A program made the translations under genes and the position numbers. The notes beneath the pieces were generated by a model, which was not told where the DNA came from, made no database searches, and was given only the letters and a program-made list of their open reading frames with translations. Of a stretch of 64,000 bases of DNA, positions 1 to 64,000 are shown piece after piece. The stretch comes from Pararoseomonas sp. SCSIO 73927 (lineage in GTDB: Bacteria > Pseudomonadota > Alphaproteobacteria > Acetobacterales > Acetobacteraceae), in NCBI RefSeq assembly GCF_037040815.1, contig NZ_CP146232.1:868001-932000 (forward strand), given 5' to 3'. The first letter of the stretch is position 1. The number at the start of each line of letters is the position of its first letter.

Positions 1-1
1 G

Positions 2-583
2 GCCTCCCTCGGCCGTGTCCAGACGGAGCTGGGCGGCCGCTGCACCGGCACCCTCATCGGCCCCCGCACCGTCCTCACCGCCGCGCACTGCCTCGTCGCG
101 CCCCGCACCGGCGCCCTGGTGCGCCCCTCCTCCGTCCACTTCCTCCTCGGCTACCGGCAGGGCACCTGGAAGGCCACGTCCCGCGCCGCATCCGTCCGCA
201 CCGGCCCCGGCTTCGACCCGCGCACCCGCCTCCCCCGCGGCGCCGACTGGGCGATCCTCACCCTGGAATCCTCCATCTCCGGCACCCCCCTCGCCCTGCT
301 GGAGGACGACCCCGCCCCGCACCTCCCGCTCGCCCTCGGCGGCTACCAGCAGGACCGCCCGGAAGTCCTGCTGGCCGATACCGCCTGTCGCGCCGTCGGC
401 CCCGCGGTGCTGGACGGCCTGCGCCTGATCGCCCACGCCTGCGCCGCCACCCGCGGCGCCAGCGGCGCCCCCCTCCTGGCGCAACGGCCCGACGGGGACT
501 GGGCCGTGGCCGGCGTGTCCGTGGCCGCCGCGGTCGGCACGGCCCGCGGCCTCGCCGTGCCGGCCCGATCGCTGCGGGACTGA
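2..583 (+). CDS. Trypsin-like serine protease, 5' end cut off by window edge
   Basis: The frame is open from base 2 to the TGA at 581-583, giving about 193 residues without a start. All three elements of the S1 (chymotrypsin-fold) triad are visible in order: TAAHC with the catalytic His near residue 31, DWAIL with the Asp near residue 83, and GASGAPL with the nucleophilic Ser near residue 155. A likely exported protease acting in the periplasm or outside the cell; the signal peptide would lie upstream of the window. The oxyanion motif is GASGAP where classical trypsins have GDSGGP, as is common in bacterial trypsin-like proteins. Substrate unknown. Confidence 0.82.
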   Translation, partial: ASLGRVQTELGGRCTGTLIGPRTVLTAAHCLVAPRTGALVRPSSVHFLLGYRQGTWKATSRAASVRTGPGFDPRTRLPRGADWAILTLESSISGTPLALLEDDPAPHLPLALGGYQQDRPEVLLADTACRAVGPAVLDGLRLIAHACAATRGASGAPLLAQRPDGDWAVAGVSVAAAVGTARGLAVPARSLRD

Positions 584-600
584 TCCCCCGCGTCCGGTCC

Positions 601-849
601 GTGGCCAGGGAGAGGAAGAAGGAATTCTTCCTCTCCCCGGACCCCTCATCATCATCTTCTTCTGGAAATCGGAATCATCCTGCTGACGGTGCGCCTCGGG
701 TCCACGACCCGAGGCGACTGCAAGGGCCGAACCAGCCCGCCCCAACGCGCACCAGCCCAGGTCAGTCCCCGCGGCAGCCCGATCGCGGGGTCCGGGGGGC
801 ACGTTTGCCCCCCGGTGGGGTGCAGGGGCAAAGCCCCTCCGTCACCCCA
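601..849 (+). repeat. Composite hairpin repeat, copy R1 (variant tail)
   Basis: First copy of the dispersed element, A side on the left. Hairpin A is 608-637 (13-bp stem GGGAGAGGAAGAA, loop GGAA). It is followed by a pyrimidine tract containing CATCATCTTCTTCT, then hairpin B at 692-716 (arms CCTCGGGTC and GACCCGAGG, loop CAC, plus two outer pairs) and the conserved GACTGCAAGGGC. The usual hairpins D and E are replaced by other stems: 792-815 (10-bp stem, loop CGTT), 824-838 (AGGGGC-AAA-GCCCCT) and an outer TGGGGTG/CACCCCA pair reaching 849. The tail overlaps the stop codon of the glutathionyl-hydroquinone reductase gene. It fills the gap between two convergent genes. Confidence 0.85.
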
Positions 850-1822
850 ACGCCTCCCGCCCATGCGGCGCGGAGAGATCCTGCTCCGGCCCGATCGGCA
901 CGATCCTCGTCGGGTTCACCGTCGGGTGGCTCTCGTAGTAGTGCCGCTTCATGTGCGTGAAATCGCAGGTCTCCCCGAAGCCCGGAGACTGGAACAGGTC
1001 GCGCAGGTACGGGAACAGCGCGGGGTAATCCGCGATCCGCCGCAGGTTGCACTTGAAGTGCCCGTGATAGACGGGGTCGAAGCGCACCAGTGTCGTGAAC
1101 AGCCGGACATCCGCCTCCGTCAGCACGTTGCCGACGAGGTAGCGCCGCGTGGCGAGATGCGCGTCCAGCTCGTCCAGTTTCGCGAACAGCGCCCGCGCCG
1201 CCTCCTCATAGGCCTCCTGCCGCGTCGCGAAGCCGGCCTTGTACACGCCGTTGTTCACCGCGTCGTAGATGCCGGCATTCATCGCGTCGATCTCCGCCCG
1301 CAGCGCCTCCGGGCAGTGGTCGCCGGGCCTCGCGCCCACGCCGTCGAAGGCGTGGTCCAGCATGCGGATGATCTCGGCGGATTCGTTGTTCACGATCGTG
1401 CCGCGCGCCTTGTCCCACAGCACCGGCACCGTCACGCGCCCGGTGTAGCGCGGGTCGGCCGCCGTATAGACCTGGTGCAGGAACCGCGCGTGGTTCACGG
1501 GGTCGGGGATCACGCCTGGCCCCTCCTCGAAGGTCCAGCCGTTCTCCTGCATCCGCCAGTGGACGACGGAGAGCCCGATCATCCCCTCCAGCCCCTTGCG
1601 CGTGCGCATGATCAGCGCCCGATGCGCCCAGGGGCAGGCGAGCGAGACGTAGAGATGATAGCGCCCGGGGTCGGCGGGGAAGCCGCCCTCCCCGCTCGGC
1701 CCGGGGCTGCCGTCCGCGGTGACCCAGTTGCGGTAGGCGCTGTCCTTGCGGACGAAGCGCCCGCCCGTCGCCTTGGTGTCGTACCACTGGTCCTGCCACC
1801 GGCCGTCCACGAGAAGTCCCAT
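842..1822 (-). CDS. Glutathionyl-hydroquinone reductase (GST superfamily, YqjG/PcpF type)
   Basis: 326 residues, the normal length of the family. The N-terminal thioredoxin-like domain carries the catalytic cysteine in SLACPWAHR (Cys63), the family hallmark, followed by an all-helical GST C-terminal domain. The enzymes reduce glutathionyl-hydroquinones to hydroquinones in the cytoplasm, a repair reaction for quinones that have reacted with glutathione. The ATG at 1822 lies only 5 bases beyond the stop of the DctP-like gene, so the two are probably cotranscribed. Proximity to 4-hydroxyphenylpyruvate dioxygenase suggests a link to quinoid intermediates of tyrosine breakdown, but that is inference. 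Confidence 0.88.
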   Translation of the reverse strand: MGLLVDGRWQDQWYDTKATGGRFVRKDSAYRNWVTADGSPGPSGEGGFPADPGRYHLYVSLACPWAHRALIMRTRKGLEGMIGLSVVHWRMQENGWTFEEGPGVIPDPVNHARFLHQVYTAADPRYTGRVTVPVLWDKARGTIVNNESAEIIRMLDHAFDGVGARPGDHCPEALRAEIDAMNAGIYDAVNNGVYKAGFATRQEAYEEAARALFAKLDELDAHLATRRYLVGNVLTEADVRLFTTLVRFDPVYHGHFKCNLRRIADYPALFPYLRDLFQSPGFGETCDFTHMKRHYYESHPTVNPTRIVPIGPEQDLSAPHGREALG

Positions 1823-1827
1823 GACCT

Positions 1828-2802
1828 TCAGCCCGCCCGGTAACTGTTGAGGATCGCCGCACCCTCGGCGCCGGCACGCGATGTCCAATCCGCCACCACG
1901 GGCGCGGCGGCGGCCGTGAGAGCGGCGCGCAGCGGGGCGCCGCCCGCCATCGTCACGCCGTTCGCGCGCATCCGCGCCTCGTTCTCCGCCAGCCGCGTGG
2001 CGATGGCCTGGAACTGCCGCGCCTCCGTCTCCCGCGCGGCCTGCTCCACATGGTCCTGCACGGGCTTGGGCAGAGCCCGCAGCTCGGCCGTGTTGCAGAA
2101 GGCGAGGCTGAGGGGAGAGGCGTAGTCCAGCACGGTGAAGTGCGGCAGGATCTCCCACAGCCGTGCCCCCGCTCCGCCATCGCCGGAGGACATCACCGCA
2201 TCCATCTCCCCTGCCCTCAGCCGGGGCAGCGCATCGGCGAAGGAGATCTGCGCGGGTTCCGCGCCCGCGTTCCGCATCGCCGCCGTGCTCGCCGCGTCAT
2301 AGGTGCGGACCTTCAGCCCGCGCAGCGCCTCCGCTCCGGAGACAGGGTTGCGGGACCAGAGGCCGGTGGCGGGCCAGGGCGTGGCGTAGAGCAAGGTGAC
2401 ACCGCGCGCCTCCAGCGCCGCCGCGTAGGCCGGGCGCGCCGCGCGCAGCAGCCGCGCCGTGTCCTCGGCGGAGGCGGTGAGGAAAGGGAGAGCGGAGAGC
2501 TGGAAGATCGGCGCCTCGCCCGCCAGGGCACCGGTGAAGGCATCGGCCGCCTGCACGCGCCCATCCGCGGCGGCGCGGATCATCGCGGCGGAGCGCAGCC
2601 CGTCCGGCGCGTCGAAACCCGGCGTCACGAGGAGCGCGCCGCCGGAGAGACGCGTCGCGCCCTCCGCGAAGCGGGCGATGCCCTCGCCCGGCATGGCGTT
2701 CGCCGGATACTCGGTGACGATGCGCCAGGATTCCGCCGCGCGGGCGGTGCCCGCCAGCCCCGCGGCAGGCAACAGGGAGAGAAGGGTACGGCGCGTCGGC
2801 AT
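1828..2802 (-). CDS. TRAP transporter substrate-binding protein, DctP family (orphan)
   Basis: 324 residues from an ATG at 2802 with GGAGGT seven bases upstream; the longer upstream frame lacks such a site. It starts with a signal peptide (MPTRRTLLSLLPAAGLAGTA). The mature part shows DctP-family features, including the region around residue 150 where an Arg (LWSRN) usually contacts a carboxylate ligand, and the later RAGEMDAV helix. It should bind an organic acid in the periplasm. No DctQ or DctM membrane subunits are nearby, so it either works with a distant partner or has another role. Downstream of hppD and upstream of the quinone reductase gene on the same strand. Confidence 0.75.
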   Translation of the reverse strand: MPTRRTLLSLLPAAGLAGTARAAESWRIVTEYPANAMPGEGIARFAEGATRLSGGALLVTPGFDAPDGLRSAAMIRAAADGRVQAADAFTGALAGEAPIFQLSALPFLTASAEDTARLLRAARPAYAAALEARGVTLLYATPWPATGLWSRNPVSGAEALRGLKVRTYDAASTAAMRNAGAEPAQISFADALPRLRAGEMDAVMSSGDGGAGARLWEILPHFTVLDYASPLSLAFCNTAELRALPKPVQDHVEQAARETEARQFQAIATRLAENEARMRANGVTMAGGAPLRAALTAAAAPVVADWTSRAGAEGAAILNSYRAG

Positions 2803-2869
2803 CGGGGGGACCTCCGGTTCGCCCGGAGTATCCTGCCCGGCGCCGCCGCGCCGCAAGCCGCCCCTCGGG

Positions 2870-3985
<1,116 letters not shown>

Positions 3986-4100
3986 GGAAGCCTCCTCAAG
4001 GATTATGGGAGGAGCCTACCGCGCGTCCCCCGCAAGTTGCGTGCGAACTGCGAGGCGAAACGCCTGCCCTTGCACGTTCCGTGCGTGCTAGACTCTCCCC
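3986..4100. promoter_or_regulatory. Divergent promoter region, hppD / Lrp-type regulator
   Basis: 115 bases between two divergent starts. The hppD ribosome-binding site (GAGGAGG as read on the minus strand) lies at the left end. A run of related segments (GTTGCGTGCGAAC and GTTCCGTGCGTGC) in the middle and right half is the best candidate for regulator binding, but the symmetry is imperfect and no operator can be assigned with confidence. Confidence 0.4.
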
Positions 4101-4586
4101 ATGCAAGAAGCCGTCGAACTCGACGCCATCGACCTCCGCCTCCTCGCGGCCCTGCAGGAGGACGGGCGGCTCACGAACCAGCAGCTCGGCGACCGCGCCG
4201 GCCTCTCCCCCTCCCAGTGCTCCCGCCGCCGCACCGCGCTGGAAGCGGCGGGGATCATCCGCGGCTACCGGGCGGAGCTGGCGGCCGAACCGCTCGGCCT
4301 GCGCCTCCTTGTCTTCGTGCAGGTCACGCTGGCCACCCACAGCCGCGACAACGCCCAGCGCTTCCGCGAGCTCGTCGCCCGGCTGGAGGAGGTGCAGGAG
4401 GCCTACGCCATGACCGGCGACGCCGACTACCTCCTCAAGGCCGTGGTGGGCGACCTGAAGGACCTCTCCGCCCTCGTGAACGACGTGCTCCTGCCGCATG
4501 AGAGCGTGGCCCGCGTCCGCTCCTCCATCGTGCTGGATCGGCTGAAGGAATCCGGCCGCCTACCGCTCTCCGGCCTCCGGCGGTAA
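4101..4586 (+). CDS. Lrp/AsnC-family transcriptional regulator
   Basis: 161 residues, standard Lrp length. The N-terminal winged HTH spans about residues 6-60 (AIDLRLLAALQEDGRLTNQQ... SPSQCSRRRTALEAAGII), followed by the RAM effector-binding domain with the typical GDADYLLKAVV strand near residue 112. Members form octamers and sense amino acids. Its divergence from hppD suggests it controls tyrosine or phenylalanine degradation and responds to one of those amino acids; that is inferred from position only. Confidence 0.9.
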   Translation: MQEAVELDAIDLRLLAALQEDGRLTNQQLGDRAGLSPSQCSRRRTALEAAGIIRGYRAELAAEPLGLRLLVFVQVTLATHSRDNAQRFRELVARLEEVQEAYAMTGDADYLLKAVVGDLKDLSALVNDVLLPHESVARVRSSIVLDRLKESGRLPLSGLRR

Positions 4587-4594
4587 CCCGGGGC

Positions 4595-6145
4595 TCAGCC
4601 CGCCTCCGGCATCGCCCGCGCCAGCACGATCCGGAAGCGCGCGCCCCGCTCAGCGGCCAGCAGCTCGATCCGCCCGCCCGCCCCCTCCACCAGGGACCGC
4701 GCGATGGCCAGCCCCAGCCCGGTCCCGCCCCTCTCCCGCGCCGTGGTGAAGAAGGGGTCGAAGGCCCGCGCCGCATTGGCGGGGGAAAGGCCGGGGCCGT
4801 CGTCGGAGACGGTCATCACCGCCGTCGCGCCGTCCTGCTGCAGCCCGATCGCCACCGCCGTGCCCGGCCCGGCATGGACCAGCGCGTTGCCGAGCAGGCT
4901 GTCCAGCACCGTCGCCGCCGCCTGCGGCGCGATGGCCGCCTCCGCCTCGCCCGAGACGGCCACGCGCAGCCCCGGATGCCGGGCGGCCGCCGCCTCCGCC
5001 AGGGGCCGCAGGTCGGCGCGCCCGCCCGCCGCCGCCATGTCGGCGCGGGCCAGGGCAAGAAGGCCGCTCACCAGCCGGTCCAGCCGCGCCACCCCCTCCT
5101 CGATCGTGGCCGCGAAGCGCGCCCGCTCCGCGGCCGACATCGCCTCCCCGTGCTCCGCCAGCAGCTCCGCCGCGCCGCGCATGGCGGCCAGCGGCGTCTT
5201 GAACTCGTGGCTGACATGGGCGGCCAGCCCGCGCACATAGGTCGCGCGCCCCTCCAGCGTCGCGGTCATGCGCGCGATGGCGTCCGACAGCTCCGCCGCC
5301 TCCCGCACGGCCGTGCCGGGCACGGCCGGCAGCCGGGCCGAGCCGCCGGCCGCCACCTGCCGCGCCGCGCGCACCACCGCGTCCAGCGGCCGGGTGATGA
5401 GGCGCGAGGCAAGCGCCGCGAGCGCGGCCACCAGCAGCAGAAGCAGCAGCGCCACCGCCGCGATCTCCGGCACCTTGCCGGACACCGTCTGCGTCACGGT
5501 GGACGGCGTGCGGGAGAGAAGGACGACCGCGTCCACCCTCTCCCCGTCCAGCACGGGCATGGCGAGGTGGACGCGCAGCCCGGCCGTGCGGCTGATGCCG
5601 CCGGGAACGTCGGTCGCGATCTTCTCCCGCCGGCGCAGCACCGCCAGGGGCCGCCCCGACCGCGCCGCCTCCACCTCCTCCAGCCCCGCCAGCGAAAGCC
5701 CCGTATCCGCCCCGGTGGAGGCCACCACCACGCCCGAGGCATCGAGCAGCCGCAGCGCCGCCAGCGTCACGGCCTGGGTGTCGCGCAGAACCGGCAGCAG
5801 GCGCGCACCGGCCCAGGCGGCCTCAGCCACGGGCGGCGGGCCGGGCCGCGGATCGGGCGCCAGCGGCAGCACGGTGTCGTGCGCCAGGTCCAGCCCGCGC
5901 CGCCGCGCCGTCTCCAGCGCGCGCGTCGTCAGCCCGTCCGCAAGGCTCTCCGGCGCAATGCCCCGCGCCGCGCGCCACGCCCCGGCGAGCACGGCGGCCT
6001 GGGCGCGCAGCTCCGTCTCGGTCTGCCGCACCAGCGCGCTCTCGTAGAGCCGCAGCGCCCAGAACCCCGTGACCGGCAGCACCAGCACGACGAGGTTGCT
6101 CAGCAGCAGCAGCGTCCGCAGCCGCGGCCGCCGGAACGGGCGCAT
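4595..6145 (-). CDS. Sensor histidine kinase, CreC-like
   Basis: 516 residues. Two membrane segments (about 11-31 and 226-247) flank a periplasmic sensor region of about 190 residues; then come HAMP (about 248-300), the H-box HVSHEFKTP with phospho-acceptor His313, the N-box LLGNALVHA, and ATP-lid motifs DDGPGLSP and GGTGLGLAI. The partner is most likely the response regulator at 7496-8200, since that gene is divergent to creD, as in CreBC-CreD regulons of other proteobacteria. Unusually, kinase and regulator are separated by two small genes and repeat copy R2. The signal is unknown. Confidence 0.85.
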   Translation of the reverse strand: MRPFRRPRLRTLLLLSNLVVLVLPVTGFWALRLYESALVRQTETELRAQAAVLAGAWRAARGIAPESLADGLTTRALETARRRGLDLAHDTVLPLAPDPRPGPPPVAEAAWAGARLLPVLRDTQAVTLAALRLLDASGVVVASTGADTGLSLAGLEEVEAARSGRPLAVLRRREKIATDVPGGISRTAGLRVHLAMPVLDGERVDAVVLLSRTPSTVTQTVSGKVPEIAAVALLLLLLVAALAALASRLITRPLDAVVRAARQVAAGGSARLPAVPGTAVREAAELSDAIARMTATLEGRATYVRGLAAHVSHEFKTPLAAMRGAAELLAEHGEAMSAAERARFAATIEEGVARLDRLVSGLLALARADMAAAGGRADLRPLAEAAAARHPGLRVAVSGEAEAAIAPQAAATVLDSLLGNALVHAGPGTAVAIGLQQDGATAVMTVSDDGPGLSPANAARAFDPFFTTARERGGTGLGLAIARSLVEGAGGRIELLAAERGARFRIVLARAMPEAG

Positions 6146-6168
6146 GACAGGCGAAACCGCAGCGCCCC

Positions 6169-6507
6169 CTACTTCGGCGGCCCCTCGGCGGAGAGGGCGG
6201 GCCGGCGCTCCCCGCGCGGCTCCTCCGCCGTGGTGATCGTCCCCGTGCCCAGCAGCACGGAGAAGAGAAGCATCGGCGCCGCCCAGACCTGCACGGGCAC
6301 GCCCCAGAAGGAGTGCCGCGTCGGCCCGCCCCGGTTCCAGCGCAGCCCGAGCACGAGGGTGGCGACCGCCGCGATCCCCATGGTGATGGCGACGCCCCGA
6401 TCCACCTCCGGCCCGTCCACCTGCCGCAGCACGATCAACGGCAGGAACATCGCCGCCGCGGCGATGAAGATCACCCAGTGGCCACGGCCGTTCCAGAACA
6501 GGATCAC
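6169..6507 (-). CDS. Small membrane protein of unknown function
   Basis: 112 residues from a GTG at 6507 preceded by GGAGGTGGTCGC. Three likely membrane helices (about residues 11-28, 38-56 and 72-92) with short loops and a charged C-terminal tail (EEPRGERRPALSAEGPPK). It ends 23 bases before the sensor-kinase start on the same strand, so it is probably cotranscribed with the kinase and might modulate it. No family is recognised. The stretch upstream (6508-6902) has no gene and is mostly occupied by repeat copy R2. Confidence 0.6.
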   Translation of the reverse strand: MILFWNGRGHWVIFIAAAAMFLPLIVLRQVDGPEVDRGVAITMGIAAVATLVLGLRWNRGGPTRHSFWGVPVQVWAAPMLLFSVLLGTGTITTAEEPRGERRPALSAEGPPK

Positions 6508-6610
6508 GCGACCACCTCCACGATGCCGGATCCCCGGCGCCCGGAGAGTGCAGCGGGGCCGGGGAACGGGCAACCGGCGGGGCCTCCGCCCGGTTCCTCG
6601 CCGGCCCGCC

Positions 6611-6862
6611 GTGGCCAGAGGGAGGAAGAAGGAATTCTTCCTCCCTCCGGACCTCCCACCATCATCTTCTTCTTCGAGTTGGAGATCCTTCGTTGAAGGT
6701 GCGCCTCGGGTCGATGACCCGAGGCGACTGCAAGGGCGGGATGAGGCGCCCAGGCCTCGGCGCACCGGTTCCGTTCAATCCCGCGGCAGCCCCCTGGGGT
6801 TCCAAGGGCCTCAGGCCCTTGGCGGGTGAGGTCCGGAGAGGGCGGCGCCCTCTCCGGTCCCG
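6611..6862 (+). repeat. Composite hairpin repeat, copy R2
   Basis: Complete copy, A side left, in the 395-base gap between the small membrane protein and the exported-protein gene. Hairpin A 6618-6647 (arms GAGGGAGGAAGAA and TTCTTCCTCCCTC, loop GGAA); pyrimidine tract; hairpin B 6702-6726 (loop GAT); spacer with CCGCGGCAGCC; hairpin D 6802-6822 (CCAAGGGCC-TCA-GGCCCTTGG); hairpin E 6833-6857 (arms CCGGAGAGGGC and GCCCTCTCCGG). Relative to R1 the A stem has two compensating pair changes. The E end faces the stop codon of the gene at 6903; the A end lies upstream of the small membrane-protein gene. Confidence 0.9.
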
Positions 6863-6902
6863 CAACCGCAGGACAGGACCCGCCGGCAACCGCTCACGCC
6901 CC

Positions 6903-7361
6903 TCACCGCGCCGCGCCGTCCGGCACGCGGAAGTCCTCGTAGGCGGGGGAGACGGTGCGGCTGGCCCGCTCGACCTCCACGGTGATCACCACGCCGTTCG
7001 CCATGTCCACCAGGGCGAAGGGCCAGAACCCGTTGGCATCGGCAAGGCCCGCGTACAGCCGGCCGAAGTACCGGTCGGCGCCGCCATCCACGGCGTAGGG
7101 CAGCGCCACCGTCAGCACCGGGAAACGCCGCCCGTTGCACAGCTCCACCTTCACGATTTGCGCCCGGGCCGCCAGCAGCACCTCCCGCACCGGGTGCCTC
7201 CACGTCGCCAGGTCCACGGCCTCGCACCCCTGCACGGTCCTGGCGTATAGGGCGGTGGATGCCAGCTCGGGCGCGGGCGCCGCCAGGGCGGGCGCGCCGG
7301 CCAGGGCGTGCCCCAGGATGCCGCAGGCCGCCAGCGCGCGCCCGTATGCCTGTCCCATCAT
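6903..7361 (-). CDS. Exported protein of unknown function
   Basis: 152 residues. The ATG at 7361 is preceded by GGAGGATGG; a longer reading from 7412 is less likely because it would put a charged extension before the signal peptide. A signal sequence (hydrophobic about residues 8-28, ending ALAAPAP) is followed by a compact domain with one cysteine pair (GCEAVD and VELCNGR) and a C-terminal strand-rich half. No family recognised. It lies downstream of the response-regulator gene on the same strand, with the palindromic element at 7396-7499 between them. Confidence 0.65.
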   Translation of the reverse strand: MMGQAYGRALAACGILGHALAGAPALAAPAPELASTALYARTVQGCEAVDLATWRHPVREVLLAARAQIVKVELCNGRRFPVLTVALPYAVDGGADRYFGRLYAGLADANGFWPFALVDMANGVVITVEVERASRTVSPAYEDFRVPDGAAR

Positions 7362-7395
7362 CCATCCTCCGGCTCGGCCCGCACGCCCGGGCGCC

Positions 7396-7499
7396 CTAGA
7401 GCGGGATGACATCGCATTCGCTCAGCCACCCCGCTCCAGCCTCTGCCGAACGCGCGATTCAGACATTTGGCGAAGCAGCCAAATGTCATCGCGCCCTAG
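7396..7499. repeat. Nested inverted-repeat element
   Basis: A 104-base element bounded by imperfect 17-base inverted repeats: left arm 7396-7412 (CTAGAGCGGGATGACAT) and right arm 7483-7499, matching at 15 of 17 positions. Inside, 7462-7487 forms a perfect 10-bp hairpin (GACATTTGGC, loop GAAGCA, GCCAAATGTC), and GAGCGGG near 7399 can pair with CCCGCTC near 7431. The right outer arm shares bases with the inner hairpin, so two mutually exclusive folds are possible. It contains the stop codon of the response regulator and could act as its terminator or a 3' end stabiliser. It is unrelated in sequence to the R1-R8 family. Confidence 0.7.
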
Positions 7500-8200
7500 T
7501 CGCACGGCCCGAGCCGGTAGCCGAACCCCGGCAGCGTCTCCACCGGCGCGGCGCCGAGCGCGGCGAACTTCGCGCGCAGCCGCCGCACGTGGCTGTCGAT
7601 GGTGCGGTCGGACACCACGCGCTCCACCGTGTAGGCGCCGTCCATCAGCGCGTCGCGGTTCAGCACGCGCCCGGGGCGGCGCATCAGCGTGCGCAGCAGC
7701 CCGAACTCCGTCGCGGTCAGCACCACCTCCCGCCCGTCCCAGGTCACCCGCGCCGTGCCGGGATCGAGCGCCAGCCGGCCGTGCCGCAGCGCCTCGTCCG
7801 CCGGCACCGGCGCGGCGGGCGGGACCGGCGCCCCGCGCCGCAGCACCGCCCGCACCCGCGCCACCAGCTCCCGCGGGCTGAAAGGCTTAGTCAGGTAGTC
7901 GTCCCCGCCGATCTCCAGCCCCACCACCCGGTCCACCTCGTCGTCGCGGGAGGAGAGGAACAGCACGGGAATGGCCGCCGCCGCCCCGCCGGAGGCGCGC
8001 AGCGCGCGGCACATCTCCGTGCCGTCCATCTCCGGCAGCATCACGTCCAGCACGATCAGGTCCGGCAGCGCCTCCCGCGCGGCGGCCAGCCCGGCCGCGC
8101 CGTCCCCCGCCTCCAGCGTGGCGTAGCCCTCGCGGGAGAGGGCGAAGCGCACCACGTCCCGGATCGCCGGGTCGTCATCCACGATCAGGACGCGCGGCAT
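7496..8200 (-). CDS. Response regulator, OmpR/PhoB family (CreB-like)
   Basis: 234 residues from ATG 8200. Receiver domain (residues 1-115) with acidic pocket DDDPAIRD, phospho-acceptor Asp52 in VLDVMLPEMDG and conserved Lys105 in TKPFSP; then a winged-helix DNA-binding domain with the recognition region SDRTIDSHVRRLRAKF. Divergent from creD, the defining target of CreB-type regulators, which supports assignment as the partner of the kinase at 4595-6145. Two perfect 15-base direct repeats in the intergenic region are candidate binding sites. Confidence 0.88.
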   Translation of the reverse strand: MPRVLIVDDDPAIRDVVRFALSREGYATLEAGDGAAGLAAAREALPDLIVLDVMLPEMDGTEMCRALRASGGAAAAIPVLFLSSRDDEVDRVVGLEIGGDDYLTKPFSPRELVARVRAVLRRGAPVPPAAPVPADEALRHGRLALDPGTARVTWDGREVVLTATEFGLLRTLMRRPGRVLNRDALMDGAYTVERVVSDRTIDSHVRRLRAKFAALGAAPVETLPGFGYRLGPCD

Positions 8201-8212
8201 GACCCTCCCCAA

Positions 8213-8242
8213 CCCGTCTGCACCGGACCCGTCTGCACCGGA
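8213..8242. promoter_or_regulatory. Candidate response-regulator operator: two direct 15-base repeats
   Basis: CCCGTCTGCACCGGA occurs twice head to tail (8213-8227 and 8228-8242) in the gap between the response-regulator start (8200) and creD, followed by a related ATTGCAC. OmpR/PhoB regulators bind direct repeats with roughly one or one and a half helical turns between them, so this is a plausible site, though the E. coli CreB tag (TTCAC direct repeat) is not present. Function is inferred. Confidence 0.45.
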
Positions 8243-8337
8243 ATTGCACAGCCCCGGCACCGCCTTTCCCCGCCCGCGCCATCCGGGAGGCACGGCGGGC
8301 CGCGAGGATGGCCGCCTCATCCCCGGAGGCCAAGACC

Positions 8338-9726
8338 GTGAGCGACATCCCCCACCCCACCCCCTCCCCTGCCACCCCCTCTGCCACCCCCTCTGCCACC
8401 CCCTCTGGCGCCACCCCGCCCCGCCCGCCCCTGCGGCTGGGCCGCGCGGGCAAGCTCGCCCTCGTCGGCGGGCTGCTGCTGGTGCTGCTGCTGCCCCACT
8501 TCATGATCGAGGGCGTGATCGAGGAGCGCCAATCCTACCAGGAGCAGGTGCGGGAGGGCATCGCGCGCAGCTGGGGCCCGGCCCAGTCCGTCCTCGGCCC
8601 CGTGCTGGTGGTGCCCACCCGCGCCCCCGCCCCCCGCGCCGTGGGCGAGGTCGGGCCGCTGCGCTGGGATCGCGGCGCGGTCGCCGTGCTGCCCACTCGG
8701 CTGGGCGCGGAAGCCCGGCTGGCGCCGGCGCGCCGCAAGCGCGGCCTCTTCGAGGCGGTGGTCTACGACGCGGAGGTCGCCCTCACCGCCACCCTCGCCG
8801 TGCCGGCCATCACCGCGGAGGCGAACACGGAACTGCTGTGGCGGGAGGCCTTCCTCGTCACCGGCGCCAGCGACCTCCGCTCCGCCGCCGCCGGCGCCCG
8901 CCTCTCCGCGGACGGGCGCGAGCTGGCGGCGCGCGACGCACCGGACGCCAACTGCTTCGGGACGGAGCTGGTCCGCTGGGATCTGGGCCTGGAAGGCCCG
9001 CCGGAACCCGGCCGCACCCTGGAGGTCACCGGCGCCCTCTCCATGCGCGGCACCGGCAGCTTCGGCCTGCTGCCGCTCGCGCGCCGGGCGGAGCTCTCCG
9101 TCACCGCGCCCTGGCCCACGCCGAGCTTCACAGGCGCCGGCCTGCCCGTGCGCTCCGACGTGACGGAGAGCGCCTTCACCGCGAACTGGCAGGAGGGCAC
9201 GGGCCAGCCCCTGGTGCGGCACCTCGGGACGAGCTGGTGCCAGGGCCTGACAGGTCAGGCCACGCAGGTCGGCGTGGACCTGCTGGAGGCGGTGCCGACC
9301 TACCGCATGGTCACCCGCGCCTCGAAATACGCCGCGATGTTCCTGGCGCTGGCCTTCCTCACCTACGTGCTGTTCGAGCTGGTGGCGGGCGTGCGGATCC
9401 ACCTCGTGCAGTACGGCCTGCTCGGCCTCTCAGTCGTGCTCTTCCCCCTGCTGCTGCTGGCCTTCGGGGAGCCGCTGGGCTTCGCCGCGGCCTACGCGAT
9501 CAGCACCGCGGCGGTGGTGGCGCAGGCCTCCGCCTACACCGCGGCGGTCACGCGGCGGGCGGCGCTGGCCGGGCTCTTCGCCGGCATCCTCGGCGGGCTC
9601 TTCGGCTTCCTCTACGTGGTGCTGAGCCTCGAGGCCTACGCCCTGCTGGCCGGGGCCGTCGCCCTCTTCGCCGCCCTCTCGGTGGTGATGGCCGTCACCC
9701 GCCGCGTGGACTGGGCGGGGGAGTAG
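8338..9726 (+). CDS. creD: Inner membrane protein CreD
   Basis: 462 residues from GTG 8338 (GGAGG eight bases upstream); an ATG at 8308 is possible but has no spaced ribosome-binding site. A proline-threonine-rich N-terminus with a 12-base tandem repeat precedes the first membrane helix (about residues 36-56). A large periplasmic domain of about 270 residues follows, then five or six closely packed helices in the last 130 residues (KYAAMFLALAFLTYVLFELV onward), the CreD architecture. Known members belong to the CreBC regulon and affect envelope stress and beta-lactam or colicin tolerance; the biochemical role is unknown. Divergent from the regulator gene. Confidence 0.9.
   Translation: MSDIPHPTPSPATPSATPSATPSGATPPRPPLRLGRAGKLALVGGLLLVLLLPHFMIEGVIEERQSYQEQVREGIARSWGPAQSVLGPVLVVPTRAPAPRAVGEVGPLRWDRGAVAVLPTRLGAEARLAPARRKRGLFEAVVYDAEVALTATLAVPAITAEANTELLWREAFLVTGASDLRSAAAGARLSADGRELAARDAPDANCFGTELVRWDLGLEGPPEPGRTLEVTGALSMRGTGSFGLLPLARRAELSVTAPWPTPSFTGAGLPVRSDVTESAFTANWQEGTGQPLVRHLGTSWCQGLTGQATQVGVDLLEAVPTYRMVTRASKYAAMFLALAFLTYVLFELVAGVRIHLVQYGLLGLSVVLFPLLLLAFGEPLGFAAAYAISTAAVVAQASAYTAAVTRRAALAGLFAGILGGLFGFLYVVLSLEAYALLAGAVALFAALSVVMAVTRRVDWAGE
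8370..8405 (+). repeat. 12-base tandem repeat in creD N-terminus
   Basis: TGCCACCCCCTC is repeated three times without change, encoding Ala-Thr-Pro-Ser units in the cytoplasmic N-terminal tail of CreD. Being in frame, gain or loss of units would change tail length only. Confidence 0.8.
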
Positions 9727-9743
9727 GGCGCCACTTGAGGCGA

Positions 9744-9812
9744 CGCGGCGCCGAAAGGGGCGCCGCGGGCGCCCCGATCCCCATCCCCCGTGCCGGACGG
9801 CGCGGGGGATGG
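9744..9812. terminator. Two adjacent strong hairpins after creD
   Basis: Hairpin 1 at 9744-9767 has a 9-bp stem (CGCGGCGCC, loop GAAAGG, GGCGCCGCG). Hairpin 2 at 9781-9812 has a stem of about 14 pairs (outer arms CCATCCCCCG and CGGGGGATGG, loop GGA). They begin 18 bases after the creD stop. No T-run follows, as is usual in such GC-rich genomes; a transcription-termination or mRNA-end role is inferred. Confidence 0.55.
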
Positions 9813-9846
9813 CGGCCGTGAGGGGCGCCCCCCATCTCCTCCGCCG

Positions 9847-10092
9847 ATGGACATGATCCTCGCCGCCGCCTGGGGCGGCCTCACCTGGCTGCTCAGGGCC
9901 CTTGGCGCCCTCGTCAGCCTCGTCGTCGACCCGCTCTCGCTCCTCCCCTCCGGCAGGCGCCCGGCGGAGGAGGCCCCGCCGGAGACGGAGCAGCCGGGCG
10001 CACGGCAGGTCGTCGCCGGAGACCCGCCGCGGCCGGTGGAGCAGCCCCCGCGGTGGCGGCCGGCGCCGCCGGACCGCGGCGCGGAAGGCTGA
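9847..10092 (+). CDS. Small putative membrane-anchored protein
   Basis: 81 residues beginning MDMILAAAWGGLTWLLRALG: one hydrophobic segment (about residues 3-28) followed by a proline, glutamate and arginine-rich hydrophilic tail. No convincing ribosome-binding site and no recognised family. It could be a real small inner-membrane protein or a chance reading in GC-rich DNA; the well-formed hydrophobic N-terminus is the main support. Confidence 0.4.
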   Translation: MDMILAAAWGGLTWLLRALGALVSLVVDPLSLLPSGRRPAEEAPPETEQPGARQVVAGDPPRPVEQPPRWRPAPPDRGAEG

Positions 10093-10205
10093 GGGGTGTC
10101 ACGGATCTGACCGCCGGCCGAAGAGGCAGCGGAATGCCGCCCGGCGGAGGTGCCGGGTTCGGCCCTGGGCGGCTACTCGCGCGGCTCGGTCGGCCCGCGG
10201 GCCTC

Positions 10206-10925
10206 TCAGCGGTTGATCAGGAACAAGGCGGGCAACTCCTCGGAGTCAGGGTCCACGAACACGAAGCCCGTCCCGTCCGAGCAGAAGTTGCCCAACTCGA
10301 CCATGCCCTCGGCAAGCTCCGGGAGCGTCAGCCACTTGTCCACCTCCAGCATGAAGCGGAACGGCGGCCGTGGCGGGCTCAAGGGCCCGTTGCCGGTCCA
10401 GTAGGGCACGCCGCCCAGCTTGGTCCGCAGGGCCGTGTCGAAGTCGTGCGGGAACTGCCATTCCTCTGGCAGCGCGTAGAACCGCTCGTCGTCGGTGAAG
10501 CTGTCGGCCGCCTCCTCCGGAACCGGGTCGTCATGCGGCGCCCAGCCCTCGATCCAGACCTCCGGCAGAACGGACACGATCGGGCCGGCCGGCGCGGCCC
10601 CCTCCGGCCGAAGCTCCCCCTCATCCAGGAAGAAGGCCGCGTTCGCGCCGCTCCGGGGATCCCAGAAGTCACAGATCGTCAGCCGTTCGCAGGTGAACAC
10701 GTGCAGCACCTTGCGGGCCAGGTCAGGGCGTCCGGCCAGCGGCCCGGCCCGATCGAGGTGGCCGCGCACCGGGATCTGGGCAAGGCAGCTCATGGGGTGT
10801 CCGCACTCCCGGCACGCGGGCCAGCGCTGCGGCGGCACGCCCCAGGGCAGCCCGCCGAACTTGGCCCGCAGGACCGGCCCGGCACCGTCAGCGGCCAGGC
10901 GCAGGCTGGGAAGGTAGCTTCTCAT
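10206..10925 (-). CDS. DUF1963 (YwqG-like) family protein
   Basis: 239 residues. The N-terminal KFGGLPWGVPPQRWPACRECGHPM motif (a GG-x-PxG-style loop followed by CxxC) and the later RTKLGGVPYW repeat of the same loop are typical of YwqG/DUF1963 proteins, which are cytoplasmic and of unknown function. Other readable elements are MSCLAQIPV, the CDFWDP strand and a C-terminal GFVFVDPDSEELPALFL. It stands alone between creD and the hydrolase operon. Confidence 0.7.
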   Translation of the reverse strand: MRSYLPSLRLAADGAGPVLRAKFGGLPWGVPPQRWPACRECGHPMSCLAQIPVRGHLDRAGPLAGRPDLARKVLHVFTCERLTICDFWDPRSGANAAFFLDEGELRPEGAAPAGPIVSVLPEVWIEGWAPHDDPVPEEAADSFTDDERFYALPEEWQFPHDFDTALRTKLGGVPYWTGNGPLSPPRPPFRFMLEVDKWLTLPELAEGMVELGNFCSDGTGFVFVDPDSEELPALFLINR

Positions 10926-11058
10926 CGTCCGGACCCATCCTCGCGTGCCCCATCGCCGCTTTCCACCCGATGCGGCCGGTCCTGTCCACGGCCGCAGGCG
11001 CCCGCCACCCGCGCAACACCCGCCGGCACGGCCCAGCGGCCGGGAGCCGCGCCCCGCC

Positions 11059-12276
11059 CTACCCCGGCGGGAAGCGCCGCCGCAGCCAGGAAACCGCCAG
11101 CCGGTTCAGCTCCTCCGGCCTCTCCTCCGGCGTCCAGTGCCAGCAATCCGCCACGACGTGCCTCTCCAGCTCCGGCACATGGGCCTCCATCCCCTCCGCC
11201 ATGCTCGGCCTGAGCACCACGTCGTTGGCCGCCGAGACCATCAGGGACGGCACGCGCACCGTCTGGTCCACCCCGCGCCCCTCCCGCCAGTTCGCCGAGA
11301 TGTTCCGGTACCAGTTGATGGCCGGCGTGAACCCCGTGCGCGCGAACTGCGCCGCGTAGACGTCCAGCTCCCCCGCGCTCAGCACGTCGCGCCCAGGTAG
11401 CCGTTCATTCAGCCTCTCCGGCACGGGCTGCCCGTAATACTCCATGTTCGCGACCGCCCGCGGCAGCCGGTCCCACTCGGCCGGCGTGCCGAGATCCTTG
11501 CGGTAGGAATTCCGCAGCGCGCCGCGCGGGTCCCGGTTCATCACCTCGTCCGCCACCGTCCCGTCCTGGAACATCAGCACGTACATGCCGGGGCTGTAGA
11601 CCCCGCGCATCTGCAGGATTGGATCGACGGCCGGATCGGCCACGAAGCCCCGCTTTTCCGGGGAAGCGGCCGCGACGATGTCGGGGTGCAGCCACAGCAT
11701 CCAGTGCGGGATGTGCGGCGTGTTCACCCCGATCACCCCGGCCACGCGCCCGGGGTGCAGGATCGCCATCTGCCAGGCGAGCAGCCCGCCCCAGTCATGC
11801 CCCATGAACACCGCCCTCCCGAGGCCGAGCGCGTCCAGCAGGCCCACCAGGTCCCCCGTCAGCCGGGCGATGCCGTAATCCTCCACCGCCCCCGGCGCGT
11901 CGCTCCGCCCGTAGCCGCGAAGGTCGGGCACGATGACGCGGTAGCCCGCGGCAACGAGGGCCGGGATCTGGTGGCGCCAGGTGAAGGCCAGCCCGGGAAA
12001 CCCGTGCAGCAGCACCACCGCCGGGCCGGAACCCGCCTCGTGCACCGCCAGGTTGATGCCGTTGGCCCTGATCATGCGGAAGGGCGGCATGACGGCCGTC
12101 TGCGCGGCGGCGGCCGGGATCACGGCGGGCAGCAGGGGGGCCATGGCGGCCGCGGCGGAACCGGCGAGCAGCGCCCGCCGGGAAAAGCCGGCCATCCCCG
12201 CCCCCGCACCGGGCGCGGCCGCCACCGGCCGGCCGCCCTCCCCGGCGGTGCCGGGGCGAAGCTTGGCCTCCCGCAT
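11059..12276 (-). CDS. Exported alpha/beta hydrolase, epoxide-hydrolase-like
   Basis: 405 residues. A twin-arginine-type signal (FSRRALLAGSAAAAMAPLL) precedes an alpha/beta hydrolase domain with oxyanion motif LLHGFPGLAFTW, nucleophile elbow GHDWGG (Asp as nucleophile, typical of epoxide hydrolases and haloalkane dehalogenases) and a C-terminal WHWTPEERPEE supplying the catalytic His. The start at 12276 overlaps the stop of the upstream oxidoreductase by one base (TGATG), so the two genes are translationally coupled. Likely periplasmic; substrate unknown. Confidence 0.8.
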   Translation of the reverse strand: MREAKLRPGTAGEGGRPVAAAPGAGAGMAGFSRRALLAGSAAAAMAPLLPAVIPAAAAQTAVMPPFRMIRANGINLAVHEAGSGPAVVLLHGFPGLAFTWRHQIPALVAAGYRVIVPDLRGYGRSDAPGAVEDYGIARLTGDLVGLLDALGLGRAVFMGHDWGGLLAWQMAILHPGRVAGVIGVNTPHIPHWMLWLHPDIVAAASPEKRGFVADPAVDPILQMRGVYSPGMYVLMFQDGTVADEVMNRDPRGALRNSYRKDLGTPAEWDRLPRAVANMEYYGQPVPERLNERLPGRDVLSAGELDVYAAQFARTGFTPAINWYRNISANWREGRGVDQTVRVPSLMVSAANDVVLRPSMAEGMEAHVPELERHVVADCWHWTPEERPEELNRLAVSWLRRRFPPG

Positions 12277-13283
12277 CACGGCGCCTCCAGCGCCAGCACC
12301 TCGCCGCCGCTCGCCTCCAGGCGGGCGAGGTAGGCGTCGTGGTCGAGCAGCTGGTAGGGAAAGTAGAGCCCGGCCGGCGTCGCCGGACGCCCGTCGAGCC
12401 CGACGAGCCGCTCGAGGATCATCGCGACCCCCATCCCCGTCAGCGGCGCCGATCCCCCGCGATGCACCACCGCGTGGCAGGTGCGGAGCGCCCGGCCCGC
12501 ATGGTCCGTCCCGGCGAGCTCGATGACGATCTCGGTGGACATCGGCCCGCCCCGGCGGCGGCTGGAACTCACCCCGGTGGCCAGGTTGAACATCACGTCC
12601 GGCGCGCCGGTCGCCGTGGCGAGCCCGACAACGTCGATCGAGGAGAAGCCGGTGGCCTCCACCGCGGTGCCGTCGACGGCGCGGAACCCCGCCTTGGCGT
12701 CCTCGCCCGCGCGCCAGACATAGCGGCCGCCGCGCCGCGTGAGCGCGGCGGGGAGCGTGCTGTTCAGCCGCTCGAAATCCTCGGCCACCGCCGGGCCGCC
12801 GCTGTCCTCCTCGTCGACCAGCGCGCCGATGGCGATCCTCTCGACCCGCCCGAAGGCCCTGGCGAGGCCGAGCGCGGGTACCGTCGTCGCGCCCACCAGC
12901 CACTCGTAGCCGAGGACGACCGGCGCGGCGCCCGGCCGGTGCATGAAGGCCGCGACCTCGGGCGCGATCTCGTACACGCCGGAGGAGATGCTGAGATGCG
13001 GCACGCCGCGCGCCTGCGCGAAGCGGAGCCCCGCGATCCTCTCGTCCGAGAAGAGGACGCCGACGGCCCGGACCGGCCGCCCGCCGAGGCCGAGGTCGTC
13101 CGCGTCGAGGTCGAGCGCCGCGCCCTCCGCGCCGCCGATCTCCGCCGCCGCCTTCTCCGCCTTCGCGAGGTCCCGCCCGCCGATCAGCAGCGGCAGGTCC
13201 GGATGCGTCTCGCGCAGGAACCGCGCCGTCCAGCGGCCGATGGAACCGGAACCGCCCATGAGCAGAATGGGAGCGTCCGTCAT
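12276..13283 (-). CDS. Saccharopine-dehydrogenase-like NAD(P)-binding protein
   Basis: 335 residues from ATG 13283 with GAGGAGG seven bases upstream. A Rossmann nucleotide-binding motif GGSGSIGRW sits at the N-terminus, with GGRDLAKAE after the second strand as in saccharopine-dehydrogenase-like and trans-acting enoyl-reductase-type proteins. The rest (FSSIDVVGLATATGAPDVMFN, and SAPLTGMGVAMILERL near the end) matches that superfamily in outline. First gene of a two-gene operon with the exported hydrolase and divergent from a TetR regulator that probably controls it. The substrate is unknown. Confidence 0.7.
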   Translation of the reverse strand: MTDAPILLMGGSGSIGRWTARFLRETHPDLPLLIGGRDLAKAEKAAAEIGGAEGAALDLDADDLGLGGRPVRAVGVLFSDERIAGLRFAQARGVPHLSISSGVYEIAPEVAAFMHRPGAAPVVLGYEWLVGATTVPALGLARAFGRVERIAIGALVDEEDSGGPAVAEDFERLNSTLPAALTRRGGRYVWRAGEDAKAGFRAVDGTAVEATGFSSIDVVGLATATGAPDVMFNLATGVSSSRRRGGPMSTEIVIELAGTDHAGRALRTCHAVVHRGGSAPLTGMGVAMILERLVGLDGRPATPAGLYFPYQLLDHDAYLARLEASGGEVLALEAP

Positions 13284-13312
13284 TGCCAAGCCTCCTCTCC
13301 TCGGGATACCAA

Positions 13313-13327
13313 CCTACCATTGGTAGG
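13313..13327. promoter_or_regulatory. TetR-type operator palindrome
   Basis: CCTACCA-T-TGGTAGG is a perfect 7-1-7 palindrome at 13313-13327. A second, degenerate copy (GCTACTCTTGGTAGG) ends at 13353, just before the ATG of the tetR gene, so a dimer or pair of dimers bound here would cover both divergent starts. It is the only strong symmetry in this 72-base gap and is assigned to the adjacent TetR regulator by position. Confidence 0.75.
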
Positions 13328-13355
13328 AAGCCCAGTTGGCTACTCTTGGTAGGTT

Positions 13356-14018
13356 ATGCAAGACGGTGGCGACGTGCGAGGTGACGGCGTGAGGGGCGAC
13401 GGCGTGGGCGGCCGGGAAGGCGCGGCCGGGCGCGCGGCCCCGCGCAGGCTCTCGAAGGCCGACCGGCGGCGCCAGCTGCTGGACACGGCGCTCCTCATCG
13501 TGCGGGAGGAAGGGGCGGACCGGCTCACCCTCGGCCACCTCGCCGCGCGCGCCGGGGTCTCCAAGCCCGTGGCCTACGACCATTTCGGCACGCGGTCCGG
13601 CCTGCTGATCGAGCTCTACCGATGGATCGACACGGAGCGGGTGAACGCCTTCCGGGACGCGATGGCGGTCGGCGAGCGCAGCCTCGGGGAATGCGTCCGG
13701 TTGCTGGCGGACGCCTACATCCACTGCGCCGCCGACAGGACGGACGAGTTCCACGCCGTCGGCGCCGCGCTGGCCGGCAGCGAGGAGAAGGCCGCGGTCT
13801 TCCAGGAGCTGCTCGACAACTGCGTCCGCATGTTCGTCTCGGTCCTCAGCCCCCACAGCACCCTGCCGCCGGCCGAGCTGGAGCGGCGCTGCATCGGCCT
13901 GGTCGGCGCGGGCGAGGCGCTCTCGGCCGCGCTGGTGCGCGGCAGCCTCACCGAGGCCGAGGCCGTCCGCGCCTTCGCGTCGATGATCGAGGGCGGGCTG
14001 CGCACCCCGCCGGGATGA
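13356..14018 (+). CDS. TetR/AcrR-family transcriptional regulator
   Basis: 220 residues. The N-terminal HTH is clear (RRQLLDTALLIVREEGADRLTLGHLAARAGVSKPVAYDHFGTRSGLLIELY, about residues 39-90), preceded by a Gly/Arg-rich tail with VRGDG repeats; GTG codons in that tail are possible alternative starts. The C-terminal ligand domain is typical in length. It is divergent from the oxidoreductase-hydrolase operon with a palindromic operator in between, so it most likely represses both that operon and itself. Effector unknown. Confidence 0.88.
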   Translation: MQDGGDVRGDGVRGDGVGGREGAAGRAAPRRLSKADRRRQLLDTALLIVREEGADRLTLGHLAARAGVSKPVAYDHFGTRSGLLIELYRWIDTERVNAFRDAMAVGERSLGECVRLLADAYIHCAADRTDEFHAVGAALAGSEEKAAVFQELLDNCVRMFVSVLSPHSTLPPAELERRCIGLVGAGEALSAALVRGSLTEAEAVRAFASMIEGGLRTPPG

Positions 14019-14100
14019 CGGGGCCGCCCGTCGTCCCTCTCTCGGGAGCGGGGTCCGCCCGGCCTCTCCCGGCCGCGATCACGTGGGACACGATGCCCCG

Positions 14101-14622
14101 ATGGTAGACGCCTACCTTATCCGCCCAGTGGACGAATCCGACCTGCCTCTGCTCACGGCCTAGCGGCGGCAGGCCCATGTTCGCCGCTGGTGGGGCCCGC
14201 CGGAAGTCGAGCCCGAGGCGGAGACGCTGCGCGAGCCCTGCGTCGCGATGTGGATCGCCGGAACCGGCCAGCCCCTTGCGTTCATCCCCCTGGCCTTCAT
14301 CCAGGACTACGCCGTCGCGGACTGGCCGCCCCACCACTTCGACTACCTGCCGCCTGGATCGCGCGGAATGGACGTCTATATCGGGCCGCGCGAAGCCCTG
14401 CATCAGGGCCATGGCGCCAGGATCGTGCGGCAGCACGTGGACCGCCTCTTCGGCCTTGGCGTGCCCGCCGTCGGCATCGACCCCCATCCCGACAACTGGC
14501 CTGCCCGCCGCGCCTTCTCCCGCGCGGGGTTCGTGACCGCCGGCGGACCGCTGGACACCCGGTGGAGCCGGGCGATGCTGATGCACCGCCTCGCGTCGCA
14601 GGAAGTTCCGCTTCCCCGGTGA
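14101..14622 (+). pseudogene. GNAT acetyltransferase (AAC(6')-like) with an in-frame amber codon
   Basis: The frame from ATG 14101 reads MVDAYLIRPVDESDLPLLTA, then TAG at 14161-14163, then continues RRQAHVRRWWGPPEVEPEAET through VYIG, GHGARIVRQHVDRLF and PHPDNWPARRAFSRAGF to a stop at 14620-14622. In AAC(6')-type acetyltransferases this position is usually Trp, so one base (TGG to TAG) explains the break. The remaining frame is intact for more than 150 codons, so the mutation is recent or the stop is read through. Reinitiation at the ATG of codon 50 (14248) would lose the first strand and helix. Related enzymes acetylate aminoglycosides or similar amines. Confidence 0.8.
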
Positions 14623-14691
14623 GCAGGACCCGGCCCGCCGCATCGTCACGGCCCGCGCGCCCGGTCCTTCCGGCCTTCGGCATCGCCACCG

Positions 14692-15894
14692 TCACCCCCT
14701 TTCCGGATCGCGGGTCCGCCCCGCGAGCGCCAGCAGCGCGATCAGCGACCCCGCCGTGAGCGCCCCGGACAGCAGCAGCGCGGCCCGCGGCCCCAGCGCA
14801 TCCAGCACCAGCGCGAAGAGCAGCGGCGCCCCGCCCTGCAGCAGCCGCGCCGGCGCCGCCAGCAGCCCCGTCCGCAGCCCGTAGCCGGCGGGGCCGAACA
14901 GGGCCAGCGGCAGCGTCCCCCGCGCGATGGTCAGCAGCCCGTTCCCGGCGCCGTGCAGCAGCACGAAGGGCACCGCCGCCACCGGCCCCAGGATCGCCAG
15001 CAGCGCCGCGCCCACCGGGTGCAGCCCGGCGGCCAGCCGGGCGGTGAGAAGGGGCGAGGCCCGCCGCAGCAGCGCGAACTCCGCCAGCCGGGCCGCCACC
15101 TGCGCCGGCCCCACCAGGGAGGCCGCGAACACCGCGGCGGCCGGGGCCGCCCCGAGCGCCTCGATGATCCGGGGCAGGTGCGCGGCCATGGCGGTGGAGA
15201 CGAAGGCGGTCGCGGCGAAGACGGCCGCCAGGACGACCATGGTCCAGGGCACGCCACCCGGCGCCGTACCGGCCGGGGCCGCGCCACCCGCCGGCCCCGC
15301 CGCGGGCCCGGCCGCCCGCACCCCGGGGATGAGAAGGCGGTTCACCGGCAGCGCCACCGCCAGGTGCAGCACGGCCCAGGCGAGAAGGGCGCCGCGCCAG
15401 CCCAGCGCCTCGATGAGGAAGGCGCTGGCGGGCCACCCCACCGTGCTGGCGAAGCCGGCGAAAAGGGTGATCCCGGTGATCGCGCCGCGCGCCTCGCGCC
15501 CGTAGAGGCCGGCGACGGTCGCGAAGGCGGCCTCATAGAGCCCGCACCCCATGCCGATGCCGACCACCGCCCAGCCCAGGGCCAGCGTCACCGGCCCGGA
15601 AGCCATGGCCAGCAGCCCCAGCCCGGCCGCGAAGAGAAGGTTGGAGGCCACCAGCACGTCCCGGCCGCCACGGCTGTCGATCAGCCGCCCCGCGACCGGC
15701 CCCACCAGCCCGGAGAGCAGCAGCGCGCCGGAGAAGATCCCGAAGAACAGCGTGCGCGACACGCCCAGCGCCTCGCTGACCGGGTCCGCGAAGACGGCCG
15801 GGAGGTAGTAGGTGGAACCCCAGGCCAGGGTCTGCGTGATCCCGAGGGTGGTGGTGACCACCCCCCGGCGCCGTGCCAGTTCCGCGGCCCTCAT
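14692..15894 (-). CDS. MFS transporter in the arsenic operon
   Basis: 400 residues with about 12 membrane helices. After helix 2 it carries the loop GRLIDSRGGRDVLVAS, the MFS motif A position, and later GMGCGLYEAAFATVAGLYG. The ATG at 15894 overlaps the stop of acr3 in a 4-base ATGA, so it is the last gene of the ars operon. MFS proteins in ars operons include ArsJ and ArsK-type exporters, but this one most resembles generic YbfB/OFA-type carriers, so an arsenical substrate is only suggested by position. Confidence 0.8.
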   Translation of the reverse strand: MRAAELARRRGVVTTTLGITQTLAWGSTYYLPAVFADPVSEALGVSRTLFFGIFSGALLLSGLVGPVAGRLIDSRGGRDVLVASNLLFAAGLGLLAMASGPVTLALGWAVVGIGMGCGLYEAAFATVAGLYGREARGAITGITLFAGFASTVGWPASAFLIEALGWRGALLAWAVLHLAVALPVNRLLIPGVRAAGPAAGPAGGAAPAGTAPGGVPWTMVVLAAVFAATAFVSTAMAAHLPRIIEALGAAPAAAVFAASLVGPAQVAARLAEFALLRRASPLLTARLAAGLHPVGAALLAILGPVAAVPFVLLHGAGNGLLTIARGTLPLALFGPAGYGLRTGLLAAPARLLQGGAPLLFALVLDALGPRAALLLSGALTAGSLIALLALAGRTRDPERG

Positions 15895-16964
15895 GCGCGC
15901 TCGTACCAGCCCTTCGTCCGCATCACGATGTGGACCACCGAGAGCATGACGGGCACCTCGACCAGCACGCCGACCACGGTCGCCAGCGCGGCGCCGCTCT
16001 CGAACCCGAAGAGGGCGATGGCGGCCGCGACGGCCAGCTCGAAAAAGTTGGACGCGCCGATCAGAGCCGACGGCCCGGCCACGCTGTGCGCCGAGCCGCA
16101 CCCCCGGTTCAGTACGTAGGCCAGCCCGGCATTGAAGTAGACCTGGATCAGGATCGGGACGGCCAGCAGCAGGATGACGCCCGGCTGCGCGAGGATCTGC
16201 TCGCCCTGGAAGCCGAACAGCAGCACCAGCGTCGCCAGCAGGGCCACCAGCGACACCGGGTGCAGCGCCTTCAGCGCGCGCCCGAGCGCCGCCTCGCCGC
16301 CGGAGGCCAGCAGCGACCGCCGCCAGAGCTGCGCCGCGACGAGGGGCAGGACGATGTAGAGCAGGACCGAGAGCAGCAGCGTGTCCCAGGGCACCGTGAT
16401 GGCGGACAGCCCGAGCAGCAGGCCGACCACCGGCGCGAAGGCCACCAGCATGATCGCGTCGTTCAGCGCCACCTGGCTGAGCGTGAAGTTGGCGTCGCCG
16501 TCCGTCAGGCGGGACCACACGAAGACCATGGCGGTGCAGGGCGCCGCGGCGAGCAGGATCAGCCCGGCGATGTAGCTGTCCACCTGCGCGGCGGGCAGCA
16601 GGGGGCGGAACAGCCAGCCGATGAACAGCCAGCCCAGCAGCGCCATGGAGAAGGGCTTCACCAGCCAGTTGATGCCGAGCGTGACGGCGATGCCGCGCCA
16701 GTGCCGGGTGACCTGTCCCATGGCGGCGAAATCCACCCGGAGCAGCATCGGCACGATCATCGCCCAGATGAGCAGGGCGACGGGGATGTTGACCCGGGCC
16801 ACCTCCATGCCGCCGAGCGCCCGGAAGGGGCCGGGCAGCAGCGCGCCGAGCGCGATGCCGGTGACGATGCAGAGCGCGACCCAGAGCGTCAGGTAGCGCT
16901 CGAAGGTGCCCATGGCCGCCCGGCGGCGCCTGATCGAGGCCTCGCCTTCCACGGCCCCGCTCAC
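15891..16964 (-). CDS. acr3: Arsenite efflux permease, ACR3 family
   Basis: 357 residues, ten membrane helices. GTG start at 16964 in a GTGA overlap with the arsC stop. Family hallmarks visible: FERYLTLWVALCIVTGIALG at the start, APCTAMVFVWSRLTDGDANFTLSQVALNDA (conserved Cys in helix 4) and GPSALIGASNFFELAVAAAIALFG near the end. ACR3 exports As(III) (and in some cases Sb(III)) across the inner membrane using the proton gradient. It follows arsR and arsC in a fully overlapping operon. Confidence 0.94.
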   Translation of the reverse strand: MSGAVEGEASIRRRRAAMGTFERYLTLWVALCIVTGIALGALLPGPFRALGGMEVARVNIPVALLIWAMIVPMLLRVDFAAMGQVTRHWRGIAVTLGINWLVKPFSMALLGWLFIGWLFRPLLPAAQVDSYIAGLILLAAAPCTAMVFVWSRLTDGDANFTLSQVALNDAIMLVAFAPVVGLLLGLSAITVPWDTLLLSVLLYIVLPLVAAQLWRRSLLASGGEAALGRALKALHPVSLVALLATLVLLFGFQGEQILAQPGVILLLAVPILIQVYFNAGLAYVLNRGCGSAHSVAGPSALIGASNFFELAVAAAIALFGFESGAALATVVGVLVEVPVMLSVVHIVMRTKGWYERA

Positions 16965-17398
16965 GCCCCCGGAACCCTGGCGATGCGCTGTCCGTCCGTG
17001 CCGACCACCGCCTCGCCGTCCTCCTTGGAGAAGGCGCCGCGCTGCGGGTTTGGCAGAATGTCGAGGACGGCCTCGGACGGCCTGCACAGCCGCACGCCAA
17101 GGGGCGTCACGACGATCGGGCGGTTGATGAGGATGGGGTGCGCCATCATCGCGTCGAGCAGCGCGTCGTCGGTCAGCGACGGATCGCCGAGGCCCAACTC
17201 CGCGTAGGGCGTGCCCTTCTCGCGCAGCACGGCGCGGACCGGCACGCCCATGCGCCGGATGAGGTCGGCCATCCCCTCCCGGGTCGGCGGCGTCTTCAGG
17301 TACTCGACCACCTCCGGCTCCTCACCGCTGTTGCGGATGAGGGCGAGCACGTTGCGGGAGGTCCCGCAGGCCGGGTTGTGAAAGATCGTGACGGTCAT
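16961..17398 (-). CDS. arsC: Arsenate reductase, glutaredoxin-dependent ArsC type
   Basis: 145 residues, the normal length. HNPACGTSRN places the catalytic Cys11; the Arg-rich pocket is represented by LIRRMG, and NRPIVVTPLGVRLCRPSE carries the conserved substrate-binding Arg. Reduces arsenate to arsenite with glutathione and glutaredoxin, feeding the ACR3 pump. Overlaps arsR upstream (ATGA, 17395-17398) and acr3 downstream (GTGA). Confidence 0.94.
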   Translation of the reverse strand: MTVTIFHNPACGTSRNVLALIRNSGEEPEVVEYLKTPPTREGMADLIRRMGVPVRAVLREKGTPYAELGLGDPSLTDDALLDAMMAHPILINRPIVVTPLGVRLCRPSEAVLDILPNPQRGAFSKEDGEAVVGTDGQRIARVPGA

Positions 17399-17751
17399 GC
17401 CGAGGGCTCCGGGGAGGGGCAGGCACGGGCCGAGAGGGCGACAACCGCGGGGGTGCAGACCTCCGGGTGGCCCTGGCAGCAGTCCCGCATGAGGAAGGCG
17501 ATGAGGCCGGACAGGGCGTCGTAGACAGCCGAGTACCGGATTGAGCGGCCGTCCCGGCGCGACTGCACCAGCCCGGCCGCCTCGAGGTGGGTGAGGTGGA
17601 AGGACAGGCGCGAGGAGGTGGCGCCCATGGCCTCGCCGATGGCACCGGCCGCCATGCCGTCCGGTCCCGCCGTGACCAGCAGGCGCACGATCCGCAGCCG
17701 GGTCTCCTGGGCGAGGGCGCCGAGGGCATCGAGTGCTTGCGTTTCGTCCAT
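17395..17751 (-). CDS. arsR: Arsenic-responsive repressor ArsR
   Basis: 118 residues with a winged HTH (LRIVRLLV... GEAMGATSSRLSFHLTHLEAAGLVQSRRDGRSIRYS). It lacks the ELCVCDL motif in the recognition helix used by E. coli ArsR; instead Cys91, Cys92 and Cys99 (DCCQGHPEVC) lie near the C-terminus, the arrangement of Acidithiobacillus ferrooxidans ArsR, which senses As(III) through C-terminal cysteines. First gene of arsR-arsC-acr3-MFS and divergent from a DUF6428 gene; an inverted repeat in the 43-base gap should be its operator. Confidence 0.93.
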   Translation of the reverse strand: MDETQALDALGALAQETRLRIVRLLVTAGPDGMAAGAIGEAMGATSSRLSFHLTHLEAAGLVQSRRDGRSIRYSAVYDALSGLIAFLMRDCCQGHPEVCTPAVVALSARACPSPEPSA

Positions 17752-17761
17752 GGCCTCTTAA

Positions 17762-17781
17762 TGTCTCAAGACACGTTGAGA
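17762..17781. promoter_or_regulatory. ArsR operator, two interlocked inverted repeats
   Basis: TCTCAA-GACACG-TTGAGA (17764-17781) is a perfect 6-6-6 inverted repeat. Overlapping it, TGTCT-CA-AGACA (17762-17773) is a second perfect palindrome. Both lie in the 43-base gap between the divergent arsR and DUF6428 starts, so one bound dimer would control both sides. The sequence is AT-richer than its surroundings. Confidence 0.75.
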
Positions 17782-17794
17782 TAAAAGAGGGAAG

Positions 17795-18316
17795 ATGAAC
17801 GCGCCTGCCCTGCCCCTGACCATCGGCTTTCAGGCTGATGCCTCGCTGGGCGCCGTCCTCGACGCGCTGCGGCCCCACGCCGAACGCCGCCTCGCCATCC
17901 GCTATGACGGGCAACAGACCGGGCCCGGCTATCACGTCACTGAGGTGAAGGCCGGGTCCTTCGTCACCCTCGACTGCGGCGGGAACCCGGACGCCTGGCA
18001 GGAGACGATCCTGCAGGTGGAGGACCTGCCCGCTACGGCCGAGAAGCCGGACCACATGGAGGTCGCCAAGTTCCTCTCTATCCTGGAGAAGGTGACTGCC
18101 CGGGTCGCCCTGCGGGCGGAGAGCCGCCTCACCTTCGAGATCGGTCCGCCCGGCCGCCCCATGCAGGTCTTCGACGTGGAGGCCGTTCGGATCGAGGCGG
18201 CGGGCGCGGTGATCGAGCTCGCGCCCCGTCCGGCGATCTGCAAGCCGCGCCACCGGGCGGAGGGGGAGGCCAAGGCCTCAGCCTCCTGCTGCAAGCCATT
18301 GAGCGGGTGCTGCTGA
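17795..18316 (+). CDS. DUF6428-family protein with C-terminal cysteine tail
   Basis: 173 residues. The conserved core (LAIRYDGQQTGPGYHVTEVK, VEDLPATAEKPDHMEVAKFLSILEKV) fits DUF6428 proteins, which are often found beside ArsR regulators; function unknown. The last residues, SCCKPLSGCC, hold four cysteines in two pairs, a possible soft-metal or metalloid ligand set. It shares its promoter region with arsR and is therefore probably induced by arsenite. A role as a cytoplasmic arsenic-binding or accessory protein is inference. Confidence 0.75.
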   Translation: MNAPALPLTIGFQADASLGAVLDALRPHAERRLAIRYDGQQTGPGYHVTEVKAGSFVTLDCGGNPDAWQETILQVEDLPATAEKPDHMEVAKFLSILEKVTARVALRAESRLTFEIGPPGRPMQVFDVEAVRIEAAGAVIELAPRPAICKPRHRAEGEAKASASCCKPLSGCC

Positions 18317-18458
18317 CAGGCGGCGCCGGGCACGGCAGGGCTGCGGGTGGCCCCCGCCCCGTCCCACACGCCATGATGATCGCCGGGCGGGCCTGACAAC
18401 CCTCTCCGCGATGGCGGAGGATGCGGCGACCCCGATTCGACCGAGGTGCCCGCCGCCG

Positions 18459-19226
18459 ATGAGACCGCCCCCCACCCCGCCGGCCCCCGCCCCGCTGCGC
18501 CTCGCCCCGCTGCGCCTCGCCCCGCTGCTCCTCGCCCTCGCCGCCCCCCTTGCCACCGTCCTGATCGCCCCCTCGGCCGCCCGCGCCGCGAGCTTCGACT
18601 GCGCCCGCGCCGCCGCCCCGGACGAGCGCGCCGTCTGCGCCGACCCGCGGCTCTCCGAACTGGACGACCTGCTGGGCCAGGCGAACCGCCAGGCCCGGGC
18701 CGGCGTGACGCCGGAGGAGGCCCCGCGCATGGCCGTGGTGGCGCGCGGCATCCTGGCGGACCGGCGGGAATGCGGCGCCCGGCGCGGCTGCCTCCTCGCC
18801 GTCTATGCCGGCGGGATCGAGAGCTACGGCCGCTTCGGCTCCACCCTCCCCCTCCCGGACTGGGTCAGCGCGACGGAGATGGCGGCGGGCGCGGCCCCCG
18901 AGAGCGACGACCCGCCCGCCCGCCTCGCCGCCTGCACCACCACGCGCGTCGCCGGCATCGGCGCGCGGCTGGAGGGCGAGGGACCGGGCGAGTTCTCCAC
19001 CGGCACCTCCGTCGTCTTCGCCAACGGCCTGCGCCAGGTCTCCTACAGCCGGGAGAACGCCGTCATCGCCTCCCGCCCCGGCGACCGGGTGGTGATGTGC
19101 CTCACCGTCATCCCGCGCGCCTGCCCGCCGAACGACGACCGCGGGCGCTACTACAGCGTCACCAACCTGCGGACGCGCGCCTCCTGGTCGCTGCCGGATT
19201 CCCAGCACCTCTGCGGCGGGGCGTAG
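18459..19226 (+). CDS. Exported protein with LprI-like (DUF1311) N-terminal domain
   Basis: 255 residues from ATG 18459 (GAGGTG nine bases upstream); a longer start at 18411 is possible. The signal peptide has an unusual h-region with three repeated APLRL-type units. The mature N-terminus FDCARAAAPDERAVCADPRLSELDDLLG matches the LprI/DUF1311 pattern of paired cysteines, found in lysozyme inhibitors and many uncharacterised periplasmic proteins. The second half has a further cysteine pair (RLAACTTTRV, VVMCLTVIPRACP). First of three tightly linked genes with 19229 and 19507. Confidence 0.72.
   Translation: MRPPPTPPAPAPLRLAPLRLAPLLLALAAPLATVLIAPSAARAASFDCARAAAPDERAVCADPRLSELDDLLGQANRQARAGVTPEEAPRMAVVARGILADRRECGARRGCLLAVYAGGIESYGRFGSTLPLPDWVSATEMAAGAAPESDDPPARLAACTTTRVAGIGARLEGEGPGEFSTGTSVVFANGLRQVSYSRENAVIASRPGDRVVMCLTVIPRACPPNDDRGRYYSVTNLRTRASWSLPDSQHLCGGA
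18489..18533 (+). repeat. 15-base tandem repeat in a signal peptide
   Basis: GCCCCGCTGCGCCTC occurs three times in a row (third copy has one change), encoding APLRL, APLRL, APLLL in the signal sequence of the LprI-like protein. Copy-number change would lengthen or shorten the hydrophobic region. Confidence 0.75.
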
Positions 19227-19228
19227 CG

Positions 19229-19510
19229 ATGATCCGCCTCCTCCCCGCCGCCCTCCTCGCCCTTCTCGCCACCCCGGCACCCGCCGCCGAGCTGCCGCGC
19301 GACGTGGCGGCCTTCACCGCCCGGCGCGACCGCTGCGACCACTTCCGCGGCGAGGAATCCGACGACCCCGCCCGCGCCGCCGAGATCGCCCGCGCGCTGG
19401 ACCGGAACTGCCGCGGCACGGACGCGGAGCTGGCCCGCCTCAAGCGGCGCCACGCGGGGAACCCCGCCGCCCGCGCCCGGCTGGATCGCTACGAGGCGCG
19501 GGTCGAGTGA
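19229..19510 (+). CDS. Small exported protein of unknown function
   Basis: 93 residues, beginning two bases after the stop of the LprI-like gene. Signal peptide MIRLLPAALLALLATPAPAAE, then a charged helical mature part with two cysteines (RRDRCDHFRGEE, DRNCRGTDAELARLKRRH). The paired Cys and the RC-HFRGE pattern resemble other short periplasmic proteins of proteobacteria, with no known role. Its stop overlaps the GTG of the next gene (GTGA). Confidence 0.7.
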   Translation: MIRLLPAALLALLATPAPAAELPRDVAAFTARRDRCDHFRGEESDDPARAAEIARALDRNCRGTDAELARLKRRHAGNPAARARLDRYEARVE

Positions 19511-20103
19511 CGCAGCACCGCCTCCGCGCCGCCCTCCTCCCGGGATTCCTCCTGGGACTCGCCACCCTCCTCCAGGGCGGCACCGCCTCGGCTACGCGCC
19601 CGGAGCTCCCGTTCCACCCCCCGGCGAGCGAGGCGGAGCAGGCCCTGGACGCCATCATCCGCCGCGCCGACGCGGATCCCGACCCGCTCTCCAACCTGCT
19701 GGAGGGAAGAGGCCGCCGCGGCTTCCGCCCGTCCGTGGATTACGCGGCCGCGCTCACCCCGGCGCTCCTCGCCTCCATCCGCAGCACGGAACGGGCGCTG
19801 CTGCGCCGGAACTGCGGCGGGCGGTACCGGCCGGGCGAGATCTGCGGCCTGGACTTCGTCCCGCTCACCTGCGCCCAGGACAGCGCCGAGACCTACCTCT
19901 ACCGGACCCAGGTCGCGCGGCCGGGCGAGGCCATCATCGCCTATCGCCCGCCCGGCGAGAGCCGCACCCCCGTCGCCACCTACCGCCTGCTCCGCCGCGG
20001 CGGCGCCTGGCGCATCGACGGCATCCGCTGCGGGGAGGGAATGCCGGCCTTCAACCCGGCCGCCTTCAACCCGTCGGCCCGCCGGGCCCGCGGTGGAGGT
20101 TGA
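19507..20103 (+). CDS. Exported protein of unknown function
   Basis: 198 residues from the GTG at 19507, in a 4-base overlap with the gene before. Signal peptide about residues 1-30. The mature part has PLSNLLEGRGRRGFRPSVDYAAALTPALLASI, a cysteine pair (CGGRYRPGEICGLDFVPLTC) and ends with a YRLLRRGGAWRIDGIRC strand pair, which resembles the C-terminal sheet of NTF2-like (DUF3828-type) exported proteins. Third gene of the LprI-like operon; role unknown. Confidence 0.68.
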   Translation: MTQHRLRAALLPGFLLGLATLLQGGTASATRPELPFHPPASEAEQALDAIIRRADADPDPLSNLLEGRGRRGFRPSVDYAAALTPALLASIRSTERALLRRNCGGRYRPGEICGLDFVPLTCAQDSAETYLYRTQVARPGEAIIAYRPPGESRTPVATYRLLRRGGAWRIDGIRCGEGMPAFNPAAFNPSARRARGGG

Positions 20104-20109
20104 GCGGCC

Positions 20110-20562
20110 TCAGCGGAAATCCGCGTCCGTCGCCACAACCCCGAGCAGGGCACGCAGCCGCCAGACCCGGTCCTCCCACCAGCGGGACAGGGGTCCGGAG
20201 GCCTGCACCAGCGGCAGCTCCGCCGCCAGGGGCACGCTGACGAGGCTCCCCCTCCACTCCGCCGGCCCGCTGTTGCCGTAGATCTGCACCATGTCGAGCC
20301 AGGTCACGCCCCGGATCGCCCCCTCCGTGTCGCGCAGCACGAGCCAGCCCGGCGCGTCGCTGCTGCTGCCGGGCATGGCGAAGACCATCGGCACCCGGCA
20401 CAGCTCCAGCGTCCAGGCCCCGTTCGGGCTCGTCTCGCGCACCCAGGGACTGTCGCAGCGCAGCCGCCCCTCGGGCGCGAGAAGCACGGCCAGGACCGCG
20501 AGCGGAATCAGCAGCAGCAGCCGGTAAGGCCTGCGGCGCGGCGTGTCCCGTGATTCCGGCAT
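20110..20562 (-). CDS. Membrane-anchored protein of unknown function
   Basis: 150 residues. An N-terminal hydrophobic anchor (about residues 14-30, YRLLLLIPLAVLAVLL) follows an Arg-rich start. The outside domain begins CDSPWVRETSPNGAWTLELC, a 'SPNGAW' pattern seen in several small bacterial envelope proteins, and continues with strands (WLVLRDTEGAIRG, EWRGSLVSVPL). Ends only 7 bases from the convergent gene at 19507-20103. No family is recognised. Confidence 0.65.
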   Translation of the reverse strand: MPESRDTPRRRPYRLLLLIPLAVLAVLLAPEGRLRCDSPWVRETSPNGAWTLELCRVPMVFAMPGSSSDAPGWLVLRDTEGAIRGVTWLDMVQIYGNSGPAEWRGSLVSVPLAAELPLVQASGPLSRWWEDRVWRLRALLGVVATDADFR

Positions 20563-20746
20563 TCCCCCGCATAGGGCGCGCCCGCCGCGCCCCGCAACGC
20601 CGCCGGCGCGCCTCTCTTTCATTCCGCGGAAGCCTCGCGCAATTGTCACGCCCGGCATCCTTGCCGGAACGGCGCCGCACGGCTCCATTCCCGCCGCGCG
20701 CGCCGGGCAGCATCGCCGCTGCCGCCGCGCCGACCGGGAGATCGCG

Positions 20747-21262
20747 ATGACCACACGGCGCAGCACCCTCGGCCTCGCGGCCGCACTCGCCCTCACGCCC
20801 GCGCTCGTCCGGGCGCAGGGAAGCGGTGCCCAGGGCATCGGCCTCGCGGAGCGCCGGGCCATCGCCGCCTACCGCCAGGAGAAGTACCCGGCGATCGAGC
20901 AGGGGATTCAGCAGGCCGCCGGCTTCGCCGTGCCGGTGGACGTGGAGTGGGACCAGCTCACCCTGCCCGGCGACGCGCCCTACTACGCGCGCGACGACTA
21001 CTTCGGGAAGACGATCTTCGAGCCGCTGACGGCGGCGCTGCGCGCCATCACCGCCGACGCGATGGGCCGCGACGCGCTGCGCGCGAAGCTGCAGCGAATC
21101 CACATCCGCTACGACGAGAAGACGGCCCCCGCCTCCAACTACCCGAACGGGCTCACCTTCGCGAACGGCACGCTCGGCATCAACTGGCGCCCCTACGCCA
21201 ACACCGCCGACGTGGCGGACCGCACGCAGGCCATCACGCAGCTCCTCGAGAAGAACCTCTGA
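20747..21262 (+). CDS. Exported (Tat-type signal) protein of unknown function
   Basis: 171 residues; GGGAGATCGCG precedes the ATG. A TRRSTLGLAAALAL signal with twin arginines suggests Tat export. The mature domain (AERRAIAAYRQEKYPAIEQGIQQAAGF, DVEWDQLTLPGDAPYYARDDYFGKTIFEPL) is hydrophilic and looks like a single compact fold. It may sit in a family of small periplasmic proteins I cannot name. A lone E-type hairpin follows 9 bases after its stop. Confidence 0.68.
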   Translation: MTTRRSTLGLAAALALTPALVRAQGSGAQGIGLAERRAIAAYRQEKYPAIEQGIQQAAGFAVPVDVEWDQLTLPGDAPYYARDDYFGKTIFEPLTAALRAITADAMGRDALRAKLQRIHIRYDEKTAPASNYPNGLTFANGTLGINWRPYANTADVADRTQAITQLLEKNL

Positions 21263-21271
21263 TCCCCGGGA

Positions 21272-21292
21272 CCAGGGGGCGCCGCCCCCTGG
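21272..21292 (+). repeat. Solitary E hairpin of the composite repeat
   Basis: CCAGGGGGC-GCC-GCCCCCTGG, a perfect 9-bp stem identical in form to hairpin E of copies R4 and R5, standing alone 9 bases after the stop codon of the Tat-type exported gene. Neither the A, B nor D hairpin is present nearby. It shows that module E can occur by itself, again directly downstream of a gene end. Confidence 0.65.
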
Positions 21293-21349
21293 TTCCCCCC
21301 CTGGTTCTCCCGGGCAGGCGCGAGGCGCCCGGCCCGGGGATCGACGCCG

Positions 21350-21901
21350 CTAGAGGTTGATGCCGCGCTCGCGCAGCGCGGCGCGGTGCTTGGTCAGCGC
21401 CTCCTGCGCCACCCGCTGCCCCCAGGCCTGGCCCACCGCCACGCTCTGCTGCATCAGCTGCGGCAGCGCCTGCAGCAGCTTGCGGCCGACGGGCGTGCCG
21501 TAGAAGGCGATCACCTCGCGCAGCTCCGCGGCGGTGAAGTTCCGCACGTAGAGGTCCACGGTGGCGTCCGCGGCCTCGGGCAGCCGGGCGCGGAACTCGG
21601 GGATCAGCACCTCGTCCACCGCCTTCTCCACCGTCGCCTGCGGCACCTGCGGCGATTGCTGCCGCAGCGCCTGCACCAGCAGCGGGCGCATGCCGGCCAG
21701 CACCTGGTCCATCATCGCGGTCGCGCCGGTCAGGTCCATCAGCTGCCGGGCGGCGGCGCGCGCCTCCGGATCGCCGGCCGGGGTGGATGCTGCGGGTGCC
21801 GGCGCGGCGGGTGCGGGGCGGGCGGGCGGTGTCTGCGCGGCGCCGGGCAGCGCCGGGATCGCCAGCGCGGCGGCGAGGAGCAGGGTGCGGGACCAGGACA
21901 T
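21350..21901 (-). CDS. DUF2059 domain exported protein
   Basis: 183 residues. Signal peptide MSWSRTLLLAAALAIPALPGAAQ, a Pro/Ala-rich linker, then a DUF2059 core: ARQLMDLTGATAMMDQVLAG, YVRNFTAAELREVIAFYGTPVGRKLLQALPQL, and a C-terminal helix. The 'FTaaELreviaFY.tpvGrKll..lP' block is diagnostic. Periplasmic; function unknown. Not closely linked to either neighbour. Confidence 0.85.
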   Translation of the reverse strand: MSWSRTLLLAAALAIPALPGAAQTPPARPAPAAPAPAASTPAGDPEARAAARQLMDLTGATAMMDQVLAGMRPLLVQALRQQSPQVPQATVEKAVDEVLIPEFRARLPEAADATVDLYVRNFTAAELREVIAFYGTPVGRKLLQALPQLMQQSVAVGQAWGQRVAQEALTKHRAALRERGINL

Positions 21902-21995
21902 GGCGGAACCTCCGAACGGCGGGCGGCGAGTCGCGTCCCGCGACGGACCTCTGAACGAAGGGGATGGGCCGGGCAAGCAACGAAGGCGTGGGGCG

Positions 21996-22415
21996 CTACC
22001 CGTCCCGCTCCGGATCATGCACGGGCTCGAAACCCCGCGCCGCGCAGCGCGGGCAGTGAAGATAGGTGATCCCGCCATCCCCCAGCCGCACGATCCCGCG
22101 CCGCTCCCGGTCGATGCGCCAAGTCCCGCGCCGCCCGTCCGGCAGGGTGAGGGTTCCCGCCGCGTGGCAGCGCGACATCTCCAGGTCGTGGTGATAGGCC
22201 CGCGCATCCACGCGCCGCGCGGCGGCGAAGTAGGCGCGCACGTCACGCGGCCGCAGGCGGAAGCGGGCGCACTGCGCCGCTGTCTCCTCCCCGCTCACGT
22301 CGTCGCCGCGCGCGCCGTTCGCGGTGATCCGCACCTCCGAGACCGGCCCGGGCAGGCGCGCCGCGGCCGGCCCGGCGACGAGAAGCGCGAGAGCACAGGC
22401 CGCGGCGCGGCGCAC
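21996..22415 (-). CDS. Exported protein of unknown function (fourth gene of exported operon)
   Basis: 139 residues from GTG 22415, three bases from the stop of the preceding gene. Signal peptide VRRAAACALALLVAGPAAA. The mature part contains AYFAAARRVDARAYHHDLEMSRC and ends with YLHCPRCAARGFEP, a CxxC that could bind metal or form a disulfide. A strand series TLTLPDGRRGTWRIDRERRGIVRLGDGG suggests a small beta domain. Last gene of a four-gene run on the minus strand. Confidence 0.68.
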   Translation of the reverse strand: MRRAAACALALLVAGPAAARLPGPVSEVRITANGARGDDVSGEETAAQCARFRLRPRDVRAYFAAARRVDARAYHHDLEMSRCHAAGTLTLPDGRRGTWRIDRERRGIVRLGDGGITYLHCPRCAARGFEPVHDPERDG

Positions 22416-22418
22416 GCC

Positions 22419-22862
22419 CTACTCCTCCGGCCCGCGATAGATCGTGACGAGCCGCCAGCCCCCCCGCCCGCGCAGGAAGTCCAGGCTGCTGATTCGCACC
22501 TGGTCCGGCGCGTAGTTGCGGGAGTCCAGCACCGGCTCCGGCGTGTCGCGGATCACCTCCAGCACGGTGCGGTTCCTCTCCACGTCCTCCACCGTCCGCA
22601 GCAGCCGGCGGAAGGCGGCGGGCAGCGCCGCGGCGTTCAGGCGCAGCACCGGCTCGTCGTCCAGCTCGCCCCGGCTCTCCAGCGGCAGGCGGCTCATGCG
22701 CGTCACCGCGGCCATGTCCCCGGCCAGGACCGCGGCGCGGAACTCGCGCCAGAAGGGGAAGAAGGTGGCGGCGCGCGAATCGCGTTGCGCAACCGCCGGC
22801 CCGATGGCGAGGGAGGCAGCGGCGAAGGAGGCGGCGGCGAGGAGAAGGCGTCGATCGGCCAC
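22419..22862 (-). CDS. Exported NTF2-like protein of unknown function (third gene of exported operon)
   Basis: 147 residues from GTG 22862, four bases after the stop of the preceding gene; a reading from 22904 is possible but would put an untypical segment before the signal peptide. Signal region ADRRLLLAAASFAAASLAIGPAVAQ. The mature part (FWREFRAAVLAGDMAAVTRMSRLPL ... ISSLDFLRGRGGWRLVTIYRGPEE) has the helix-first, sheet-last layout of NTF2-like exported domains. Function unknown. Confidence 0.66.
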   Translation of the reverse strand: MADRRLLLAAASFAAASLAIGPAVAQRDSRAATFFPFWREFRAAVLAGDMAAVTRMSRLPLESRGELDDEPVLRLNAAALPAAFRRLLRTVEDVERNRTVLEVIRDTPEPVLDSRNYAPDQVRISSLDFLRGRGGWRLVTIYRGPEE

Positions 22863-22866
22863 GGCG

Positions 22867-23568
22867 TTATCCCTTGCGGCGGTAAAAGCCGGAGAAGCTG
22901 ACATTGTGTCCGCCGCAGCCGTTGTTGTCGCGCGCCAGCAGGTAGGGGCCGCGCCGCCACAGGCGGATGCGGCAGGTGAACTCGTCGCCCGCCTCGTAGG
23001 CCCGCGTCCGCCCGTCCTCGCCCTCGGAGAAGGCCAGCACCCCGCTCACCGGCCGCGCCTCGCCCGCCACCTGGCCGATGTTGACGCCGCCGCGCCGCAC
23101 GCGCTCCGGGTCGCCCATGCCCCAGGTGGCGTCGCCCTTCACGCGCAGCGCGCCGTTGCGGCCGGAGGAGATGGCGATGTCCTGTTCCGGTGCTCTCCAC
23201 TGCCCGTTCCAGTCGGCGGGCGCCTGCTCGGCCTCTGGCAGCGGTAGCAGGGCGGCGGTGGGCATCCACCCGATCGTCGCCGCGCCCCGCGCGCCCACGA
23301 AGCCGGCGCAGGTGTAGGCGCCCTGGCTCGGTCCCGTCAGCACCACGTCGCCCGGCGTCAGGTAGGCCCGCGCCCGGCAGGCCGCGCTCTCGTTCGGGCA
23401 GCCCCGCGCCAGCACCTCGTCCTGCACGAAGTTCACGCGCGGCGCGCCGGGCCGCACGGCGGCGGCGCGCGCCTCCTCCGTCACCAGGTCGGACCAGACG
23501 CAGCCCGCCCGCGCCGCCGCGGGCGCGAGCAGCAGCAGCGCCGCCGCAGCGATATGGATCACCCTCAT
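22867..23568 (-). CDS. Exported protein with SH3-like domain (second gene of exported operon)
   Basis: 233 residues. Signal peptide MRVIHIAAAALLLLAPAAARA, then a cysteine-rich N-terminal half (CVWSDLV, RGCPNESAACRARAYL). The stretch PGDVVLTGPSQGAYTCAGFVGARGAATIGWMPTAALLPL has the shape of a bacterial SH3 domain ending in GW-P. The C-terminal half is a beta-rich domain of unknown type ending RDNNGCGGHNVSFSGFYRRKG. The ATG overlaps the stop of the first gene (ATGA). A wall-, glycan- or protein-binding role is possible but unproven. Confidence 0.68.
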   Translation of the reverse strand: MRVIHIAAAALLLLAPAAARAGCVWSDLVTEEARAAAVRPGAPRVNFVQDEVLARGCPNESAACRARAYLTPGDVVLTGPSQGAYTCAGFVGARGAATIGWMPTAALLPLPEAEQAPADWNGQWRAPEQDIAISSGRNGALRVKGDATWGMGDPERVRRGGVNIGQVAGEARPVSGVLAFSEGEDGRTRAYEAGDEFTCRIRLWRRGPYLLARDNNGCGGHNVSFSGFYRRKG

Positions 23569-24878
23569 TTGCCGTCCCGCCTCAGGTAATTGTTGCCGTC
23601 GATCACCAGCAGCGCGTCCCTGCCCCGCTCGGCCCCCCGCTCCGGCAGCACGAGGCTGAGCTCCTCCCGCCGCCCGTCATCGCCGATGAGGGTGAGGCGA
23701 TAGCCCTCCGCCTCGTAGCGCCCGCTCTCCGCCGGCCGGTCCCGCCCGCTCGTGAAGCCCGCGCGCCCGCCGCCCGTCTCGTTGGAGGAGGAGGCGCCGC
23801 TGAACCCCGTGCGGCGGAACCGCCCGTCCGGCGTCAGCGTCAGCAGCCGCTCCACCGCCACGCTGCCGGAGGAGAAGGCGGTGCTGCCGGAGGAGGCGAA
23901 GAAGTAGCGCCAGGTGCCGTCGAAGGCCGTGCCGCGCGGCAGCGGCGGCACGCGCCGATGCGTGGTCCCGTCGATCTTGAGGTCCTCGCCCTCCCGCGCG
24001 AAGGGCTTCTCCTCCACCTCGATCAGCCCGTAGCGGCGGGTCATGTCGCGGAACTCGATCCGGTCCGCCCCGCGCAGCATCCCGGCCCCGAGCAGGCGGT
24101 AGCTGCCGCAGTCGCCGGGCATCCGGCGGCAATGCGCCGGCACGTCCTCGCCCCCCGCCGGCACGGCGCGGCTGTAGAGCCCGCCCCGGTCGAAGACGCG
24201 CACCTCGTTGTCCGCCCGGAAATCCGTGCCGCCGAAGGCGTTGGGCAGCACGTAGGTGCGGAGATGGGTGAAGGTCCCCTCCAGCCCGCCCGCGCCCTCG
24301 GGCGGGGCCAGCGCGGCGGGCGCCGCCTCCCCGTCCAGCCGGAAGGAGCGGACGAGGGCGTCGAAATCGGCGCGCGCCCGCCGCGCGGCATCCCCGCGCA
24401 GCCCCATGCTGACGAGCATGATCACGGCGTGCCGCCGCCCGTCGCTGATCCCCACCGTGTCCGTGCCGATGGAGACGTCGTTGCGCCGGGTGCAGCAGCG
24501 GCTCTCGTGGCGGATGCGGTGGCCCGCGGCGGTCACGCCCTCCCCGCGCGTCGTCGGCCGCTCCCGCTCCAGCCCGGGGATGCTCGCCGCCAGGCGGGTG
24601 AAGACGGTGTCGAAGGACCCCTCGGAGGCCGGGATCGGCCGCGTCATCTGGATCAGCGCCGCCCCGCGGTTCCGCCCCTCCTCGAAGCGCCGCTGGACCT
24701 GCCAGATGCCCGGCCGGGCATCCGGGTTCACCGCCCATCCCTCCGGCACCTCGAGGGCGGTGCCCTCGAAGCGGACCTCCGCCGCGCGGGCGGGCGTTGC
24801 GGCGGGCGCGGCCGCCAGCACGGCGGCGAGCGCCAGGACCGCGTGGAAGGCGGCGCACGGGGTGCGGCGGTGCGGCAC
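23565..24878 (-). CDS. Large exported protein of unknown function (first gene of exported operon)
   Basis: 437 residues from GTG 24878, preceded by GGGAGATGCC; the upstream ATG at 24908 has no ribosome-binding site. Signal peptide ends near ATPARAAE. Residues to about 190 form one region with VRFEGTALEVPEGWAVNPDA, ALIQMTRPIP and SVGISDGRRHAVIMLVSMGL-like strands; a second region from about 215 carries FTHLRTYVLPNAFGGTDFRADNEVRVFDRGG, GTWRYFFASSGSTAFSSGSVAVERLLTLTPDGRFRRTGFSG and ends with DALLVIDGNNYLRR. The repeated 'GTW-Y... LTLTPDGRF' form is seen in lipocalin-like and calycin-like exported domains. No firm family. Confidence 0.68.
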   Translation of the reverse strand: MPHRRTPCAAFHAVLALAAVLAAAPAATPARAAEVRFEGTALEVPEGWAVNPDARPGIWQVQRRFEEGRNRGAALIQMTRPIPASEGSFDTVFTRLAASIPGLERERPTTRGEGVTAAGHRIRHESRCCTRRNDVSIGTDTVGISDGRRHAVIMLVSMGLRGDAARRARADFDALVRSFRLDGEAAPAALAPPEGAGGLEGTFTHLRTYVLPNAFGGTDFRADNEVRVFDRGGLYSRAVPAGGEDVPAHCRRMPGDCGSYRLLGAGMLRGADRIEFRDMTRRYGLIEVEEKPFAREGEDLKIDGTTHRRVPPLPRGTAFDGTWRYFFASSGSTAFSSGSVAVERLLTLTPDGRFRRTGFSGASSSNETGGGRAGFTSGRDRPAESGRYEAEGYRLTLIGDDGRREELSLVLPERGAERGRDALLVIDGNNYLRRDGK

Positions 24879-25025
24879 GGCATCTCTCCCTTCCTGGCGC
24901 TCCGGCATAGCCGACCGGGCGGGGATGGGGAGCGGGGCGCCGATCAACTCCCGCGGCGCGGCCGGCGGGTTCCCCGGCCCCGGCGGATCGGACACGATCC
25001 CCGGGGACAGGTCCCGGGGGAAAGA

Positions 25026-26009
25026 ATGGTGAAGGTCACGCTCGACCTGTCGCGGCTGCTGCGGGAGGGGCACATCAGCCCCGAGGAACACGACCGCCTC
25101 GCCCGGCTCGGGCGGCGCGACACGGGCTCGCTGCTGGTGAACGCCCTCGTCGGCTTCGGCGTCGTCGCCGTCAGTGCCGGGACCGTGGCGCTGCTGCCGA
25201 GCATCCTCACCGCCATCCCGCTGGGCCTGGTGCTGATGGCCACCGGTGCCTGGCTGGTGCTCTCCGGCCGCGCGCGCTGGGGGGTGCTGGCCACGATCCT
25301 CATCCTCGTCGCCGCGCTGCTGCTGGGAACGGGCATCCTCCTGCTCAGCGGCGGCATGACGGAGCTGGACGGGACCCCGGACCCGGGGGCGGCTCCCCTG
25401 CTGGGAATGCAGTCGGCGCTCCTCCTCGTCGCGGCGCTCTTCGCCGGCTCGGCGGTCCTGGCCGGCAGCGGGCTGCTGATCGCCCTCGCGGTGCTGCTGC
25501 TCTCGGCCGCGCTCGGCAGCGGCGCCGCCTACGGCCATGCCAGCTACGCGCTCGGCGTGGAACAGCCCCTCGCCACCATCCTCGCCTTCTCGGCCCTGGC
25601 TGCCGCCGCGCACGCCGCCGCCCCGCGGCTGCGCCACGCGGAGGAGCGGCTGGCGAACATCGCCGCGCGCACGGCGCTGCTGCTGGTGAATCTCGGCTTC
25701 TGGATCGGCTCCCTTTGGGGCGACGATGCGGGATGGGTCCGGCGGCTCCTCGGGCGCGCCATCCCGGACGACGCCTTCAGCATCGCCTGGGCCGCCGCCC
25801 TGCTCGGGGCGGCGATCTGGGCAGGTCGGACGAACCGGCGCTGGCTGCTGAATCTCGCCTGCGTCTTTGGCGGCATCCACTTCTACACCCAGTGGTTCGA
25901 GCGGCTCGGCGCCACGCCGCTGAGCCTCTTCGGCGGGGGCGTGCTGATGCTCGCCTTCGCCCTCGGCCTCTGGCGCCTGAACGAGGGCTGGGCGGGCAAG
26001 GGCGGTTGA
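25026..26009 (+). CDS. Multi-pass membrane protein, DUF2157-like
   Basis: 327 residues with a soluble N-terminal segment (LSRLLREGHISPEEHDRLARLG, as in DUF2157 proteins that begin with a short 'G-is-ee-a..l' helix) followed by about nine membrane helices. WLLNLACVFGGIHFYTQWFERLGATPLSLFGGGVLMLAFALGLWRLN at the end is typical of that group. ATG 25026 follows a GGGGGAAAG stretch. The 5' gap contains two possible small hairpins (GGATCG-GACA-CGATCC at 24985-25000 and CCCCGGG/CCCGGGG next to it). Function unknown. Confidence 0.7.
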   Translation: MVKVTLDLSRLLREGHISPEEHDRLARLGRRDTGSLLVNALVGFGVVAVSAGTVALLPSILTAIPLGLVLMATGAWLVLSGRARWGVLATILILVAALLLGTGILLLSGGMTELDGTPDPGAAPLLGMQSALLLVAALFAGSAVLAGSGLLIALAVLLLSAALGSGAAYGHASYALGVEQPLATILAFSALAAAAHAAAPRLRHAEERLANIAARTALLLVNLGFWIGSLWGDDAGWVRRLLGRAIPDDAFSIAWAAALLGAAIWAGRTNRRWLLNLACVFGGIHFYTQWFERLGATPLSLFGGGVLMLAFALGLWRLNEGWAGKGG

Positions 26010-26045
26010 CCGCCCCGCCGGCCGGTCAGGGCAACCCGCCCCCGC

Positions 26046-26711
26046 TCACGACCAGAAATCCCGCCCGGTGAGCCGCACCAGGCGCGCGCGCACCGCCCGC
26101 AGCCGGTTCCGCGCCGCGGCGGCCTGCGCCGCGAGGGTGAGGGCATCCAGGCACCACGCGGAACCGGCGGGCGGCGGCCCCTCCGCGTCCCACTCGACGA
26201 GAAGGACGGTCCCAGGCCCGGCGACCATCCGCAGCGCCCAGCCCTGCTCCTGGTCGTCCAGCACCACCGCGCCGGGCGAAGCCTCCGCGGCGCAGGCCAG
26301 CGCATCCAGCGCGGCCACGGCCTCGGGGATGCCGTCGCTCCACGGCCAGGAGGCGATCACCCCGCCCCCATTCCCGCCCGCATCCAGGATCTTCGGGCGC
26401 ACGGCGAAGTAGGGGAACGGCCCGACCAGCGCCGCCAGCCTGCCATGCGCGCGCGCGAGCCGGACCAGCCGCTCGGCATGCGCGGCCAGCGCCTCCTCCC
26501 GCCCGGCAAGGTCGGCGGAGGCCACCCAGCCCGGGATGCGGCAGGGCAGCTCCGGCGCGGGCAGCGGGACGCGCTCCGCCTCCCATTGCGCCGGCGTCAT
26601 CCCCTCCTCCGGCCCGACATAGAGGTCTTCCACCACCCGGAAGAAGGCGTCGCAGAAGGGGTCGGCAACCCGGCGGGCAAGGGCCGCCCAGCTCACGTCC
26701 TCCGGGTTCAT
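26046..26711 (-). CDS. Conserved cytoplasmic protein of unknown function
   Basis: 221 residues without signal peptide or membrane segments. Composition is acidic and Ala/Trp-rich (EDVSWAALARRVADPFCDAFFRVVEDLYVGPEEG; DDQEQGWALRMVAGPGTVLLVEWDAEG). The alternating strands and long helices suggest one alpha/beta domain. No catalytic motif is recognised. Convergent with the membrane-protein gene and 56 bases upstream of the gene at 26768 on the same strand. Confidence 0.6.
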   Translation of the reverse strand: MNPEDVSWAALARRVADPFCDAFFRVVEDLYVGPEEGMTPAQWEAERVPLPAPELPCRIPGWVASADLAGREEALAAHAERLVRLARAHGRLAALVGPFPYFAVRPKILDAGGNGGGVIASWPWSDGIPEAVAALDALACAAEASPGAVVLDDQEQGWALRMVAGPGTVLLVEWDAEGPPPAGSAWCLDALTLAAQAAAARNRLRAVRARLVRLTGRDFWS

Positions 26712-26767
26712 GCGCTCCGGCTCCGGGCCCTCCGGCGCGGCGCTCGCCGCGCCGGGGCGCCCGGCCC

Positions 26768-27394
26768 TCAGCGCGCGGGCACCGCCCCCGGCGTGCCGGG
26801 CGCCCCCGCGGGCATCTGCATGGCGGTGTAGCCCGAGGGAACCGCCAGCCGGGCGGGGTCCACCGTGCCGTAGGTGACCTGGGTGGCCTCCATCAGCACG
26901 TTGGTGCCGTTCGGCGCGGTGGCGATGGTGCGCAGCAGCACGCCGTCATCCGTGATGCAGGAGGTGCCCGAGGCCGGGCCGGCGGTCATGTCCCAGTCCG
27001 TGCAGGCGAGGCCGGCGACGGTGGCGTTGCCCTTCAGCCGGAAGGTGGCGCCGGCCGGCACCTCCTGCGTCATGGCCGCCACGGTCGCGGGCGGCATCGC
27101 CATGGTCACGCGCTGCGCGTCCATCACCATCACGGCGGTGTTCGCCCGGCGGTCGATCAGCATCCACCCCATGTCGCCGGGCGGATCGACCCGCTGCTTG
27201 CCCGTGCTGGGGGAGAAGGCCATCCGGACCTCCTGCGCGGTCGTGCCGGCCATGCCGACCATGCGGTAGGTCACCGTCACGTCCCGGGTGGGCCGGAGCT
27301 GGGTGGGCTGGGCCAGGGCGGGCCCGACCAGGGCAGGCAGGGCGACGAGGGCGAGGCCGGCCGCAGCGGCCGCCATGGTCACGGGATTGCGCAT
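26768..27394 (-). CDS. Exported protein with DUF4412-like domain
   Basis: 208 residues. Signal peptide MRNPVTMAAAAAGLALVALPALVGPALA. The mature domain begins TRDVTVTYRMVGMAGTTAQEVRMAFSPSTGKQRVD and holds MLIDRRANTAVMVMDAQRVTM, a pattern shared with DUF4412 proteins that fold like lipoprotein carriers (LolA-like sheet). GLACTDWDMTAGPASGTSCITDDGVLLRTI matches the second half of that domain, with a likely disulfide. Periplasmic; ligand unknown. The 286-base gap upstream (27395-27680) is shared with the divergent SIMPL gene and shows no clear operator. Confidence 0.68.
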   Translation of the reverse strand: MRNPVTMAAAAAGLALVALPALVGPALAQPTQLRPTRDVTVTYRMVGMAGTTAQEVRMAFSPSTGKQRVDPPGDMGWMLIDRRANTAVMVMDAQRVTMAMPPATVAAMTQEVPAGATFRLKGNATVAGLACTDWDMTAGPASGTSCITDDGVLLRTIATAPNGTNVLMEATQVTYGTVDPARLAVPSGYTAMQMPAGAPGTPGAVPAR

Positions 27395-27680
27395 CACGAG
27401 GGCTCTCCGATTGGGGTGGGGGTTTTCGGGCGCGGGACTTTGGTCCAGCGCCTCGCGAGCGCACAGGCGGTCCGCGCGCACGATCCGGAGAGGGTCGGAG
27501 CCGCTGGCCCCGTGCGTTCCGCCCCGCGCACCCCCGTCCTGCTCACCCCACCCTGCGCGCCCCTTCGGCACCTCCCGTCCCGCGCACGACCGCGTGGGAT
27601 GACACCGCCCGGCGCCTCCCCGGCTGGCGGGACCGCGGCCGCCGGGGCATTGCTGACGCCTCATTGGGGAGAGAAGGCCA

Positions 27681-28502
27681 ATGCGCGCACCATCCATCCC
27701 GGGCTGGGCCCTGCTCGCCCTTCTCGCTCCCCCTTCCGCCCTGTTCCAGATCGCCCTGCCGCAAGCTGCCCTGGCCCAGGCCTTGGACGCCCCGGCGAGT
27801 GCCGCGCCCGAGCGGACCGCAACGGGGCCGGCTATCGGCGCCGGGGCGCCCGGCCTCGTCTCGGTCGGCGCGGAGGCCCGGCGGCGCCTGCCCGCCACCG
27901 TCTCGGACGCCGTGGTGACCATCGAGGTGCACGGGCGCGACCTGCGCGCCGCCGCGGCCGCCCTCGCCGGCCGGTCCGGCACCCTGCTCGGCTTTCTGCG
28001 CGCCCAGGGGGCGGAGCGGCTGCGGACGGAGGCGACGGGCTTCGAGCCCGAGCTGCAGGACGTCCGCAGCGCGCCCGACCGGATCAAGGGCTATGCCGGC
28101 CGCGCCACGATCTCCTTCCGCACCGTGCCGGACCGGCTGCCCGCGCTGCTCTCCGGCAGCCTGGAGAACGGGGCGACCGGCCTGCTCCAATCCGGCTCCC
28201 TCCCGCGGGAGGAGGAGGTGGAGGCCGCGCGCCAGGAGCTGGCGGCGGAGGCGACGCGCACCGCGCTGGCCCGGGCGCGCGCCGTAGCCGCCGCCGCGGG
28301 GGCGCGGGTGGCGGGGGTGCACCGGATCGAGCTGGACCCGCCCGGCGCCACCCTTCCCTACGCCGCCGAGGCCGCGGCGCCGATGATGCGGCGCGCTCCG
28401 GTCCCCGTGCCGCCCATGGCCTCGGCCGCCGGCGAGGCGGAGGTGGCCGTCCGTGTCACCGCCGTCCTGCGCCTCGCGCCCGGCGAAACGCCCCCCCAAT
28501 GA
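27681..28502 (+). CDS. SIMPL domain (DUF541) exported protein
   Basis: 273 residues. After the signal peptide (hydrophobic to about residue 33) comes the SIMPL core: LVSVGAEARRRLPATVSDAVVTIEVHGRDLRAAAAALAGRSGTLLGFLRAQGAERLRTEATGFEPEL, then GYAGRATISFRTVPDRLPALLSG and the long helix AARQELAAEATRTALARARAVAAAAGARVAGV, followed by a Pro/Met-rich stretch and a final VTAVLRLA strand. SIMPL proteins are periplasmic, oligomeric and of unclear function. Overlaps the next gene by ATGA. Confidence 0.87.
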   Translation: MRAPSIPGWALLALLAPPSALFQIALPQAALAQALDAPASAAPERTATGPAIGAGAPGLVSVGAEARRRLPATVSDAVVTIEVHGRDLRAAAAALAGRSGTLLGFLRAQGAERLRTEATGFEPELQDVRSAPDRIKGYAGRATISFRTVPDRLPALLSGSLENGATGLLQSGSLPREEEVEAARQELAAEATRTALARARAVAAAAGARVAGVHRIELDPPGATLPYAAEAAAPMMRRAPVPVPPMASAAGEAEVAVRVTAVLRLAPGETPPQ

Positions 28503-29140
28503 GCAACCCGGCAAGCAGCGGGCCGGAAAGCGCGGAGGTGGAAGCGGCCGCCGGGCCGCCCCGCTACGCCCTCCAGGTGCCGGCGCTGGGAGCCGCGGAC
28601 TACGCGCGGCTCCAGGCCGTGGTGATGCGCCCCGCCGCCGCGCGGCCGGACTGGCTCAGGCGGTTCCTGGGCCTGGCCGCGAGCTGCCTCGTGGGCGGGG
28701 CCGCCGGCTACCTCGCGGCCGCCTGGGAGCTGAGCGCCGAGATGTGGGTCGCCAGCGGGCGGGATGGCTGGGCGTGGAGCCTCGACGGCCTCGGCATCGT
28801 CCTCGCCATCCTCGGCGGGGTGCTGGCGACGCTGCTGGCGCTCGGGGCCACGGTTCTGTCGCGGCAGCGCCGGGCGATCCGCGTCCTCCACGCCGCGGGG
28901 GGCGAGATCTTCGGCGCGCACGAGCTGCTGCTCGGCGAGGAAGGGCTGCTCTGGCGCAACCCCAGCCGCACCCTCCTCGTGCCCTGGTCGCGCCTGACGG
29001 GCGCGGTGCGGGAGAAGGGCATGCTCTTCCTCGTCGCGGACCGGGTCAGCGCCTTCTGGCTGCCCGAGGCGCTGATCGCTGCCCATCCCGACCGCGCCGG
29101 GCTGGAGGCCCTGCTCCGCCGCCACGTCGCGCTGCCCTGA
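28499..29140 (+). CDS. YcxB-like membrane protein
   Basis: 213 residues starting in a 4-base overlap with the SIMPL gene. Two membrane helices (about residues 55-75 and 97-117) are followed by a cytoplasmic domain with GLLWRNPSRTLLVPWSRLTGAVREKGMLFLVADRVSAFWLPEALI, the YcxB C-terminal pattern (strand, W-rich turn, strand, 'lP'). Role unknown; coupling with the SIMPL gene implies a joint envelope function. Confidence 0.75.
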   Translation: MSNPASSGPESAEVEAAAGPPRYALQVPALGAADYARLQAVVMRPAAARPDWLRRFLGLAASCLVGGAAGYLAAAWELSAEMWVASGRDGWAWSLDGLGIVLAILGGVLATLLALGATVLSRQRRAIRVLHAAGGEIFGAHELLLGEEGLLWRNPSRTLLVPWSRLTGAVREKGMLFLVADRVSAFWLPEALIAAHPDRAGLEALLRRHVALP

Positions 29141-29147
29141 CCCGCCC

Positions 29148-29486
29148 TCACTCACCGCCCCCACCCCCGTCACCCCCGCCGCCATCCCCTCCCCCATCGC
29201 CGTCACCGTCGCTGCCGTCCCTCCCGCGCTCACCATGCCGGTCGGGCTCGTGGCCCGAGTCCCCGTCCCCGCCCGCGCCGTTCCCATCGCCCCGCCGGGC
29301 TCGGGCGGGGCAGAAGATGAAGGACAGGACGAGGCCGATCAGCGCGGCGACGGCCAGGCGGATCAGCACGGCAAAGGGTGTGTCGAAGCCCGAGACGGCG
29401 AGGGACGCGCCCCCGAGCACCAGGATGCTGCCCCCGATCCATCGGGTCTCGCAGCGCGGGGTCCGGTTCTCCGGCAGGGGCGGCAT
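29148..29486 (-). CDS. Small membrane protein with Gly/Asp-rich tail
   Basis: 112 residues. Two hydrophobic helices (about residues 17-33 and 36-58) precede a low-complexity C-terminal tail made almost entirely of Gly, Asp, Arg and His. The tail DNA is a simple CCNCC-type repeat, so part may be drift of a repetitive sequence. No family and no strong ribosome-binding site; reality moderately likely because of the well-formed helices. Confidence 0.45.
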
Positions 29487-29612
29487 GGCGGGATCCTAGG
29501 GCCACGACGGCCGCGCGGCACAGCCCGGACGCCCGAGTGGCGCCCTTCCCGTGCCCGTGGGAAACCCCGCCCGACGCTAGGCGTCACGCCACCGCTCCGG
29601 GACAGCCCTCTC

Positions 29613-29972
29613 ATGCGCCGCCTCACCGCCCTGATGTTGCTGCCCATCCTGCCATGGCTCATCCTGACGCCGCCGGCCACTGCGGCGCAAAGCCTGGAAG
29701 GGCGCTGGTGGGTGGTCATCGGCTCCTCCCCCGCGCCGGAGAGCCTGCCCCGCCCCCACCCGGAAGCGGACCGCGCCGCCGAGGCCGCGCGCCGCTGCGG
29801 GATGGAGCCTATGGGCGACTACTCCGCCAAGTTCGAGAACTTCGCGCCCGATCTCTACGTCGCCGTGGTCGGCGGATTCACCACGCGGGCCGAGGCGGAG
29901 GCGGCACTGGCCCGGCTGCGCCCCTGCGTGCCCGGCGCCTACCTCCGCCGCGGCGGCTACGGAGGGGAATGA
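29613..29972 (+). CDS. Exported SPOR-like small protein
   Basis: 119 residues. Signal peptide [25 protein letters not shown]. The mature domain, [15 protein letters not shown] ... [39 protein letters not shown], has the SPOR-like layout (strand-helix-strand-helix, 'vGgF.tra.AeaalarLr'). SPOR domains bind denuded peptidoglycan, but this copy is short and its ligand is not certain. A disulfide between Cys of RRCGM and RPCVP is plausible. Confidence 0.62.
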
Positions 29973-30055
29973 CGCCCGGACGCGGCGACCGTCCCGGAAC
30001 CTTCGCCGCCCCGTCATCAATCCGTCCGGCACCCCCCTCTAGCCCTCCGCCCCCG

Positions 30056-30724
30056 ATGCAGAACCCCGATCCCCCCTCGCCCTTCGCCGCCCATCCCGAC
30101 ACCGCGACGAAATCCCTCGGCGAAGCGCCCTTCATCCACCCCACCGCCGAGGTGCGGGACAGCCGCTTCGGCCGCTGGTGCGAGGTGGGCGCCCGCACCC
30201 GCGTGGCCGAGAGCCGCTTCGGCGACTACGCCTACGTCGTCAACGACAGCGACATCATGGGGGCGGAGATCGGCCCCTTCTGCTCCATCGCCGCGGGCGT
30301 CCGCATCAACCCCGGCAACCACCCGCTGGACCGGGTGGCGCTGAACCACTTCACGTACCGCTCCTCCGCCTACGGCCTCGGCGACGACGACGCCGCCCTC
30401 TTCGCCTGGCGCCGCAGCACGCCCGTCACCCTCGGCCCCGACGTCTGGGTCGGCCACGGCGCCATCATCCTGCCGGGCGTCACGGTCGGAACCGGCGCCG
30501 CTATCGGCGCCGGCGCCGTCGTCACGAAGGACGTGCCGGACTTCGCGATCGTCGTCGGCACCCCCGCCCGCGTGATCCGCCACCGCTTCCCGCCGGAGAT
30601 CATCGTCGCCCTCCACCGCATCGCCTGGTGGAACTGGCCGCACGAGAGACTGGGCAAAGCGATGCAGGATTTCCGCACCCTCGGCGCGGCCGCCTTCTGC
30701 GCGAAGCACGACCCGGGTGGCTGA
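30056..30724 (+). CDS. Left-handed beta-helix acetyltransferase (phosphonate-cluster type)
   Basis: 222 residues. Hexapeptide repeats run from about residue 25 ([35 protein letters not shown]) through [21 protein letters not shown] and [53 protein letters not shown] to a WWNWPHERL tail. The [22 protein letters not shown] segment and the tail are characteristic of hexapeptide transferases annotated in phosphonate-metabolism clusters. No phn gene is in the window, so the acceptor is unknown. Related enzymes transfer acetyl groups from acetyl-CoA as trimers. Confidence 0.8.
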
Positions 30725-30731
30725 CCGGTGC

Positions 30732-30974
30732 GGCCCCCAGGGGCTCCGCCCCCTGGACCCCCGCCAGGGGCCTGAGGCCCCTGGACCCCCATCCGGCTGC
30801 CGCCACGCCGTCCTGACGCGGGGTTACCGCATGAGGGGCCCGGCCCTGCCCCTGCAGTCGCCTCGGGTCATCGACCCGAGGCGCACCGTCAGCAGGGTAA
30901 AGCCAACTCGAAGAAGAAGATGATAGTGAGGGGTCCGGGGAGAGGAAGAATTCCTTCTTCCTCTCCCCGGGACA
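30732..30974 (-). repeat. Composite hairpin repeat, copy R3
   Basis: Complete copy in reverse orientation, between the convergent acetyltransferase and boxR genes. Hairpin E 30737-30756 (CCAGGGG/CCCCTGG); D 30764-30784 (CCAGGGGCC-TGA-GGCCCCTGG); B 30859-30883 (loop ATC); purine tract AGAAGAAGATGAT; A 30935-30970 with a 16-bp stem and loop TTCC, the longest A stem of the family. The E end starts within 15 bases of the acetyltransferase stop; the A end is 30 bases from the boxR stop. Confidence 0.9.
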
Positions 30975-31004
30975 TCCCGTCAGCGCCAGTCACGGCCCGC
31001 CCCG

Positions 31005-31910
31005 TCAGGCCGCCACATGCCCCAGCGGCCGCAGCATCAGCAGGTCCTGAAGGCTCTCCTGCACGCCGCGGCCGGAGGTATCCACGGTGAAGTCCGCCCG
31101 CGCGTAGAGCGCCTCCCGGCTCTCCAGGATCGCGCGCAGGTCGTCCATCGCCTGCCGGTTGTCGCGCATCGGCCGGGTGTCGCCCTGCTCGATCACCCGC
31201 CGCATGTGCTCCTCCGGCCCCGCGCGCAGCCAGATCGTGGTGCAACTGTCCAGCAGCAGCCCGTAGGTCGCGGGATCGGCCACGATGCCGCCGCCCGTCG
31301 CGATCACCGCCGGCCGGTCCTCCGCCACCAGCGCCTCCAGCGCCTTGCGCTCCAGCCGCCGGAACCCCTCCTGCCCGTGCAGGGCGAAGACGTCGGAGAG
31401 CTCCATCCGCCCCTCGCGCTCGATCTCCCGGTCCAGCTCCACGAAGCGGATCCCCAGCCGCTCCGCCAGCAGCCGCCCGAGCGTGGACTTGCCCGCGCCG
31501 CGCAGCCCGATCAGCGCGATGCGCTGCAGGCGCGATCCCGCCTCCGGCCGCACGAAGTGGCGCAGCAGCAGCTGCCGCGCCTCCGCCAGCCGCCCCTCCG
31601 GCAACTGGGACAGCACCTGACCCAGAAGCTGCCGCTCCACGCTGCCCTCCGGCCGCTCCGTCGTCAGCTCTTCCACCCCCACGCCCAGCGCCCGCGCGAT
31701 CCGCCGCAACAGCAGGATGGAGATGTTGCCGCTCCCCCCCTCTAGCTGCGCGATGTAGCGCTCCGACACGTGGGACAGGGCGGACAGGTCCCGCCGCGTG
31801 ACGCCGCGCCGGGCCCGGACGGTCCGCAGCCGGCCCCCGACCAGGCGCAGGAAGGCGGCGTCGGGCTCGTCGAGGGTTCGCTCGTTCTGCGAAGCGGGGG
31901 CGGGATTCAT
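31005..31910 (-). CDS. boxR: Benzoyl-CoA-responsive repressor BoxR (XRE HTH fused to shikimate-kinase-like domain)
   Basis: 301 residues. An XRE-type HTH occupies about residues 22-85 (GGRLRTVRARRGVTRRDLSALSHVSERYIAQLEGG). A shikimate-kinase-like domain runs from about 128 to the end, with an intact Walker A (GLRGAGKST, 135-143) and ELDREIERE and ATGGGIV motifs. This fusion defines the BoxR/BzdR regulators, which repress benzoate degradation genes and release DNA on binding benzoyl-CoA. It lies downstream of boxC-boxB-boxA and the thioesterase on the same strand (66-base gap), so it is probably in the operon it controls. Two TGCA-N6-TGCA sites in the cluster match the operator known for this family. 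It is not a biosynthetic AroK. Confidence 0.92.
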   Translation of the reverse strand: MNPAPASQNERTLDEPDAAFLRLVGGRLRTVRARRGVTRRDLSALSHVSERYIAQLEGGSGNISILLLRRIARALGVGVEELTTERPEGSVERQLLGQVLSQLPEGRLAEARQLLLRHFVRPEAGSRLQRIALIGLRGAGKSTLGRLLAERLGIRFVELDREIEREGRMELSDVFALHGQEGFRRLERKALEALVAEDRPAVIATGGGIVADPATYGLLLDSCTTIWLRAGPEEHMRRVIEQGDTRPMRDNRQAMDDLRAILESREALYARADFTVDTSGRGVQESLQDLLMLRPLGHVAA

Positions 31911-31976
31911 CGGGCCACAGAGTGGTGGCGGGTGTCCGGGGGCGCAACACCGCCGCCCCCCGCCCGGTTCCGCATG

Positions 31977-32486
31977 CTAGACAGCGGCCGGAGAGGTGGC
32001 GCCGATGTCATGTTCCTCCGCCCCCGCGAACTCGGCGTCCGCCCGCAGCCCCGCGCGGATCCAGTCCGGCACGCGGGTGGCGCGGATCGCCGTGCCGCCG
32101 ATCTCGGCTATGGCGCAGACCATCCGCCCCTCGAAGGCCAGCCGCTCCCCCACCCGCCCGCGCACCGCGAAGCCGAGGGAACCCCCGCCCAGCCGCACCA
32201 GCCGCACCTCCGTCTCCAGCTCGTCCCGCGGCGTCAGCGGGCTGCGGAAATCCAGCTCCACGTGGACGAAGGGCGTGCCCACCCCCCGGTCCACGTTCAG
32301 CTCGTAGAAGCCGGCCCCCAGCCGGTCCAGCAGGAAGGCCTCGATCGCGTCCATGGAGAAGTCGAGGAAGCGCGCGGTGTAGGCGATGCGCGCCGGGTCG
32401 GATTCCCCCCACTTCACGCGGCGCGCATGGACGAACGGAAACAGCTTCCCCTCAGTAGGTCTCGACATGCCAGCGCCCCTGCTCAC
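31977..32486 (-). CDS. Acyl-CoA thioesterase, 4HBT hotdog fold (probable benzoyl-CoA thioesterase)
   Basis: 169 residues from a GTG at 32486 with GGAG four bases before; ATG 32468 is an alternative giving 163 residues. Either start overlaps the end of boxA. The hotdog core is clear: FVHARRVKWGESDPARIAYTARFLDFSMDAIEAFL has the Asp of the 4-hydroxybenzoyl-CoA thioesterase family (WGESDPA), followed by VHVELDFRSPLTPRDELETEVRLVRLGGGSLGFAVRGRVGERLAFEGRMV. In other box clusters a similar enzyme hydrolyses benzoyl-CoA when CoA is trapped. Fourth gene of the boxCBA operon. Confidence 0.83.
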   Translation of the reverse strand: MSRGAGMSRPTEGKLFPFVHARRVKWGESDPARIAYTARFLDFSMDAIEAFLLDRLGAGFYELNVDRGVGTPFVHVELDFRSPLTPRDELETEVRLVRLGGGSLGFAVRGRVGERLAFEGRMVCAIAEIGGTAIRATRVPDWIRAGLRADAEFAGAEEHDIGATSPAAV

Positions 32487-33684
32487 GCATCTCCGCGCGA
32501 AGCTGGGGCCAGTCGAGGCCGGCCCGGGTCGCGATCTCCGTCAGCACGGCGTCGAGCCCGTCCTCCAGCCCGCGCAGGCCGCAGACATAGGCATGGGTCC
32601 CCGGCCGCCGCAACAGCGCCGCCACCTCCTCGCCCCGCGCGCGCAACCGGTCCTGCACGTACTCCTTCGGCGCGCCGGGCACCCGGCTATAGACCAGCTC
32701 CTGCCGCAGCACGCCCCCCGGCACCTTCTGCAGCGGGCCGAAATAGGGCAGCTCCTCCGGCGTGCGGGCGCCGAAGAACAGGTGCAGCCGCCCGCGCCCC
32801 TCCACGCCCAGCCGCCGGCGCCGCTCCGTGAAGCCGCGGAAGGGGGCGGATCCCGTGCCCGTGCAGAACATCAGGATGTCCGCGTCCGGGTCGTCCGGCA
32901 TCAGGAAGGTCGCGCCGAAAGGCCCCACCACCGGCACGCTGTCCCCCACCTTCAGGTCGCACACGTAATTGGAGGCGACGCCGCGGAACACCGTGCCGTC
33001 CTCCCGCGGCTCCGCCACGCGCTTGACCGTCAGCGCCAGGTTGTTGCTGCCGGGCTTCTCCCCGTCCCGCGCGCTGCTGATGGAGTAGAGCCGCATCGCG
33101 TGCGGCCGCCCCTGCTCGTCCGCGCCGGGCGGCACGATGCCGATGCTCTGCCCCTCCAGCACCGGGAAGGGCGTGCTCCCGAAATCCAGGATGATGTGGT
33201 GCACGTCGGAGCTGGTGCCGGACTTCGTCACGCGGATGTTGCCGGCCACCCGCGCCATCGCAGGCGCCGCGCGGTTGAACAGGTTCACGCGCGGCTTCGC
33301 CGCCGATGCCGGCGCACAGGCCTTGCCGCCCGCGCCGCGATGCGCGTCCGCGAGGAGGGCCGCCACCTCCGGGTCTAGCTCCTCCACCGCCGCGGGCACC
33401 GGCTCCGGCGGGCGCGGCGGCAGTTCCTGCCAGAGGTACTGCTCGTCCAGGCTGAAAGGGACGGAGACGTGAAACCAGTTGTCGATCGCCCCCGTCGGGC
33501 AGGGCGCCACGCAGTCCATGCAGCCGTTGCAGATGCTGGAGTCGACGACGTAGTTGTTGTCGTCATGCGTGATCGCCCCGATCGAGCAGGTCGCCTCGCA
33601 GGTGTTGCAGCGGATGCAGATCTCCGGGTCGATCAGGTGCTGCTTCACGGTCGCAGGCCCCTCGGCCGGAATCATCCCGTCCAT
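32452..33684 (-). CDS. boxA: Benzoyl-CoA 2,3-epoxidase, reductase component BoxA
   Basis: 410 residues. The N-terminal ferredoxin domain has two CxxCxxCxxxC sets (Cys23, 26, 29, 33 and Cys52, 55, 58, 62) for two [4Fe-4S] clusters. A linker of about 70 residues leads to a ferredoxin-NADP reductase-type module: RLYSISSA for FAD, LMFCTGTGSAPFRGF for NADPH and a C-terminal HVETY aromatic end. It passes electrons from NADPH to the BoxB oxygenase. Downstream of boxB, 52 bases apart, and overlapped by the thioesterase gene. Confidence 0.96.
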   Translation of the reverse strand: MDGMIPAEGPATVKQHLIDPEICIRCNTCEATCSIGAITHDDNNYVVDSSICNGCMDCVAPCPTGAIDNWFHVSVPFSLDEQYLWQELPPRPPEPVPAAVEELDPEVAALLADAHRGAGGKACAPASAAKPRVNLFNRAAPAMARVAGNIRVTKSGTSSDVHHIILDFGSTPFPVLEGQSIGIVPPGADEQGRPHAMRLYSISSARDGEKPGSNNLALTVKRVAEPREDGTVFRGVASNYVCDLKVGDSVPVVGPFGATFLMPDDPDADILMFCTGTGSAPFRGFTERRRRLGVEGRGRLHLFFGARTPEELPYFGPLQKVPGGVLRQELVYSRVPGAPKEYVQDRLRARGEEVAALLRRPGTHAYVCGLRGLEDGLDAVLTEIATRAGLDWPQLRAEMREQGRWHVETY

Positions 33685-33736
33685 ACGTTCCTCCCGTCAG
33701 GTTGCGGCGCGCGGGGATGCCGCGCGCCGCAGATCC

Positions 33737-35185
33737 TCAGGCGTAGATCTTCACGTACTCGAAGTGGCCGGGCTGGTTGTCGATGCCCACCTTCGGCGGC
33801 GCGATCCAGCCCGCATAGGCCCCGGCCGCGTCCACCGGCGTCATCAGCGAGGTGATGAACAGGTCGTCCTCGCGGGAGGGCAGCCAGCTGTCCCGCTTCG
33901 CCGCCCAGGTGCCGGCATCCAGCACCCGCCCGTCCGGATCGGCATTCACCTTCGCGAACTCGCCGATATGCCGGTTGAAGGCCACGTTCGGCAGGGTGAT
34001 CCCGAACTTCACCCCCGCCTTCTCGATCGCCTTGTTCCAGCGCCCGATCCCGGCATTGCAGTCCACCACGTAGTCGTCCCGCAGCCGCATGTTGAGGGCG
34101 GACAGCGCGGCCACCTCCTCCTTCACGATGCTCCCGTCCACGCAGCGCAGCACGGGATAGGTGCTGTCGATCAGCCGGTGGTCGTCGTCGATCTTGTCCT
34201 CCCGGTAGCGCCCCTTCATCCCGGAATTGTAGGCATTGGCCGCGTTGGTGGAGACCTCGTTGCCGAACAGGTCGAGCGTGAGGGAGAAGTGCAGGTTCGC
34301 CTTCTTCTGCAGCGTCGGCAGGTCGATCACGCCGAGCGCGCGCACCCGCTCCACGTCGTAGGGGTCCTCGATCCCCGTCGCCTTCATCGCCGCGCAGGTG
34401 CGCTCGATCACGCGCTGCACGCCCGTCTCGCCCACGAACATGTGGTGGGCCTCCTCGGTCAGCATGAAGCGGCAGGTGCGGCTCAGCGGGTCGAAGCCGG
34501 ACTGCGCCAGCGCCTCCAGCTGCATCTTGCCGTCGCGGTCGGTGAAGAAGGTGAACATGAAGAAAGAGAGCCAGTCCGGCGTCGCCTCGTTGAAGGCGCC
34601 GAGCATGCGCGGCGTGTCCTCGTGGCCGGATCGCCGGCGCAGCAGGTCCTCCGCCTCCTCGCGCCCCTCCTTCCCGAAATACTTCTGCAGGAGATAGACC
34701 ATGGCCCAGAGGTGCCGTCCCTCCTCCACGTTCACCTGGAACAGGTTCCGCATGTCGTAGAGCGAGGGCGCGGTCTTGCCGAGATGCCGCTGCTGCTCGA
34801 CGGATGCCGGCTCCGTGTCGCCCTGGATGACAAGCAGGCGCCGCAGCATGGCCCGGTACTCGCCCGGCACCTCCTGCCACACCGGCTCGCCCTTGTGGGC
34901 GCCGAAACCGATGGTGCGGTCCGGCACGGCGGGCGCCAGCAGGATGCCCCACTTGTACTCGGGCATCCGCACGTAGTCGAACTTCGCCCAGCCCTTGGGG
35001 TCCACGCTGATGGCAGTGCGGAGGTACACCAGGCTCTCCTGGAAGCCCTCCGGCCCCATGTCCTTCCACCAGTCGATGTAGCCGGGGTGCCAGCTCTCCA
35101 GCGCCTTGCGCACCCGCGCGTCGCCGGAAAGGCTGACATTGTTCGGGATCAGGCCGTCGTAATCGACGTTCATGCCGTCGGGCAT
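33737..35185 (-). CDS. boxB: Benzoyl-CoA 2,3-epoxidase, oxygenase component BoxB
   Basis: 482 residues, typical length. Diiron ferritin-like protein that forms 2,3-epoxybenzoyl-CoA with O2 and electrons from BoxA. Candidate iron ligands are Glu125, the Glu154-to-His157 pair in VEEGRHLW and the Glu244-to-His247 pair in LTEEAHHMF. The closing region GRVLDAGTWAAKRDSWLPSREDDLFITSLM matches the family. Middle gene of boxC-boxB-boxA; 23 bases after the boxC stop. Confidence 0.96.
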   Translation of the reverse strand: MPDGMNVDYDGLIPNNVSLSGDARVRKALESWHPGYIDWWKDMGPEGFQESLVYLRTAISVDPKGWAKFDYVRMPEYKWGILLAPAVPDRTIGFGAHKGEPVWQEVPGEYRAMLRRLLVIQGDTEPASVEQQRHLGKTAPSLYDMRNLFQVNVEEGRHLWAMVYLLQKYFGKEGREEAEDLLRRRSGHEDTPRMLGAFNEATPDWLSFFMFTFFTDRDGKMQLEALAQSGFDPLSRTCRFMLTEEAHHMFVGETGVQRVIERTCAAMKATGIEDPYDVERVRALGVIDLPTLQKKANLHFSLTLDLFGNEVSTNAANAYNSGMKGRYREDKIDDDHRLIDSTYPVLRCVDGSIVKEEVAALSALNMRLRDDYVVDCNAGIGRWNKAIEKAGVKFGITLPNVAFNRHIGEFAKVNADPDGRVLDAGTWAAKRDSWLPSREDDLFITSLMTPVDAAGAYAGWIAPPKVGIDNQPGHFEYVKIYA

Positions 35186-35207
35186 CGTCTCTCTCCCTGT
35201 CTTTCGT

Positions 35208-36857
35208 TCAGACCCGCACGCGGTCGTAGCTGGGCTTCTCGCCTGATCCGTAGAGCTTCAGGGCGCCCCGCTCCCCCACCGCGTTCGGGCGCTGGAAGAT
35301 CCAGTTCTGCCAAGCGGTCAGGCGCCCGAAGATCCGCGTCTCCATCGTCTCCGGCCCGACGAAGCGGAGATTCGCCTCCATCCCCGTCAGCGCGTCCGGG
35401 GAGAAGCTGGCCCGCTCCTCCAGCATGATCCGCACCTCGTCGTCCCAGTCCACGTCGTCATAGGTGAAGGTGACGAGCCCGGCCTCGTCCGCCTCCTCCG
35501 CCTCCATCGCGCGCCCGGCCGAGGCCTGCGCCTCCTCCAGCTTCCCCGGCTCGCCCCAGAATCGCGCCTGCAGCCGCGTCAGCCCGTTCCCCATGGGGTA
35601 GGGCCCGAAGTTCATGGAGGAGAGGGTGACCGCCGCCGGCGCCCGGTTGTCCCCGCCGCGCGCGCCGGAGAACATCAGGCTGCGGTCCGCCGCGAAGGCC
35701 AGCTCCGCCAGCGTACCCGCGAAGCAGCTCCCCGGCTCGATCAGCGCCACGAGGCTGCGCGAGGTCATGTCCACCCGCTTCAGCACGCGCTTCAGGTAGT
35801 GGCGCACCTCGCGGATGAACCAGTCGCCCGCGTGCCTCTCCAGGAAGGCGTCGTGCGCCAGCACACGCGCCGCGTCGCCCTCCGTGCGGAACACCACCAG
35901 TCCCAGCTCCGGCTCGTTCGTCCGCAGGTCGAGGATCGCGTCGTCCAGCTCCCGCGCCAGCCGCAGCGGCCAGAAGCCCGCGTCCTTCGCCTCCTCCAGC
36001 GTCGCAGGCGGCGCCGCATCCGGCCCCAGCACGATCAGCACCGTGCGGCCCAGCGCCCGGTCGTACTCCACCCGCAGCGTGGAGTAGGTGATACCGTTCG
36101 CCTCGACCCGCCGCTCCAACGGCGTCAGCGCCACGCCCTTCACATCGCGCGGCCGGTCGGACCGCGCGGCGAACTCCCGCGCGCGCTTCGCCACCGTCTC
36201 GGCCCAGGCGGAGGGCGGCACCACCTCGTCCACCAGCCGCCACTCCACCGCGCGCTTGCCGCGCACCCCTTCCTCGACGGAGCAGAACACGTCCGCCCGG
36301 TCGCGCCGCACCTTGCGCTTGTCCGTCACCCGCGTCAGCCCGCCCGTGCCCGGCAGCACCGCCAGCAGCGGCGTCTCCGGCAGGGCCACGGAGGAGCGGC
36401 GGTCGTCAATCAGCATGATGTGGTCCGCCGCCACCGCCAGCTCGTAGCCGCCCCCCGCCGCCGCCCCGTTCACGGCCGCGATGTAGAACTGCCGGGAATG
36501 CCAGGTCGCGTCCTCGATGGAGCAGCGCGTCTCGTTCGTGAACTTGCAGAAGTTCACCTTGTGCCCGTGGGAGGCCTTGCCGAGCATCCGGATATTCGCC
36601 CCGGCGCAGAACACGTTCTCCTTGCCGGAGCGGATCACCACCGCCCCCACCTCCGGGTGCTCGAAGCGCAGCCGCTGGACGGCGTCGTAGAGCTCGATAT
36701 CCACCCCGAGATCGTAGGAGTTGAGCTTCAGCTCCACCCCGTCGAAGAGGCTCCCGCCGGCATCCACGTCCATAACGAGGGAGGCCACCGGCCCGCCCGT
36801 CTCCAGCCGCCAGTGGCGCCAGCGGGACGGGTCGGTCTGGAAGTCGATCCGCGGCAT
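35208..36857 (-). CDS. boxC: 2,3-epoxybenzoyl-CoA dihydrolase BoxC
   Basis: 549 residues. Two crotonase-like modules: the first contains the oxyanion segments VIRSGKENVFCAGANIRML and AAVNGAAAGGGYELAVAADH; the second has VALIEPGSCFAGTLAELAFAADRSLM. BoxC hydrolytically opens the ring of 2,3-epoxybenzoyl-CoA to 3,4-dehydroadipyl-CoA semialdehyde and formate. ATG 36857 is preceded by GGGGAGGAACT. First gene of the boxCBA-thioesterase(-boxR) unit; a BoxR-type operator begins 24 bases upstream. Confidence 0.95.
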   Translation of the reverse strand: MPRIDFQTDPSRWRHWRLETGGPVASLVMDVDAGGSLFDGVELKLNSYDLGVDIELYDAVQRLRFEHPEVGAVVIRSGKENVFCAGANIRMLGKASHGHKVNFCKFTNETRCSIEDATWHSRQFYIAAVNGAAAGGGYELAVAADHIMLIDDRRSSVALPETPLLAVLPGTGGLTRVTDKRKVRRDRADVFCSVEEGVRGKRAVEWRLVDEVVPPSAWAETVAKRAREFAARSDRPRDVKGVALTPLERRVEANGITYSTLRVEYDRALGRTVLIVLGPDAAPPATLEEAKDAGFWPLRLARELDDAILDLRTNEPELGLVVFRTEGDAARVLAHDAFLERHAGDWFIREVRHYLKRVLKRVDMTSRSLVALIEPGSCFAGTLAELAFAADRSLMFSGARGGDNRAPAAVTLSSMNFGPYPMGNGLTRLQARFWGEPGKLEEAQASAGRAMEAEEADEAGLVTFTYDDVDWDDEVRIMLEERASFSPDALTGMEANLRFVGPETMETRIFGRLTAWQNWIFQRPNAVGERGALKLYGSGEKPSYDRVRV

Positions 36858-36880
36858 AGTTCCTCCCCACGCTTGTTGGA

Positions 36881-36898
36881 TGCAACATAATGCATGCA
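36881..36898. promoter_or_regulatory. BoxR-type operator in the boxC promoter
   Basis: TGCA-ACATAA-TGCA (36881-36894) fits TGCA-N6-TGCA, the operator form described for BzdR and BoxR; a third abutting TGCA (36895-36898) and an isolated TGCA at 36921-36924 add half-sites. Read toward boxC, TTGCGC (36906-36911 complement) and CATTAT (36885-36890 complement) are possible -35 and -10 elements, so a bound repressor would cover the -10. The segment is strikingly AT-rich for this genome. Confidence 0.82.
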
Positions 36899-36936
36899 TC
36901 GGCACAAGCGCAATCGAAGATGCAATATTCTTCCGG

Positions 36937-37815
36937 TCAGCCTGCCACGGCCTCGTGCAGCCGCAGGATCCGGTCGCTGAACCCCGCCACGGCCTCCAGC
37001 ACCGCCTCCGGCGCCTCCAGCTGCGGCGCGTGCCCCACCCCGGGCAGCAGCAGGCTGTCGACGGGGCAGTAAGCCTCCAGCTCGATGATCCGCAGGTGCT
37101 CCAGCGTGCCGTAGGGATCCGCCTCCCCCTGCACCACCAGGATCGGCACGCGGACATGCGCGATCTCCGGTTGCAGCTCCAGCGCCTCCGGGAAGCCCGG
37201 ATCCAGCCAGGCACCGTTCCAGCCGAGGAAGGCCGCGTCCACGTCGCGGTGGTACCTGGCCAACCGCGCCCGCAGGTCGCCGCCCCGGTAGCGGTCCCGC
37301 GCCCGCGCGATCTCCTCCGTGCAGAAGGGCTCCACCATCACGTGCGGCGCCAGCAGCGCGATGCCCCGCACGCGCCGGTCCTGGAAGCTCCCGGCGTAGA
37401 TGAGCGCGATCGAGGCACCGTCGGAGTGCCCGACCAGGACGGCGTGCCGGACGCCCAGCGCGTCCAGCACCCGCCCCAGCACCTCCCGCGCCTCGACCTG
37501 CATGTAGTCCAGCGGCCGGGGAACGGGCGTGGTGTCGGACCCGCCGTAGCCGAAGCGGGAATAGGCCACCACGCCGAAGCCGGTGGCCCCCTGCAGCCGC
37601 GCCGGGAAGTCCCGCCACAGCGCCACGCAGCCCAGCCCCTCGTGCAGCAGCACGAGGGTCGGCGCCTCCTCCGGCCCCGGTCCCCACCAGGCGGCCTCGA
37701 TCCGCCTTCCGTCGAGAAGGAAGGACACGTCGCGCGAAGGCGCGCATGGCTTCTCGCGCGAAGGCGCGCATGGCTCCTCGCGCGAAGGCGCGCGGAACCC
37801 CTCTTGCGGCGTCAC
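36937..37815 (-). CDS. Alpha/beta hydrolase of the benzoate cluster
   Basis: 292 residues from GTG 37815 in a GTGA overlap with the CoA-ligase stop. The N-terminus carries three 8-residue repeats (APSREEPC-type). The hydrolase core has the oxyanion region LLHEGLGCVALWRDFP, nucleophile elbow GHSDGASIALIYA (Ser), an acid in VVQGEADPYGT and the His in LPGVGHAPQLEAP. Similar hydrolases sit beside box genes in other species; possible roles are hydrolysis of a CoA thioester or of an ester or lactone precursor of the aromatic acid. Substrate unknown. Confidence 0.85.
   Translation of the reverse strand: MTPQEGFRAPSREEPCAPSREKPCAPSRDVSFLLDGRRIEAAWWGPGPEEAPTLVLLHEGLGCVALWRDFPARLQGATGFGVVAYSRFGYGGSDTTPVPRPLDYMQVEAREVLGRVLDALGVRHAVLVGHSDGASIALIYAGSFQDRRVRGIALLAPHVMVEPFCTEEIARARDRYRGGDLRARLARYHRDVDAAFLGWNGAWLDPGFPEALELQPEIAHVRVPILVVQGEADPYGTLEHLRIIELEAYCPVDSLLLPGVGHAPQLEAPEAVLEAVAGFSDRILRLHEAVAG
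37730..37801. repeat. 24-base tandem repeat at the hydrolase N-terminus
   Basis: Three 24-base units (37730-37753, 37754-37777, 37778-37801) share the core TCGCGCGAAGGCGCGC. The first two differ by one base; the third diverges at its end. They encode APSREEPC/APSREKPC-like peptides between the GTG start and the first strand of the alpha/beta hydrolase. Each unit also holds a small self-complementary core (GCGCG-AAGG-CGCGC). Confidence 0.85.
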
Positions 37816-39374
37816 GCCCCCACCCCCAGCCCGGCCCGCAGCTTGAACCGCTGGATCTTCCCCGTCGCCGTCTTCGGCAGCTCCTCCATCGGCTCGATCC
37901 AGCGCGGGTACTTCCAGGGCCCGGCGGCCGCCTTCACATGCGCCTGCAGCTCCGCCACCAGCGCCGCCCCGCCGAAGCCGCCATCCTTCAGCACGATGAA
38001 GGCCATGGGCTTCACCAGCCCGTCCGCGTCCTCGCGCCCCACCACCGCCGCCTCCTGCACGGCGGGGTGGGAAGCGAGCGCGGCCTCCACCTCGAAGGGG
38101 CTCACCCAGATGCCGCTCACCTTGAACATGTCGTCCGCGCGGCCCTGGTAGCGGTAGAACCCCTCCGCGTCGCGCACGTACTTGTCGCCGGTGTGCGTCC
38201 ACTCCCCCGCGAAGGTCCGCCGGCTCTTGCTCCGCTGGTTCCAGTACCCCTCGGCGGCGGAAGGCCCGCGCACCAGCAGCTCCCCCGCCTCCCCGTCCGG
38301 CAGGTCTCGCCCGAACTCGTCCACGATCCGCAGCTCGTAGCCCGGCACGGCGATGCCGGAACTGCCGTAGCGGATGGTCCCCGGCCGGTTGGAGACGAAG
38401 ATGTGCAGCATCTCCGTCGATCCGATCCCGTCCAGGATGGGCGCGCCCACCCGCTCCTCCCAGCGCAGCCCCACATGCTCCGGCAGCGCCTCCCCGGCGG
38501 AGACGCAGTGCCGCAGCCGGTCCGATCCCACCCCCCGCGAGAGCGCGGGATGCGACAGCATGGAGGCGTAGAGCGTCGGCACCCCGAAGAAGACCGTCGC
38601 CCGGTGCCGCGCCATGACAGCCATCACCGCCTCCGGCGTCGGCCGCTCCGGCAGCAGCACGGAGGAGGCGCCGGCATGCATCGGGAAGGTCATCCCGTTC
38701 CCCAGCCCGTAGGCGAAGAACAGCTTCGCGGCGGAGAAGCACACGTCGTCCGGCCGGATGCCCAGCACCGCGTCCGCGTAGCACTCCGCCGTCGCGCGCA
38801 GGCTGGAATGCACGTGCTTCACCCCCTTCGGCGCCCCGGTGGACCCGGAGGAGTAGAGCCAGAAGGCCACCTCGTCGTCGCAGGCCTCGATCGGCGCCGA
38901 GGCGGCGGGCGCCACCGCCAGCATGGCACGCAGGTCCACGGCGCCGTCCGGAAGATCCGCCACCGGGCCGCCATCCACCGCCGCCACCAGCACCTGCCGC
39001 AGGACGGGGCAGCCCGCGATCACCTCCCGCAGCCCCGGCACCAGCGGCGCGGAGATCGCCAGCACCTCGGCGCGGCTGTCGCGCAGGATGTAGGCCACCT
39101 GCTCGGCCGGCAGCAGCGTGTTGACGGGGATCGGCACCACCCCCGCGCGCATGGCGCCCCAGAACAGGGCGGGGAAATCCACCGTGTCCAGCATCAGCAT
39201 CGCCATGCGCCGCTCGCGCCCGATGCCGGCGGCGTTCAAGCCGCCCGCCACCCGCGCGCTCGCCTCGGCCAGCTCCGCATAGGTCAGCGCGCGGTGGGGG
39301 TCGGCCACCACCGGGGCCCCGCCCCGCCCCTCAGCGACATGACGGTCCAGGAACCAGGAAACCGCGTTGGCCAT
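37812..39374 (-). CDS. Benzoate-CoA ligase
   Basis: 520 residues from ATG 39374 with AGGAGGG eight bases upstream. ANL-superfamily adenylate-forming enzyme: P-loop YSSGSTGAPKG at about 174-184, the LDGIGSTEMLHIFVSN motif that follows the substrate pocket in benzoate-CoA ligases, GRADDMFKVSGIWVSPFEVE hinge, and the catalytic Lys in PKTATGKIQRFKLR near 509. It converts benzoate (or a close analogue) and ATP to the CoA thioester that BoxAB needs. Cotranscribed with the liv genes upstream and coupled to the hydrolase downstream. Confidence 0.92.
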   Translation of the reverse strand: MANAVSWFLDRHVAEGRGGAPVVADPHRALTYAELAEASARVAGGLNAAGIGRERRMAMLMLDTVDFPALFWGAMRAGVVPIPVNTLLPAEQVAYILRDSRAEVLAISAPLVPGLREVIAGCPVLRQVLVAAVDGGPVADLPDGAVDLRAMLAVAPAASAPIEACDDEVAFWLYSSGSTGAPKGVKHVHSSLRATAECYADAVLGIRPDDVCFSAAKLFFAYGLGNGMTFPMHAGASSVLLPERPTPEAVMAVMARHRATVFFGVPTLYASMLSHPALSRGVGSDRLRHCVSAGEALPEHVGLRWEERVGAPILDGIGSTEMLHIFVSNRPGTIRYGSSGIAVPGYELRIVDEFGRDLPDGEAGELLVRGPSAAEGYWNQRSKSRRTFAGEWTHTGDKYVRDAEGFYRYQGRADDMFKVSGIWVSPFEVEAALASHPAVQEAAVVGREDADGLVKPMAFIVLKDGGFGGAALVAELQAHVKAAAGPWKYPRWIEPMEELPKTATGKIQRFKLRAGLGVGA

Positions 39375-39385
39375 GGCGTTCCCTC

Positions 39386-39859
39386 CTACGGCTCTCTCTT
39401 GGTGAACTCGATCGCGCCCCCCGGCAGCAGGTACAGCACGATGGCGCGCCCCTCGCTCACCGTCGGGCGGTGCACGCTGCCCGGCCCGTAGACGAGCCAT
39501 CCCTCGCCCTTCCCGTCGAACCGGGCGCCCGGCGTCTCCGGCATGATCATGTCGATCTCGCCGTTCGGGTGCGCGTGGTGCGGCCCGGCCAGGCCCTCCA
39601 TCAGCACCACGTCCACGCTGTAGCCCGCCGTCTCCGGCCCCGCCTTCACCGGGCGGCCGTAGCGGATGCCGCCCGCCTCGCGCCCGCAGAGCCAGCCCTC
39701 CGCGATGCCCTGGCGGCACAGCGCCCGCAGCCGCTCGAAGGCTCCGCCCCCCGGCGGGAAGCGCGCCTCCAGCACCCCGGCCAGGGCGGGCTCCACCGGC
39801 ATCCCGGCGATCGCCCCCGTCACCTGCCGGACCGCCGCCTCGAACTCCCCGAGACTCAT
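39386..39859 (-). CDS. DUF4863 / PnbB-like protein of the benzoate cluster
   Basis: 157 residues from ATG 39859 with GGAGGG upstream. The second half, VVLMEGLAGPHHAHPNGEIDMIMPETPGARFDGKGEGWLVYGPGSVHRPTVSEGRAIVLYLLPGGAIEF, is a cupin-like barrel with a possible metal site (HHAHPNGEID and a later SVHRPT His). It fits the DUF4863 group, which to my knowledge includes the 4-hydroxylaminobenzoate lyase PnbB. The same family is common beside benzoate-CoA ligases. Its role here is unknown: it may process a substituted benzoate or protect against a by-product. Confidence 0.7.
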   Translation of the reverse strand: MSLGEFEAAVRQVTGAIAGMPVEPALAGVLEARFPPGGGAFERLRALCRQGIAEGWLCGREAGGIRYGRPVKAGPETAGYSVDVVLMEGLAGPHHAHPNGEIDMIMPETPGARFDGKGEGWLVYGPGSVHRPTVSEGRAIVLYLLPGGAIEFTKREP

Positions 39860-39873
39860 CCCATCCCCCTCCC

Positions 39874-40623
39874 TCAAACCCCGAGGTGCCGGTGCATCAG
39901 CTCCGGGTCCGCGCGCAGCGCCGCCGGCGCGCCGCTCCAGGCGATGCCGCCCTTCACCAGGATCTCCGCCCGGTCGACGACCGAGAGGACGGCGTCCACC
40001 GTCTTGTCCACCACCACCACCGCCAGCCCCGCCTCCCGCACCGCGCGGATGGTCCGCCAGATCTCGTCCCGCACCAGCGGCGCCAGCCCCTCCGTCGCCT
40101 CGTCCAGGATCAGCAGGCGCGGGCTCGTCATCAGCGCGCGCCCGATCGCCAGCATCTGCTGCTCCCCGCCCGAGAGCTCGTCCCCCCGGTGGTGCCGGCG
40201 CTGCGCCAGCCGGGGAAAAACCGAGAGCACCCGCTCCAGCGTCCAGGGTACCCCGCCGTCCCGCGCGGGCCGCGCCGCCACCCGCAGGTTCTCGATCACG
40301 CCGAGCGAGCCGAACACGCCGCGCCCCTCCGGCACCACCGCGATCCCGCACCGCGCCCGCCGGAAGGTGGGCTCCCCCGTCACGTCGCGCCCGTCCACGC
40401 GCACCTCGCCCCCGCGCGCGGGCAGCAGCCCCATCAGCGTGCGGATGAGCGTCGTCTTGCCCATCCCGTTGCGCCCCATCAGCCCCACCGCCTCCCCGGG
40501 CCGGATGGCGAAGTCCACGCCGCGCAGCACCAGCCCCTCGCCGTAGCCCGCGCGCAGCCCGCGCGCCTCCAGGATCGGCGCGGCCGCCGCCACAGGGCGG
40601 ATTTCCTCGAGCGCGGCGCTCAT
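39874..40623 (-). CDS. livF: Branched-chain-type ABC transporter ATPase LivF
   Basis: 249 residues. Walker A GRNGMGKTT near residue 50, signature LSGGEQQMLAIGRAL, Walker B LLILDEATEGL and the H-loop replaced region VVVDKTVDAV, all typical of LivF. Overlaps livG by ATGA. With livG, livM, livH and livK it forms a complete HAAT-family importer; placement between livK's operator and the benzoate-CoA ligase indicates an aromatic acid rather than an amino acid as substrate. Confidence 0.92.
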   Translation of the reverse strand: MSAALEEIRPVAAAAPILEARGLRAGYGEGLVLRGVDFAIRPGEAVGLMGRNGMGKTTLIRTLMGLLPARGGEVRVDGRDVTGEPTFRRARCGIAVVPEGRGVFGSLGVIENLRVAARPARDGGVPWTLERVLSVFPRLAQRRHHRGDELSGGEQQMLAIGRALMTSPRLLILDEATEGLAPLVRDEIWRTIRAVREAGLAVVVVDKTVDAVLSVVDRAEILVKGGIAWSGAPAALRADPELMHRHLGV

Positions 40624-41420
40624 GCCTCATGTCCCAGATAGGCCTCGCGCACGGCGGCGGAGGCGCGGATGCGCGCGGGCGGCCCCTGCTCCAGCACGCG
40701 CCCGTCCACCATCACGGTCAGCGTGTCGGCCACCGCGAAAACCACATCCATGTCGTGCTCGATCAGCAGCACGGCGTGGTCGCGCGCCAGCTCCCGCAGC
40801 AGCGCCGCCAGCCGCTCGCTCTCCTCCGGCCCCATCCCGGCCAGCGGCTCGTCCAGCAGCAGCACGGAAGGCCCGGTGGCCAGCGCCATGGCGATCTCCA
40901 GCAGCCGCAACTGCCCATGGCTCAGCGCGCCCGCCACGCCCTGCGGCGAGAGGCCCACCCGCTCCAGCGCCCGCCGCGCCACCTCCACCGTCACCGGATC
41001 GCGCGACACCGCGCGCAGCCACCGCCGCGCCCCGAAGTCACGCGCCTGCGCTGCGAGCCGCACGTTCTCCAGCACACTCATTTCCCGCAGCACGTTGGTG
41101 CGCTGGAAGCTCCGCCCGATCCCCCCCTGCGCCAGCCGCCAGGAGGGCCAGCCCGTCGCGTCCCGCCCGCCCAGCAGCAACCGCCCGGCGCTCGGCCGCA
41201 GCGTGCCGGAGAGCAGGTTCACCAGCGTGCTCTTCCCCGCCCCGTTCGGCCCGATGATCCCGTGCAGTTCCCCCACCGCCAGCGAGAGCGAGACCCCGTT
41301 CACCGCCACCAGCCCGCCGAAGCGCCGCGTCAGCCCCTCCGCCGCCAGGGCGTAGGCGGGGGCGTGGACGGGGGCATGGGCGGGGGCGGCCGCGGCCGCG
41401 ATGTTCAGCGCCGCGCTCAC
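40620..41420 (-). CDS. livG: Branched-chain-type ABC transporter ATPase LivG
   Basis: 266 residues from GTG 41420, in a GTGA overlap with livM. A Pro/Ala/His-rich N-terminal tail of about 25 residues precedes LAAEGLTRRFGGLVAVNGVSLSLAVGELHGIIGPNGAGKST (Walker A), then the LivG-specific IGRSFQRTNVLREMSVLENV, the signature region LSHGQLRLLEIAMAL (LSHG in place of LSGG) and Walker B VLLLDEPLAGMGPEE with H-loop LLIEHDMDVVF. One of the two ATPases of the importer. Confidence 0.92.
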   Translation of the reverse strand: MSAALNIAAAAAPAHAPVHAPAYALAAEGLTRRFGGLVAVNGVSLSLAVGELHGIIGPNGAGKSTLVNLLSGTLRPSAGRLLLGGRDATGWPSWRLAQGGIGRSFQRTNVLREMSVLENVRLAAQARDFGARRWLRAVSRDPVTVEVARRALERVGLSPQGVAGALSHGQLRLLEIAMALATGPSVLLLDEPLAGMGPEESERLAALLRELARDHAVLLIEHDMDVVFAVADTLTVMVDGRVLEQGPPARIRASAAVREAYLGHEA

Positions 41421-42400
41421 GGCCGCACCGCCGTCACCGGCTCGGCGGGCATGGGCTGCGGGCGGCGCAGCCGCACCCGCAGGCTCGCCAGCCCCTTCGG
41501 CAGCGCCAGCACCACCGCCAGGATCACCAGCCCCTCCACCAGCCGCTGCCGCTCCGTCAGCACGGTCGCCGCATCCTCCAGCGCCACCAGCGCGAAGGCG
41601 CCGAGGACGGGGCCGTGCAGCGCCCCGATGCCGCCCAGCAGCACCATCAGCAGCGCCTCCACGGACCGGTGCCAGCTCAGCATCTCCGGGTTCACGAAGG
41701 CGTCCGTCATCGCCGCCATGTGCCCGGCGATGCCGGCCAGCGCCCCTGCCAGCACGAAGGCCGCCAGCTTCAGCCGGCGCGTGTCGTAGCCCAGCGCGCG
41801 CATCCGCTCCTCGTTGGCGCGGATGCCCTGCAGCGCGTGGCCGAACCCCGTCCGCATCAGCCCGGCCAGCAGCGCGTAGATCGCCACCAGGAGCCCGAGG
41901 TTCAGCCACAGCAGCACCGCCGGCCGCTGCCGCCGCGGCACCTCCAGCGCCAGCCCCAGCACCTCCAGCGCCGGGCGCGTGACGAAGACCCCGTCCTTGC
42001 CGCCGCCCAGCGCCGTGTCGTGGAACAGGAAGAACAGCATCTGCCCGAAGGCGAGCGTGACCATCAGGAAGAAGAAGCCCCGCGTCCGCAGGCTCAGCGC
42101 CCCGATCGGCAGCGCCGCCACCGCCGCCAGCCCCGCCGCCGCCGGCAGGGTGAGCAGGACCGAGAGCCCGGGCGGCAGCAGGTGCACCGCGTAGGCCCCC
42201 ACCCCGAAGAACCCGGCATGGCCGAGGCTCACCATCCCCGCCCCGCCCACCAGCAATTGCAGGCTGAGCGCGAACATCGCCGCTACCAGCGCCGTGGAGG
42301 CGAGCTGCAGGTGATAGGCCCCCGCCCACAGGGGCATGGAGGCGACGAGCAGCGCCGCGAAGCCGAGGGCGATCTGCCCGGAGGAGGAGGCGACGCGCAT
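41417..42400 (-). CDS. livM: Branched-chain-type ABC transporter permease LivM
   Basis: 327 residues, about nine membrane helices. GGAGMVSLGHAGFFGVGAYAVHLL is the LivM hallmark segment and RANEERMRALGYDTRRLKLAAFVLAGALAGIAGHM is the conserved coupling-loop region; GGIGALHGPVLGAFALVALED follows. The start overlaps the livH stop (TGATG). Forms the membrane channel with LivH. Confidence 0.92.
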   Translation of the reverse strand: MRVASSSGQIALGFAALLVASMPLWAGAYHLQLASTALVAAMFALSLQLLVGGAGMVSLGHAGFFGVGAYAVHLLPPGLSVLLTLPAAAGLAAVAALPIGALSLRTRGFFFLMVTLAFGQMLFFLFHDTALGGGKDGVFVTRPALEVLGLALEVPRRQRPAVLLWLNLGLLVAIYALLAGLMRTGFGHALQGIRANEERMRALGYDTRRLKLAAFVLAGALAGIAGHMAAMTDAFVNPEMLSWHRSVEALLMVLLGGIGALHGPVLGAFALVALEDAATVLTERQRLVEGLVILAVVLALPKGLASLRVRLRRPQPMPAEPVTAVRP

Positions 42401-43269
42401 CAGGCCCTCCGCGCGAAAAGGCCCGCGGGCCGCCAGAGGAGGATGCCCGCCATCAGCAGGTACACCGCCAGCCCCGCCACCTGCGGCAGGTAGGCCTTGC
42501 CCATGGTGTCCACGAGCCCGATCAGCAGCGCGCCCCAGAAGGCGCCGGCGATGGAGCCGATCCCGCCCACCACCACCACCACGAAGCCGATGATGAGGAA
42601 GCCGTCCCCCATGTTCGGGTAAACCGATTGCAGCGGTGCTGCCAGCGCCCCCGCCAGCATCGCCAGCGCCGTTCCCGCCGCGAAGACGAGCATGTGGATG
42701 CGCCGCGCATCCAGCCCCAGCAGGTCCACCATCTCCGGTTTCTCCGCCGCGGCCCGCACCGCCGATCCCACCCGCGTCCGCTCGATGCCCAGGAACATCA
42801 GCGCGGCGACGAGAAGGCACACCCCCAGCACCGCCAGTCGATAGGCCGAGTAGGAGAACCCGCCCACCACGGGCACGGAGAAGTCCAGCGCCGCCGGCAC
42901 CGGCACCGCGTGGAAGTCGTTCCCCAGCAGCATGGAGCGCGCCTCCTCGAACAGCAGGATCAGCGCGAAGGTCAGCAGCACCTGGTCCAGGTGCTCCCGC
43001 TGGTAGAAGCGCCGGAACAGCCCGGCCTCCAGCAGCGCGCCGAAGCCCAGCCCGCCCAGGATCGCCAGCGGCAGCGCCAGCCACAGCGCCCCCGTCCACG
43101 CAGCGATCACGTAGGCCAGGTAGGCGCCCACCATGAACAGGCTGCCATGGGCGAGGTTGATCACGCCCATCACGCCGAAGATCAGCGTCAGCCCGCTGCT
43201 GATGAGGAACAGCAGCAGCCCGTACTGCACGCCGTTGAGGAGCTGCGCGAGGAAGGCGGCGGTGTCCAT
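42400..43269 (-). CDS. livH: Branched-chain-type ABC transporter permease LivH
   Basis: 289 residues, about eight membrane helices. LNGVQYGLLLFLISSGLTLIFGVMGVINLAHGSLFMVGAYL is the typical LivH start and GDGFLIIGFVVVVVGGIGSIAGAFWGALLIGLVDT the typical C-terminal segment. Follows livK after 16 bases and overlaps livM by one base. Membrane partner of LivM in the putative aromatic-acid importer. Confidence 0.92.
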   Translation of the reverse strand: MDTAAFLAQLLNGVQYGLLLFLISSGLTLIFGVMGVINLAHGSLFMVGAYLAYVIAAWTGALWLALPLAILGGLGFGALLEAGLFRRFYQREHLDQVLLTFALILLFEEARSMLLGNDFHAVPVPAALDFSVPVVGGFSYSAYRLAVLGVCLLVAALMFLGIERTRVGSAVRAAAEKPEMVDLLGLDARRIHMLVFAAGTALAMLAGALAAPLQSVYPNMGDGFLIIGFVVVVVGGIGSIAGAFWGALLIGLVDTMGKAYLPQVAGLAVYLLMAGILLWRPAGLFARRA

Positions 43270-43285
43270 GGCCGGGCGTCCCCCG

Positions 43286-44482
43286 TCAGGCCATGCGGCA
43301 CCCCGTGCCCGGATCCGCCAGCGCCTCCGCCGCAACCCCCACCACCCTGTTCTGCCCGCCCCGCGCCTCGCGCAGGTAGATGTTCTGCACGGGGTTGTGG
43401 CTGGGGGAGAGGGTGAAGGCCCCGCGCGGGCTGTCGATGCGTGCGCCCTTCATGGCGCGGCTCAGCTCCCGCTCCGCCCCCACATCGCCCTTCACCGCGT
43501 CCAGCCCGATGGCGATCAGCTGCGCCGCGTCGTAGCCCTGCACGGCGTACACGTCCGCCTCGCGGTTCGTGCGCCCGCGGAAGGCGGTGCGGAAGGCGGC
43601 GTTCTTCGCGTTGTCCAGCCCGTCGCCGTAGTGCAGCGCGCTCCGCACGCCCTCCGCCGCCGCGCCCTGCTCGCCCAGCGCCCCCTCCGTCAGGAAGCCC
43701 GATCCGCAGAGCGGGATCCGGTCCTTCAACCCCGCCGCCGCGTACTCCCGCACGAACTGCACCGCACCGCCGCCCGCGAAGAAGGCGCCCACCGCCTCCA
43801 CGTTCAGCCCGGGAATCTGCGCCAGCAGCGGCTGGAAGTTCGTCTCGGGGAAGGGCAGCTTCAGCTCCCGCACCAGCTCCGCCCCGCCCGTCCGCAGCCC
43901 GTCGCGGAAGCCCTCCGTCGCCTCGTTCCCCGCCGCGTAGTCCCAGGTCACCCAGGCCGCGCGCTTCACCCCCTGCTTCGCCAGCGCCAGCCCCATCCCG
44001 TAGGCCGGCTGCCAGTTCGTGAACGAGGTCCGGAAAATGGAGGGCGCGCAGAGCTCCCGCGTCGCCGAGGCATTCCCCGCATTCGGGATGATCAGCGGAA
44101 TCCCCCGCTCCCGGGATGCCTGCACCATCGCCATCACCACGCCGGAATGCACGGTGCCCACCAGCACCTCCGCCCTCTCGCGCCCGACCAGCCGGTTGAC
44201 GTTCTGCACGGCGTTGGCCGGATTGCTCTCGTCGTCCAGCCGCACGATCTGCACCGCCCGCCCGCCCATGCGCCCGCCGCGCTCCTGCAGGTGCATTTCG
44301 AACGCCGCCGCGATGTTCTCGCCGAGCGAGGCGAAGGTCCCGGAGAAGGGCAGCATCAGCCCCACCTTCAGCGGCGCCCCCTGCGCCACCGCCGGACGGG
44401 CAGGACCCGCCCCGGCCAGGGCCGCGCCCGCGGCAAGCCCCGCGAGCCCACGACGCGTGAACGGCATGGCGCGATCGCCCAT
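43286..44482 (-). CDS. ABC transporter substrate-binding protein LivK-like (putative aromatic acid binding)
   Basis: 398 residues from ATG 44482 (a second ATG at 44467 is possible). The signal FTRRGLAGLAAGAALAGAG has twin arginines, suggesting Tat export. The mature domain is a type I periplasmic-binding fold: KVGLMLPFSGTFASLGENIAAAFEMHLQERGG, ESNPANAVQNVNRLVGRERAEVLVGTVHSGV and KRAAWVTWDYAAGNEATEGFRDGL. First gene of livKHMGF-DUF4863-ligase-hydrolase. A BoxR-type operator lies 88 bases upstream, so expression should follow benzoyl-CoA levels. Confidence 0.88.
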   Translation of the reverse strand: MGDRAMPFTRRGLAGLAAGAALAGAGPARPAVAQGAPLKVGLMLPFSGTFASLGENIAAAFEMHLQERGGRMGGRAVQIVRLDDESNPANAVQNVNRLVGRERAEVLVGTVHSGVVMAMVQASRERGIPLIIPNAGNASATRELCAPSIFRTSFTNWQPAYGMGLALAKQGVKRAAWVTWDYAAGNEATEGFRDGLRTGGAELVRELKLPFPETNFQPLLAQIPGLNVEAVGAFFAGGGAVQFVREYAAAGLKDRIPLCGSGFLTEGALGEQGAAAEGVRSALHYGDGLDNAKNAAFRTAFRGRTNREADVYAVQGYDAAQLIAIGLDAVKGDVGAERELSRAMKGARIDSPRGAFTLSPSHNPVQNIYLREARGGQNRVVGVAAEALADPGTGCRMA

Positions 44483-44569
44483 GGAACGTCTCCCTCTCCC
44501 GAACCGCCCCGGTCATTCGCCTGCCGGAAGCTGATTCCAGAATGGACCATGCCGAGATCGCGAGCGGCA

Positions 44570-44583
44570 TGCAAGATGTTGCA
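44570..44583. promoter_or_regulatory. BoxR-type operator upstream of livK
   Basis: TGCA-AGATGT-TGCA exactly fits TGCA-N6-TGCA, in the only untranslated gap ahead of the transporter-ligase operon. It sits in a wider partial palindrome (GCATGCAAGATGTTGCATG), and a further GCATGC lies near 44611. It is the second such site in this block; together the two would place transport, activation and ring attack under one repressor. No convincing -35/-10 pair can be drawn here. Confidence 0.8.
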
Positions 44584-44660
44584 TGTTGCCGGTGTGGGCG
44601 GCATCATAACGCATGCCGCCGGGTCAGCGAGGCCCGTCCTCTTTTCTCGCCGGGCGCCCT

Positions 44661-44908
44661 GTGGCCAGGGAGAGGAAGAAGGAATTCTTCCTCTCCCCGG
44701 ACCCCTCTCCATCATCTTCTTCTAGGCTTTGGATTTGCTCGGCTGGCGGTGCGCCTCGGGTCGATGACCCGAGGCGACGGCCAGGGCAGGAAGAGGTCCA
44801 TCACGCGGAGACCCCGTCCCAGGACGGCGCGGCGGCAGCCAGATGGAGGTCCAGGGGCCTCAGGCCCTTGGCGGGGGTCCCAGGGGGCAGCGCCCCCTGG
44901 TCCCGAAC
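44661..44908 (+). repeat. Composite hairpin repeat, copy R4
   Basis: Complete copy, A side left, filling most of the 452-base gap between the livK promoter and the gene at 44935. Hairpin A 44668-44697 (arms as in R1); B 44752-44776 (loop GAT); a small C hairpin 44814-44827 (CCGTC-CCAG-GACGG); D 44851-44871 (CCAGGGGCC-TCA-GGCCCTTGG, with one G-T wobble); E 44880-44900 (CCAGGGGGC-AGC-GCCCCCTGG). The E end is 27 bases from the stop of the gene at 44935. The A end starts 178 bases upstream of livK. Confidence 0.9.
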
Positions 44909-44934
44909 CGATCAGAACAAGCCCACCCCCCTCA

Positions 44935-45570
44935 TCACGCCCCCCTGCGGAGCATGAAGATGGCCGAGTAGGCGGGCACGTCCACCTCGGCGCCGAGGGC
45001 GGCGACAGCCTCCCGGTGCCGCACCGCCGCCGCGCGCAGGGCGGCCTCGTCCGTCGCCTCGATCAGGAGCAGGCCGGCAAAGCTCCCGTCCCCGCCGCGC
45101 AGCGCCTTCTCGTTCGTCGCCATGTCGGAACCGTCCCGGTCCACGGTAAGCAGGCGCACGGCGCAAACCCGGTCTTCCCCCGCGATCGCGTCCAGGGAAG
45201 CGTCGGCGGGCGCTGCGCGCGGAAGGCGCATCGCCAGGATGTGCCCGCCCTGCCCCGTGCCGAACGCGCGCACCACCGGCCCACCACCCCGCGCGAAGTT
45301 CCGCAGCACCGGCATGGTGCGGCGGGACCAGGGCGTGGGTTCGTTCAGCCGGGCCAGATAGGCTGCGCTCGTCAGCACCGCCGCGGAGGAAAGGTCGTAG
45401 AGGATGAGATACCGGCACACGCCGTCGAGGCCGGCGCGGAACACGCGCACGCCCTCGAAGCCGGGGATGCCCACCCGCTCCGCCGTGTGCTCGCGGGTCA
45501 GCCAGTGCAGGTAGTCCGTCTCATCGGCCGGATCGACGTCGCTCCAGATCGCGAGCAGCCCGTTCGCCAT
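44935..45570 (-). CDS. Conserved protein of unknown function, ferredoxin-like fold suspected
   Basis: 211 residues, no signal. Two similar halves can be made out: GLLAIWSDVDPADETDYLHWLTREHTAERVGIPGFEGVRVFRA and a C-terminal GSFAGLLLIEATDEAALRAAAVRHREAV. The first half resembles EthD/DUF4286-type dimeric alpha/beta barrel proteins ('W...d..ee.yl.Wl..EH..er..ipGF...R.fr'). Such proteins often accompany tripartite-tricarboxylate-type receptors. It follows the receptor gene, with a strong hairpin between them. Function unknown. Confidence 0.65.
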   Translation of the reverse strand: MANGLLAIWSDVDPADETDYLHWLTREHTAERVGIPGFEGVRVFRAGLDGVCRYLILYDLSSAAVLTSAAYLARLNEPTPWSRRTMPVLRNFARGGGPVVRAFGTGQGGHILAMRLPRAAPADASLDAIAGEDRVCAVRLLTVDRDGSDMATNEKALRGGDGSFAGLLLIEATDEAALRAAAVRHREAVAALGAEVDVPAYSAIFMLRRGA

Positions 45571-45606
45571 GATGCGGAAATCCCTCGATGCTCCAGTGCA
45601 GAACCC

Positions 45607-45637
45607 GGAAGGCCGGCGCGCAGCGCGCCGGCCTTCC
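45607..45637. terminator. Strong hairpin after the receptor gene
   Basis: GGAAGGCCGGCGCG-CAG-CGCGCCGGCCTTCC, a perfect 14-bp stem with a 3-base loop, begins 3 bases after the stop of the receptor gene. No T-run follows. It should end or protect the receptor transcript, or lower expression of the gene at 44935 relative to the receptor. Confidence 0.65.
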
Positions 45638-45640
45638 CAC

Positions 45641-46657
45641 CTATTCCATCTTGATGCCGCGGCGGCGGATCAGCTCGCCCCAGCGACGCGCCTCCTCCGC
45701 CTGGTACGGCGCGAAGGCCTCGGACGTACCGGCGTAGATGTCGATGGAGGCTGCATCCAGCCGCGCCTTCACCTCCGGCATCGCCAGGATCTTCCGCGCT
45801 GCCTCGGAGAGCTGCGACACGATCGCGGGCGGGGTGCCGGCGGGCGCGAAGAAGCCGAAGTCGTTGGTGGCGCGATAGCCCGTGAGGCCGCACTCGGCGA
45901 GGGTCGGCACATCGGGCATCTGCGGGCTGCGCCCGACGCTCGTCACCGCCAGCGCGCGCAGGTCGCCGGACTGGATGTGGGGAATGGCCGTGACGGTGTC
46001 GATGAACCCCATCGTCGTCTCCTTCGCGATCACCGCCTGCACCTGCAACCCGCCGGAGCGATAGGCGACGTGGAGCATCTGCGTGCCGGACATGTCGAGC
46101 ATGAGCTCGGGCGCGAGCTGCGCGATCGTGCCCGCGCCGGCGGAGGCGTAGGTGAGCTTGCCCGGCTGCGCCTTCGCCGCCGCGATCAGGTCGGCATAGG
46201 TGCGGATGCTGCCGGAGGCGTGGACGCAGACGAACATCGCATTCCCCGCCAGCAGGCTGATCGGCGCGAAGCCGTTCTCGCTGTCGTAGGGCAGCCGGTC
46301 GAACAGGAAGGGCGCGAGCGCGAAGGTGCCGGTCGGGGAGACGCCGAGGGTGTAGCCGTCCGGCCGCGCGCGCGCCACGGCGCCGTGGCCGACGGTGCCG
46401 CTGCCGCCGGCGCGGTTGTCCACCACGAAGTTGCCCCCCAGCGCCGTGGAGAGGTGCTGCGCCAGCAGCCGCGCCACGAAGTCCGTGGAACCGCCCGGCG
46501 CGAAGGGCACGATGATCGTGACCGTCCGGTTCGGATACCCCTGGCCTTGCCCTTGGGCCCGCGCGCCGCCGCCGAGCGCCGGCAGGGCCACGGCCCCGAG
46601 CCCGGACAGCAGCGCGCGCCGGCGCAGCCGTGCCGTGTTCAGCAGATCCTCTCGCAT
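45641..46657 (-). CDS. Tripartite tricarboxylate transporter (Bug) family substrate-binding protein
   Basis: 338 residues from ATG 46657 with GGGAGGAGTGACG before it; a start at 46672 is less likely. Signal peptide (LRRRALLSGLGAVALPALGGGARAQ). The Bug pattern is complete: YPNRTVTIIVPFAPGGSTDFVARLLAQHLSTALGGNFVVDNRAGGSGTVGHGAVARARPDGYTLGVSPTGT, and later LAVTSVGRSPQMPDVPTLAECGL. Binds an organic acid in the periplasm. No TctA/TctB membrane genes are present. Encoded between an aroQ-like gene and a gene of unknown role, under a likely GntR regulator. Confidence 0.92.
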   Translation of the reverse strand: MREDLLNTARLRRRALLSGLGAVALPALGGGARAQGQGQGYPNRTVTIIVPFAPGGSTDFVARLLAQHLSTALGGNFVVDNRAGGSGTVGHGAVARARPDGYTLGVSPTGTFALAPFLFDRLPYDSENGFAPISLLAGNAMFVCVHASGSIRTYADLIAAAKAQPGKLTYASAGAGTIAQLAPELMLDMSGTQMLHVAYRSGGLQVQAVIAKETTMGFIDTVTAIPHIQSGDLRALAVTSVGRSPQMPDVPTLAECGLTGYRATNDFGFFAPAGTPPAIVSQLSEAARKILAMPEVKARLDAASIDIYAGTSEAFAPYQAEEARRWGELIRRRGIKME

Positions 46658-46721
46658 CGTCACTCCTCCCATTCCCGTTGTCTTGTTCTTGCTGCCCGGC
46701 GGCCCCGTTTGCGTGCCGCCC

Positions 46722-47171
46722 TCAGCCCAGCAGGTCGTGCCCCAGCAGGTCCTGCATGGAGCGGATCGCGGTCGCGTAGCCCCGCGCCCCGAGCCCGGCG
46801 ATGACGGCGGTCGCGACCGTGGAGACGAGGGAGCGCTGGTAGATCGCCTCCCGCCTGTGGATGTTGGAGATGTGCAGCTCGATGATCGGCCGCCCGAACA
46901 TCTTCAGCGCGTCGAGCACGGGGATGGAGGTGAAGGTCAGCCCGGCGGGGTTGATGACGATGCCCGCGGCGTCGCCATCCGTCGCCTCGTGGATCCAGTC
47001 CACGAGCTGCCCCTCCCAGTTCGTCTGCCGGAAGACGATTGCGGTGTCGCCGGCGGCCTCCCGGCACATCGCCTCCACCTCCGCCAAAGTCGTGCGCCCG
47101 TAGATCTCCGGCTCGCGCTTCCCCAGCCGGTTGAGGTTGGGCCCGTTGAGGACATGGATCGGCCCGGTCAC
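46722..47171 (-). CDS. Type II 3-dehydroquinate dehydratase-like protein (AroQ family)
   Basis: 149 residues from GTG 47171. AroQ landmarks: IHVLNGPNLNRLGKREPEIYG (Asn, Arg and Tyr of the active site), ELHISNIHRRE (general-acid His) and a GLGARGYATAI end. But the segment that reads GGLTHTS in the Mycobacterium tuberculosis enzyme is AGLTFTS here, so the active-site His is Phe, and QTNWEGQL has Trp at a position usually His or Ser. Activity on 3-dehydroquinate may be altered. Its place next to a Bug receptor and GntR regulator suggests a catabolic role for a hydroaromatic acid rather than shikimate synthesis. Confidence 0.82.
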   Translation of the reverse strand: MTGPIHVLNGPNLNRLGKREPEIYGRTTLAEVEAMCREAAGDTAIVFRQTNWEGQLVDWIHEATDGDAAGIVINPAGLTFTSIPVLDALKMFGRPIIELHISNIHRREAIYQRSLVSTVATAVIAGLGARGYATAIRSMQDLLGHDLLG

Positions 47172-47412
47172 GCCCGGCGGCCTTTCCCGCCGGCACCGCG
47201 CACCGCCCCGTCCCGCCACGGCGTCTCGTTCCGCAAGGCCGTCCTCCCCCTCCGCGGCGCCTCTTCAGCCCCGTCCGGCGAAATCGTTAGCAGCAGGAAT
47301 TCGATTCTCAAACCGGCAAATCGCAAATCATCCGATTATCCTTCTCTCCTCGGATGAAGCCGCACTTCTCTCCCGGACCGCCCTGGGGCACCCTGTCCGG
47401 AGGAGATTGCCC

Positions 47413-48171
47413 TTGCCACGCGAAGCCCCTTCGGCCCCGGACGAGGCCACCATCGGCGAAGCGGTCTACCGCCGCATCCGCACCGACATCGTCTTCGGGC
47501 GCCTGCCCCCCGGCCAGAAGCTCGGGCTCGACCGCATGCGCGCCACCTACGGCGCCAGCATCAGCACCCTGCGCGAGCTGCTGAGCCGCCTGGCCTCGGA
47601 AGGCCTCATCGTCGCGGAGGGCCAGCGGGGTTTCGAGGTGGCGCCGGTCTCCGCCGGGGACTTCCAGGAGGTCACCTCCCTGCGCCTCCTGCTGGAAGCC
47701 CACGCCATGGAGGCCTCCTTCGCCGCCGGCGGGCTGGACTGGGAGGGCGGCGTCGTCGCCGCCCACCACAAGCTCGCCGCCCTGGAACGCCAGCTCCTCG
47801 CGGGGGAGCCGGCCGATGTGGAGCTCTGGAAGCGCTACGACTGGGAATTCCACCGCGCCCTCATCGCCGCCTGCGGCTCCAAGGCCTTGCTGCAGGCGCA
47901 CGCGGCCATGTACGACCGCTACCTGCGCTACCAGATGGTCGCCGTGGTCTTCCGCGGCGGCGCGGCGGCCGAGGAGCACCGGCGGCTGCTGGACAGTGCC
48001 CTGGCCCGCGACAGCGCCACCGGCCGGCAAGCCCTCGCCGAGCACCTCGACAACTGCGTCCGGCACGTGCTGGGCAGCGGCGCGCTGGACGCCTTCACCG
48101 CCGGCCAGGCCGGCGAGGCACCCGCCCGCCCGCCTTCCCCCTCCCGCAGGACGGGCCGGAAAGCCCCGTAG
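47413..48171 (+). CDS. GntR-family regulator, FCD (FadR) subfamily
   Basis: 252 residues from TTG 47413 with AGGAG eight bases upstream. Winged HTH: TIGEAVYRRIRTDIVFGRLPPGQKLGLDRMRATYGASISTLRELLSRLASEGLIV. Effector domain of the FCD type: LRLLLEAHAMEASFAAG, WEFHRALIAACGSKALLQAHAAMYDRYLRY and the metal-binding His set (EHRRLLDSALARD, EHLDNC). Divergent from the aroQ-receptor genes, which it probably controls in response to an organic acid. The 241-base gap has an AT-rich patch (47280-47350) but no clear FadR-type palindrome. Confidence 0.88.
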   Translation: MPREAPSAPDEATIGEAVYRRIRTDIVFGRLPPGQKLGLDRMRATYGASISTLRELLSRLASEGLIVAEGQRGFEVAPVSAGDFQEVTSLRLLLEAHAMEASFAAGGLDWEGGVVAAHHKLAALERQLLAGEPADVELWKRYDWEFHRALIAACGSKALLQAHAAMYDRYLRYQMVAVVFRGGAAAEEHRRLLDSALARDSATGRQALAEHLDNCVRHVLGSGALDAFTAGQAGEAPARPPSPSRRTGRKAP

Positions 48172-48409
48172 GCCTCCCTCGGGCACGATGCCGCACCGGC
48201 CCGTCCCGAAAAAATTCAACGTCGTGCCCGCAGCCCTCGGCGGCCCGATCCCTTATCCTGCGGCTGAGAGCGCCGCCCCTGCGATCGGAAGGAAACGCCC
48301 CCCTGCCGGAAGCCCCGCCTTGGACCGAGCCCCCTCCGCTCCCATCTCGGCCCCTCCCCGGGGCGCTCCGGCGCGCGCCCCTCGTCGCACCCCTGGTCAC
48401 TGAGGCAGG

Positions 48410-49258
48410 ATGACCCCTCCCACCGTGCGGACCACCCCCGAGAGGCGGGCCACGCGCGCCCGCGTCCTCTCCCTCCTCCGGGGCCGCCTCAGCGCCGCGC
48501 CGGGCGAGCCCCTGCCCCGCCGCCCCGGCGACCTCTCCATCGGCTCCTACAACGTCCACAAATGCGTCGGCACGGACCGCCGCTTCGATCCCGCCCGCGT
48601 GGGCGAGGTGATCGCGGAGCTGGACGTGGACATCCTCGCCCTGCAGGAGGTGGACCGGCGCTTCGGCCACCGCATCGGCCTGCTGGACATGGCGGGGATC
48701 GAGCGGCGGACGGGGCTGCGCCACGTCCCCCTCTCCAACGTGCCCATGGGCCAGGGCTGGCACGGCAACGCCCTGATGCTCCGCACGGGGGAGGTGACGC
48801 GCCTGCGCCGCCTCACCCTGCCGGGCGGCGAACCCCGCGGGGCGGCCGTGGCCGACCTCCTCCTGCCCGCCGGCCCGCTGCGCGTCGTCTCCGCCCATTT
48901 CGGCCTGCTGCGGCGCCACCGCGCCCGCCAGGTCGCCGCCATCCTGGAAACGCTGGAGGCCGCGGACGACATGCCGACGGTGATCCTCGGCGACCTGAAC
49001 GAGTGGCGCCCCGGCCGCCGCTCCTCCCTCCTCGCGCTGGAAGGGCGCTTCGAGGGGGTGCGCCCGGACCACGCCACCTTCCCCAGCCGCCTGCCCCTCC
49101 TGCCGCTGGACCGCATCCTCGGCCGCCCCTACGGGCTGGTGGAAATGGTGCGCGCCCACGACACCCCCCTGGCCCGCGTCGCCTCCGACCACCTGCCCCT
49201 GAAGGCGCGGCTCCGCCTGGCCGCCGTGCACGGCGCGGCCCTGGCCGAAGCGGCCTGA
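48410..49258 (+). CDS. Endonuclease/exonuclease/phosphatase (EEP) family protein
   Basis: 282 residues, no signal. EEP metal and catalytic motifs: SIGSYNVHKCVGTD, DILALQEVDRRFG, VILGDLNEWRP and a final RVASDHLPLKARL. Closest in style to the small EEP proteins encoded beside phospholipase-D genes, which act on phosphodiesters of lipids or nucleic acids. Only 14 bases separate it from the next gene, so the two are one operon. The 238-base gap upstream holds no recognisable gene. Confidence 0.87.
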   Translation: MTPPTVRTTPERRATRARVLSLLRGRLSAAPGEPLPRRPGDLSIGSYNVHKCVGTDRRFDPARVGEVIAELDVDILALQEVDRRFGHRIGLLDMAGIERRTGLRHVPLSNVPMGQGWHGNALMLRTGEVTRLRRLTLPGGEPRGAAVADLLLPAGPLRVVSAHFGLLRRHRARQVAAILETLEAADDMPTVILGDLNEWRPGRRSSLLALEGRFEGVRPDHATFPSRLPLLPLDRILGRPYGLVEMVRAHDTPLARVASDHLPLKARLRLAAVHGAALAEAA

Positions 49259-49272
49259 ACGGGCGCCGACCG

Positions 49273-50712
49273 ATGTCCGAAGCCACCGGGGTGGAGGGGG
49301 ACAGCACCGCACCCGCCCCGCCCCTGCCGGCGGGGGGCAGCGGCGTCGCCGTAGTGCCGGACGGGCTGGTGGCCTTCGCCGCCCGCTGCCGCGCCGCCCG
49401 CGAGGCGCGGGAGAGCCTGGACCTCCTCTACTACATCTGGCGCGACGACCTGACCGGCCGCCTCCTGGCGCGGGAGGTGCTCCGCGCCGCCGCCCGCGGC
49501 GTGCGCGTGCGCCTCCTCCTGGACGACATGTACGCCCTCGGCCGGGAACGCGTGCTCTCCGTGTTGGACGCCCACCCGCATGTCGAGGTGCGCCTGTTCA
49601 ACCCTACCCGCTGGCGCCGCTTCGGCCAGGCCGGGATGGTGCTGGAGATGCTCTTCGGCGGGCGCCACCTGAACCGGCGCATGCACAACAAGGCCTGGAT
49701 CGCCGATGGCCGCGTCGCCGTGGTCGGCGGCCGCAACGTCGGCGACGAGTACTACGACGCCTCCGGCGCCTTCAACTTCCGCGACCTCGACCTCGTCCTC
49801 GCCGGCCAAGCCGTGCGCGACGTGCAAGCGGTGTTCGAGCGCTACTGGCGCCACCCCCTAGCCCGGCCCGTGCGGCGCGCCAGCGGCCTGCGCCCGCGCC
49901 CCGGCCGCCTCGCCGCCCTCACCCGCCGCCTGGACATGACCGCGGCCGGAGAGGGCGCCCAGCCCTTCCTCGAAGGCCTGAAGGCCGATCCCGGCGTGGC
50001 CCGCACCCTGGAAGGCGACGGCTCCGCCCTCACCCCCCTCCCCCGCGAGGCCGTCCGCGTGGTCGCGGACCCGCCCGACAAGGTCCTCTCCAGGGCCGCG
50101 ATGAAGGAGTGCCTCGCCCCCGCCATCCTGGAGGCCCTGCAGGAGGCCCGCCACGAAGCCCTCCTCATCTCCCCCTACTTCGTGCCGGGGGAGGAAGGCG
50201 TGGCGGTGCTGGAAGGCCTGGCGCGGAACGGCGTCCGCGTGGCCGTCGTCACCAACTCCCTTGCCGCGACCGACGTGGTGGCGGTCCACGGCGGCTACGC
50301 CCGCCACCGCCCCCACCTGCTGGACGCGGGGATCGAGCTCTACGAGCTGAAGCGCTCCGGCAAGGAATCCGCCGGCGTCTTCGGCTCCCGCGGCGCCAGC
50401 CTGCACACCAAGGCCCTGGTCGTGGACGGCGCCCACGCCTTCGTCGGCTCCTTCAACCTCGACCCCCGCTCGGCCACCCTCAACACGGAAATGGGCGTCT
50501 TCGTCCGCCACGCCGCCCTCGGCGACGCCGTGCAGGAGGAGTTCGCCCGCCTTTCCGACCCCGCCCGCAGCTGGAAGGTGACGCGGGGCACCGAGGGCGG
50601 CCTGTGCTGGAACGGCCCCGACGGAACCGTGACCTCCGAACCGGACGCCTCCCTTCGCCGCCGCGCCCTGGCCTGGCTGGTGCGCTGGCTGCCGATCGAA
50701 TCCCAGCTCTGA
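49273..50712 (+). CDS. Phospholipase D-family protein (cardiolipin synthase-like)
   Basis: 479 residues, no clear membrane helix. Two HKD motifs: HNKAWIADGRVAVVGGRNVGDEYY near residue 139 and HTKALVVDGAHAFVGSFNLDPRS near residue 378. Architecture fits ClsC-type cardiolipin synthases or related phosphatidyl transferases, which join two phospholipids. The preceding EEP gene parallels the E. coli ymdB/clsC-like and ybhP-clsB pairing, where an EEP protein (YbhP) precedes ClsB. Envelope phospholipid synthesis is the likely role. Confidence 0.85.
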   Translation: MSEATGVEGDSTAPAPPLPAGGSGVAVVPDGLVAFAARCRAAREARESLDLLYYIWRDDLTGRLLAREVLRAAARGVRVRLLLDDMYALGRERVLSVLDAHPHVEVRLFNPTRWRRFGQAGMVLEMLFGGRHLNRRMHNKAWIADGRVAVVGGRNVGDEYYDASGAFNFRDLDLVLAGQAVRDVQAVFERYWRHPLARPVRRASGLRPRPGRLAALTRRLDMTAAGEGAQPFLEGLKADPGVARTLEGDGSALTPLPREAVRVVADPPDKVLSRAAMKECLAPAILEALQEARHEALLISPYFVPGEEGVAVLEGLARNGVRVAVVTNSLAATDVVAVHGGYARHRPHLLDAGIELYELKRSGKESAGVFGSRGASLHTKALVVDGAHAFVGSFNLDPRSATLNTEMGVFVRHAALGDAVQEEFARLSDPARSWKVTRGTEGGLCWNGPDGTVTSEPDASLRRRALAWLVRWLPIESQL

Positions 50713-50718
50713 GGTGTC

Positions 50719-50963
50719 CGGAACCAGGGGGCGCCGCCCCCTGGAACCCCCGCCAAGGGCCTGAGGCCCTTGGATCCCCATCTGGCTGCCGCCACGCCGT
50801 CCTGAGACGGTGTCTCTGCCTGACGGGCCTCCTCCTGCCCTTGCAGTCGCCTCGGGTCGTCGACCCGAGGCGGACCGTCAGCAGGGTGATCCCAACTCCT
50901 AGAAGAAGATGATGGAGAGGGGTCCGGCGAGAGGAAGAATTCCTTCTTCCTCTCCCCGGGACA
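50719..50963 (-). repeat. Composite hairpin repeat, copy R5
   Basis: Complete reverse-orientation copy between the convergent phospholipase-D and 5-oxoprolinase genes. E 50724-50744 (CCAGGGGGC-GCC-GCCCCCTGG); D 50753-50773 (CCAAGGGCC-TGA-GGCCCTTGG); C near 50796-50814 (CCGTC-CTGA-GACGG); B 50848-50872 (loop GTC); A 50924-50959 (stem with one C-C mismatch, loop TTCC). The E end starts 7-12 bases after the phospholipase-D stop. Confidence 0.9.
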
Positions 50964-50996
50964 TCCCGTCAGCCCGGGAGCAGGAACGCCCGCACA

Positions 50997-53900
50997 TCAC
51001 CCCGCCCGTTGGCCAACCGACCCGAACCCACCCCCGGTCGGCGTCACGATCGTCACCGCCTCCCCTGACGCCAGGGCCGAGCGCGCGCACCCCGCCAGCA
51101 CCTCCTCGCTCCCGTCCAGCCGCCGCACGAGGTTGCGCCCGCACTCCCCCGCCTCCCCGCCGAACAGCCCGGGCGGAGGCACCTCCCGATGCCCCGCCAG
51201 GATGGCGACCTCCATATCCTCCAGGAACCGGATCACCCGCCGCGTCCCATCCCCCGCGCGCCACTTGCCGCGCCCGCCGGACCCCTCGCGCACGGAGAAC
51301 TCCTCCAGCACCACGGGGAATCGCGTCTCCAGGATCTCCGGGTCCGTCAGCCGGGAATTCGTCATGTGCGTCTGCACCGCCGGCGCCCCGTCGAACCCCT
51401 CCCCCGCCGGCGCGCCGGAGCAGATTGTCTCGTAGTACTGATAGGCCGCGTTCCCGAAGGTCAGGTTGTTCATCGTGCTCTGCGCCGGCGCGAGCGACCC
51501 CACGGCCGCCAACAGGCATGACGTCACCGCCTGCGACACCTCCACATTCCCCGCCACCACCGCCGCCGGCCACTGCGGCGCCAGCATGGAGTTCTCCGGC
51601 ACCACGATCCGGATCGGCCGCAGGCAGCCCGCATTCATCGGGATGTCGGAATCCACCAGCAGCCGGAACGCGTAGAGCACCGCCGCCCGCGTCACCGGCT
51701 TCGGCGCGTTGAAGTTGTCGGGCTGCTGAGGCGACGTCCCCGTGAAGTCCACGGTCGCCTCCCGCGCCGCATGATCCACGCTGATCCGTACCTGCACACG
51801 CCGCCCGGAATCCATCGCGTAGTCGAAGGAAGCCTCTGCCGGCAGCTTGTCCAGCGCCCGCCGCACGCTCTCCGCCGCATTGTCCTGCACATGCGCCATG
51901 TAGGCGTGCACGACATCCTCGCCGAAGCTGTCCACCGCCCGCAGCAGCTCCGCCGCCCCGCGCGAGTTCGCCGCCACCTGCGCCTTCAGGTCCGCGATGT
52001 TCTGCGCCGGGTTCCGCGCCGGATACGCCGCCCCCGTCAGCAGCCCCAGCGCCGCTTCCTCCTGGAAGCGCCCGCCCTGCACGAGATGAAGGTTGTCGAT
52101 GTAGACCCCTTCCTGCTCGATCGTCGTCGCGTCCGGCGACATCGACCCCGGCGCCGTCCCGCCGACATCCGCGTGATGCCCGCGCGAGGCCACCCAGAAG
52201 ATCACCTTCCCCGCCCGGTCGAACACAGGCGTGCAAACCGTGATGTCCGGCAGATGCGTCCCGCCATTGTAGGGCGCGTTGATCGCCCAGGAATCCCCCG
52301 GCCGCGGCTCCGGGTTCGCCCGGATCACGCTCTCCACGCTCCCGTCCATCGAGCCGAGATGCACGGGGATATGCGGCGCGTTGGAGACCAGCCCGCCCTC
52401 CGCGTCGAACACCGCGCAGGAGAAGTCCAGCCGCTCCTTGATGTTCACGGAGCTCGCCGTGTTCTGCAGCGCCACCCCCATCTGCTCCGCGATGGAGCGG
52501 AACAGATTATTGAAGATCTCCAGCATCACCGGATCCGCCTCGGTGCCCAGCGCCACCCCGCGCGGCAGCGCCTCCACCCGATCCATCACCAGGTGATCGG
52601 CCTCCGTCAGCACCACCGACCATCCCGGCTCCACCACCACCGTCTGGTTCGGCTCGATCACCAGCGCCGGCCCGCGCAGCGCCTGCCCCGCGCGCAAGGC
52701 TTCCCGCGCGTAGACCTTCGCCTCGTGCCACGCCCCGCCGGAGAACACCCGCGTCGTCCGCACCGCCTCCGCCGAAGCGTCGCCCACGGCGCGCCCGCCC
52801 GGCGCTGCGGCCGCACCGCCACCCGCGGCCTCCGCCACCCCCGCTTCCACAACCACGTCCCGCGAAGGATCGGTGAACCCGAACCGCGCCAGATGCGCCG
52901 CCTCGAACGCCTCGCGCAGAGGCCCCGCCCGCAGCGCGCCCACCGCCTCACCGCCCGCCAGTTCCGCCCCCGGCACCTCCAGCGGCGTATCCGTCCCCGC
53001 ATAGCGCAGCAGCAGCGCAATCCGCGTGCTCAGAGCACCGGCATCCACCCCCTGCCCCAGCACCTCCGCCCGCGCCTCGTCCGCCAGCCCCTGCAAGGCC
53101 GGCACGCACCCCGCCAACCCCTCGTCGCTCAATGCCCGGTCCAGCGTCCGCTGCCGCACCGCCCGGATATCCGCCAGCCCCATCCCATAGGCGGAAAGCA
53201 GCCCGGAGAACGGATGGATCAGCACCCGCGTCATCGCCAGCGCATCCGCCACCAGGCAGGCGTGCTGCCCCGAAGCCCCGCCGAACGCATTCAGCACGTA
53301 CTTCGTCACGTCATAGCCGCGCTGCACGGAGATCGTCTTGATCGCCTCCGCCATCCCCGCCACCGCGATCCGCAGCGCCCCATCCGCCACCGACTCCGGC
53401 GAGTGCCCGCCGCCTAACTCGGCAGCCAGCGCCGCAAACTTCTCCCGCACCACCTCCGCGTCCAGCGGCTGGTCCTGCCCCGCCCCGAATATCGCCGGGA
53501 ACAGCTCCGGCACCAGCTTCCCCGTCATCACGTTGCAGTCGGTCACCGTCAGCGGCCCACCGCGCCGATACGCCGCCGGCCCGGGATCCGCCCCCGCGCT
53601 CTCCGGCCCAACCCGCAGCCGCCCGTCCTGGTACCGCACGATGGACCCACCACCCGCCGCCACCGTATGGATCAGCATCATCGGCGCCCGCATCCGCACG
53701 CCCGCGACCTCCGTCTCCAGCGCCCGCTCGAACTGCCCGGCGTAATGCGCGACATCGGTGGAGGTCCCCCCCATGTCGAACCCGATCACCCGCTCGAACC
53801 CGGCCTCCGCCCCCGTCCGCGCCAGTGCCACCACGCCGCCCGCAGGCCCGGACAGGATCGCATCCCGCCCCTGGAACAGCGACGCCGCCGTCAGCCCACC

Positions 53901-54638
53901 GGCCGAGGTCATGAACATCACCCGCGCCCCCGTGCGGACGACGTCCAACTCCTCCTCCACCTGCGCCACATACCGCCGCAGCACCGGCGACAGATACGCG
54001 TCCACCACCGTGGTGTCCCCGCGCCCCACCAACTTGATTAGCGGCCCCACTTCATGGCTCGCGGACACCTGCGCGAACCCCATCTCCCGCGCCACCGCCG
54101 CCGCCCGCGCCTCATGCGCCGGATACTTCCAAGCGTGCATGAACACGATCGCCAGCGACCGGAACCCCTCCGCCTTCAGCGCCTCGAGAACCGCCCGCAA
54201 CGCGCCCTCGTCCAGCCCCGCCTCCACGGTCCCGTCCGCCAGCACCCGTTCCCCGATCTCCTCCACCCGCGCGTAGAGCAGCTCCGGCTTCACCACCCGT
54301 CGCGCGAAGATGTCCCGCCGCGCCTGGTGCCCGATCGCCAGCGCGTCGCGGAACCCCCGCGTCGTCACCAGCGCCGTCCGCTCGCCCTTGCGCTCCAGCA
54401 GCGCATTGGTCGCCACCGTGGTGCCCATCCGCACCTCGCCCACCAGCCCCGCCGGAATGGGCTCGCCCGCCCTCAGCCCGAGATGCAGCCGCACCCCCTG
54501 CACCGCCGCGTCCCGATACGCCCCCGGATTCTCGGACAGCACCTTCCGCGCGTGCAGCCGCCCCTCCGGGTCGCGCCCGATCACGTCCGTGAAGGTGCCG
54601 CCCCGGTCCACCCAGAAATCCCAGGACTTGCGGCTCAT
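50997..54638 (-). CDS. 5-oxoprolinase (hydantoinase A and B domains fused)
   Basis: 1213 residues, full length for the fused enzyme. HyuA-like ATPase half: [16 protein letters not shown] at the start, [15 protein letters not shown] and [15 protein letters not shown] for nucleotide binding. HyuB-like half from about residue 700: [73 protein letters not shown] and [21 protein letters not shown] near the end. It opens 5-oxoproline (or a similar cyclic amide) to the amino acid with ATP. Single gene, downstream of the truncated repeat R8. Confidence 0.92.
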
Positions 54639-54696
54639 GCGGGCACCCCTTGCTGCGGTGCCGCGATGCTTATCGAAACCCCGGAAAGGAAAAAGG

Positions 54697-54750
54697 CCGG
54701 GGAGAAGGAATTCTCCCCGGACCCCTCATCTTTTTCTCTCGGGCTGCCGC
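54697..54750 (+). repeat. Truncated composite repeat, copy R8 (A module only)
   Basis: CCGGGGAGAA-GGAA-TTCTCCCCGG (54697-54720), a perfect 10-bp A-type hairpin with the same GGAA loop and central GAATTC, followed by ACCCCTCATCTTTTTC, the A-module pyrimidine tract. Hairpins B to E are missing, though GGGCTGCCGCGG right after resembles part of the spacer. It lies in the 116-base gap between the 5-oxoprolinase start and the pncC/cinA stop, oriented so that the missing E side would face the pncC stop. Confidence 0.75.
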
Positions 54751-54754
54751 GGCC

Positions 54755-55234
54755 TCAGCGGGACAGCGCGCTCTCAAGCAGCAGCACCGCCGCCTCCGCG
54801 AAGGCCTCCATGTTCGCCCCCCGGTCGCCGGAACCCGTCTCCACCGTTCGCACCAATGCCACCGGCCCCGCCACCGCCAGGCACGCATGCCCCGCCGCAT
54901 CGCCGTAGCGGTTCCCCGAAGGCCCCGCCGCCCCCGTCTCTGCCACCCCCCAATCCGCCCCTAGCCGCGCCCGCACCCGTTCCGCCATCAGCGCCGCATA
55001 GGCCTCGGTCGAAGGCCGCATTCCCGCCATGTCCTCGGGCGAAATCCCCAGCAATCCCTGCCGCGCGGCGGCGGTGTAAACCACGCCCCCGCCCAGAAAG
55101 AACGCCGAGGCCCCCGGCACGGCCAGCAACCGCGCCGAGACCAGCCCGCCCGCCGAAGACTCCGCCACCGCCACCCGCTCCCCGCGCGCGGCCAGCAGCG
55201 CCCCGACCCGCGCCGCCGCCAAGGCCGCGCTCAC
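54755..55234 (-). CDS. pncC: Nicotinamide-nucleotide amidohydrolase (PncC/CinA C-terminal domain)
   Basis: 159 residues from GTG 55234 in a GTGA overlap with the ABM gene. CinA C-terminal hallmarks: VAVAESSAGGLVSARLLAVPGASAFFLGGGVVYT, ETGAAGPSGNRYGDAAGHACLAVAGP and a final helix. It hydrolyses NMN to nicotinate mononucleotide and ammonia in NAD recycling. The N-terminal CinA domain is absent, as in stand-alone PncC proteins. Confidence 0.88.
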   Translation of the reverse strand: MSAALAAARVGALLAARGERVAVAESSAGGLVSARLLAVPGASAFFLGGGVVYTAAARQGLLGISPEDMAGMRPSTEAYAALMAERVRARLGADWGVAETGAAGPSGNRYGDAAGHACLAVAGPVALVRTVETGSGDRGANMEAFAEAAVLLLESALSR

Positions 55235-55539
55235 GCCCCGGTCAGCACGTGCACGGCACGGCTGGCCACCATCTCCCGGGACGCCTTGCCATAGGCCACC
55301 ATATGCGGCGCCGCCCCGTGCGCCCGCAGCGTCTCGGCGCTCGACCACTTCTCGATCACCATGAAGGTGTCCGGCCCCAGCGGCGCCTGCACCGGCCCGA
55401 AATCCGGCAGATCCACCACCGGCCCGTACTCGATGCACCCCTCCTCGGCCAGCACGGCGGGCATGTTGGCCCGGAACAGCGCCAGCAGCGCCTCCCGCTG
55501 CCCCGGCTTGGCGGTGATGACGGCAACCACATGGACCAT
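55231..55539 (-). CDS. ABM (antibiotic biosynthesis monooxygenase-like) protein
   Basis: 102 residues from ATG 55539 with GAGGAG upstream. VHVVAVITAKPGQREALLALFRANMPAVLAEEGCIEYGPVVDL and DTFMVIEKWSSAETLRAHGAAPHMVAYGK are the ABM dimeric alpha/beta barrel pattern (first strand, helix, 'E.GC..Y', 'E.W.s...l..H...pH'). Relatives include quinol monooxygenase YgiN and signal-responsive proteins. Coupled to pncC by overlap; the functional link is unknown. Confidence 0.85.
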   Translation of the reverse strand: MVHVVAVITAKPGQREALLALFRANMPAVLAEEGCIEYGPVVDLPDFGPVQAPLGPDTFMVIEKWSSAETLRAHGAAPHMVAYGKASREMVASRAVHVLTGA

Positions 55540-55738
55540 GACCGGCTCCTCACTCCCCGGAAGCGGCAGCCCCGCCCAAGGGCCAGGGATGCTACGGACC
55601 CCACCGCCCCTTGTGAACGGCCCCGCCGAAACGTCACGCCCCTCGCGTTGACGCAGTGCAGCATCGCCCATAAAAGCCCGCCCATCCCACCAGCGAAGCC
55701 CGAACAGGCGCAGCCTTCATCAGCGCCGGAGGCGCCGC

Positions 55739-57025
55739 GTGACCATGTCCACCACCTTCGCCGACCTCGCCCTCGCGCCCGCCCTCCTGCGCGCCCTGGC
55801 GGAGGAAGGCTACGCCCACCCCACCCCCATCCAGGCCGGCTCCATCCCGCTGCTGCTGGAGGGCCGTGACCTGCTCGGCCTGGCCCAGACCGGCACCGGC
55901 AAGACCGCCGCCTTCGCCCTGCCCCTGCTCCACCGCCTCGCCGCGAACCCGCGCCCTGCCCCGAAGGGCGGCGCCCGCATCCTCGTCCTCGCCCCCACGC
56001 GCGAGCTCGTCTCCCAGATCGCCGACGGCTTCGAGAGCTTCGGCCGCCACCTGCCCTTCAGCGTCACCACGATCTTCGGCGGCGTCAGCCAGTTCCACCA
56101 GGTCAACGCGCTGAGGACCGGCGTGGACATCCTCGTCGCCGCCCCGGGCCGCCTGCTGGACCTCATCGGGCAGGGCCTCTGCGACCTCTCCGGTCTCGAG
56201 GCCCTGGTGCTGGACGAGGCCGACCAGATGCTCGACATGGGCTTCGCCAAGCCGATCGAGCGCATCGTCGCGACCCTCCCGAAGAACCGCCACACCCTCC
56301 TCTTCTCGGCCACCATGCCGAAGACCATCGCCGCCCTCGCGGAGAGCCTCCTGCGCGACCCCGCGAAGGTCGAGATCGCCCCGCCCTCCACCACCGTGGA
56401 CCGGATCGAGCAGTCCGTCATGTTCGTCGACGCCGCCGACAAGAAGCCCGCCCTGCTCTCCCTGCTGCAAACCCCCGGCATCGGCCAGGCCGTCGTCTTC
56501 ACCCTCCAGAAGAGCATCGCCAACGAGGTCTGCGCCTTCATCACGGAGGCCGGCATCACCGCCGAGGCCCTGCACGGCAACAAGTCCCAGGGCCAGCGGG
56601 AGCGCGCGCTGGACGCCTTCCGCGCCGGCACCGTGCAGGTCCTGGTCGCCACCGACATCGCCGCCCGCGGCATCGACGTCGACACCGTCACCCACGTCTT
56701 CAACCACGACCTGCCGAACCTGCCGGAGAGCTACGTCCACCGCATCGGCCGCACCGGCCGCGCCGGCCGCAGCGGCGTCGCCATCACCCTCTGCGACGCC
56801 GAGCAGCGCGCCTGGCTGCGCGACGTGGAACGGGAGATCGGCCGCGCCCTCACCGTCCAGGCCGACCACCCCTGGCACTCGGAGGCCGCGCGGACCTCCA
56901 CCCTGCGCCCCCCCGTCCTCGGCGGCGCGCCGGCCAAGGAGGTCAAGCCGCAGCAGAAGCGCGAGCGGAAGGTCTGGACCGAGGAGGAGAAGCTCGCCGC
57001 CCGGGCCGCCGCCAGGGCGGCCTGA
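55739..57025 (+). CDS. DEAD-box ATP-dependent RNA helicase
   Basis: 428 residues from GTG 55739 (GGAGG six bases upstream); ATG 55745 is an alternative. Motifs in order: FADL and Q-motif HPTPIQAGSIPLLL, Walker A AQTGTGKT, PTRELVSQI, GGVSQFHQVNAL, VLDEADQMLDMGF, FSATMPKTI, VFTLQKS, ATDIAARGIDVDTVTHVFNHDLP and HRIGRTGRAGRSG. A basic C-terminal tail (KPQQKRERKVWTEEEKLAARAAARAA) is likely to bind RNA. RhlE-like; roles in ribosome assembly or RNA decay. Confidence 0.95.
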   Translation: MTMSTTFADLALAPALLRALAEEGYAHPTPIQAGSIPLLLEGRDLLGLAQTGTGKTAAFALPLLHRLAANPRPAPKGGARILVLAPTRELVSQIADGFESFGRHLPFSVTTIFGGVSQFHQVNALRTGVDILVAAPGRLLDLIGQGLCDLSGLEALVLDEADQMLDMGFAKPIERIVATLPKNRHTLLFSATMPKTIAALAESLLRDPAKVEIAPPSTTVDRIEQSVMFVDAADKKPALLSLLQTPGIGQAVVFTLQKSIANEVCAFITEAGITAEALHGNKSQGQRERALDAFRAGTVQVLVATDIAARGIDVDTVTHVFNHDLPNLPESYVHRIGRTGRAGRSGVAITLCDAEQRAWLRDVEREIGRALTVQADHPWHSEAARTSTLRPPVLGGAPAKEVKPQQKRERKVWTEEEKLAARAAARAA

Positions 57026-57074
57026 TCTCCGGCCGGAAGCGACGTCGCCCGCAGCCCGGGCAAGCCTTCCGCGG

Positions 57075-57710
57075 TCAGTGCAGCCCCTTCGGGCGGGGCC
57101 GGTGGCCCGTCTCCGGCGGAACCGTCGACTTCACCAGCTCACGGCCGAGCGCGATCAGGAGAGGGCGGGCCACGGCGCGCAGGTGCCCCCCCTCGGTCCC
57201 CATCCGCTCCAGCTCCTGGTAGGTCGAGATGGCCTTGTCCGTCGCGCGCATCAGGGGGCTCAGCTCGCCCTCGGTGGACATGGCGAGGAAAACCGCCTGC
57301 TCCTCCTCATGCCCCTCCCTCTTGCTCTCCGTGATGTCGATAACGATGCCACGCCCCCGCACGACGGTGCCGTGCTCGTCGGTATCGAACCGCCCCCGCG
57401 CCAGGATCCAGCGCGTGTCGTTCGGCGAGGGGCAGGTCCGGTACTCCGCGACGAACAGGCCCCCGCGCGCGACGACATCCTCGATCTGGCGCTGGAACAC
57501 CGGATAGTCGTCGGGATGGATGGCATCCGACGCGGCCCGGAGCGGGAGGCCCTGCGAGGCCTGGTGCGCCGGCAGCCCGAACAGGGCGGCGCAGGTCGCG
57601 TCGATCCGCATGCAGTCGCCCACGACCTCCCATTCCCACACGCCGACATTGGTGGCCGAAAGGGCGTCCGGCAGCAGGTTAGGATTCGCCTGTCCGATCG
57701 CGAAGGGCAT
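57075..57710 (-). CDS. PAS-domain protein
   Basis: 211 residues, GGAGG eight bases before ATG 57710. One PAS domain, about residues 15-135 (LLPDALSATNVGVWEWEVVGDCMRIDATCAALFG, DAIHPDDYPVFQRQIEDVV, FVAEYRTCPSPNDTRWILARGRFDTDEHG, GIVIDITESKREG), with the PAC signature. The C-terminal helices (about 140-205) carry no kinase, GGDEF or HTH domain, so any output is through protein contact. Single gene; the 231-base gap to the next gene has only a weak CAACAA/TTGTTG inverted repeat near 57765-57795. Confidence 0.8.
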   Translation of the reverse strand: MPFAIGQANPNLLPDALSATNVGVWEWEVVGDCMRIDATCAALFGLPAHQASQGLPLRAASDAIHPDDYPVFQRQIEDVVARGGLFVAEYRTCPSPNDTRWILARGRFDTDEHGTVVRGRGIVIDITESKREGHEEEQAVFLAMSTEGELSPLMRATDKAISTYQELERMGTEGGHLRAVARPLLIALGRELVKSTVPPETGHRPRPKGLH

Positions 57711-57941
57711 CGTCCCGCCTCCTCAAGCCTCCCGCAGGCCGTGTTCTCATTCTCTCCGCCACAACAAGTCTAGCCGAAGGGCGTTGTTGCGCAATCAGGT
57801 CGGGCCGGCGGGCCTCCGGCGACGCCCCGCAACCCATGTCCCGGCCACGCCCTCCCCTTCACAACACCATCGCCACCCACGCCGAGGCCGCCGTGAACAG
57901 GGCCATCGCCGCCGCCTGACCCAACCTCCCGGCGGGCGCCG

Positions 57942-58586
57942 TCAGCACCCGTGGAACCCGCCCCCCGGCAAGGGCGCCAGCTCCAGCACCCCCAGCACCC
58001 GGTACGCCCCGCCCGGCTCCACCACCGCGAAAGCCCCCTCCGGCAGCGCCCGCCCCCCCACCGGCGGCCCCGCCACGGTGATCAGCGGCGTCCGGTGCCC
58101 CACCAGCACCCGGTTCACCCCCGCCGCCACGGGCGCGGAAAGCAGCCGCCGGTGCCCCGCCATCACCTCCTCCAGCCGTGCCCCCGCATAGTCGTCGGCC
58201 AGCAACTCCTCCGTCACCCGCACCCGCTCCGCCCCGAAGCCCGCCTCCGCCGTGTCCCGCGCCCGGAACACCGACCCCGCATGCACCGGCCACTCCACGG
58301 GGATCCCCAGCTCCGCCACCCGCCGCCCCACCGCCGCCGACTGCTCCCGCCCCAGCGCCGAGATGTTCCGCTGCCCCGCCCGGTCCCCCACCCGGAAGGA
58401 CCGGTCGCAGGCCTCCCCCCGCGTATCCGCGTGCCGGAGGAACAGCACCAGCCCGCCCTCCCGCAGCCGCGCCACCAGCGCATCCCCCTCGGGAGACCCC
58501 GGCCGCACCGGCACCAACTCCTGCGCCGCGGCAGGCAGCGAGAGCAGGACGAGAAGGAGAAGCGCGCGCCGGATCATCCCCGCCAT
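57942..58586 (-). CDS. Exported histidine phosphatase-superfamily protein
   Basis: 214 residues from ATG 58586 (GGGAG upstream); ATG 58577 is an alternative. Signal peptide MIRRALLLLVLLSLPAAAQ. Phosphatase motif FLRHADTRGEACDRS has RHA where cytosolic members have RHG; the second His is in RVLVGHRTPLI. Periplasmic member of the branch-1 superfamily; natural substrate unknown. Divergent from threonine synthase (94-base gap). Confidence 0.8.
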   Translation of the reverse strand: MAGMIRRALLLLVLLSLPAAAQELVPVRPGSPEGDALVARLREGGLVLFLRHADTRGEACDRSFRVGDRAGQRNISALGREQSAAVGRRVAELGIPVEWPVHAGSVFRARDTAEAGFGAERVRVTEELLADDYAGARLEEVMAGHRRLLSAPVAAGVNRVLVGHRTPLITVAGPPVGGRALPEGAFAVVEPGGAYRVLGVLELAPLPGGGFHGC

Positions 58587-58679
58587 CCTGCCGCTCCCAC
58601 CCCCGCCCCCTCCAGTCACGATCCCCCCATGCAACGCGCGCCATTCCGGCCCCGCGCCCTTTCCGCTAAGCCCCCCGCC

Positions 58680-60080
58680 ATGCGCTACGTCTCCACACGC
58701 GGCGAGGCCGCCCCCCGCGACTTCGAATCCGTCCTCCTGGCCGGCCTGGCCGAGGATGGCGGCCTCTTCCTGCCGGAGACCTGGCCCGTCCTCACCACGG
58801 ACGACTGGGAGGAGCTGCGCGGCCTCCCCTACCCCGCTCTCGCCGCCCGCATCATCCGCCTCTTCACCGGCAGCACCTTCGAGGACGGCGTCCTGGAAGC
58901 CATGTGCGCCGACGCCTACGCCGGCTTCACCACCCCCGCCGTCGCCCCCCTGGTCCAGCTGGACCACCGCCGCTTCGCGCTGGAGCTGTTCCACGGCCCC
59001 ACCCTCGCCTTCAAGGACTTCGCCCTCCAACTCCTCGGCAGGATGTTCGACCACGTCCTCGCCCGCCGCGGGGAGCGCATCACCATCGTCGGCGCCACCT
59101 CCGGCGACACCGGCTCCGCGGCCATCGAGGCCTGCAAGGGCCGCGAGAACCTCGACATCGTCATCCTCCACCCGGAAGGCCGCACCAGCCCCGTCCAGCG
59201 CCGGCAGATGACCACCGTCCTCTCCCCCAACGTCCGCAACATCGCCGTCCAGGGCGACTTCGACGCCTGCCAGGACCTGGTGAAGGCGATGTTCAACGAC
59301 GCCCCCTTCCGGCGGGAGATGAACCTCTCCGCCGTCAACTCCATCAACTGGGCCCGCATCGCCGCCCAGATCCCCTACTACGTCGCCTCAGCCCTCGCGC
59401 TCGGCGCCCCGCAGTGCGAGATCGCCTTCGCCGTCCCCACCGGCAACTTCGGCAACGTCTTCGCCGCCTGGGCCGCCCGCCGCATGGGCCTGCCCGTCTC
59501 CACCCTCATTGTCGGCGCCAACCGCAACGACATCCTCGCCCGCTGGATCGCGGAGAACGACATGACGGCCCAGCCCGTCACCCCCAGCCTCTCCCCCAGC
59601 ATGGACATCCAGGTCTCCTCGAACTTCGAGCGCCTGCTCTTCGAGCTCCTCGGCCGCGACGGCGCGAGAACCGCCACCGCCATGCGCGCCTTCCGCGACA
59701 CCGGCCGCATGCCGATCGACGAGCGCACCTGGCGCGCCGCCACCGCCCTGTTCCGCGGCCACGCCGTGTCGGACGAGGAGACGATCGCCGAAATGCGCCG
59801 CCTCCACGCCCAGAACTACCCCGCCGACCCCCACACCGCCGCCGGCACCGCCGCCAGCCACGCCGCCCCGCCGGACAACCCCGCCACCCCCATCATCATC
59901 GCCGCCACCGCCCACCCCGCGAAGTTCCCGGACGCGGTCGAACAGGCCACCGGCACCCGCCCCGCCCTCCCGCCCCACATGGCCGACCTCTACGAGCGCG
60001 AGGAGCGCTTCACCGTCCTCCCCAACGACCTGCACGCGATCGAGACCGCCGTCCGCGCCCACGCCCGCCGCAACGGCTGA
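58680..60080 (+). CDS. thrC: Threonine synthase
   Basis: 466 residues, the longer bacterial (class II) form. PLP Lys112 in HGPTLAFKDFALQLLGRMF; GATSGDTGSAAIEACKG holds the PLP phosphate; FAVPTGNFGNVFAAWAARRMG and SMDIQVSSNFERLLFELLGRD complete the family pattern. Converts O-phosphohomoserine to threonine. The 3' end is followed within 11 bases by repeat copy R6. Confidence 0.96.
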   Translation: MRYVSTRGEAAPRDFESVLLAGLAEDGGLFLPETWPVLTTDDWEELRGLPYPALAARIIRLFTGSTFEDGVLEAMCADAYAGFTTPAVAPLVQLDHRRFALELFHGPTLAFKDFALQLLGRMFDHVLARRGERITIVGATSGDTGSAAIEACKGRENLDIVILHPEGRTSPVQRRQMTTVLSPNVRNIAVQGDFDACQDLVKAMFNDAPFRREMNLSAVNSINWARIAAQIPYYVASALALGAPQCEIAFAVPTGNFGNVFAAWAARRMGLPVSTLIVGANRNDILARWIAENDMTAQPVTPSLSPSMDIQVSSNFERLLFELLGRDGARTATAMRAFRDTGRMPIDERTWRAATALFRGHAVSDEETIAEMRRLHAQNYPADPHTAAGTAASHAAPPDNPATPIIIAATAHPAKFPDAVEQATGTRPALPPHMADLYEREERFTVLPNDLHAIETAVRAHARRNG

Positions 60081-60085
60081 CCCGC

Positions 60086-60334
60086 GGCCCCCAGGGGGCC
60101 TTGCCCCCTGGACCCCCACCAGGAGCCTGAGGCTCCTGGACCTGCATCGGGCTACCGCGGAACTGACCTGATAGGTCAGCCCTCTACGCTCGGCACAACG
60201 TCCTGCCCTGGCCGTCGCCTCGGCTCCACGAGCCGAGGCGCGCTGTCAGCAGAGTCCAGACCAACTCAAAGAAGAAGATGATGGTGAGGGGTCCGGGGAG
60301 CGGAAGAATTCCTTCTTCCTCTCCCTGGCCACGG
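60086..60334 (-). repeat. Composite hairpin repeat, copy R6
   Basis: Complete reverse-orientation copy in the 332-base gap between thrC and the MHS transporter. E 60091-60111 (CCAGGGGGC-CTT-GCCCCCTGG); D 60119-60139 (CCAGGAGCC-TGA-GGCTCCTGG); a C hairpin near 60164-60180 (CTGACCT-GAT-AGGTCAG); B 60216-60240 with changed arms CCTCGGCTC and GAGCCGAGG; A 60293-60328 (two mismatches, loop TTCC). Stems D and B keep full pairing despite sequence change relative to the other copies. The E end is 11 bases from the thrC stop. Bases 60335-60412 hold no visible promoter. Confidence 0.9.
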
Positions 60335-60412
60335 ACCGCCCCCACAGGACCGCCCCCTTCCACCCCCACCCCCGATCGGCGCACCCTCCGGAACCACCGA
60401 CAGGGCGCCCCC

Positions 60413-61696
60413 GTGACCGAGAAGCCAGGCATCTCCCGCGCCTCCATGGCGGTCGCGGCCCTCTCCACCGTGGTCGAGTGGTACGACTTCACCCTCTACC
60501 TCTACCTCGCCACCGTCCTCTCCCGCGTCTTCTTTGGCGGCGGCGACACCTCCCTCGCCCTGGCCCTCGGCGGCTTCGCCGTCGCCTACCTCATGCGCCC
60601 CCTCGGCGCCGCCGTCCTCGGCCATGTGGGAGACCGCTACGGCCGCCGCCGCATGATGCTCCTCTCCATGGCGCTGATGACGGCCGCCATGCTCGCCACC
60701 GCCCTCCTCCCCACCCACGCGCAGATCGGCCCCGCCGCCGCCTGGCTCCTGCTCCTCCTCCGCTGCGTCATGGGCTTCTCGGTGGGCGGCGAGTACACCG
60801 GCGTCGTCGCCTACCTTCTCGAAGGCGCAAGGCCGGAGCGCCGCGGCCTCGTCACCTCCTTCGCCGCCGCCGCCAGCGAAGTCGGCGCCCTCCTCGCCGC
60901 CGCCGTCGCCGCCCTCACCGTCAGCGCGATGAGCCCCGCCGCCCTCGATTCCTGGGGCTGGCGCATCCCTTTCCTCCTCGGCGCCGCCCTCGCCGCCACC
61001 GTCTGGATCGCCCGCTCCCTCATGCAGGAATCCCCGGATTTCGAGCGCCAGGAGGCGCGCGGCACCGTCCCCCACAATCCCCTGCGCCACGCCCTCACCC
61101 ACCACCGCGCCGCCATCGCCCGCGGCTTCGCCATCTCCGCGCTGGGCTCCATCACCTACTACGTCGGCATCACCTACGTGCCCGCCTTCCTCGCAGGCGC
61201 CTCCCCGATGAGCGAGGCGGAGGCCCTCTGGCTCTCCACTGCCGCCGCCCTCGTCGTCATCCTCGTCACGCCCTTCACCGGCCTCCTCTCGGACCGGTAC
61301 GGCCGCAAGCCCGTCCTCCTCGCCGTCTGCCTCTCGGCAGCGGTCCTCCCCATCACCCTCTTCTCCCTCATGGCCGGCGCCTCCCACGGATGGGCCACCC
61401 TCGGCGCGTTGGTCCTCGCCGCCGTCGGCGGCGCGATGAGCGCCGTCGGCGCCGTCGCCACGGCGGAACAATTCCCCGGAGAGGGCCGCCTCAGCGGTCT
61501 CGCCCTCGGCGCCACCACGGCAACCGCGATCTTCGGCGGCCTCGCCCCCTACCTCGCCCAGGAACTCATGGGCCGCACCGGCTCGCCCCTGGTCCCCGGC
61601 ATCATGATCGCCGCCGTCGCCGCCGCCGTCCTGCCGGTCTTCCTCGCCATGCCGGAATCCCGCCCAGCCCCGCGCCGGCCGGGAAGGTCGCCCTGA
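60413..61696 (+). CDS. MFS transporter, metabolite:H+ symporter (MHS) family
   Basis: 427 residues from GTG 60413, 12 membrane helices. MHS landmarks: the start VAALSTVVEWYDFTLYLYLATVLSRVFF, motif A GHVGDRYGRRRMMLLSM, CVMGFSVGGEYTGVVAYLLEGARPERRG, the WRIPFLLGAALAATVWIARSLMQESPDF segment and a second motif A LLSDRYGRKPVLL. Relatives (ProP, KgtP, ShiA) import osmolytes or organic acids with protons; substrate here unknown. Flanked on both sides by composite repeats R6 and R7. Confidence 0.9.
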   Translation: MTEKPGISRASMAVAALSTVVEWYDFTLYLYLATVLSRVFFGGGDTSLALALGGFAVAYLMRPLGAAVLGHVGDRYGRRRMMLLSMALMTAAMLATALLPTHAQIGPAAAWLLLLLRCVMGFSVGGEYTGVVAYLLEGARPERRGLVTSFAAAASEVGALLAAAVAALTVSAMSPAALDSWGWRIPFLLGAALAATVWIARSLMQESPDFERQEARGTVPHNPLRHALTHHRAAIARGFAISALGSITYYVGITYVPAFLAGASPMSEAEALWLSTAAALVVILVTPFTGLLSDRYGRKPVLLAVCLSAAVLPITLFSLMAGASHGWATLGALVLAAVGGAMSAVGAVATAEQFPGEGRLSGLALGATTATAIFGGLAPYLAQELMGRTGSPLVPGIMIAAVAAAVLPVFLAMPESRPAPRRPGRSP

Positions 61697-61712
61697 TCCT
61701 CCAACGACCCGC

Positions 61713-61965
61713 CGTGGCCAGAGGGAGGAAGAGGGAAGTCTTCCTCCCTCCGGACCTCCCGCCATCATCTTCCTCTTCGAGTGGGAGTCGTCCCGCGGAC
61801 AATGCGCCTCGGGTCGATGACCCGAGGCGACCGGAAGGGCAGGATCAGGGCGCTGGGATCCGGCCCACCGGTTCAGGCCGGTCCCGCGGCAGCCAGAAGG
61901 GGGTCCAGGGGCCTCAGGCCCCTGGCGGGCGAGGTCCGGAGAGGGCGGCGCCCTCTCCGGTCCCG
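61713..61965 (+). repeat. Composite hairpin repeat, copy R7
   Basis: Complete copy, A side left, in the 344-base gap between the convergent MHS-transporter and YdcF genes. A 61721-61750 (12-bp stem, loop GGGAAG; the central GAATTC is lost here); B 61805-61829 (loop GAT); C hairpin near 61867-61882 (ACCGG-TTCAGG-CCGGT); D 61905-61925 (CCAGGGGCC-TCA-GGCCCCTGG); E 61936-61960 (arms CCGGAGAGGGC and GCCCTCTCCGG, as in R2). The E end is 76 bases from the YdcF stop; bases 61966-62040 hold nothing recognisable. Confidence 0.9.
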
Positions 61966-62040
61966 AAAGCGCAGGACAGACCCTCGCAACGCCAGCGGAC
62001 GCGCCCCGGCCGCCCAGGGGGATGGTGAGACGCTGGCGCC

Positions 62041-62523
62041 CTACCCGCCCCGCACCCGCCACCACAGCGCGAGCGCCGCGTCATAGGGCAGCGCCGGCAC
62101 CTCCCGCAGCCGCCAGCGCCACTCGGAGAACCCCGGCCCCGCCTTCGCCGCCGCCCCGCGCCCCACCCGCAGCCCCAGCAGCCGCAGCACCGCCGCACAC
62201 CGAGGCAGGTGATAGCCGGAGGACACCGGATGCACCGTCCCCTCCCACTCCCGCAGCATCACCGCCACGGCCCGTGCGGAGGAGAGCGTATCGGTCCCCG
62301 TCGGCTCCTCCTCGATGCGCGCGGGGTCGATCCCCCAGTCCCGCAGCAGCTTCGCCATCACGGTCGATTCCGCCGGCCCGTGCCGCCCCTGCCCGCCCGT
62401 CGGGATGAACCGCGCCCCCCCGCCCAGCCGCTCCCCCAGCTCCACCGCCGCCGTCACCCGCCGCCGCATGGTCTCGCTCGGCCGCGAATCCGGCCGCACC
62501 GCCGCCCCGAAGATGACGATCAC
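62041..62523 (-). CDS. YdcF/DUF218-family protein
   Basis: 160 residues from GTG 62523, 8 bases after the methyltransferase stop. DUF218 pattern: VIVIFGAAVRPDSRPSETMRRRVTAAVELGERLGGGARFIPTGGQGRHGPAESTVMAKLLRDWGIDPARIEEEPTGTDTLSSARAV, then HPVSSGYHLPRCAAVLRLLGL. The 'G.....p.s..l..R' start and 'e...sT.en' core bind an adenosyl ligand in E. coli YdcF. No membrane anchor, so cytoplasmic. Role unknown. Confidence 0.85.
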   Translation of the reverse strand: MIVIFGAAVRPDSRPSETMRRRVTAAVELGERLGGGARFIPTGGQGRHGPAESTVMAKLLRDWGIDPARIEEEPTGTDTLSSARAVAVMLREWEGTVHPVSSGYHLPRCAAVLRLLGLRVGRGAAAKAGPGFSEWRWRLREVPALPYDAALALWWRVRGG

Positions 62524-62531
62524 GGACCCGC

Positions 62532-63776
62532 TCAAGCGAGGGGCGCCGCCAGCAGAAGCCGGTTCATCGGCTCCATCGCCGCCCGCAGCGCCGCGAAGTC
62601 GCGCGCCACCTGCGCCTCCGGCGCCGGCACCTCCGCCACCACCTCCGCCAGCGTCCGCTTCCCGTCGATCCGGTTCAGGATCGCCCCCGCCAGCGCCGGC
62701 ATCGGCAGCACCACCCGCAGCCCGTCGAAGGTCACGGGCAGCCCGCCGTTGCGGATGCCCTTGGCCCACTCCGCCCCCGTCCCGCTCCGCAGCACCGGCA
62801 CCGCCCCCGGCGTGTCCCAATCCGCCCGAACCTCCGGATCCCCCGCCCGCGTCAGATAGGCGATGTGGATCCCCATGTTGCCCGCCAGCGCCTCCGCCAG
62901 CGCCGCCCGCTCGATCATGGACATGGCAGCCGTCCGCGCCCGCAGCTTCGGATCCGGCAGCAACGGATCAGGATCATACCGCAGCGGCTCCACCAAGCAG
63001 GCGATCCGCATCCCCGCCCCCGCCACCAGCTCCACCAGCTGCGGCACCGTGTAGGCCTGGTCCCGCGGGTTCAGCAGCAGGTCGTACAACCCCGGATCCC
63101 CGCCCCCCTGCGGCAAGGGCAGATGATCCGTGATCCAGGGATTCTTCCGCATCCACGCCGTTTCCGGCAGGTGCCGCATCACCCGCTTGGCGATGTCCAC
63201 CCGCGCAGCCGGCGCCTCCGTCGGCGGCGCGATCCGCCGCATCGCCTCCTGCAGCATGTACACGCCCGTGCGCCCGTGCGGCGCATAGACCATGATCCCC
63301 ATCCCGCCCCCGGGATTGAGCACCCCCGCAAGGTTCCGCAGCCCCGCATCCGGGTCCGGCAGGTGATGCAGCACCCCGCAGCAATCCACGTAGTCGAAGG
63401 TCCCGATCCCCTCCGGCAGATCGAGGATCGACCCCTCCACGAACCGGATGTTGGACAACCCCCGCGCCGCCGCCCGAGCCTCCGCCACCTTCCGCGCCGC
63501 GCCGGACCGGTCCAGCCAGACCACCTCCCCCGGCCGCCCCGCCCAGGCCATCTGCTGCGCCAGCATCAGCGCCCCGTCCCCGGTCCCGCCCCCCGCCACC
63601 AGCGCCCGCAACGGCAGGGAAGCCGCCCGCCGCGCCCCGAACACCCAGTGATCCACCTCCGCCAGGTGCGACGGGCTCCCCACGATCAGCCGCTTCGCCT
63701 CGTCCCGAGGGTCCCGCGCCGGATAGGGCAGCGCCTCGTACTGCGCGGCAAGCTGGGCATCGGTCGCATCGCTCAT
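62532..63776 (-). CDS. Class I SAM-dependent methyltransferase
   Basis: 414 residues from ATG 63776. Starts MSDATDAQLAAQYEALPYPARDPRDE, then motif I LVAGGGTGDGALMLAQQM, motif III-like SIRFVEGSILDLPEGIGTFDYVDCCGVLHHLPDPDAGLRNLAGVLNPGGGMGIMVYAPHGR. Beyond the methyltransferase fold (about 230 residues) lies an extra C-terminal domain with NRIDGKRTLAEVVAEVP, which resembles the winged module following some 'tetratricopeptide/methyltransferase' proteins. Acceptor unknown. Likely cotranscribed with the YdcF gene. Confidence 0.85.
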   Translation of the reverse strand: MSDATDAQLAAQYEALPYPARDPRDEAKRLIVGSPSHLAEVDHWVFGARRAASLPLRALVAGGGTGDGALMLAQQMAWAGRPGEVVWLDRSGAARKVAEARAAARGLSNIRFVEGSILDLPEGIGTFDYVDCCGVLHHLPDPDAGLRNLAGVLNPGGGMGIMVYAPHGRTGVYMLQEAMRRIAPPTEAPAARVDIAKRVMRHLPETAWMRKNPWITDHLPLPQGGGDPGLYDLLLNPRDQAYTVPQLVELVAGAGMRIACLVEPLRYDPDPLLPDPKLRARTAAMSMIERAALAEALAGNMGIHIAYLTRAGDPEVRADWDTPGAVPVLRSGTGAEWAKGIRNGGLPVTFDGLRVVLPMPALAGAILNRIDGKRTLAEVVAEVPAPEAQVARDFAALRAAMEPMNRLLLAAPLA

Positions 63777-63869
63777 GCCCCCGGAATAAGGCCCCCACCC
63801 CGCCCGCGAAAGGCCCGCCCCCACCGGGAACAGGCCCCCCGCGCCACGCCCCAGAGAGGAAAGCGCCCC

Positions 63870-64000
63870 CTACAGCAGCGCCTCCTTCGTCGCATTCACC
63901 GGCTTGTCCTCCCGCAGCGCCCGCTTCTGCCGCCGCAGCTGCTTCGCCACCCGCTCCAGCGCCACGGAGAACGCCGTGTAGGCGTTGCGCGGATCCTCCC
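63870..64000 (-). CDS. Ribosome hibernation-promoting factor family, C-terminal end (cut by window edge)
   Basis: Reading leftward from base 64000 gives about 42 residues, EDPRNAYTAFSVALERVAKQLRRQKRALREDKPVN and a short tail, ending at TAG (63870-63872). The 'd.y.Af..A..rv.kQLRR.KralreDk' helix is the last helix of HPF/RaiA-type proteins, which bind the 30S subunit in resting cells. The rest lies outside the window, so the assignment rests on this helix only. Confidence 0.6.
   Translation of the reverse strand, partial: EDPRNAYTAFSVALERVAKQLRRQKRALREDKPVNATKEALL

Follow-up and report, generated by a model that had tools for sequence, protein, structure and literature searches.

What is the hairpin-rich sequence that recurs within 64 kb of the chromosome of Pararoseomonas sp. 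SCSIO 73927, and why does it lie where it does? The window, by which we mean the whole stretch of 64,000 nucleotides analyzed here (NZ_CP146232.1, positions 868,001 to 932,000), had been predicted to hold seven near-complete copies, R1 to R7, of a dispersed intergenic element built from an ordered series of hairpins.

Seven copies share one order of parts

BLAST within the window recovered all seven copies at the predicted places. Between each copy and the other six, the matches span 237-356 bp with 72-87% identity, and E-values between different copies are 3e-36 to 4e-77. The predicted order of A hairpin, tract, B hairpin, spacer ending CGGCAGCC, D hairpin and E hairpin is kept in all seven, with the spacer ending in CGGTAGCC instead of CGGCAGCC in R6, and the D/E tail of R1 does deviate from the others as had been noted. 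The outer limits of all copies are approximate.

R1 (584..845, plus strand), the copy with the variant D/E tail, has its A end on the left and lies between a plus-strand gene ending at 583 and a minus-strand GST gene ending at 842. R2 (6595..6872, plus), also with its A end on the left, occupies a tandem gap downstream of a minus-strand gene at 6903-7361. R3 (30725..30990, minus; E end on the left) lies between the plus-strand gene of a hexapeptide-repeat protein ending at 30724 and a minus-strand shikimate-kinase-like gene ending at 31005, and R4 (44645..44925, plus; E end on the right) is downstream of a minus-strand gene at 44935-45570 and upstream of a periplasmic-binding-protein gene. R5 (50713..50985, minus), which is common to the sister genome G014, separates a plus-strand PLD-like gene ending at 50712 from a minus-strand hydantoinase/oxoprolinase gene ending at 50997. 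R6 (60081..60360, minus) starts right behind the threonine synthase stop codon (60080), at a site that is empty in G014, and R7 (61697..61985, plus) lies between a plus-strand MFS transporter gene ending at 61696 and a minus-strand DUF218 gene ending at 62041. A partial eighth copy (54697..54763, plus; 34 bits, E 5e-6), of which BLAST also found pieces, consists of an A-type hairpin and tract only.

The copies form one family of the genus

An even half-sample of the chromosome contained 66 full copies, or about 130 per genome. The several hundred copies originally extrapolated are too many because the 64-kb window sits in a copy-rich domain. A de novo repeat search of the half-sample found no other intergenic repeat family with at least four members, and the family was found in 8 of 15 genomes of the genus. 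At the cut-off used, module A occurred 60 times inside full copies and 10 times outside, and module B 61 times inside and never outside; the strict E-value of this search probably undercounts solitary D/E-like hairpins. Because A and B are rarely found solo, there is no support for an element pieced together from generic hairpins that also occur singly. The original prediction therefore holds for a single dispersed, coherent, non-coding intergenic family with ordered hairpins and fails for an even density and an absence of transposon ends. Its statement that no named family matches agrees with our finding neither an Rfam match in the window nor a description in the open-access papers searched. 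It had overlooked the association with the 3' ends of genes, the short hairpins where a relative has no copy and the clustering around the inferred origin.

The element sits at gene ends and is read into from either side

Gene calls were made with an iterated gene finder that recovered the stop codons of all 10 Pfam-backed check genes in the window, and 63 of the 66 half-sample copies could be classified by gene orientation. Convergent gaps hold 36 of these 63 copies compared to an 18% share of intergenic base pairs (P 5e-12), whereas divergent gaps hold 2 compared to a 29% share (P 1.5e-7). At least one gene runs into the element in 61 copies, from both sides in 36, from the E side only in 15 and from the A side only in 10. 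A sense strand reading E-first, as genes entering the E end of all seven window copies had suggested, was dropped once genes were seen to enter the E end in 51 and the A end in 46 of the 63 copies. The stop codon is at most 30 bp from the end of the model for 44 of the 51 genes entering at E and for 36 of the 46 entering at A. TCC directly follows 15 of 38 A-side TGA stops compared to 98 of 1727 for other genes; where TGATCC was followed into G014, TCC was already present there at one site but not at another.

A canonical intrinsic terminator carries a U-rich tract directly behind its stem. By eye, neither the A nor the E hairpin is followed by a T run when read outward, and the element therefore does not qualify as a canonical intrinsic terminator; in the inward direction, a C-rich stretch parts the A hairpin from the CATCATCTTCTTCT tract. 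Hairpins are also common at gene ends that have no copy: among 169 convergent gaps that lack the element, 28% contain a stem of at least 9, compared to 3% after shuffling. Of the 34 such convergent-gap stems with enough sequence behind them, only 1 has at least 5 T among the 9 nt that follow, although T runs are found elsewhere in the genome, at 16 of 123 tandem-gap stems.

Element ends resemble those of MITEs

Transposon ends had been reported as lacking, wrongly, since we found imperfect inverted-repeat ends as well as symmetric relatives in which either end has an A hairpin and tract. In a sizeable share of 78 anchored copies the left end reads GRTYCTGCGNGTCCGG-N4-CCAGGG and the right end, as reverse complement, GTYCTG-N4-GTCCGG-N4-CCAGGG; the comparison was made by eye without a statistic, and many right ends do not show the inverted repeat. 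Two features of MITEs are thus present, terminal inverted repeats, in imperfect form, and presence or absence at orthologous sites, 4 of 17 placed copies being missing in G014. At the four sites read, no target-site duplication was obvious by eye, the exact ends being uncertain, and no ORF-bearing version was noticed among the half-sample's 20 partial hits to the profile, which were listed with their gene neighbors. The sole mover type searched for was a Y1_Tnp-type transposase, the RAYT type named in the original prediction; it turned up in none of 15 genus genomes, compared to 5 of 14 control genomes in the same search, and mobilization by a RAYT is without support.

A sister genome carries short hairpins at four sites without the element

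Besides the 4 copies absent from G014, 10 of the 17 placed copies are common to both genomes, and turnover is therefore moderate. Conversely, one copy of genome G002 is missing in Pararoseomonas sp. SCSIO 73927. All four absent sites read in G014 carry a short GC hairpin. At one of them (L071 6182) the hairpin in G014 is similar to the E end of the element itself; the three others are unrelated to it, and by eye none was seen to be kept beside the element in Pararoseomonas sp. SCSIO 73927. Pararoseomonas sp. SCSIO 73927 has a further short hairpin-like stretch at L102 12394, placed between the element and the next gene. The change at variable sites is tentatively read as gain rather than loss, and the family has presumably been mobile. 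Loss in G014 is possible at the R6 site, because the G002 alignment there extends about 80 bp into the E/D end of R6, and at L071 6182, because of the E-like hairpin. Behind threonine synthase the element lies in opposite orientations in Pararoseomonas sp. SCSIO 73927 and in Roseomonas aerilata, whose locus was the only one of 80 fetched to show the element. Ortholog searches with both the MFS gene and the kinase-like gene found close orthologs for the MFS gene only (G014, G006).

The element consensus is species-specific. At the two shared sites for which letters were compared, the ortholog was less similar than the best paralog in the same genome (86.5% compared to 93.7% at L010, and 83.3% compared to 91.3% at R5), and identity to the nearest paralog reaches 97.6%.

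Stems covary, and R4 folds stably on either strand

Compared to dinucleotide shuffles, the fold of R4 is better by 5.3 s.d. on one strand and by 4.7 s.d. on the other. Two-sided changes are seen in 9 of the 25 pairs of the A and B stems, compared to 2.9 in shuffles, and in 21 of 46 pairs when the full element is counted; the unpaired blocks CATCATCTTCTTCT, GCGACTGC and GCGGCAGCC are strongly conserved. Taken over all pairs, G.U and A.C exceptions in the stems show no clear strand preference, being even at 43 G.U and 41 A.C cells or, counted by pairs, 23 with G.U and 20 with A.C. A single A-stem pair accounts for 17 of the 41 A.C cells, and without it the counts of 43 G.U and 24 A.C lean to the A-first strand, as do exceptions in the D and E stems (27 compared to 10).

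A proposed two-way module or, possibly, a tolerated repeat

The reading that we favor, tentatively and just short of even confidence, is that of a MITE-like, genus-level family of about 250 bp that spread and was renewed lineage by lineage and settled as a two-way 3'-end module, either a terminator or a barrier. These non-coding, hairpin-tipped elements, MITE-like in form because of their inverted repeats, would persist at gene 3' ends as exchangeable modules working in both directions. Entered from either side, the GC-rich terminal hairpins could fold in the nascent RNA and either stop transcription or shield the end of the mRNA, and convergent genes would in consequence be kept from running into each other. 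Terminator or barrier function is a predicted property of the element.

The placement could also arise if the element were a purely selfish repeat without a job that inserts widely and survives only beside stop codons, since elsewhere it harms genes or promoters, an explanation that we regard as possible but somewhat unlikely. It would account for the avoidance of divergent gaps and for stem exceptions without a clear strand preference, and for the same tail-repeat-tail bias in Pseudomonas fluorescens, Silby et al. (2009, PMC2718517) proposed a 'least worst' location. However, a bystander should spare the old hairpin, and none was seen beside the element at the three sites with unrelated hairpins. 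The stems are maintained by compensatory changes, although copying from structured masters could do likewise. Nor does a selfish repeat explain clustering around the origin, as neither convergent pairs nor ordinary 3' hairpins are so concentrated.

Copies cluster around the inferred replication origin

With the origin placed by the parS motif and the GC-skew minimum only, 60 of the 66 copies in the half-sample fall no more than 1 Mb from the parS pair, compared to 50 of 137 sampled chunks (36%; P 3e-20). The copies are split 34 and 32 between left and right of parS, and 14 lie at 0.75-1.00 Mb and none at 1.00-1.25 Mb. The de novo repeat search agrees (72 of 79 members near, compared to 507 of 1313 gaps), as does the whole-genome list, where 34 of the best 40 copies are near parS. 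Convergent gene pairs number 175 near the origin and 232 far from it, and ordinary 3' hairpins, at 57 of 328 near and 106 of 555 far, are not concentrated like the element. Similarity between copies does not fall with distance (Mantel r 0.07), and local hopping is therefore unsupported as the cause of clustering. No convincing dif site was found in the sampled half of the chromosome. To our knowledge, an origin-centered distribution is unusual for an interspersed repeat.

The family might on these counts be a chromosome-domain element, either a set of binding or anchoring sites or the product of a spreading process restricted to the origin half, with its location at gene ends merely tolerated; we consider this improbable. 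The sharp fall beyond 1.00 Mb, the near-even split about parS and the lack of support for local hopping speak for it, whereas six high-scoring copies lie 1.5-2.4 Mb away from parS, no binding protein is known and the origin itself is placed by motif and skew. Moreover, the genome may just have repeat-poor variable regions, comparable to the repeat deserts of P. fluorescens (PMC2718517). It is equally a long shot that the family marks an origin domain of about 2 Mb, nearly symmetric about parS, with about nine tenths of copies and sharp edges near 0.9-1.0 Mb to either side, whose cause would be either chromosome organization or fork protection (for example two-way roadblocks separating convergent transcripts where forks overlap most) or spreading mainly inside the domain. 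That the copies are small-RNA genes of a multicopy family, or encode a regulatory RNA on one of the strands, is highly improbable: such a reading would suit the conserved unpaired blocks, the stable folds and the A-first lean, most of it in D/E, that appears without one A-stem pair, but flanking genes enter either end, exceptions are even over all pairs and the window has no Rfam match.

Relation to known repeats

Correia/NEMIS elements carry an IHF site in their 155-bp species only; their signature was not found here, with 0 of 66 copies matching an IHF consensus, and membership was rejected. The Rhizobium-specific intergenic mosaic elements are shorter, with two palindromes, and are set apart by this description alone. 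They are nonetheless alphaproteobacterial, intergenic and palindromic like the present family (as cited in PMC2873474). CIR of Caulobacter and Brucella, about 110 bp long with a conserved GANTC in an exposed loop (Chen and Shapiro 2003, as reviewed in PMC2229807), is likewise alphaproteobacterial, intergenic and without an ORF, and consists of two hairpin arms joined by a linker. Membership in CIR was rejected, as GANTC occurs in only 20 of 66 copies and at no common place. REPs, which measure 20-40 bp and bear a GTAG or CGTC tag (PMC3733652), are also extragenic palindromes found mostly between convergent or tandem genes; the element is, as predicted, much longer than REP/BIME units, with about 250 bp and four or more hairpins, and differs from them in that no Y1_Tnp was found in the 15 genus genomes.

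The closest known kind are the tail-to-tail intergenic repeats of P. fluorescens (Silby et al. 2009, PMC2718517). Its R0, R1, R2 and R6 families, of 80-177 bp with 24-43 bp repeats around a variable core, are hairpin-forming, strain-specific and present in up to hundreds of copies, and some are MITE-like with inverted-repeat ends, as here; their tail-to-tail bias recurs in the 36 of 63 convergent copies, and uneven distribution is common to both. The element is set apart by description, being about 250 bp long and made up of separate hairpins in a fixed order. In P. fluorescens the repeat deserts are 60 separate intervals of 16-176 kb, whereas the element-poor region here is nearly everything outside one origin-centered domain. 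Simple hairpins at empty sites, found here, receive no mention in the sections consulted on the P. fluorescens repeats.

Between sister species, the family provides natural presence/absence pairs in which a 250-bp multi-hairpin element stands against a short hairpin. Such pairs allow a direct test of the effect of a repeat on transcript ends, and the origin-centered distribution raises the concrete question of what confines a repeat to about one third of the chromosome.

Structure and number of copies

Each of the seven copies predicted in the window (R1-R7) matches the other six in BLAST at 72-87% identity over 237-356 bp. Aligned with hairpin A first, all seven share the expected order: the A hairpin with its GGAA loop, a CATCATCTTCTTCT-like tract, the B hairpin, a spacer, GCGGCAGCC, and the D and E hairpins. 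The spacer between B and GCGGCAGCC is variable, R6 carries GCGGTAGCC where the other window copies carry GCGGCAGCC, and the same alignment bears out the deviating D/E tail of R1. A covariance model of the A-to-B part, built from 47 copies, scores R1-R7 at 133-152 bits and finds a partial eighth copy consisting of an A-type hairpin and tract only (window 54697-54763, plus strand, 34 bits). A lone E-like hairpin, seen as BLAST pieces (window 21258-21304), adjoins the 3' end of the gene at 20747-21262.

Across 52 copies from eight genomes, 21 of 46 predicted pairs show double-sided change with pairing kept. In the A and B hairpins 98.5% of cells pair. Double-sided changed cells number 34, shuffles giving 3.9, and the covariation signal is lost when the partners are slid. 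A G.U pair on one strand reads as A.C on the opposite one, so the pairing exceptions in all four hairpins (43 G.U versus 41 A.C cells) favour neither strand at face value; 17 of the 41 A.C cells fall at one A-stem pair, and in D and E taken by themselves the exceptions lean to the A-first strand (27 versus 10).

The window spans 868001-932000 of the chromosome, C1, in a genome of 5.59 Mb. We sampled this genome as alternate 20-kb stretches of C1 (137 stretches, half of its length), 20 kb of C2 and the whole of C3 and C4. A profile built from the seven copies gave 86 matches at E<1e-3, 66 of them spanning more than 180 model positions, and all 66 of these full copies lie on C1, none being found in the 20 kb of C2 or on C3 and C4. 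With 66 in half of the chromosome, the genome holds about 130 full copies rather than the several hundred extrapolated from the density in the window. In an all-versus-all comparison of 1313 intergenic gaps (gaps of at least 50 bp, matches of at least 45 bp at E 1e-6), the only family with four or more members was the element, present in 79 gaps.

Position relative to genes

Placement could be classed for 63 of the 66 copies, the other three lying too close to a stretch end. Convergent genes flank 36/63, and tandem gaps, in which the 3' end of the upstream gene faces E in 15 cases and A in 10, hold 25/63; at the remaining two no gene runs in. Convergent gaps make up 18% of intergenic base pairs and divergent gaps 29%. 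The stop codon of the incoming gene lies no more than 30 bp from the model end at 44/51 E sides and 36/46 A sides, and exactly 16 bp ahead of the model A start in 15 cases, distances that derive from model coordinates and may err by some bases. The motif TGATCC occurs at 15/38 A-side TGA stops, versus 98/1727 other genes and 1/37 E-side stops. Two copies share 54 bp with a called gene.

Element ends and occurrence among relatives

Transposon ends, which the original prediction held to be absent, have an imperfect counterpart: the left and the reverse-complemented right ends have in common an imperfect motif, about GTYCTG-N4-GTCCGG-N4-CCAGGG, seen by eye in a fair share of the 78 copies anchored, many right ends being without it. 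Three relatives are symmetric, the A-type hairpin and pyrimidine tract standing at both ends, inverted at the second (stretches L072, 3446-3696; L076, 12495-12691; and L092, 9816-10019). It seems that the common form derives from such an element by replacement of one A end with D and E, and the symmetric relatives are possibly ancestral.

With a single copy as DNA query, full-length matches were many in this genome and in the same-genus genomes G001, G002, G006, G007, G011 and G014, and one was found in G008. The remaining seven genomes of the genus gave short matches or none, and other genera gave no full-length match, among at most 19 candidates scored per genome. A covariance search of 200 family genomes gave weaker matches, of 33-52 bits, in at least 12 genomes of other genera among at most 17 candidates scored per genome; these may be distant families of the same kind. 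Genomes with such A-to-B matches include G135, G189, G132, G187 and G148.

The consensus differs by species; in the five G002 copies, for instance, the B stem is CCTCCGGTC/GACCGGAGG. The nearest match is another copy of the same genome for 69/71 copies here, relatives being thinly sampled, and is a copy of this genome for 3/5 copies of the sister genome G014 and 4/4 of G006. At the two shared sites compared by sequence, the ortholog is less similar than the best paralog here (86.5% versus 93.7% identity in stretch L010; 83.3% versus 91.3% at R5), which suggests that copying or conversion inside a genome renews its copies.

Comparison of individual sites

Seventeen copies (R4-R7 and those of stretches L071, L098 and L102) were placed against G014: ten are shared, two of them partially, four are absent, and at three synteny is broken or disturbed at the copy. 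All four absent sites have a short GC hairpin in G014. At L102 5003, both convergent stop codons are conserved in G014 and stand about 47 nt apart, a gap that the whole element occupies in this genome. At L071 6182 the G014 hairpin is similar to the element's E end, so a deletion in G014 is equally possible; at the other three absent sites the G014 hairpin was not seen alongside the element in this genome. Another hairpin-like stretch separates the element from the next gene at L102 12394. The absence of R6 from G014 may likewise be a loss, since the G002 alignment extends about 80 bp into the E/D end of R6 and Roseomonas aerilata has a copy after threonine synthase (L189, 11424-11672); this copy has the opposite orientation to R6, which would need two events even so. 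G002 also has a copy (L053) at a site that lacks one in this genome. In place of a G002 copy, L090 8527-8614 of this genome carries a short series of ~29-bp tandem repeats.

For 5/17 copies (R4, R5, R7, and L071 14958 and 18761), synteny with G014 breaks off at the copy itself or next to it, which suggests that the repeats may also mark or promote rearrangements. In L071 the breaks fall near 15.2 kb and 19.0 kb.

Clustering around the probable origin

Within C1, 59/66 copies lie at 0.5-2.5 Mb. The concentrated span, about 0.68-2.54 Mb, has abrupt edges. With at most one mismatch, GTTTCACGTGAAAC, which we take to be the parS consensus, occurs at only two sites, 1,656,637 and 1,660,242, and cumulative GC skew reaches its minimum near 1.48 Mb; we assigned the origin region to the stretch around these parS-like sites and the minimum. 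Of the 66 copies, 60 lie no more than 1 Mb from the parS-like pair, a distance within which 50/137 sampled stretches fall (P 3e-20); 34 of the 66 are to its left and 32 to its right, and the numbers fall from 14 copies at 0.75-1.00 Mb to 0 at 1.00-1.25 Mb. A whole-genome list of the top 40 matches, independent of the sampling, concurs (34/40 near). Ordinary 3' hairpins show no such clustering (57/328 near, 106/555 far). The six outlying copies are of high quality (190-277 bits), which means that the family is not barred from the remainder of the chromosome. Among the candidates scored in G014, copies fall largely on three contigs of together ~680 kb, a hint only of clustering there.

Affinities and possible role

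In line with the original prediction that no named family fits, Rfam gave no match in the window, and in the open-access literature searched, PMC3733652, PMC2718517, PMC2229807 and PMC2873474 included, no description of the element was found. A search for a RAYT-type transposase as a possible mobilizing gene found Y1_Tnp in 0/15 genus genomes. The element does not show the signatures of CIR or of NEMIS. The element is best filed under a known kind, the MITE-like intergenic hairpin repeat.

To the observed location, structure, presence/absence pattern and lineage-specific renewal, the account that we prefer, and to which we give close to an even chance, would add that the element is mobile, that sites more often gain it than lose it, and that it terminates or blocks transcription: a MITE-like family that would have settled as a two-way 3'-end module. 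At least five T in the next 9 nt follow 1/34 long hairpins at convergent 3' ends and 16/123 in tandem gaps; convergent 3' hairpins thus mostly lack T runs, and a missing U tract is by itself no bar to a 3'-end role. Our confidence in this account is slightly lowered by what G002 shows at R6 and by the unevenness of the strand test, with a marginal gain for two rivals, selfish survival and a small RNA. The chief rival, which we think rather unlikely, is that the element is purely selfish and persists at the sites where it is least harmful, as PMC2718517 explains the P. fluorescens repeats; it leaves the clustering around the origin unexplained. That the copies are a multicopy small-RNA gene family or a regulatory RNA seems very improbable. 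Clustering around the origin, which neither the 3'-end module nor selfish survival explains, is the most interesting point about this family.
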